Below are positions 1 through 23,756 of a DNA stretch of 23,756 bases, piece after piece. The translations under genes were made by a program, and so were the position numbers. This DNA is from Saccoglossus kowalevskii (taxonomy: Eukaryota; Hemichordata; Enteropneusta; Harrimaniidae). Below the pieces are notes generated by a model. That model was not told the DNA's origin and ran no database searches. It saw nothing but the letters and a program-made list of their open reading frames with translations. The stretch's first letter is position 1. Every line of letters begins with the position of its first letter. Location of the stretch: positions 1-23,756 of the forward strand of contig NW_003106629.1 of NCBI RefSeq assembly GCF_000003605.2. The letters run 5' to 3'.

Positions 1-304
1 CAGTCTGTTCCCTTTATTTAACATTTACGAATTCGTGTTAGTAAGGCCCATGACTGTACTTGTAGTAGGTAAGTGCTAGTAAGGGTGTCGATTTATCTGT
101 GAAAGTTATGGCTACGGTTAAACTTAGTACTTGTTGTAGCCACGAGTATAATTAGTCAAGTAAGGTCTACGTATAATAATGTAGCTATAAGTATTGAACA
201 ACTATGCCACCTTTCTGTTTTCCATATGCAGAGCAGTAGTGTGTAAAGTGAATGTACTCTCCGAACACACTTGTATGATGTTCATAACTCAATATTTTCT
301 ATAT

Positions 305-312
305 TATAAATA
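305..312 (+). promoter_or_regulatory. TATA box upstream of the signal-peptide exon
   Basis: The motif TATAAATA lies 41 bases before the ATG at 346. A metazoan TATA box places transcription start about 25-30 bases downstream, near 335, so the ATG at 322 would probably lie outside the transcript and the ATG at 346 would be the first usable one. TATA-like words are common in AT-rich DNA, so support comes only from the exon that follows. Confidence 0.35.
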
Positions 313-345
313 GGGTGACGGATGAGTGTACAGACTGTAATAGTC

Positions 346-412
346 ATGAAACTGTTAGCTGTGCTCACCTATCTGCTGGTAACGACAACATCAGATGCCA
401 ATCCAATCACAG
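346..412 (+). CDS. Possible first coding exon of a secreted protein (signal peptide, then splice donor)
   Basis: From the ATG at 346 the frame begins MKLLAVLTYLLV and continues TTTSDANPIT. This is a lysine followed by a hydrophobic core, then small and polar residues, which is the form of a secretory signal peptide. The frame then meets CACAG/GTAGTT, a good splice-donor match with GT at 413-414, which leaves 22 codons plus one base (a phase 1 junction). Signal-peptide exons followed by a phase 1 intron are common in animal secreted proteins. A TATA box at 305 and a short implied leader fit this start; the in-frame ATG at 322 is probably upstream of transcription start. No acceptor or second exon was recognised and the mature protein is unknown. 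It lies outside the duplicated unit, so no second copy is available to test constraint. It may be chance. Confidence 0.35.
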
Positions 413-1173
413 GTAGTTTATTCAGTTATTCTATGTCGTATCGTTTTATTGTCTACAAGTACGGTTTATGCAAAGACCTCCGCTGTGCGTCGGTTGAAAC
501 TCCGCTGTACTGTTTTGCAGTTGTCTCATAATAAGCTCATATTATTTTCAGTATTTTTTATGTTAATTAGCCATGTCGGCATTTAGTATTGTTATACCTC
601 ATCACCAGGATGGCTTCTTTGACACGGTCACTCACATTAACAGATTTTGCGAGTCAATACTTTCGACGATTAACTAGTTAGCAAGTTATGAATTTAACCA
701 TGAATCGAACCTTGATTTGTATTTGGGTGTGGCCGCTGTGGACTGCACAAGGATGTCATATACAAACGGAAATAGTATTGACATCGCACTTTTGCCTGCG
801 AGTTTTTGTGATATATGTTTTTTCCATGACGAAGGGCTTTTGTGATTAAAATAAAATTTCATAGAGAAGATGAATAATTGGCATTGGATTAGTTCACTTA
901 TACAAATAATTGACGTCGAAACATATTTTACAAAGATATCATTCAAGAATGTCGCAAAACGTTACCGTGACTATATTGCATAAGAGGCATGTAAATATAC
1001 TAATGTACATCTCTCATCAATTGTATTCATAACAAGTCATCTGCATAGCTGTATTTATATGTATTCATTGCGTACACACACATCAACTTTCGTCATCCTG
1101 GTCAAAATTGTTATTACAATTAATTATAATTACAGATGCTTGGATAGACTAGAGGCACAATGTGTTTTCAGTA
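413..1173. other. Unassigned AT-rich sequence
   Basis: If the exon at 346-412 is real, this begins its first intron. Short open frames on both strands resemble no family I know and lack coding character. I see no repeat or RNA gene here. Confidence 0.4.
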
Positions 1174-1490
1174 CTATGTCAAAACGATATTGAATGTCAT
1201 CCTAAAGCGGACAACAACGACCACACCTAACAACGACCACACCCAAACATATGTAGATTCCAACTGTCCTTCCAGAGTTGAAATCAAGTATGACCTATCT
1301 CTCCTCTCCTCAGTCAATTGATTATCCTCTCCCAACTCTCTACATACTACAACCGAGCTACAATCACAAAGGACCTCTACATCAGTACTACCAATGAAGT
1401 CTTGAACAACAGGCATACCACTCAATATCCTTTAAGGTGGTGCAACACTGGCAACACTAATAATTGGCAGCTCATGTCCACATTTCACCT
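1174..1490 (-). pseudogene. Gypsy-A protease remnant
   Basis: The minus-strand frame reads KCGHELPIISVASVAPP, a stop, then a segment containing MPVVQDFIGSTDVEVLCD and CSSVVVCREL. Retropepsins of one Gypsy group share this layout: a MPVV-type start, then an aspartate-threonine-glycine triad followed by cysteine and small residues. Here only the aspartate survives (LCD directly followed by CSS), so the catalytic triad is lost. An in-frame stop precedes the MPVV segment, and similarity fades after EDNQLT. The position downstream of gag on the same strand agrees with the assignment. The identification is by motif memory and is moderately strong; a profile search with the retropepsin family would decide it. 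Confidence 0.6.
1215..1246. repeat. Two-unit 16-bp tandem repeat
   Basis: Two adjacent units, CAACGACCACACCTAA and CAACGACCACACCCAA, differ at one base. They lie within the decayed protease region of Gypsy-A and probably arose by local slippage after the element died. Confidence 0.7.
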
Positions 1491-1663
1491 CAACTCTATC
1501 GCGTTCCTGTAATGCCTACTTGCATCTGTAATTTCGTGAACTACACAAGTAGCACTGATTTCCTGTGAATCATTTCTATTCTGATCACATGTCAACATCG
1601 CAGCTAACTTAACCTAAAGCTTGCTTGCAAACAATGCAGGAAACACATACAAAGATTCATCAC

Positions 1664-2072
1664 CTAACTATCACACAGCCATTTCTGAGTTGCAGCAAAT
1701 CGCTCGAACTTTGAAATAAATGCCTTCATCTCGTCCCTTATCAAATAAATGTAGCTTTGGCCCCTTCGATCTAACAATGGTCTGTGCCAACTGTTCTAAA
1801 CCTCCATTTTGACCATTATCTTCCATATGCAACCTCAACACTTCAAGTTCATGCTGTGTTATTTTCATTTTGTCTTCGCGATCTCGTTCTCCCCCTATTG
1901 CCTCATTTTTCAACCTTTCAGCCGCACGTTTGGTTTCTCTCTCATCCATTTCTTCACGCTCTTTCTCTCGTTCTTCTCATGCTCTCTTTTCTCTAGCTCT
2001 GTCCTCATAAATTGAGTCAGCGCTTCCCCTTATACCCTAACGTAACTCTTCGAGTTCAATAACAATATCCAT
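1664..2072 (-). pseudogene. Gypsy-A gag (capsid precursor) N-terminal remnant
   Basis: The ATG at 2072 opens MDIVIELEELR and is closed after 11 codons by a TAG. The frame then resumes as a highly charged, glutamate/arginine-rich stretch, probably helical, interrupted by a further stop. Next comes GPKLHLFDKGRDE, and one frame over KFERFAATQKW. A basic/acidic coiled N-terminus followed by a P-K-L-x-x-F-D motif and an F-E-R-F-A motif is characteristic of gag in one group of animal Gypsy elements. At least two stops and one frameshift show it is dead. It lies about 90 bases downstream of the primer-binding site, the expected place for gag. Confidence 0.72.
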
Positions 2073-2162
2073 GCTGAAAAAGGTGTAATTCAAGTATCAG
2101 TAGTATTAAATAAAGCAAGCTGGCCTGACAACACCGCGTTCTCTAGACCTTAAACATCACTA

Positions 2163-2179
2163 TCCCACTTCTGACACCA
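2163..2179 (-). promoter_or_regulatory. Gypsy-A primer-binding site, tRNA-Leu type
   Basis: The plus strand reads TCCCACTTCTGACACCA, which matches the 3' end of animal leucine tRNAs plus the added CCA; the minus strand is therefore its complement (TGGTGTCAGAAGTGGGA). It sits next to the inner end of the LTR and just upstream of gag, as a retrotransposon minus-strand primer site should. The tRNA sequence is recalled, not searched. Confidence 0.8.
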
Positions 2180-2210
2180 AATAGAGGTATGTAAATGTAC
2201 GGAAAAACAG

Positions 2211-2303
2211 GCGATTGCGAGTTCGCAATGGCAAAAAATTACCATTGAGAGTTCGCAATGGCATAAAACTGACGATTGACAGTTCACTGTAACACATGGA
2301 ACA
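2211..2303. repeat. Three 31-bp tandem units in the Gypsy-A LTR leader
   Basis: Units start at 2211, 2242 and 2273 and share a core close to CGATTGAGAGTTCGCAATGGC; the third is the most diverged. The first contains ATTGCGA-GT-TCGCAAT (2214-2229), a perfect 7-bp inverted repeat. The inverted LTR at 10648-10731 has three equivalent units. They lie downstream of the LTR TATA box and so would be in the transcript. Confidence 0.75.
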
Positions 2304-2311
2304 AAAAGCTG

Positions 2312-2318
2312 ATTTATA
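2312..2318 (-). promoter_or_regulatory. LTR TATA box (TATAAAT)
   Basis: TATAAAT followed by CAGC is conserved between this LTR and the inverted one at 10622, while sequence just upstream differs. That is what one expects of the element's core promoter. Confidence 0.6.
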
Positions 2319-2673
2319 TTTGAGAGAAAGTAGAAAACAGTTTTGAAACTTCGTGTGAACCATCAAAGAAATGCCGACAGTCAGTCAATGGTTGGTGTGG
2401 ATTCACGCAATCCTGCTGTTACATTGCACCAAACATGAAGGGGAGAGATTTTACACAGCATAATAAAAGTCAAACTCTCTCGCAGGGACATTTCATTTGG
2501 TTAATTATTTGAGGAAAAAACGTTGTGACAGGATTTAACTCTCAGCGTTCCGCAGATCCATTGTATTCATATAGTTCTAATGACAACGACCCGCATTGTG
2601 GCATGCAGTCTGCAGACATCGGTACTTTCACTGGCAAACTGCACTGCAATATGAATCATTGCAAATATAAAAA

Positions 2674-3539
2674 CCTGGCCGTTAATTTATATTTGTTAGA
2701 AATAAATAACTTACATATTTTCCAGATAACTGATGTTTGTTTTACAACGTAATTTTAATGATAGGCCCTACTAAGTACTTTGAGGATGTAGTGGACTTTC
2801 GTGCTGACTTTTTTTCATTTTATTTTCTTGTCGTAATCGATGACTTATACCTATAGGCAACCATACGACCCTGTTTTTTTTATTAAATCACGTGTTGATT
2901 TAAAAAAAACACGACTTTTTTAAAAATAAAAAATGATTTACAAGTAACGGAAATCTCGGGAAAGTGCTCGTCGGCTACGCCTCTGAGCCGAAACAATAAC
3001 ATTTTTAATTGGCATAATCCCGCAAATAAATTTGTAGTTCCCAAGTTTATTTTGAAAAATGGAACAAAAAAACCGAAAAAGGGCGATCCAATGACAAGCA
3101 AAACCTGCAAGTTTCTGAATAGCAGAAACTGTTTTGCGCTGATAATTGTATAACAATCGTACTGCAAGTCGGTACAAATAAACTAAGCAAATTGTAACGA
3201 ATTATAGAGCAAACACGACGACCTATAATTCACGACAGTACTGTCAGCAAGCATGACCGACTGGCGGATTGAGTCAACAAATAGTAGGCCTTTTTACTAA
3301 AATTACGATTTTAATTAATATTCAACAACAAAAGTTTCATCGCCGGTATTTATTTAAAAAAAAAACATAGCTTAACCAGGTACTCTCATTATGTAGTTCT
3401 GCTCTGTTGACATTTTCGCTTGGTTCAGGTGCCGTGGCTTACGAGGAAGTTGCTGGGAGCGTAGACAAGACAGTGCTGACTCTGCCAAGTTTAACGGTCA
3501 CACGTCACGTTTTGTACATAAATTGTTTGTTAGTATAAT
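2674..3539. other. Unassigned sequence with short inverted repeats
   Basis: No gene recognised. Open frames on the minus strand here are rich in phenylalanine because the plus strand is A-rich, and match nothing I know. Short inverted repeats are TTAAATCA...TGATTTAA (2883-2903), TCGGCT...AGCCGA (2971-2991) and the perfect 12-bp palindrome GACAGTACTGTC (3234-3245). A decayed small transposon is possible but not shown. Confidence 0.4.
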
Positions 3540-3927
3540 TTTATATATTTATTGCAAAGCCAAATGCCATTGGCCTAAAGAGCAAATACAGTTCCACTTA
3601 ACAATGGTAACAATAGAAATCATTTAAGTTCTGTTTTTCATAACAAAATAAACATAACTCGCTAACTGATTTAAAATTCCATTGTTTTTTGAACTCATGA
3701 GCGAGATAAATTTGTTGTAAGTCGGGTTGGTGCAACACCATACAGACAAAAATTCGGCTTCAACACGTTGATAACGATGGGAAATAGCTATAAAATTATA
3801 TTCGTCTTCAATATAAAATTGATTGCGTTCAACACAGTATTCACACAATCTATTATCGAGGGGGACATTTTCATGTCATTTTCAATACGCAAATTGTGAG
3901 AAGAACAACGTAACCTTGAGAATTGTT
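3540..3927 (-). pseudogene. LINE (non-LTR retrotransposon) ORF2 C-terminal fragment with 3' UTR, copy 1
   Basis: Minus-strand frames read RLRCSSHNLRIE, then (after a frameshift) NVPLDNRLCEYC, IEDEYNFIAISHRYQ, and finally LMSSKNNGILNQLASYVYF. In many animal LINEs the region after the reverse transcriptase has this order: an R-x-S-S-H-x-L motif, a Pro-Leu...Arg-x-Cys-x-x-Cys pair, an E-D-E-Y-H-F block with a C-P-x-Y ligand, and a C-terminal helix rich in Leu and Ser. Here His of EYHF is Asn and the Cys of CPxY is Ser, so the presumed zinc ligands are lost. After the stop the 3' sequence carries TTGCAATAAA with AATAAA at 3553-3548. No RT core is visible upstream, so this is a 5'-truncated dead copy, as is usual for LINEs. 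Confidence 0.72.
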
Positions 3928-5063
3928 TGTTGTGATATGGTATAACCCTCGAAACTAAACTTGTCAAGCAAATAAACTTAAATTGATAACGTGATTACAC
4001 TGTTTATTCAAGGGCGGCCATACTATATTTTCATGTTGCTTTTTATCGGCCATGTACCAAACGGGTTGATTTTTATAAAACCAACACAATAGCTATCTTA
4101 AACATCAAACAATAACTGAATACCATACGCTGAGCAGAAAATATTCTCTCGACTGTGTTACTTTTGGTTCTTGAACCTTTTCAGTCATTTGGAAAGTAAC
4201 GTGTCTAACACCACAACAAATCACGATTACGCAAATAGTTGATCTTTTCAGAGATTGAACACAAGATGATTTGAAAACGACAGTAAATTTTTGTTCAAGT
4301 ATCAGTGATATTTCATGACTAATTGACCTGTGAAAACAGAGTACTATAATGTATTGCAGAATTTTTCTTTACCACTTGTTAAAAGAACTAAACAATTCAG
4401 AATATATCTATTTTACATTATTTTTGAGAACATTGTAGTCTTCCTTTTCTCATAAAATGTGTTAGCTAAATATTTTGTTTCCTAGTAGCAGTAACAAGAA
4501 GCAGCACAATGGATTTTGTTTATTTAACAGTCATTTGACGTAATTAACGTTGACATTAGTCTTTTTGAATAGAGTCTTGCAAAGGCTACAAAAAACATGT
4601 AAAAATTGTTAGTTATTAATCATTAATATTTTGTTTTTATCAAGCTTTTTCTGTTTCTGTTTAAAGCAGTCTCTAGCTTGATGCAGAAATGGGATTCCCT
4701 AAGCGGTTCAATTCATTTGTGAACGCAAGCGGAAAATTGACGTTTCCGTTTGTATTCGCAAAGTTACCTTCTAGTCAGTTATGATACAATGTACTACAAA
4801 GGAATTGAACCATAATTATAGTATCTAATAAAAAATGCACAACAAACGACGACAACCGTAATGTTTGCACGACAAACCGTAATGTTTGCATGAAATATAG
4901 TTTACATGTTTACAAGACATGTAAGTCATTTTTTCTTCAGTTGATAACTTCACCCGCGTTCGATGATTAACAAAAACCCGAGTACAGCACCTATAATGAC
5001 CCGTAATTTGCGGTACAGTTTAACTAGTCCACGTGAGCTCATTTCAGCTACATGAACTAGCTA
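3928..5063. other. Unassigned AT-rich sequence
   Basis: No coding or transposon signature found on either strand. It includes a 20/21-bp two-unit tandem repeat at 4850-4890 and a hairpin TTACATGT...ACATGTAA at 4902-4924. Low-level similarity to a LINE upstream part could not be seen. Confidence 0.4.
4850..4890. repeat. Two-unit 20/21-bp tandem repeat
   Basis: CGACAACCGTAATGTTTGCA is followed directly by the same unit with one extra A (CGACAAACCGTAATGTTTGC...). It is unchanged in the second copy at 16069-16109. Confidence 0.8.
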
Positions 5064-5834
5064 CAGCACTTTTCACTTGAGCTTGCAATTTGTATCGTAA
5101 TAGACGTTAAAATAAATGGGCCAGACAACAATGATCCAGTTTGCAATAATACAAATAAACGAATAGCATAATCACACGATTTTAACATTGTCGAATACGC
5201 ATTTGAGCATTTGTAAAAATATGTTCAAGTAGAGATGATAAAACATGCAGTGGGAAAAAATTCACCAGCTTACTAATCCGTATAATAGTATAACCTGTAT
5301 CTTGAAAAGTTACTGCCATGACCGTAGACTACATCGTTTTGTAATTTGGAAGACCATGTTTAAATGCGTGTCAATTATGTAGCAATTATTCTTTTGAAAA
5401 ATGCGTTTGTGTATGTTGTCACAAATAGAATCTTTTTTGCCTGGCCCATTTATATGGTTGCCACCCATGATAAAAACTGCAAGCTCGAACGAAACGGGCT
5501 GCAAATAATAAAGAATACGCATTTGAGCGTTTGTATAAAAATATGTTCAAGCAGTGGTGATAAAACAGGCAGTGGGAGAAATTTCACCAGCTTACCCAGA
5601 GAGTATCTAATCCGTATAATAATTTAACATTTATCTTAAAGGGTTACTGACATGACCGTAGACTACATCGTTTTGTGATTTGGAAGACCATGTTTAAATG
5701 TGTGTCAAGTCTGTGGTAATTATTTTTTTGAAAATGCGTTTTTGTATGTTGTCACAAATAGAATCTTTGTTGCCTGGCCCATTTATTTGGATGTCATCCA
5801 TGATGCAAACTGCAAGCTCGAACGAAACGGGCTG
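5064..5834. mobile_element. TA-flanked MITE-like inverted-repeat element, copy 1
   Basis: The left end CAGCACTTTTCACTTGAGCT and the reverse complement of the right end, CAGCCCGTTTCGTTCGAGCT, match at about 15 of 20 positions, and the inverted similarity goes on for about 70 bases through AATAAATGGGCCAG. TA dinucleotides flank both ends (5062-5063 and 5835-5836). A TA target duplication and a CAG start are typical of Tc1/mariner-class elements; with no transposase this would be a non-autonomous derivative. The inside is enlarged by a 320-bp tandem duplication that repeats the right terminus, so an original element of about 430 bp is likely. A two-base target site could match by chance. Confidence 0.6.
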
Positions 5835-5845
5835 TAAATAATATA
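5193..5845. repeat. Tandem duplication of about 320 bp within the MITE
   Basis: Unit 1 (5193-5512) and unit 2 (5513-5845) both start GAATACGCATTTGAGC and run to GGGCTG followed by AAATAATA. Both include the ACCGTAGACTACATCG block and the inverted terminal region. They differ by substitutions and small indels, so the duplication is older than the split of the two 11-kb copies, which share it. Confidence 0.88.
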
Positions 5846-6048
5846 GAAAATAAAATCACTACTGTAAATATTAAGGCAACTGGTGTAACAAATTTAGGAG
5901 AGTGTCGACTGACTAATAAAGAGGTCAGGTCCTAAAACTATTTTTATAACACCATTCAGAACTAAATGCTTAACACTAAATTTTAACAAGACTATATGTA
6001 TAACAAGCACATACAAAACAAAGTACATCAACATTTGTTTAAATGCAA

Positions 6049-7108
6049 CTACTTTTTGTTAGTATCTGTTAATACAAAATCTTTAAATCTTTCTGGTATT
6101 TTTATCTCTCTTCTTGGTCTACTCACTACAATACTATCTTTCTCAGCGTTACCCTTTTCACTACTGGGTGCAACATTTATAGAAACAGGATTATATTTTT
6201 TTTCTATAGTATTTATGTCTAGTAGAAATAGAACTTGTACTAGTAATATCACTTGGTGAAACTTTAAGATCTTCCACTGATACTACAGAATTTCAACTAT
6301 TAGTATTTGGTAATTAAATTGAAGTTGACTCAAAAAATATGTTTAGAATCATTATGATCAATATATCGACAAACCCATCGACCATCAGACATAACCATAA
6401 CTTCAAGTCCAAACTGTATCACCAATAAAAAAATCTCCTTAACATTTTGATCATGGAAAGATTTTTGTTATTAAAATGTGGGTGTACAGAATCAAGACGA
6501 GACCTAAGCTTACGTTTCATTTAAAGTTCAGCAGGATAAACTTGGGTTCTCGATTGTGGAATGATTCTATAGCGAAATAATCTCTCATCAATAGTACCGT
6601 ATTTAACCCTATTAAGACCATCTTTAACAATTTCAACGGCTCTTTCAGCCAAACCATTGGACGAAGGATTGCATGGTGCTACTAAAATTTGTGTGATACC
6701 ATTTACATTAAGAAAATGTGAAAATTCATCACTAGTAAAATTACTTCAATTATCTGATGCTAACATTTCAGTAATGCAAGCAGCAAGTTGTAAAGTGGTG
6801 GAGGTCATTCTGTGAGCCTCAATCCACTTAGAATAAGCATCAACTTATTATTGAAAGATTATATTTTCATACTATGAACAAGGTTTATTAGGAATTTCCC
6901 AAGTATGTAATGGGGCTTTTGCTGGTAATTTCTGATTTTGTTAACAAACATCACAACATCTAGCTTTATTTTCAATTCCTGTATACATGCATGGCCATCA
7001 AACATAACTGCGGCCTAAACCTTTCATACGGTTCATTCCAGGATGTGCTGCATGTAGCTCCTAGTGAAGTTCTGTTCTACCTTGCGGTAGTATTGCTACA
7101 CGTGTACC
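6049..7108 (-). pseudogene. Gypsy-B integrase remnant, copy 1
   Basis: The N-terminal zinc-binding region is visible as ELHAAHPGMNRMKGLG and ENKARCCDVC (His/His then Cys/Cys). After HTWEIPNKPCS the text jumps to VDAYSKWIEAH, so the segment carrying the first catalytic Asp of the D,D-35-E core is gone. The second Asp is in LASDN, followed by a stop, and the Glu is in NGLAERAVEIVK (AER codons near 6638-6649). The C-terminal part includes MKRKLRSRLD and a tail RPRREIKIPERFKDFV (6049-6252), which resembles the basic, proline-rich tail of these polyproteins. Multiple stops break the frame. Integrase inserts the cDNA into chromosomes; this copy could not. Confidence 0.78.
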
Positions 7109-7860
7109 TCAAACAATACATCCATCAAATACAGTAAACTCATTACGAATACTGAAAAATGGCCTGTAGCTTGGAGTTTTTTCTGTCCAACCACATAATA
7201 CAAATTCACGGACATGAGCTAACAAAGGATCACGACTTGTCCAAAACTTGATATCATCAGAAGTAAATGGTGATGAGTCTAACTTATCCAACATCAAGCA
7301 CATGTGTTGCTCATAGTTAGACTTTCTGTTAGAAATGGGTACTCTACTTAACGAATCAGCATAACCATGAGATTTCCCAGGCTTGTACTCTATAGTACAC
7401 TCGTATGCTTTTAATATTAAACACCATCTAGTCATTCGAGCAGACAAGGTAGTTGACATAGCTTTCAGTTCACTGAAAAGACCCAACAATGATTTATCAT
7501 CTATGACAATAGTGAAAATTGCCCAATAAATATTTGTGAAATTTACGTACACCAAATAGAATAGCCCATTGATATTTTTCAATATGAGCGTAATTGCATT
7601 CAGCATTATTTAAAGTTCTGGATGAAAATGAAATAGGTTACTCACTACTATCTTTGTATTTGTGGGACAGTACAACACCAAGATCAAACAGAGATGCATC
7701 ACAGCTCAGTACTAAATCTTCATGGGAATTGAAATGTACCAACAACTGATGTGACTGAAGAAGTTGTTTTGCTGCTTCAAATGATTTGTCCTGCCTTGGA
7801 CACCAGTGCCACTTTACATTTTTTTAACAACAAATGTAATGGTCCTAACACTGTTGATCG
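7109..7860 (-). pseudogene. Gypsy-B RT thumb and RNase H remnant, copy 1
   Basis: The segment opens with the RT thumb/connection (KNVKWHWCPR, SFEAAKQLLQSHQLLVHF), then the RNase H start LVLSCDASLF with the first catalytic Asp at 7692-7703. SSRTLNNAE gives the catalytic Glu region. After an in-frame stop the open stretch at 7606-7109 holds FTIVIDDKSLL (third acid; the usual TDH is IDD here) and YADSLSRVP (last acid). It runs on through the linker to integrase (RDPLLAHVREFVLCGW). A run of seven T at 7819-7825, one more than in copy 2, breaks the thumb frame. RNase H removes RNA from the RNA-DNA hybrid during reverse transcription. Confidence 0.83.
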
Positions 7861-8490
7861 GTTAGGTAAAACCTATGATAATAAGCTACAGTTACAGATT
7901 TAGGTTTGTCAATTTTTTGTATAGCGTCAATTTTTCCAAATTTTTTTTCAGAATATAGCATGTAGCATGTAATACACAATTTTATCTTTCATAAACAATC
8001 AAACCATCAAGCATTGGCTAAACGACTTAACACTTTATGGAAGTTTGCAAGATACTGGGAATTATCAAAATACACCAGGTATGTTACGCAGGACGCCCTC
8101 TCTAGTTCTCTGAAAAATTGCTGGAGCTGAACTCACACTAAAATCTAAGCGGTTATACCTAAATAGACACATGTGTGTAGTTATTGTAAGAAGTGTTTCT
8201 GACTCTTCATTCAAAATTAATTGATTATAAACATGATACAGATCAAGTTTAGTGAATTTGTGTGCACCTCCTGCCAGTTGTACCATCAAATCCTCAAAAG
8301 GAGGAATATGATATTGTTCAATAGGTGATGCTTTATTGAAAGTTAACTTGTAATCACCACAAATCCTCACAGTGCCATCAGTTTTGGGTACAGGTACAAC
8401 TGGAGTAGCCCAATCAGAATGTGTGCCTGACTTAATAATACATTCAAGAGGTAAATTCTTAACAATCTTATTGTCAAACTGAACAATTAC
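7861..8490 (-). pseudogene. Gypsy-B reverse transcriptase remnant, copy 1
   Basis: Clear RT landmarks are HSDWATPVVPVPK and TDGTVRICGDYK (fingers), FEDLMVQLAGG followed by FTKLDL (first catalytic Asp), YNQLILNEES, LFRYNRLDFSVSSAPAIFQR and LRNIPGVF. The tyrosine-x-Asp-Asp box lies one frame over as YFDN (8061-8072), so it is out of frame and its second Asp is Asn. Upstream, VKNLPLE is followed almost at once by SGTHSDW; about 100 residues between protease and RT fingers that the family usually has are missing. Copy 1 has extra changes from the usual residues (AGGA, DLY, RLDF) where copy 2 keeps AGGG, DLS and RLAF. Not functional. Confidence 0.88.
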
Positions 8491-8787
8491 TTATTTACGA
8501 CCTATAATGTTCACACGTTCAACAGTGTAGGTTTTCAGTCGAATAGGACTGTCCTCTAAATGTGAATCTTGTAACTTGTGAAACGATGACTGATTCAGCA
8601 AGGTAAATGGAAAACCAGTATCCACTTCAAAATTAGTGTTCACTCCATTAATCCATAAATTAACTGTATACCCACCTGACTTGGAATCGCTACACTTCCC
8701 AAGTAGTTCATCGCACTGACAGTGACCAAAAACATCGTCATATGGGTATGGTTGGGTATCACTACTCTCCCCATTTGATTCAGTCAT
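8491..8787 (-). pseudogene. Gypsy-B aspartic protease (retropepsin) remnant, copy 1
   Basis: A 98-codon open stretch contains a 40-residue acidic leader (MTESNGESSD, YPYDDVFGHCQCDELLG), then VNLWINGVNTNFEVDTGFPF, with the catalytic DTG at 8622-8614. Retropepsins have D-T-G-A/S here; the following Phe is unusual. It then continues TLLNQSSFHKL and DSPIRLKTYT, the usual next strands. The second half of the domain is short: a TAA follows IIGRK, and the same frame continues VIVQFDNKIVKNLPLE before the deletion into RT. The protease would cut the gag-pol polyprotein. The stop, the Phe and the shortened fold suggest no activity. Confidence 0.82.
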
Positions 8788-8799
8788 GTGATTACCAGC

Positions 8800-9513
8800 C
8801 TAATCTCGCTTTAGCTTTTTACATGCAACTTTAATGTGACCATATTGTTTTTACAATAGTGACAAATTTCATTTTGGAATTTGCAAACATGTGGTAGGTG
8901 ATTTCCCAGACAACGATAACATTTTTCTGCTACTTGCTTTTGATTAGTGACTACAGTGTTTTTCCGACATGGTCCTGGCTTGCCAGGCTTCCCCTTCCAT
9001 TTTGATGCCTTGAACGCATTCGCACTGACAGGAGTAGAGTATAATAAGTTCATGACCTTCAAATTTCGTGTTGTGGTTTCAACTGCCACTGCAATTTTCA
9101 GTGCATATTTCCAAAACAAAGTTGTTTCCATCAGTAATTTACGTTATGTACTCTGATCATTAATACCACAAACTAGGCGATCGGGTAACAAGGGTCGTAC
9201 CAAAATTACAGTGTTCTGAAATTTTACGTAATTCAGCCTTGTATGATTGTACACTTTCACCCGGTTTGTGGACACGCGAATTAAACTTATAACGTTCAAC
9301 AATTTCACTTGGTTTCGGCGTGTAGTGACCTTTCACAAGATTTATTTTTAAATCAACGCGTATGTTCGGAACCCACGGAACACAGCACGTTTTCGATCAT
9401 GAACATCACTAGAATTTGCGTGAAGGAACATGGTCCATCACTTCACAGTAGTCCTCCAAAAACTGTTCCAGTTGGTTAAACTGACTCAGCGTTTATATCA
9501 GTGAACTCGCCAT
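8800..9513 (-). pseudogene. Gypsy-B gag remnant with zinc knuckles, copy 1
   Basis: The ATG at 9513 opens MASSLI and meets a stop; the same frame resumes TLSQFNQLEQFLEDYCEVMD. Further fragments are KPSEIVERYKFNSR and RKISEHCNFG, then in another frame NRLVCGINDQ and MNLLYSTPVSANAFK, followed by the nucleocapsid. The first knuckle is CYRCLGNHLPHVC (C-x2-C-x3-H-x4-C). The second starts CHYCK but its end, GHIKVACKK, lies one frame over, so a frameshift splits it. The I-V-E-R-Y-K-F and L-V-C-G-I motifs are typical of gag in K02A2.6-like Gypsy elements of animals. At least three frame breaks make it non-coding. Gag would form the particle and bind element RNA. Confidence 0.82.
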
Positions 9514-9532
9514 TTTAAGTACTAGTAATAAA

Positions 9533-9549
9533 CCTCGTCCTCGACGCCA
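9533..9549 (-). promoter_or_regulatory. Gypsy-B primer-binding site, tRNA-Ser-like (decayed)
   Basis: The minus strand reads TGGCGTCGAGGACGAGG, 20 bases before the gag ATG. Related Gypsy elements have TGGCGACGAGGATGGG, complementary to the 3' end of a serine tRNA; 13 of 16 bases agree. The position supports it; the primer identity is inference. Confidence 0.55.
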
Positions 9550-9551
9550 AA

Positions 9552-9715
9552 TATGTCGTGGCCTGTGGTAATGCAGAGATGCAACCAACGAAAGTTTGCA
9601 GTAACAAACGATAGACTTTACGTTATTCAAAACATGGCTTCACCAACCAACAGATACAATGCGCATGCGTGAATAACAAGAGCGGGAAATATGCTAATAA
9701 GACCAATATACTACA
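9552..9715 (-). repeat. Candidate Gypsy-B 5' LTR, copy 1
   Basis: On the minus strand sequence from TGTAGTATATTGGTCTTATT (starting at 9715) ends next to the primer-binding site. It contains TGCGCATGCG (near 9660), a GC-rich palindrome resembling an NRF1-type activator site. No matching 3' LTR was found, so the outer edge is a guess based on a TG start; it could extend to about 9810. Confidence 0.35.
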
Positions 9716-10448
9716 ATCATACCACGGGAGGTAAATGTAGGTCAATTCCAAAGGTAGATTCGATGTTTCCTGTTCCGTTTTTGAGTCATGACGAATGCAC
9801 AGAGTCATACATGATCTGTCTCTGAAACTTGAAGTATATAGTTAGTTAACACCCAACAACTATCTCATCGAAAAAAGGTCGATCACGGGCCATATGCAGA
9901 AAACAATCTTTGGAAATGATAAAACTATACGCTAAAAAATAAACTTATCAACTGGGCATGGGATCACCCCAACGCGTCAAGTGATTATCCAATCACATAC
10001 GTGAATTCACGTAGCAAGTAATGAGCTCAACTTGATCTTTTGATGTGTGGCTTTCTAACCGTGTTTTACTATAGAACGATAATTAAATATAATATCCTTA
10101 CCATTGCTGCGCATCAGCGTCATAAGCGTGCGTGCATATATTACTTGTCATCGCCGTGGCATCGTAGTTCAACGATACGAGGATATATATATATGATACG
10201 CATTAGCTCCGTTATTAGTTTTATTGTTACGGAGTGCCTGTGTAGCTCAGATCTATATTTGATGGAAGCAGGCCTGACTGGAACGCTATACACGTTGACG
10301 CTTCCGGCGATTAGTGTTAGCTTGTAAATAAACTACGAGGGTTTCTACAAACATAGTCTATGCAAGCGATTAGTAACACCTCTAATAAACAACTGCCCCG
10401 GGTAACAATCATAGATTAGACCATGGAGCAACAGTAAAATAAAATCTA
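9716..10448. other. Unassigned sequence with two adjacent palindromes
   Basis: No gene recognised. A plus-strand frame at 10040-10327 is preserved in both copies, but so is everything else at this divergence, and it resembles no family. GTGATT-ATCC-AATCAC (9981-9996) is followed at once by TACGTGAATTCACGTA (9998-10013), a perfect 16-bp palindrome that is 14 bp in copy 2. A short TA run sits near 10182. Confidence 0.4.
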
Positions 10449-10731
10449 TTTTTATATTTGTAATGATTCATATTTCAGTGCAGTTTGCCGGTCAAGCGTA
10501 CCGCTGTCTACAGACGCACGCTACATTCTGGGTTTTGTCATTAGAACTATGAATACATTGGTTGACTGCTGGCATACCTTTGATGGTTCACACATCGTTT
10601 CAAAACTCTCCCTCCCAGCAATATAAATCAGCCTTTCGTTTTATGTGTTACTGTGAACTCTCAGTCGACTGTTTTTGTGGCATAGCGAACTCTCAATCGT
10701 CAGTTTTTTTCCATTGCTAACTCGTAATCTG
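10449..10731 (+). repeat. Gypsy-A LTR, right copy (plus orientation), copy 1
   Basis: The reverse complement matches the left LTR from TTTTTATATTTG at its start, through TGATTCATAT and the AGTTCTAATGACAA-type block, the TATA box (10622-10628) and the three 31-bp units. It lacks the 173-bp segment found in the left LTR and about 45 bp at the inner end, including the primer-site joint; GTGGGAGTAG at 10731 may be a remnant of that joint. Its internal side faces right, opposite to the left LTR. Confidence 0.75.
10622..10628 (+). promoter_or_regulatory. LTR TATA box (TATAAAT), right LTR copy 1
   Basis: Same TATAAATCAGC motif as in the inverted left LTR, followed by the conserved leader with GTGTTACTGTGAACTCTCAG. 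Confidence 0.55.
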
Positions 10732-10890
10732 TGGGAGTAGGTTCTTGGGTCAGATGTTTCATACTCAAAGACGATATGTAAAATAATCACCAATATTTAT
10801 TGACTTCTTTTGTTGAGAAAACATGCAGTGTGATAATTGAAAATCTAATGAGCATAAATTATGAGAGATATTTAAATTTGAATAAAGTGA

Positions 10891-10950
10891 AATAAATAAT
10901 AAATAAAAAATAAATAAATAAATAAATAAATAAATAAATCAATAAATAAA
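10891..10950. repeat. (AAAT)n microsatellite, copy 1 only
   Basis: About fifteen AAAT units with a few interruptions. The matching site in copy 2 (near 22100-22130) has no array, only AGAAATACCATATAAATACC, and this accounts for most of the length difference between copies. Confidence 0.92.
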
Positions 10951-11665
10951 CCCAGCCGTTGACTTTAAATTACAAGTCGTATAGAGAAATATTCAAATCT
11001 AGGAACACAAAATAAATGACTGAAAACAATTGGCAACTTATGAAAAGTACAATATTTTGTCGGTGTTTTTGAGCTCTCAGGTAATTGGTTAATACATGAA
11101 CAGCTCTCCCAGTACTGTATATTACCCCCTGCTAATGTGGGCTCTCTTGACAAGAGTTTTACTGCGGCGTTACGTGTAAAGGACTGTCTGGGGTTATGAT
11201 GAGCACTGGAAAACATCCAAACATTTTAAAACACAACTGATTAAGATATTTTGATTACATTGAGAGGTTTTCTATGCAATTCATTGAAGTAACACAATTT
11301 ATTGTAGTGTCGGGTGATAGTAGGATGGGTATTTTGTTTCAGGTCGGAGGATTATTTAAAAGGTTTAAAATGATACAAATTTGCCTATGAAAAAGTGCAT
11401 TTATTTCCAGCAAATTGAATATTGAAATCCGTTACAAATCTAACTACAATTTCGAATTACTCTTTAATACTCATGGCGAACTGATTCGCTCCGACGACTG
11501 AAGCATGAATGGTAATGTTAATTTAATATATATTTTAGAAATAATATCAAATTAGATAAAATGATGAATAAATTAAATAGAACAGCATTGAGGTATAAAA
11601 ATGACAAATGATCCGCAGACACAGTCGCTTTGTAAAAATCAGTGCTTCATACATTTTCTTGCAGA

Positions 11666-11686
11666 CGGCGTTGGTGCCTAACGCCG
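11666..11686. other. 7-bp perfect stem hairpin
   Basis: CGGCGTT and AACGCCG are separated by GGTGCCT. Unchanged in copy 2 at 22847-22867. No U-run follows and no function is implied. Confidence 0.4.
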
Positions 11687-12573
11687 CTCCCCCGACTGGA
11701 GGTCTGTGTTGAAAAGTAATCCTTTGTTGTTGTGGTGTACGTAAAACGATGAACAATTTATTATTTTTTGTTAACATCACTTGACGCATTAACGACCCAC
11801 CCCTAGACGTAACAATTTCAACTCAATAGTAAAAATCCGTTGTCAAAAAACTAAATAATCACAACCCCATCGGAATCCATTTTCCACTCTTACTCACAAG
11901 CTACATTATGGCTACCGTAGACCATTCATCGAAACGAGTGGTCTAGGTGTATACTGTGACCAATGCCGTGGACTCACTGTGTGTAATGCTTAATGATAAG
12001 CCTAGAATAAGTATCACGTGAAACCAAATAAATATCATTCTAAAAAAACGTACTAATACTCAATTGACTCTGGATTCATTGACCTGGGGAAAACTACCTT
12101 TGCGATAAATATGCAATAATCGTCTAGAAGTTCCTATGAATACTAACGAATTTCACATAACCATTGTTGCTGTTGTTTTTGTGTTTTTTTTTGCTTTTTC
12201 CGATTTTTAAATGTTGTACATAATCTTCGGTAATAACTACGAAAGCTTCACATCTTCAACAGAACGTAGCGGTTAAAACTAACAGATAGAGTCTGTTTTG
12301 TTTGATCACCGCTTAAGCAGCATATAATGTTTGTTATGTTTTATTTTAGCTCATTTAAAAACTACGACCGGTGTCAATATACTGTCTGTGGTGTACTTCA
12401 GAATGACAGATCTAGATCTTATTGTGACCGAATGTACAGTACTACTTTAACCCAACTTCCCTCTCGCTTCCGCCTTTCAATCGTTTTTTTTTTTGCTCGC
12501 TTTGCAACCGCTTGTTGAATTCGGATTTGACCGGATAATTTCCGCTTCATAATTTCGAATGCACAAACCCGGA

Positions 12574-13481
12574 NNNNNNNNNNNNNNNNNNNNNNNNNNN
12601 NNNNNNNNNNNNNNNNNNNNNNNNNNNNNNNNNNNNNNNNNNNNNNNNNNNNNNNNNNNNNNNNNNNNNNNNNNNNNNNNNNNNNNNNNNNNNNNNNNNN
12701 NNNNNNNNNNNNNNNNNNNNNNNNNNNNNNNNNNNNNNNNNNNNNNNNNNNNNNNNNNNNNNNNNNNNNNNNNNNNNNNNNNNNNNNNNNNNNNNNNNNN
12801 NNNNNNNNNNNNNNNNNNNNNNNNNNNNNNNNNNNNNNNNNNNNNNNNNNNNNNNNNNNNNNNNNNNNNNNNNNNNNNNNNNNNNNNNNNNNNNNNNNNN
12901 NNNNNNNNNNNNNNNNNNNNNNNNNNNNNNNNNNNNNNNNNNNNNNNNNNNNNNNNNNNNNNNNNNNNNNNNNNNNNNNNNNNNNNNNNNNNNNNNNNNN
13001 NNNNNNNNNNNNNNNNNNNNNNNNNNNNNNNNNNNNNNNNNNNNNNNNNNNNNNNNNNNNNNNNNNNNNNNNNNNNNNNNNNNNNNNNNNNNNNNNNNNN
13101 NNNNNNNNNNNNNNNNNNNNNNNNNNNNNNNNNNNNNNNNNNNNNNNNNNNNNNNNNNNNNNNNNNNNNNNNNNNNNNNNNNNNNNNNNNNNNNNNNNNN
13201 NNNNNNNNNNNNNNNNNNNNNNNNNNNNNNNNNNNNNNNNNNNNNNNNNNNNNNNNNNNNNNNNNNNNNNNNNNNNNNNNNNNNNNNNNNNNNNNNNNNN
13301 NNNNNNNNNNNNNNNNNNNNNNNNNNNNNNNNNNNNNNNNNNNNNNNNNNNNNNNNNNNNNNNNNNNNNNNNNNNNNNNNNNNNNNNNNNNNNNNNNNNN
13401 NNNNNNNNNNNNNNNNNNNNNNNNNNNNNNNNNNNNNNNNNNNNNNNNNNNNNNNNNNNNNNNNNNNNNNNNNNNNNNNNN
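12574..13481. other. Assembly gap (908 N)
   Basis: A run of 908 N separates the two copies. The size is not a round default, so it was probably estimated from read pairs. Frames that run across it are not genes. Confidence 1.
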
Positions 13482-13893
13482 CATAAAACTGACGATTGAC
13501 AGTTCACTGTAACACATGGAACAAAAAGCTGATTTATATTTGAGAGAAAGTAGAAAACAGTTTTGAAACTTCGTGTGAACCATCAAAGGCATGCCGACAG
13601 TCAGTCAATGGTTGGTGTGGATTCACGCAATCCTGCTGTTACATTGCACCAAACATGAAGGGGAGAGATTTTACACAGCATAATAAAAGTCAAACTCTCT
13701 CGCAGGGATATTTCATTTGGTTAATTATTTGAGGAAAAAACGTTGTGACAGGATTTAACTCTCAGCGTTCCGCAGATCCATTGTATTCATATAGTTCTAA
13801 TGACAACGACCCACATTGTGGCATGCAGTCTGCAGACATCGGTACTTTCACTGGCAAACTGCACTGCAATATGAATCATTGCAAATATAAAAA
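13482..13893 (-). repeat. Gypsy-A left LTR, copy 2 (truncated by the gap)
   Basis: It matches 2262-2673 with four substitutions. The primer-site side, the first 31-bp unit and most of the second are missing because they would fall in the N gap. The TATA box lies at about 13532-13538. Confidence 0.75.
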
Positions 13894-14759
13894 CCTGGCC
13901 GTTAATTTATATTTGTTAGAAATAAATAACTTACATATTTTCCAGATAACTGATGTTTGTTTTACAACGTAATTTTAATGATAGGCCCTACTAAGTACTT
14001 TGAGGATGTAGTGGACTTTCGTGCTGACTTTTTTTCATTTTATTTTCTTGTCGTAATCGATGACTTATACCTATAGGCAACCATACGACCCTGTTTTTTT
14101 TATTAAATCACGTGTTGATTTAAAAAAAACACGACTTTTTTAAAAATAAAAAAATGATTTACAAGTAACGGAAATCTCGGGAAAGTGCTCGTCGGCTACG
14201 CCTCTGAGCCGAAACAATAACATTTTTAATTGGCATAATCCCGCAAATAAATTTGTAGTTCCCAAGTTTATTTTGAAAAATGGAACAAAAAAACCGAAAA
14301 AGGGCGATCCAATGACAAGCAAAACCTGCAAGTTTCTGAATAGCAGAAACTGTTTTGCGCTGATAATTGTATAACAATCGTACTGCAAGTCGGTACAAAT
14401 AAACTAAGCAAATTGTAACGAATTATAGAGCAAACACGACGACCTATAATTCACGACAGTACTGTCAGCAAGCATGACCGACTGGCGGATTGAGTCAACA
14501 AATAGTAGGCCTTTTTACTAAAATTACGATTTTAATTAATATTCAACAACAAAAGTTTCATCGCCGGTATTTATTTAAAAAAAAAAACATAGCTTAACCA
14601 GGTACTCTCATTATGTAGTTCTGCTCTGTTGACATTTTCGCTTGGTTCAGGTGCCGTGGCTTACGAGGAAGTTGCTGGGAGCGTAGACAAGACAGTGCTG
14701 ACTCTGCCAAGTTTAACGGTCACACGTCACGTTTTGTACATAAATTGTTTGTTAGTATA
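13894..14759. other. Unassigned sequence, copy 2 of 2674-3539
   Basis: Nearly identical to the first copy. One extra A in the run near 14150 breaks the phenylalanine-rich minus-strand frame at a different place, which argues that the frame is not a gene. The palindrome GACAGTACTGTC is at 14455-14466. Confidence 0.4.
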
Positions 14760-15148
14760 TTTTATATATTTATTGCAAAGCCAAATGCCATTGGCCTAAA
14801 GAGCAAATACAGTTCCACTTAACAATGGTAACAATAGAAATCATTTAAGTTCTGTTTTTCATAGCAAAATAAACATAACTCGCTAACTGATTTAAAATTC
14901 CATTGTTTTTTGAACTCATGAGCGAGATAAATTTGTTGTAAGTCGGGTTGGTGCAACACCATACAGACAAAAATTCGGCTTCAACACGTTGATAACGATG
15001 GGAAATAGCTATAAAATTATATTCGTCTTCAATATAAAATTGATTGCGTTCAACACAGTATTCACACAATCTATTATCGAGGGGGACATTTTCATGTCTT
15101 TTTCAATACGCAAATTGTGAGAAGAACAACGTAACCTTGAGAATTGTT
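14760..15148 (-). pseudogene. LINE ORF2 C-terminal fragment with 3' UTR, copy 2
   Basis: Same landmarks as copy 1: RLRCSSHNLRIE, NRLCEYC, IEDEYNF, LMSSKNNGILNQLASYVYF. Near the C-terminus it reads FAMKNRT where copy 1 has FVMKNRT. The same His-to-Asn and Cys-to-Ser changes and the same frameshift before NVPLDNR are present, so the element was dead before the copies separated. AATAAA is at 14774-14769. No RT core is visible. Confidence 0.72.
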
Positions 15149-16282
15149 TGTTGTGATATGGTATAACCCTCGAAACTAAACTTGTCAAGCAAATAAACTT
15201 AAATTGATAACGTGATTACACTGTTTATTCAAGGGCGGCCATACTATATTTTCATGTTGCTTTTTATCGGCCATGTACCAAACGGGTTGATTTTTATAAA
15301 ACCAACACAATAGCTATCTTAAACATCAAACAATAACTGAATACCATACGCTGAGCAGAAAATATTCTCTCGACTGTGCTACTTTTGGTTCTTGAACCTT
15401 TTCAGTCATTTGGAAAGTAACGTGTCTAACACCACAACAAATCACGATTACGCAAATAGTTGATCTTTTCAGAGATTGAACACAAGATGATTTGAAAACG
15501 ACAGTAAATTTTTGTTCAAGTATCAGTAATATTTCATGACTAATTGACCTGTGAAAACAGTACTATAATGTATTACAGAATTTTTCTTTACCACTTGTTA
15601 AAAGAACTAAACAATTCAGAATATATCTATTTTACATTATTTTTGAGAACATTGTAGTCTTCCTTTTCTCATAAAATGTGTTAGCTAAATATTTTGTTTC
15701 CTAGTAGCAGTAACAAGAAGCAGCACAATGGATTTTGTTTATTTAACAGTCATTTGACGTAATTAACGTTGACATTAGTGTTTTTGAATAGAGTCTTGCA
15801 AAGGCTACAAAAAACATGTAAAAATTGTTAGTTATTAATCATTAATATTTTGTTTTTATCAAGCTTTTTCTGTTTCTGTTTAAAGCAGTCTCTAGCTTGA
15901 TGCAGAAATGGGGTTCCCTAAGCGGTTCAATTCATTTGTGAACGCAAGCGGAAAATTGACGTTTCCGTTTGTATTCGCAAAGTTACCTTCTAGTCAGTTA
16001 TGATACAATGTACTACAAAGGAATTGAACCATAATTATAGTATCTAATAAAAAATGCACAACAAACGACGACAACCGTAATGTTTGCACGACAAACCGTA
16101 ATGTTTGCATGAAATATAGTTTACATGTTTACAAGACATGTAAGTCATTTTTTCTTCAGTTGATAACTTCACCCGCGTTCGATGATTAACAAAAACCCGA
16201 GTACAGCACCTATAATGACCCGTAATTTGCGGTACAGTTTAACTAGTCCACGTGAGCTCATTTCAGCTACATGAACTAGCTA
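15149..16282. other. Unassigned AT-rich sequence, copy 2 of 3928-5063
   Basis: Same content as in copy 1, including the 20/21-bp tandem repeat at 16069-16109. A two-base deletion near 15560 and scattered substitutions distinguish it. No gene seen. Confidence 0.4.
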
Positions 16283-17053
16283 CAGCACTTTTCACTTGAG
16301 CTTGCAATTTGTATCGTAATAGACGTTAAAATAAATGGGCCAGACAACAATGATCCAGTTTGCAATAATACAAATAAACGAATAGCATAATCACACGATT
16401 TTAACATTGTCGAATACGCATTTGAGCATTTGTAAAAATATGTTCAAGCAGAGATGATAAAACATGCAGTGGGAAAAAATTCACCAGCTTACTAATCCGT
16501 ATAATAGTATAACCTGTATCTTGAAAAGTTACTGCCATGACCGTAGACTACATCGTTTTGTAATTTGGAAGACCATGTTTAAATGCGTGTCAATTATGTA
16601 GCAATTATTCTTTTGAAAAATGCGTTTGCGTATGTTGTCACAAATAGAATCTTTTTTGCCTGGCCCATTTATATGGTTGCCACCCATGATAAAAACTGCA
16701 AGCTCGAACGAAACGGGCTGCAAATAATAAAGAATACGCATTTGAGCGTTTGTATAAAAATATGTTCAAGCAGTGGTGATAAAACAGGCAGTGGGAGAAA
16801 TTTCACCAGCTTACCCAGAAAGTATCTAATCCGTATAATAATTTAACATTTATCTTAAAGGGTTACTGACATGACCGTAGACTACATCGTTTTGTGATTT
16901 GGAAGACCATGTTTGAATGTGTGTCAAGTCTGTGGTAATTATATTTTTGAAAATGCGTTTTTGTATGTTGTCACAAATAGAATCTTTGTTGCCTGGCCCA
17001 TTTATTTGGATGTCATCCATGATGCAAACTGCAAGCTCGAACGAAACGGGCTG
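16283..17053. mobile_element. TA-flanked MITE-like element, copy 2
   Basis: It has the same ends (CAGCACTTTT and the reverse complement of AAACGGGCTG), the same TA flanks (16281-16282 and 17054-17055), and the same internal tandem duplication (units from 16412 and 16732). The only differences from copy 1 are scattered substitutions. Confidence 0.6.
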
Positions 17054-17267
17054 TAAATAATATAGAAAATAAAATCACTACTGTAAATATTAAGGCAACT
17101 GGTGTAACAAATTTAGGAGAGTGTCGACTGACTAATAAAGAGGTCAGGTCCTAAAACTATTTTTATAACACCATTCAGAACTAAATGCTTAACACTAAAT
17201 TTTAACAAGACTATATGTATAACAAGCACATACAAAACAAAGTACATCAACATTTGTTTAAATGCAA

Positions 17268-18327
17268 CTACTTTTTGTTAGTATCTGTTAACACAAAATC
17301 TTTAAATCTTTCTGGTATTTTTATCTCTCTTCTTGGTCTACTCACTACAATACTATCTTTCTCAGCGTTACCCTTTTCACTACTGGGTGTAACATTTATA
17401 GAAACAGGATTATATTTTTTTTCTACAGTATTTATGTCTAGTAGAAATAGAACTTGTACTAGTAATATCACTTGGTGAAACTTTAAGATCTTCCACTGAT
17501 ACTACAGAATTTCAACTATTAGTATTTGGTAATTAAATTGAAGTTGACTCAAAAAATATGTTTAGAATCATTATGATCAATATATCGACAAACCCATCGA
17601 CCATCAGACATAACCATAACTTCAAGTCCAAACTGTATCACCAATAAAAAAATCTCCTTAACATTTTGATCATGGAAAGATTTTTGTTATTAAAATGTGG
17701 GTGTACAGAATCAAGATGAGACCTAAGCTTACGTTTCATTTAAAGTTCAGCAGGAGAAACTTGGGTTCTCGATTGTGGAATGATTCTATAGCGAAATAAT
17801 CTCTCATCAATAGTACCGTATTTAACCCTATTAAGACCATATTTAACAATTTCAACGGCTCTTTCAGCCAAACCATTGGATGAAGGATTGCATGGTGCTA
17901 CTAGAATTTGTGTGATACCATTTACATTAAAAAAATGTGAAAATTCATCACTAGTAAAATGACTTCAATTATCTGATGCTAACATTTCAGTAATGCAAGT
18001 AGCAAGTTGTAAAGTGGTGGAGGTCATTCTGTGAGCCTCAATCCACTTAGAATAAGCATCAACTATTATTGAAAGATTATATTTTTCATACTATGAACAA
18101 GGTTTATTAGGAATTTCCCAAGTATGTAATGGGGCTTATGCTGGTAATTTCTGATTTTGTTAACAAACATCACAACATCTAGCTTTATTTTCAATTCCTG
18201 TATACATGCATGGCCATCAAACATAACTGCGGCCTAAACCTTTCATACGGTTCATTCCAGGATGTGCTGCATGTAACTCCTATAGAAGTTCTGTTCTACC
18301 TTGCGGTGGTATTGCTACACGTGTACC
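17268..18327 (-). pseudogene. Gypsy-B integrase remnant, copy 2
   Basis: Same layout as copy 1: His/His-Cys/Cys region, missing first-Asp segment, VDAYSKWIEAH, LASDN, NGLAERAVEIVK, and the basic tail (17471-17268). Two single-base differences near 18064 and 18088 leave NLSIIVDAYSKW in one frame here, whereas copy 1 is shifted. Copy 2 is thus closer to the ancestral text at this point, though a stop still lies just before it. The His-containing ELH of copy 1 reads ELL here at the first position. Confidence 0.77.
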
Positions 18328-19080
18328 TCAAACAATACATCCATCAAATACAGTAAACTCATTACGAATACTGAAAAATGGCCTGTAGCTTGGAGTTTTT
18401 TCTGTCCAACCACATAATACAAATTCACGGACATGAGCTAACAAAGGATCACGACTTGTCCAAAATTTGATATCATCAGAAGTAAATGGTGATGAGTCTA
18501 ACTTATCCAACATCAAGCACATGTGTTGCTCATAGTTAGACTTTCTGTTAGAAATGGGTACTCTACTTAACGAATCAGCATAACCATGATATTTCCCAGG
18601 CTTGTACTCTATAGTACACTTGTATGCTTTTAATATTAAACACCATCTAGTCATTCGAGCAGACAAGGTAGTTGACATAGCTTTCAGTTCACTGAAAAGA
18701 CCCAACAATGATTTATCATCTGTGACAATAGTAAAAATTGCCCAATAAATATTTGTGAAATTTACGTACACCAAATTGAATAGCCCATTGATGTTTTTCA
18801 ATATGAGCGTAATTGCATTCAGTATTATTTAAAGTTCTGGATGCAAATGAAATAGGTTACTCACTACTATCTTTGTATTTGTGGGACAGTACAACACCAA
18901 GATTAAACAGAGATGCATCACAGCTCAGTACTAAATCTTCCTGGGAATTGAAATGTACCAACAACTGATGTGACTGAAGAAGTTGTTTTGCTGCTTCAAA
19001 TGATTTGTCCTTCCTTGGACACCAGTGCCACTTTACATTTTTTAACAACAAATGTAATGGTCCTAACACTGTTGAAAGGT
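18328..19080 (-). pseudogene. Gypsy-B RT thumb and RNase H remnant, copy 2
   Basis: The thumb is in frame here: MLGPLHLLLKNVKWHW through SCDASLFNLGVVLSHKYKD (19069-18857), because the T run has six bases instead of seven. Catalytic CDAS is at 18911-18922. An in-frame stop after DSSE is shared with copy 1. The second open stretch (18801-18328) has FTIVTDDKSLL, nearer the usual T-D-H than copy 1's IDD, and YADSLSRVP. The element is still non-functional because of the shared stop. Confidence 0.83.
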
Positions 19081-19706
19081 TAGGTAAAACCTATGATAAT
19101 AAGCTACAGTTACAGATTTAGGTTTGTCAATTTTTTGTATAGCGTCAATTTTTCCAATTTTTTTTCAGAATATAGCATGTAACCTAAATACACAATTTTA
19201 TCTTTCATAAACATTCAAACCATCAAGCATTGGCTAAACGACTTAACACTTTATGGAAGTTTGCAAGATACTGGGAATTATCAAAATACACCAGGTATGT
19301 TACGCAGGACGCCCTCTCTAGTTCTCTGAAAAATTGCTGGAGCTGAACTCACACTAAAAGCTAAGCGGTTATACCTAAATAGACACATGTGTGTAGTTAT
19401 TGTAAGAAGTGTTTCTGACTCTTCATTCAAAATTAATTGATTATAAACATGGGACAGATCAAGTTTAGTGAATTTGTGTCCACCTCCTGCCAGTTGTACC
19501 ATCAAATCCTCAAAAGGAGGAATATGATATTGTTCAACAGGTGATGCTTTATTGAAAGTTAACTTGTAATCACCACAAATCCTCACAGTGCCATCAGTTT
19601 TGGGTACAGGTACAACTGGAGTAGCCCAATCAGAATGTGTGACTGACTTAATAATACCTTCAAGAGGTAAATTCTTAACACTCTTATTGTCAAACTGAAC
19701 AATTAC
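19081..19706 (-). pseudogene. Gypsy-B reverse transcriptase remnant, copy 2
   Basis: The fingers and palm carry RICGDYK, FEDLMVQLAGGGHKFTKLDL, YNQLILNEES and RLAFSVSSAPAIFQR. The altered catalytic box YFDN is at 19277-19288 and out of frame, as in copy 1. AGGG, DLS and RLAF match the usual family residues better than in copy 1, so copy 1 has gained private changes. The same deletion joins the end of protease to the RT fingers. Confidence 0.88.
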
Positions 19707-20003
19707 TTATTTACGACCTATAATGTTCACACGTTCAACAGTGTAGGTTTTCAGTCGAATAGGACTGTCCTCTAAATGTGAATCTTGTAACTTGTGAAAC
19801 GATGACTGATTCAGCAAGGTAAATGGAAAACCAGTATCCACTTCAAAATTAGTGTTCACTCCATTAATCCATAAATTAACTGTATACCCACCTGACTTGG
19901 AATCGCTACACTTCCCAAGTAGTTCATCGCACTGACAGTGACCAAAAACATCGTCATATGGGTATGGTTGGGTATCACTACTCTCCCCATTTGATTCAGT
20001 CAT
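19707..20003 (-). pseudogene. Gypsy-B aspartic protease remnant, copy 2
   Basis: The 98-residue translation is identical to that of copy 1, including DTGFPF (DTG at 19838-19830) and the stop after IIGRK. Identity over 297 bases most likely reflects recent common origin and not selection, because the flanking domains are broken. Confidence 0.82.
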
Positions 20004-20015
20004 GTGATTGCCAGC

Positions 20016-20727
20016 CTAATCTCGCTTTAGCTTTTTACATGCAACTTTAATGTGACCATATTGTTTTTACAATAGTGACAAATTTCATTTTGGAATTTGC
20101 AAACATGTGGTAGGTGATTTCCCAGACAACGATAACATTTTTCTGCTACTTGCTTTTGATTAGTGACTACAGTGTTTTTCCGACATGGTCCTGGCTTGCC
20201 AGGCTTCCCCTTCCATTTTGATGCCTTGAACGCATTCACACTGACAGGAGGAGTAGAGTATAATAAGTTCATGACTTTCAAATTTCGTGTTGTGGTTTCA
20301 ACTGCCACTGCAATTTTCAGTGCATATTTCCAAAACAAAGTTGTTTCCATCAGTAATTTACGTTGTGTAGTCTGATCATTAATACCACAAACTAGGCGAT
20401 CGGGTAAGGGTCGTACCAAAATTAGTGTTCTGAAATTTTACGTAATTCAGCCTTGTATGATTGTACACTTTCACCCGGTTTGCGGACACGCGAATTAAAC
20501 TTATGACGTTCAACAATTTCACTTGGTTTCGGCGTGTAGTGACCTTTCACAAGATTTAATTTTAAATCAACGCGTATGTTCGGAACCCACGGAACACAGC
20601 ACGTTTTCGATCATGAACATCACTAGAATTTGCGTGAAGGAACATGGTCCATCACTTCACAGTAGTCCTCCAAAGACTGTTCCAGTTGGTTAAACTGACT
20701 CAGCGTTTATATCAGTGAACTCGCCAT
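20016..20727 (-). pseudogene. Gypsy-B gag remnant with zinc knuckles, copy 2
   Basis: The ATG at 20727 and early stop are shared with copy 1. A longer open stretch survives (20419-20027), containing PDRLVCGINDQTTQRKLL, WKYALKIAVAVETTT, the first knuckle CYRCLGNHLPHVC and the start of the second (CHYCK). Small deletions near 20407 and 20424, relative to copy 1, rejoin PDRLVCG here but break the frame upstream. The second knuckle is split by the same frameshift as in copy 1. Three extra bases near 20250 add a proline (PPVSV). Confidence 0.82.
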
Positions 20728-20746
20728 TTTAAGTACTAGTAATAAA

Positions 20747-20763
20747 CCTCGTCCTCGACGCCA
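20747..20763 (-). promoter_or_regulatory. Gypsy-B primer-binding site, tRNA-Ser-like, copy 2
   Basis: Identical to copy 1 (TGGCGTCGAGGACGAGG on the minus strand), at the same distance from the gag ATG. Confidence 0.55.
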
Positions 20764-20765
20764 AA

Positions 20766-20929
20766 TATGTCGTGGCCTGTGGTAATGCAGAGATGCAACA
20801 AACCAAAGTTTGCAGTAACAAACGATAGACTTTACGTTATTCAAAACATGGCTTCACCAACCAACAGATACAATGCGCATGCGTGAATAACAAGAGCGGG
20901 AAATATGCTAATAAGACCAATATACTACA
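20766..20929 (-). repeat. Candidate Gypsy-B 5' LTR, copy 2
   Basis: Sequence nearly identical to 9552-9715, with the same TGTAGTATATTGG candidate start and the same TGCGCATGCG palindrome. The outer edge is uncertain for the same reason. Confidence 0.35.
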
Positions 20930-21663
20930 ATCATACCACGGGAGGTAAATGTAGGTCAATTCCAAAGGTAGATTCGATGTTTCCTGTTCCGTTTTTGAGT
21001 CATGACGAATGCACAGAGTCATACATGATCTGTCTCTGAAACTTGAAGTATATAGTTAGTTAACACCCAACAACTATCTCATCGAAAAAAGGTCGATCAC
21101 GGGCCATATGCAGAAAACAATCTTTGGAAATGATAAAACTATACGCTAAAAATTAAACTTATCAACTGGGCATGGGATCACCCCCAACGCGTCAAGTGAT
21201 TATCCAATCACAGACGTGAATTCACGTAGCAAGTAATGAGCTCAACTTGATCTTTTGATGTGTGGCTTTCTAACCGTGTTTTACTATAGAACGATAATTA
21301 AATATAATATCCTTACCATTGCTGCTCATCAGCGTCCTAAGCGTGCGTGCATATATTACTGGTCATCGCCGTGGCATCGTAGTTCAACGATACGAGGATA
21401 TATATATATGATACGTATTAGCTCCGTTATTAGTTTTATTGTTACGGAGTGCCTGTGTAGCTCAGATCTATATTTGATGGAAGCAGGCCTGACTGGAACG
21501 CTATACACATTGACGCTTCTGGCGATTAGTGTTAGCTTGTAAATAAACTACGAGGGTTTCTACAAACATAGTCTATGCAAGCAATTAGTAACACCTCTAA
21601 TAAACAACTGCCCCGGGTAACAATCATAGATTAGACCATGGAGCAACAGTAAAATAAAATCTA
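20930..21663. other. Unassigned sequence, copy 2 of 9716-10448
   Basis: No gene recognised. The central palindrome here is ACGTGAATTCACGT, one base pair shorter on each side than in copy 1 because of a single change. Confidence 0.4.
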
Positions 21664-21947
21664 TTTTTATATTTGTAATGATTCATATTTCAGTGCAGTT
21701 TGCCGGTCAAACGTACCGCTGTCTACAGACGCACGCTACATTCTGGGTTTTGTCATTAGAACTATGAATACATTGGTTGACTGCTGGCATACCTTTGATG
21801 GTTCACACATCGTTTCAAAACTCTCCCTCCCAGCAATATAAATCAGCCTTTCGTTTTATGTGTTACTGTGAACTCTCAGTCGACTGTTTTTGTGGCATAG
21901 CGAACTCTCAATCGTCAGTTTTTTTTCCATTGCTAACTCGTAATCTG
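21664..21947 (+). repeat. Gypsy-A LTR, right copy (plus orientation), copy 2
   Basis: Matches 10449-10731 with few changes, including the TATA box (about 21837-21843) and the 31-bp units. It again faces away from the left LTR. Confidence 0.75.
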
Positions 21948-23756
21948 TGGGAGTAGGTTCTTGGGTCAGATGTTTCAATACTCAAAGACGATAATGTAAA
22001 ATAATCACCAATATTTATTGACTTCTTTGTTGAGAAACATGCAGTGTGATAATTGAAAATCTAATGAGCATAAATTATGAGAGATATTTAAATTTGAACC
22101 AACTGAATAAAGTAGAAATACCATATAAATACCAGCCGTTGACTTTAAATTACAAGTCGTATAGAGAAATATTCAAATCTAGGAACACAAAATAAATGAC
22201 TGAAAACAATTGGCAACTTATGAAAAGTACAATATTTTGTCGGTGTTTTTGAGCTCTCAGGTAATTGGTTAATACATGAACAGCTCTCCCAGTACTGTAT
22301 ATTACCCCCTGCTAATGTGGGCTCTCTTGACAAGAGTTTTACTGCGGCGTTACGTGTAAAGGACTGTCTGGGAGTTATGATGAGCACTGGAAAACATCCA
22401 AACATTTTAAAACACAACTGATTAAGATATTTCGATTACATTGAGAGGTTTTCTATGCAATTCATTGAAGTAACACAATTTATTGTAGTGTCGGGTGATA
22501 GTAGGATGGGTATTTTGTTTCAGCTCGGAGGATTATTTAAAAGGTTTAAAATGATACAAATTTGCCTATGAAAAAGTGCATTTATTTCCAGCAAATTGAA
22601 TATTGAAATCCGTTACAAATCTAACTACAATTTCGAATTACTCTTTAATACTCATGGCGAACTGATTCGCTCCGACGACTGAAGCATGAATGGTAATGTT
22701 AATTTAATATATATTTTAGAAATAATATCAAATTAGATAAAATGATGAATAAATTAAATAGAACAGCATTGAGGTATAAAAATGACAAATGATCCGCAGA
22801 CACAGTCGCTTTGTAAAAATCAGTGCTTCATACATTTTCTTGCAGACGGCGTTGGTGCCTAACGCCGCTCCCCCGACTGAAGGTCTGTGTTGAAAAGTAA
22901 TCCTTTGTTGTTGTGGTGTACGTAAAACGATGAACAATTTATTATTTTTTGTTAACATCACTTGACGCATTAACGACCCACCCCTAGACGTAACAATTTC
23001 AACTCAATAGTAAAAATCCGTTGTCAAAAAACTAAATAATCACAACCCCATCGGAATCCATTTTCCACTCTTACTCACAAGCTACATTATGGCTACCGTA
23101 GACCATTCATCGAAACGAGTGGTCTAGGTGTATACTGTGACCAATGCCGTGGACTCACTGTGTGTAATGCTTAATGATAAGCCTAGAATAAGTATCACGT
23201 GAAACCAAATAAATATCATTCTAAAAAAACGTACTAATACTCAATTGACTCTGGATTCATTGACCTGGGGAAAACTACCTTTGCGATAAATATGCAATAA
23301 TCGTCTAGAAGTTCCTATGAATACTAACGAATTTCACATAACCATTGTTGCTGTTGTTTTTGTGTTTTTTTTTTGCTTTTTCCGATTTTTAAATGTTGTA
23401 CATAATCTTCGGTAATAACTACGAAAGCTTCACATCTTCAACAGAACGTAGCGGTTAAAACTAACAGATAGAGTCTGTTTTGTTTGATCACCGCTTAAGC
23501 AGCATATAATGTTTGTTATGTTTTATTTTAGCTCATTTAAAAACTACGACCGGTGTCAATATACTGTCTGTGGTGTACTTCAGAATGACAGATCTAGATC
23601 TTATTGTGACCGAATGTACAGTACTACTTTAACCCAACTTCCCTCTCGCTTCCGCCTTTCAATCGTTTTTTTTTTTTGCTCGCTTTGCAACCGCTTGTTG
23701 AATTCGGATTTGACCGGATAATTTCCGCTTCATAATTTCGAATGCACAAACCCGGA
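21948..23756. other. Unassigned right-hand part of the duplicated unit, copy 2
   Basis: Equivalent to 10732-12573, without the AAAT array. No gene recognised. It ends with the window, at the base equivalent to 12573. Confidence 0.45.

Follow-up and report, generated by a model that had tools for sequence, protein, structure and literature searches.

The two haplotypes of a divergent region can be assembled into two separate contigs whose read pairs lead to the same surroundings, and which may then be placed adjacently, as described in the sections of the survey by Kelley and Salzberg (2010, PMC2864568) that deal with duplicated contained contigs. In those sections, the contained contigs called mis-assembled numbered 2,303 out of 4,418 for chicken, 2,298 out of 5,467 for chimpanzee, 394 out of 1,297 for cow and 2 out of 80 for dog, the remaining ones being either consistent where placed or without data. 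The falsely duplicated contigs are given there with a median identity of 98.1%; few exceeded 99.5% and most were shorter than 2 kb, with a few reaching up to 28 kb in cow. Further, the marks of false duplication listed in the relevant part of a second study (PMC9516828) include a gap that separates the copies within one scaffold.

The window analyzed here, a stretch of 23,756 nucleotides from Saccoglossus kowalevskii, consists of two sequenced stretches, 1-12573 and 13482-23756, with an N run between them, and has a CpG observed/expected ratio of approximately 0.86, which together with features of its elements points to animal, probably invertebrate, DNA. Its layout, as observed directly in the sequence and its alignments, is the following:

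1-12573, no strand: contig 1, made up of the left flank and copy A
1-2261, no strand: left flank, with a single occurrence in the window
2262-12573 (10312 bases), plus strand: copy A, within contig 1, from the global alignment to copy B
12574-13481, no strand: run of 908 N, assumed to be the assembly gap between the contigs
13482-23756 (10275 bases), plus strand: copy B, which makes up contig 2 to the extent that it is visible in the window and is contained in copy A, from blastn and global alignment

When the window was compared with itself by blastn, positions 13482-22131 matched 2262-10916 with 98.7% identity and positions 22125-23756 matched 10946-12573 with 99.5% identity, both on the same strand. 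In the global alignment, copy B was aligned end to end and in direct order with 2262-12573, with 10170 identities, 92 substitutions and 23 indel events totalling 63 bases in 10325 columns. Identity thus amounted to 99.10% of the 10262 ungapped columns, or 98.5% when all columns were counted, which bears out the original prediction that the two units carry the same elements in the same order at roughly 98-99% identity and are separated by an N gap, found here as the 908 N at 12574-13481. The "11.2-kb unit" of that prediction holds as the start-to-start spacing, which is 11220 bases with the N included, but not as the length of the repeat, since the sequenced match covers 10.3 kb. Chance similarity of the copies was ruled out: when the bases of copy A were shuffled 20 times, local matches to copy B scored no higher than 39.9 bits.

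This arrangement is similar to the duplicated contained contig in that one contig lies wholly inside its neighbour, copy B aligning at full length within contig 1, here in direct order and with an identity of 98.5-99.1% vs. the median of 98.1% in the sections cited above (PMC2864568). It differs in length, with 10.3 kb here compared to mostly less than 2 kb, and a few cases up to 28 kb in cow, in the same sections of that survey. With the heterotype false duplication, as characterized in part of PMC9516828, it shares adjacent copies with a gap between them on one scaffold, and the differences found here look biological. With a tandem segmental duplication, it has in common the direct order and an identity of about 99%, but here no sequenced junction connects the units. 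Because of the contained-contig geometry, the intervening gap, the common end and a divergence within the range of haplotype duplicates, we infer, with a probability of roughly 0.7, that the two copies are two haplotypes of one locus from a heterozygous diploid individual that were scaffolded end to end. The original prediction had offered this reading and a recent tandem duplication as the two alternatives; these proved to be the right pair, and the four features just named favour haplotypes.

All boundaries of the repeat coincide with the edges of the N run or with the end of the window: position 13482, which corresponds to 2262, is the first base after the N run, 12573 is the last base before it and 23756 is the window end. 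The two stretches have their last base in common (12573 being equivalent to 23756), and the final 90 aligned bases are identical. The first base of copy B corresponds to 2262, which is the last base of the second unit in a 30-bp tandem array (2203-2285). Since both stretches stop on the same base and copy B starts inside this array, the ends of the repeat look like assembly breakpoints rather than mapped duplication junctions. The shared last base also suggests that a contig or scaffold ends together with the window, contig 2 presumably finishing there, and that the break in both contigs occurred at one and the same sequence. A short basic frame without a Pfam match is located on the minus strand at this very sequence (12419-12571), and it appears to resemble the N-terminus of hAT-like transposases. 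Because of this resemblance, a dispersed element may be what causes the break of both contigs.

If the copies are indeed haplotypes, the assembler would have made one contig from the common left flank and haplotype 1, and a second one from haplotype 2 only, which would have begun where the short 30-bp repeat array interrupts assembly. Both contigs would have stopped on the same base because the sequence that follows was not resolvable. The scaffolder would then have linked both contigs to one neighbourhood and, instead of overlaying them, would have placed contig 2 after contig 1 with a gap of 908 bases.

The same end points were also considered in the light of a real tandem duplication, in which the copies would be neighbouring units, or else would belong to a longer array as its first unit and a later one that may have collapsed. 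Each unit would measure approximately 11.2 kb and include a hard-to-assemble piece of about 0.9 kb. Such a piece would break each contig there, in agreement with the identical break point in both copies, and collapse of an array would also account for the sequence ending at that base. The direct order fits a tandem arrangement, but its best support is the size of the gap, as 908 is a positive and non-round value and was therefore probably estimated from read pairs. This counts against haplotypes, since pairs connecting the left flank with haplotype 2 would put contig 2 approximately 10.3 kb inside contig 1 and not 0.9 kb after it, while for a true tandem copy mate pairs would indeed be expected to indicate a distance of +908. 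A further caution regarding haplotypes comes from the survey itself, which in the sections cited covers vertebrates, with mis-assembled contigs mostly below 2 kb and a share of wrong ones that ranges from 2.5% (dog) to 52% (chicken) (PMC2864568).

Against a tandem duplication, every repeat boundary falls either where the N run begins or ends or where the window stops, so that no sequenced junction between units is present in the window. A gap between copies is, moreover, typical of false duplications according to the part of PMC9516828 that lists their marks, although this argument is partly circular because the gap served as a selection criterion in that same part of the study. Neither was a second copy of the left flank (1-2261) found in the window, where its best matches extend over no more than 49-50 bases and lie at the repeat edge (2213-2260); copy B is thus not preceded by another flank copy in the sequence at hand, though one could sit in the gap. 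Taken together, we regard a real tandem duplication as unlikely, at odds of somewhat better than one in five, and continue to prefer two haplotypes of one locus.

The differences between the copies, which are directly observed, were distributed as follows. All 92 substitutions comprise 50 transitions and 42 transversions, and the longest indel, of 35 bases, falls in a microsatellite, where it is accompanied by 10 substitutions at 10880-10950:

10890-10950, plus strand: AAAT microsatellite, longer in copy A, with 35 bases missing from copy B, from the alignment

Outside the microsatellite, 82 substitutions were found over 10241 positions of copy A (0.80%), 47 of them transitions (p = 1e-5 against an expectation of 1/3). 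Their density varied along the copies, with 18 substitutions in 2262-6199 (0.46%), 61 in 6200-10500 (1.42%), none in 10501-10879 and 3 in 10951-12573 (0.18%). This clustering gave variance/mean ratios of 2.0 in 250-bp bins, 2.15 in 500-bp bins and 4.01 in 1000-bp bins; among 2000 random placements, 0, 7 and 0, respectively, were as high. Eight of the 82 substitutions could be polarized with an outgroup base from an internal repeat, which assigned 4 derived changes to copy A and 3 to copy B and left 1 unclear. In the segment 10501-10879, four single-base indels between the copies lie within 58 bases (10760-10817), possibly as a result of poor base quality beside the microsatellite.

As the differences are rich in transitions, clustered and include private changes on both copies, they look like biological variants on both sides rather than errors of one copy. 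These features, together with the difference in microsatellite length, would be as expected for haplotypes. Regional clustering also fits gene conversion between tandem units, and the pattern as a whole agrees equally with haplotypes of mosaic ancestry and with paralogues undergoing gene conversion, allelic and paralogous variants being alike in this regard. It also bears on the notion that the same sequence was assembled twice, with the differences being sequencing errors (a homotype false duplication). In agreement with such an origin, 17 of the 21 indels outside the microsatellite involve a single base and 10 of the 21 occur in runs of at least 4 of one base, as read off the sequence contexts. 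However, regional clustering and the change in microsatellite length speak against it, and it was rejected on the transition excess and the private changes on both copies, which leave it with a next to negligible probability.

Several other repeats were found by self-comparison, along with the remains of a retroelement:

2203-2673, plus strand: left arm of an inverted repeat pair, with the 30-bp tandem array (2203-2285) at its edge, from self-comparison; counterpart in copy B at 13482-13893
10449-10735, minus strand: inverted partner of 2203-2673, approximately 77-84% identical in the aligned pieces; in copy B at 21664-21945
5193-5848, plus strand: older 333-bp tandem duplication with two units about 86% identical, in both copies, also at 16412-17067
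6049-9396, minus strand: decayed Ty3/gypsy remnant with protease-, reverse transcriptase (RT)-, RNase H- and integrase-like pieces, from Pfam matches below cut-off and stop-free pieces
17268-20610, minus strand: Ty3/gypsy remnant in copy B, from comparison of its pieces with copy A and PDB matches of its RT piece
1671-1976, minus strand: charged 101-codon frame in the left flank, with no Pfam match up to E 1

The inverted repeats lie approximately 7.8 kb apart and enclose the gypsy remnant, with the 30-bp array at the outer edge and a left arm that is about 170 bases longer. The two arms could stem from separate insertions of one family, or they could be the long termini of a single large element. 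The 333-bp tandem pair, to which a weaker inverted match was seen at 5062-5164, is an older local duplication common to copies A and B.

The richness in repeats, with inverted repeat copies near both ends of the stretch, is the kind of setting in which two dispersed paralogous copies, that is, a segmental duplication located elsewhere in the genome, might have been wrongly joined in one scaffold. Nevertheless, the match spans all of contig 2 and leaves no unmatched flank, which haplotypes explain more simply, and we therefore hold dispersed paralogues to be very improbable.

With regard to coding content, the remnant gave Pfam matches to RVT_1, RT_RNaseH, Asp_protease_2, gag-asp_proteas and rve_3, all of them below the gathering cut-off, and stops and frame changes split it into separate frames. 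The 141-aa RT piece of copy B matched 4ol8_A (RT/RNase H; 2.5e-12) and 7q5b_A (Ty3-G Gag-Pol; 9.1e-12), which ranked ahead of the other 6 of the 8 PDB sequences matched by it. On these PDB matches, the piece is assigned to the Ty3-like reverse transcriptases, its Pfam match to RVT_1 lying below the cut-off. A scan of viral contigs yielded no relatives of the RT piece. The region 6049-9396 also includes what we take to be a gag-like zinc knuckle, and the minus-strand frame at 1671-1976 presumably resembles the gag N-termini of gypsy-type retroelements. Within 1-12573, the remnant is not flanked by a pair of direct repeats with the size of LTRs. The gypsy content is thus a remnant and not a working element, with neither flanking LTRs nor an intact gag-pol.

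Copy A contains nine stop-free pieces with 60 codons or more. Five of them had both ends at the corresponding position in copy B, three had one end matched and one was without a counterpart of that length. Most breaks are therefore common to both copies and few differ, so that the element had for the most part decayed by the time the copies separated. It strikes us as rather improbable that this dead remnant, lying between the inverted repeat copies, belongs to a tandem array of approximately 11.2-kb units from which assembly recovered no more than the first unit and a later one, perhaps in collapsed form.

Pfam was searched with 19 queries, which covered, whole or in part, 13 of the 39 stop-to-stop frames that overlap 1-12573 and reach 70 aa or more, together with four frames of copy B. 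Neither an intact gene nor a Pfam match at the curated cut-off was found among these queries. Matches to KaiC ATPase, A2L_zn_ribbon, DUF3945 and DUF3105 were dismissed as chance-level (E 0.027 to 0.7). Likewise, no RNA genes were detected by Rfam at gathering scores and no tRNA by ARAGORN with the bacterial code.

Either way, the repeat is an ordinary feature: it would be an assembly artefact of a known type or, failing that, a tandem duplication of modest size in repeat-rich DNA. Should the copies be haplotypes, as we favour, any copy counts, repeat annotation or apparent segmental duplications derived from this scaffold would come out twice too high, and the 82 substitutions over 10241 positions would provide a sample of local heterozygosity of approximately 0.8%.
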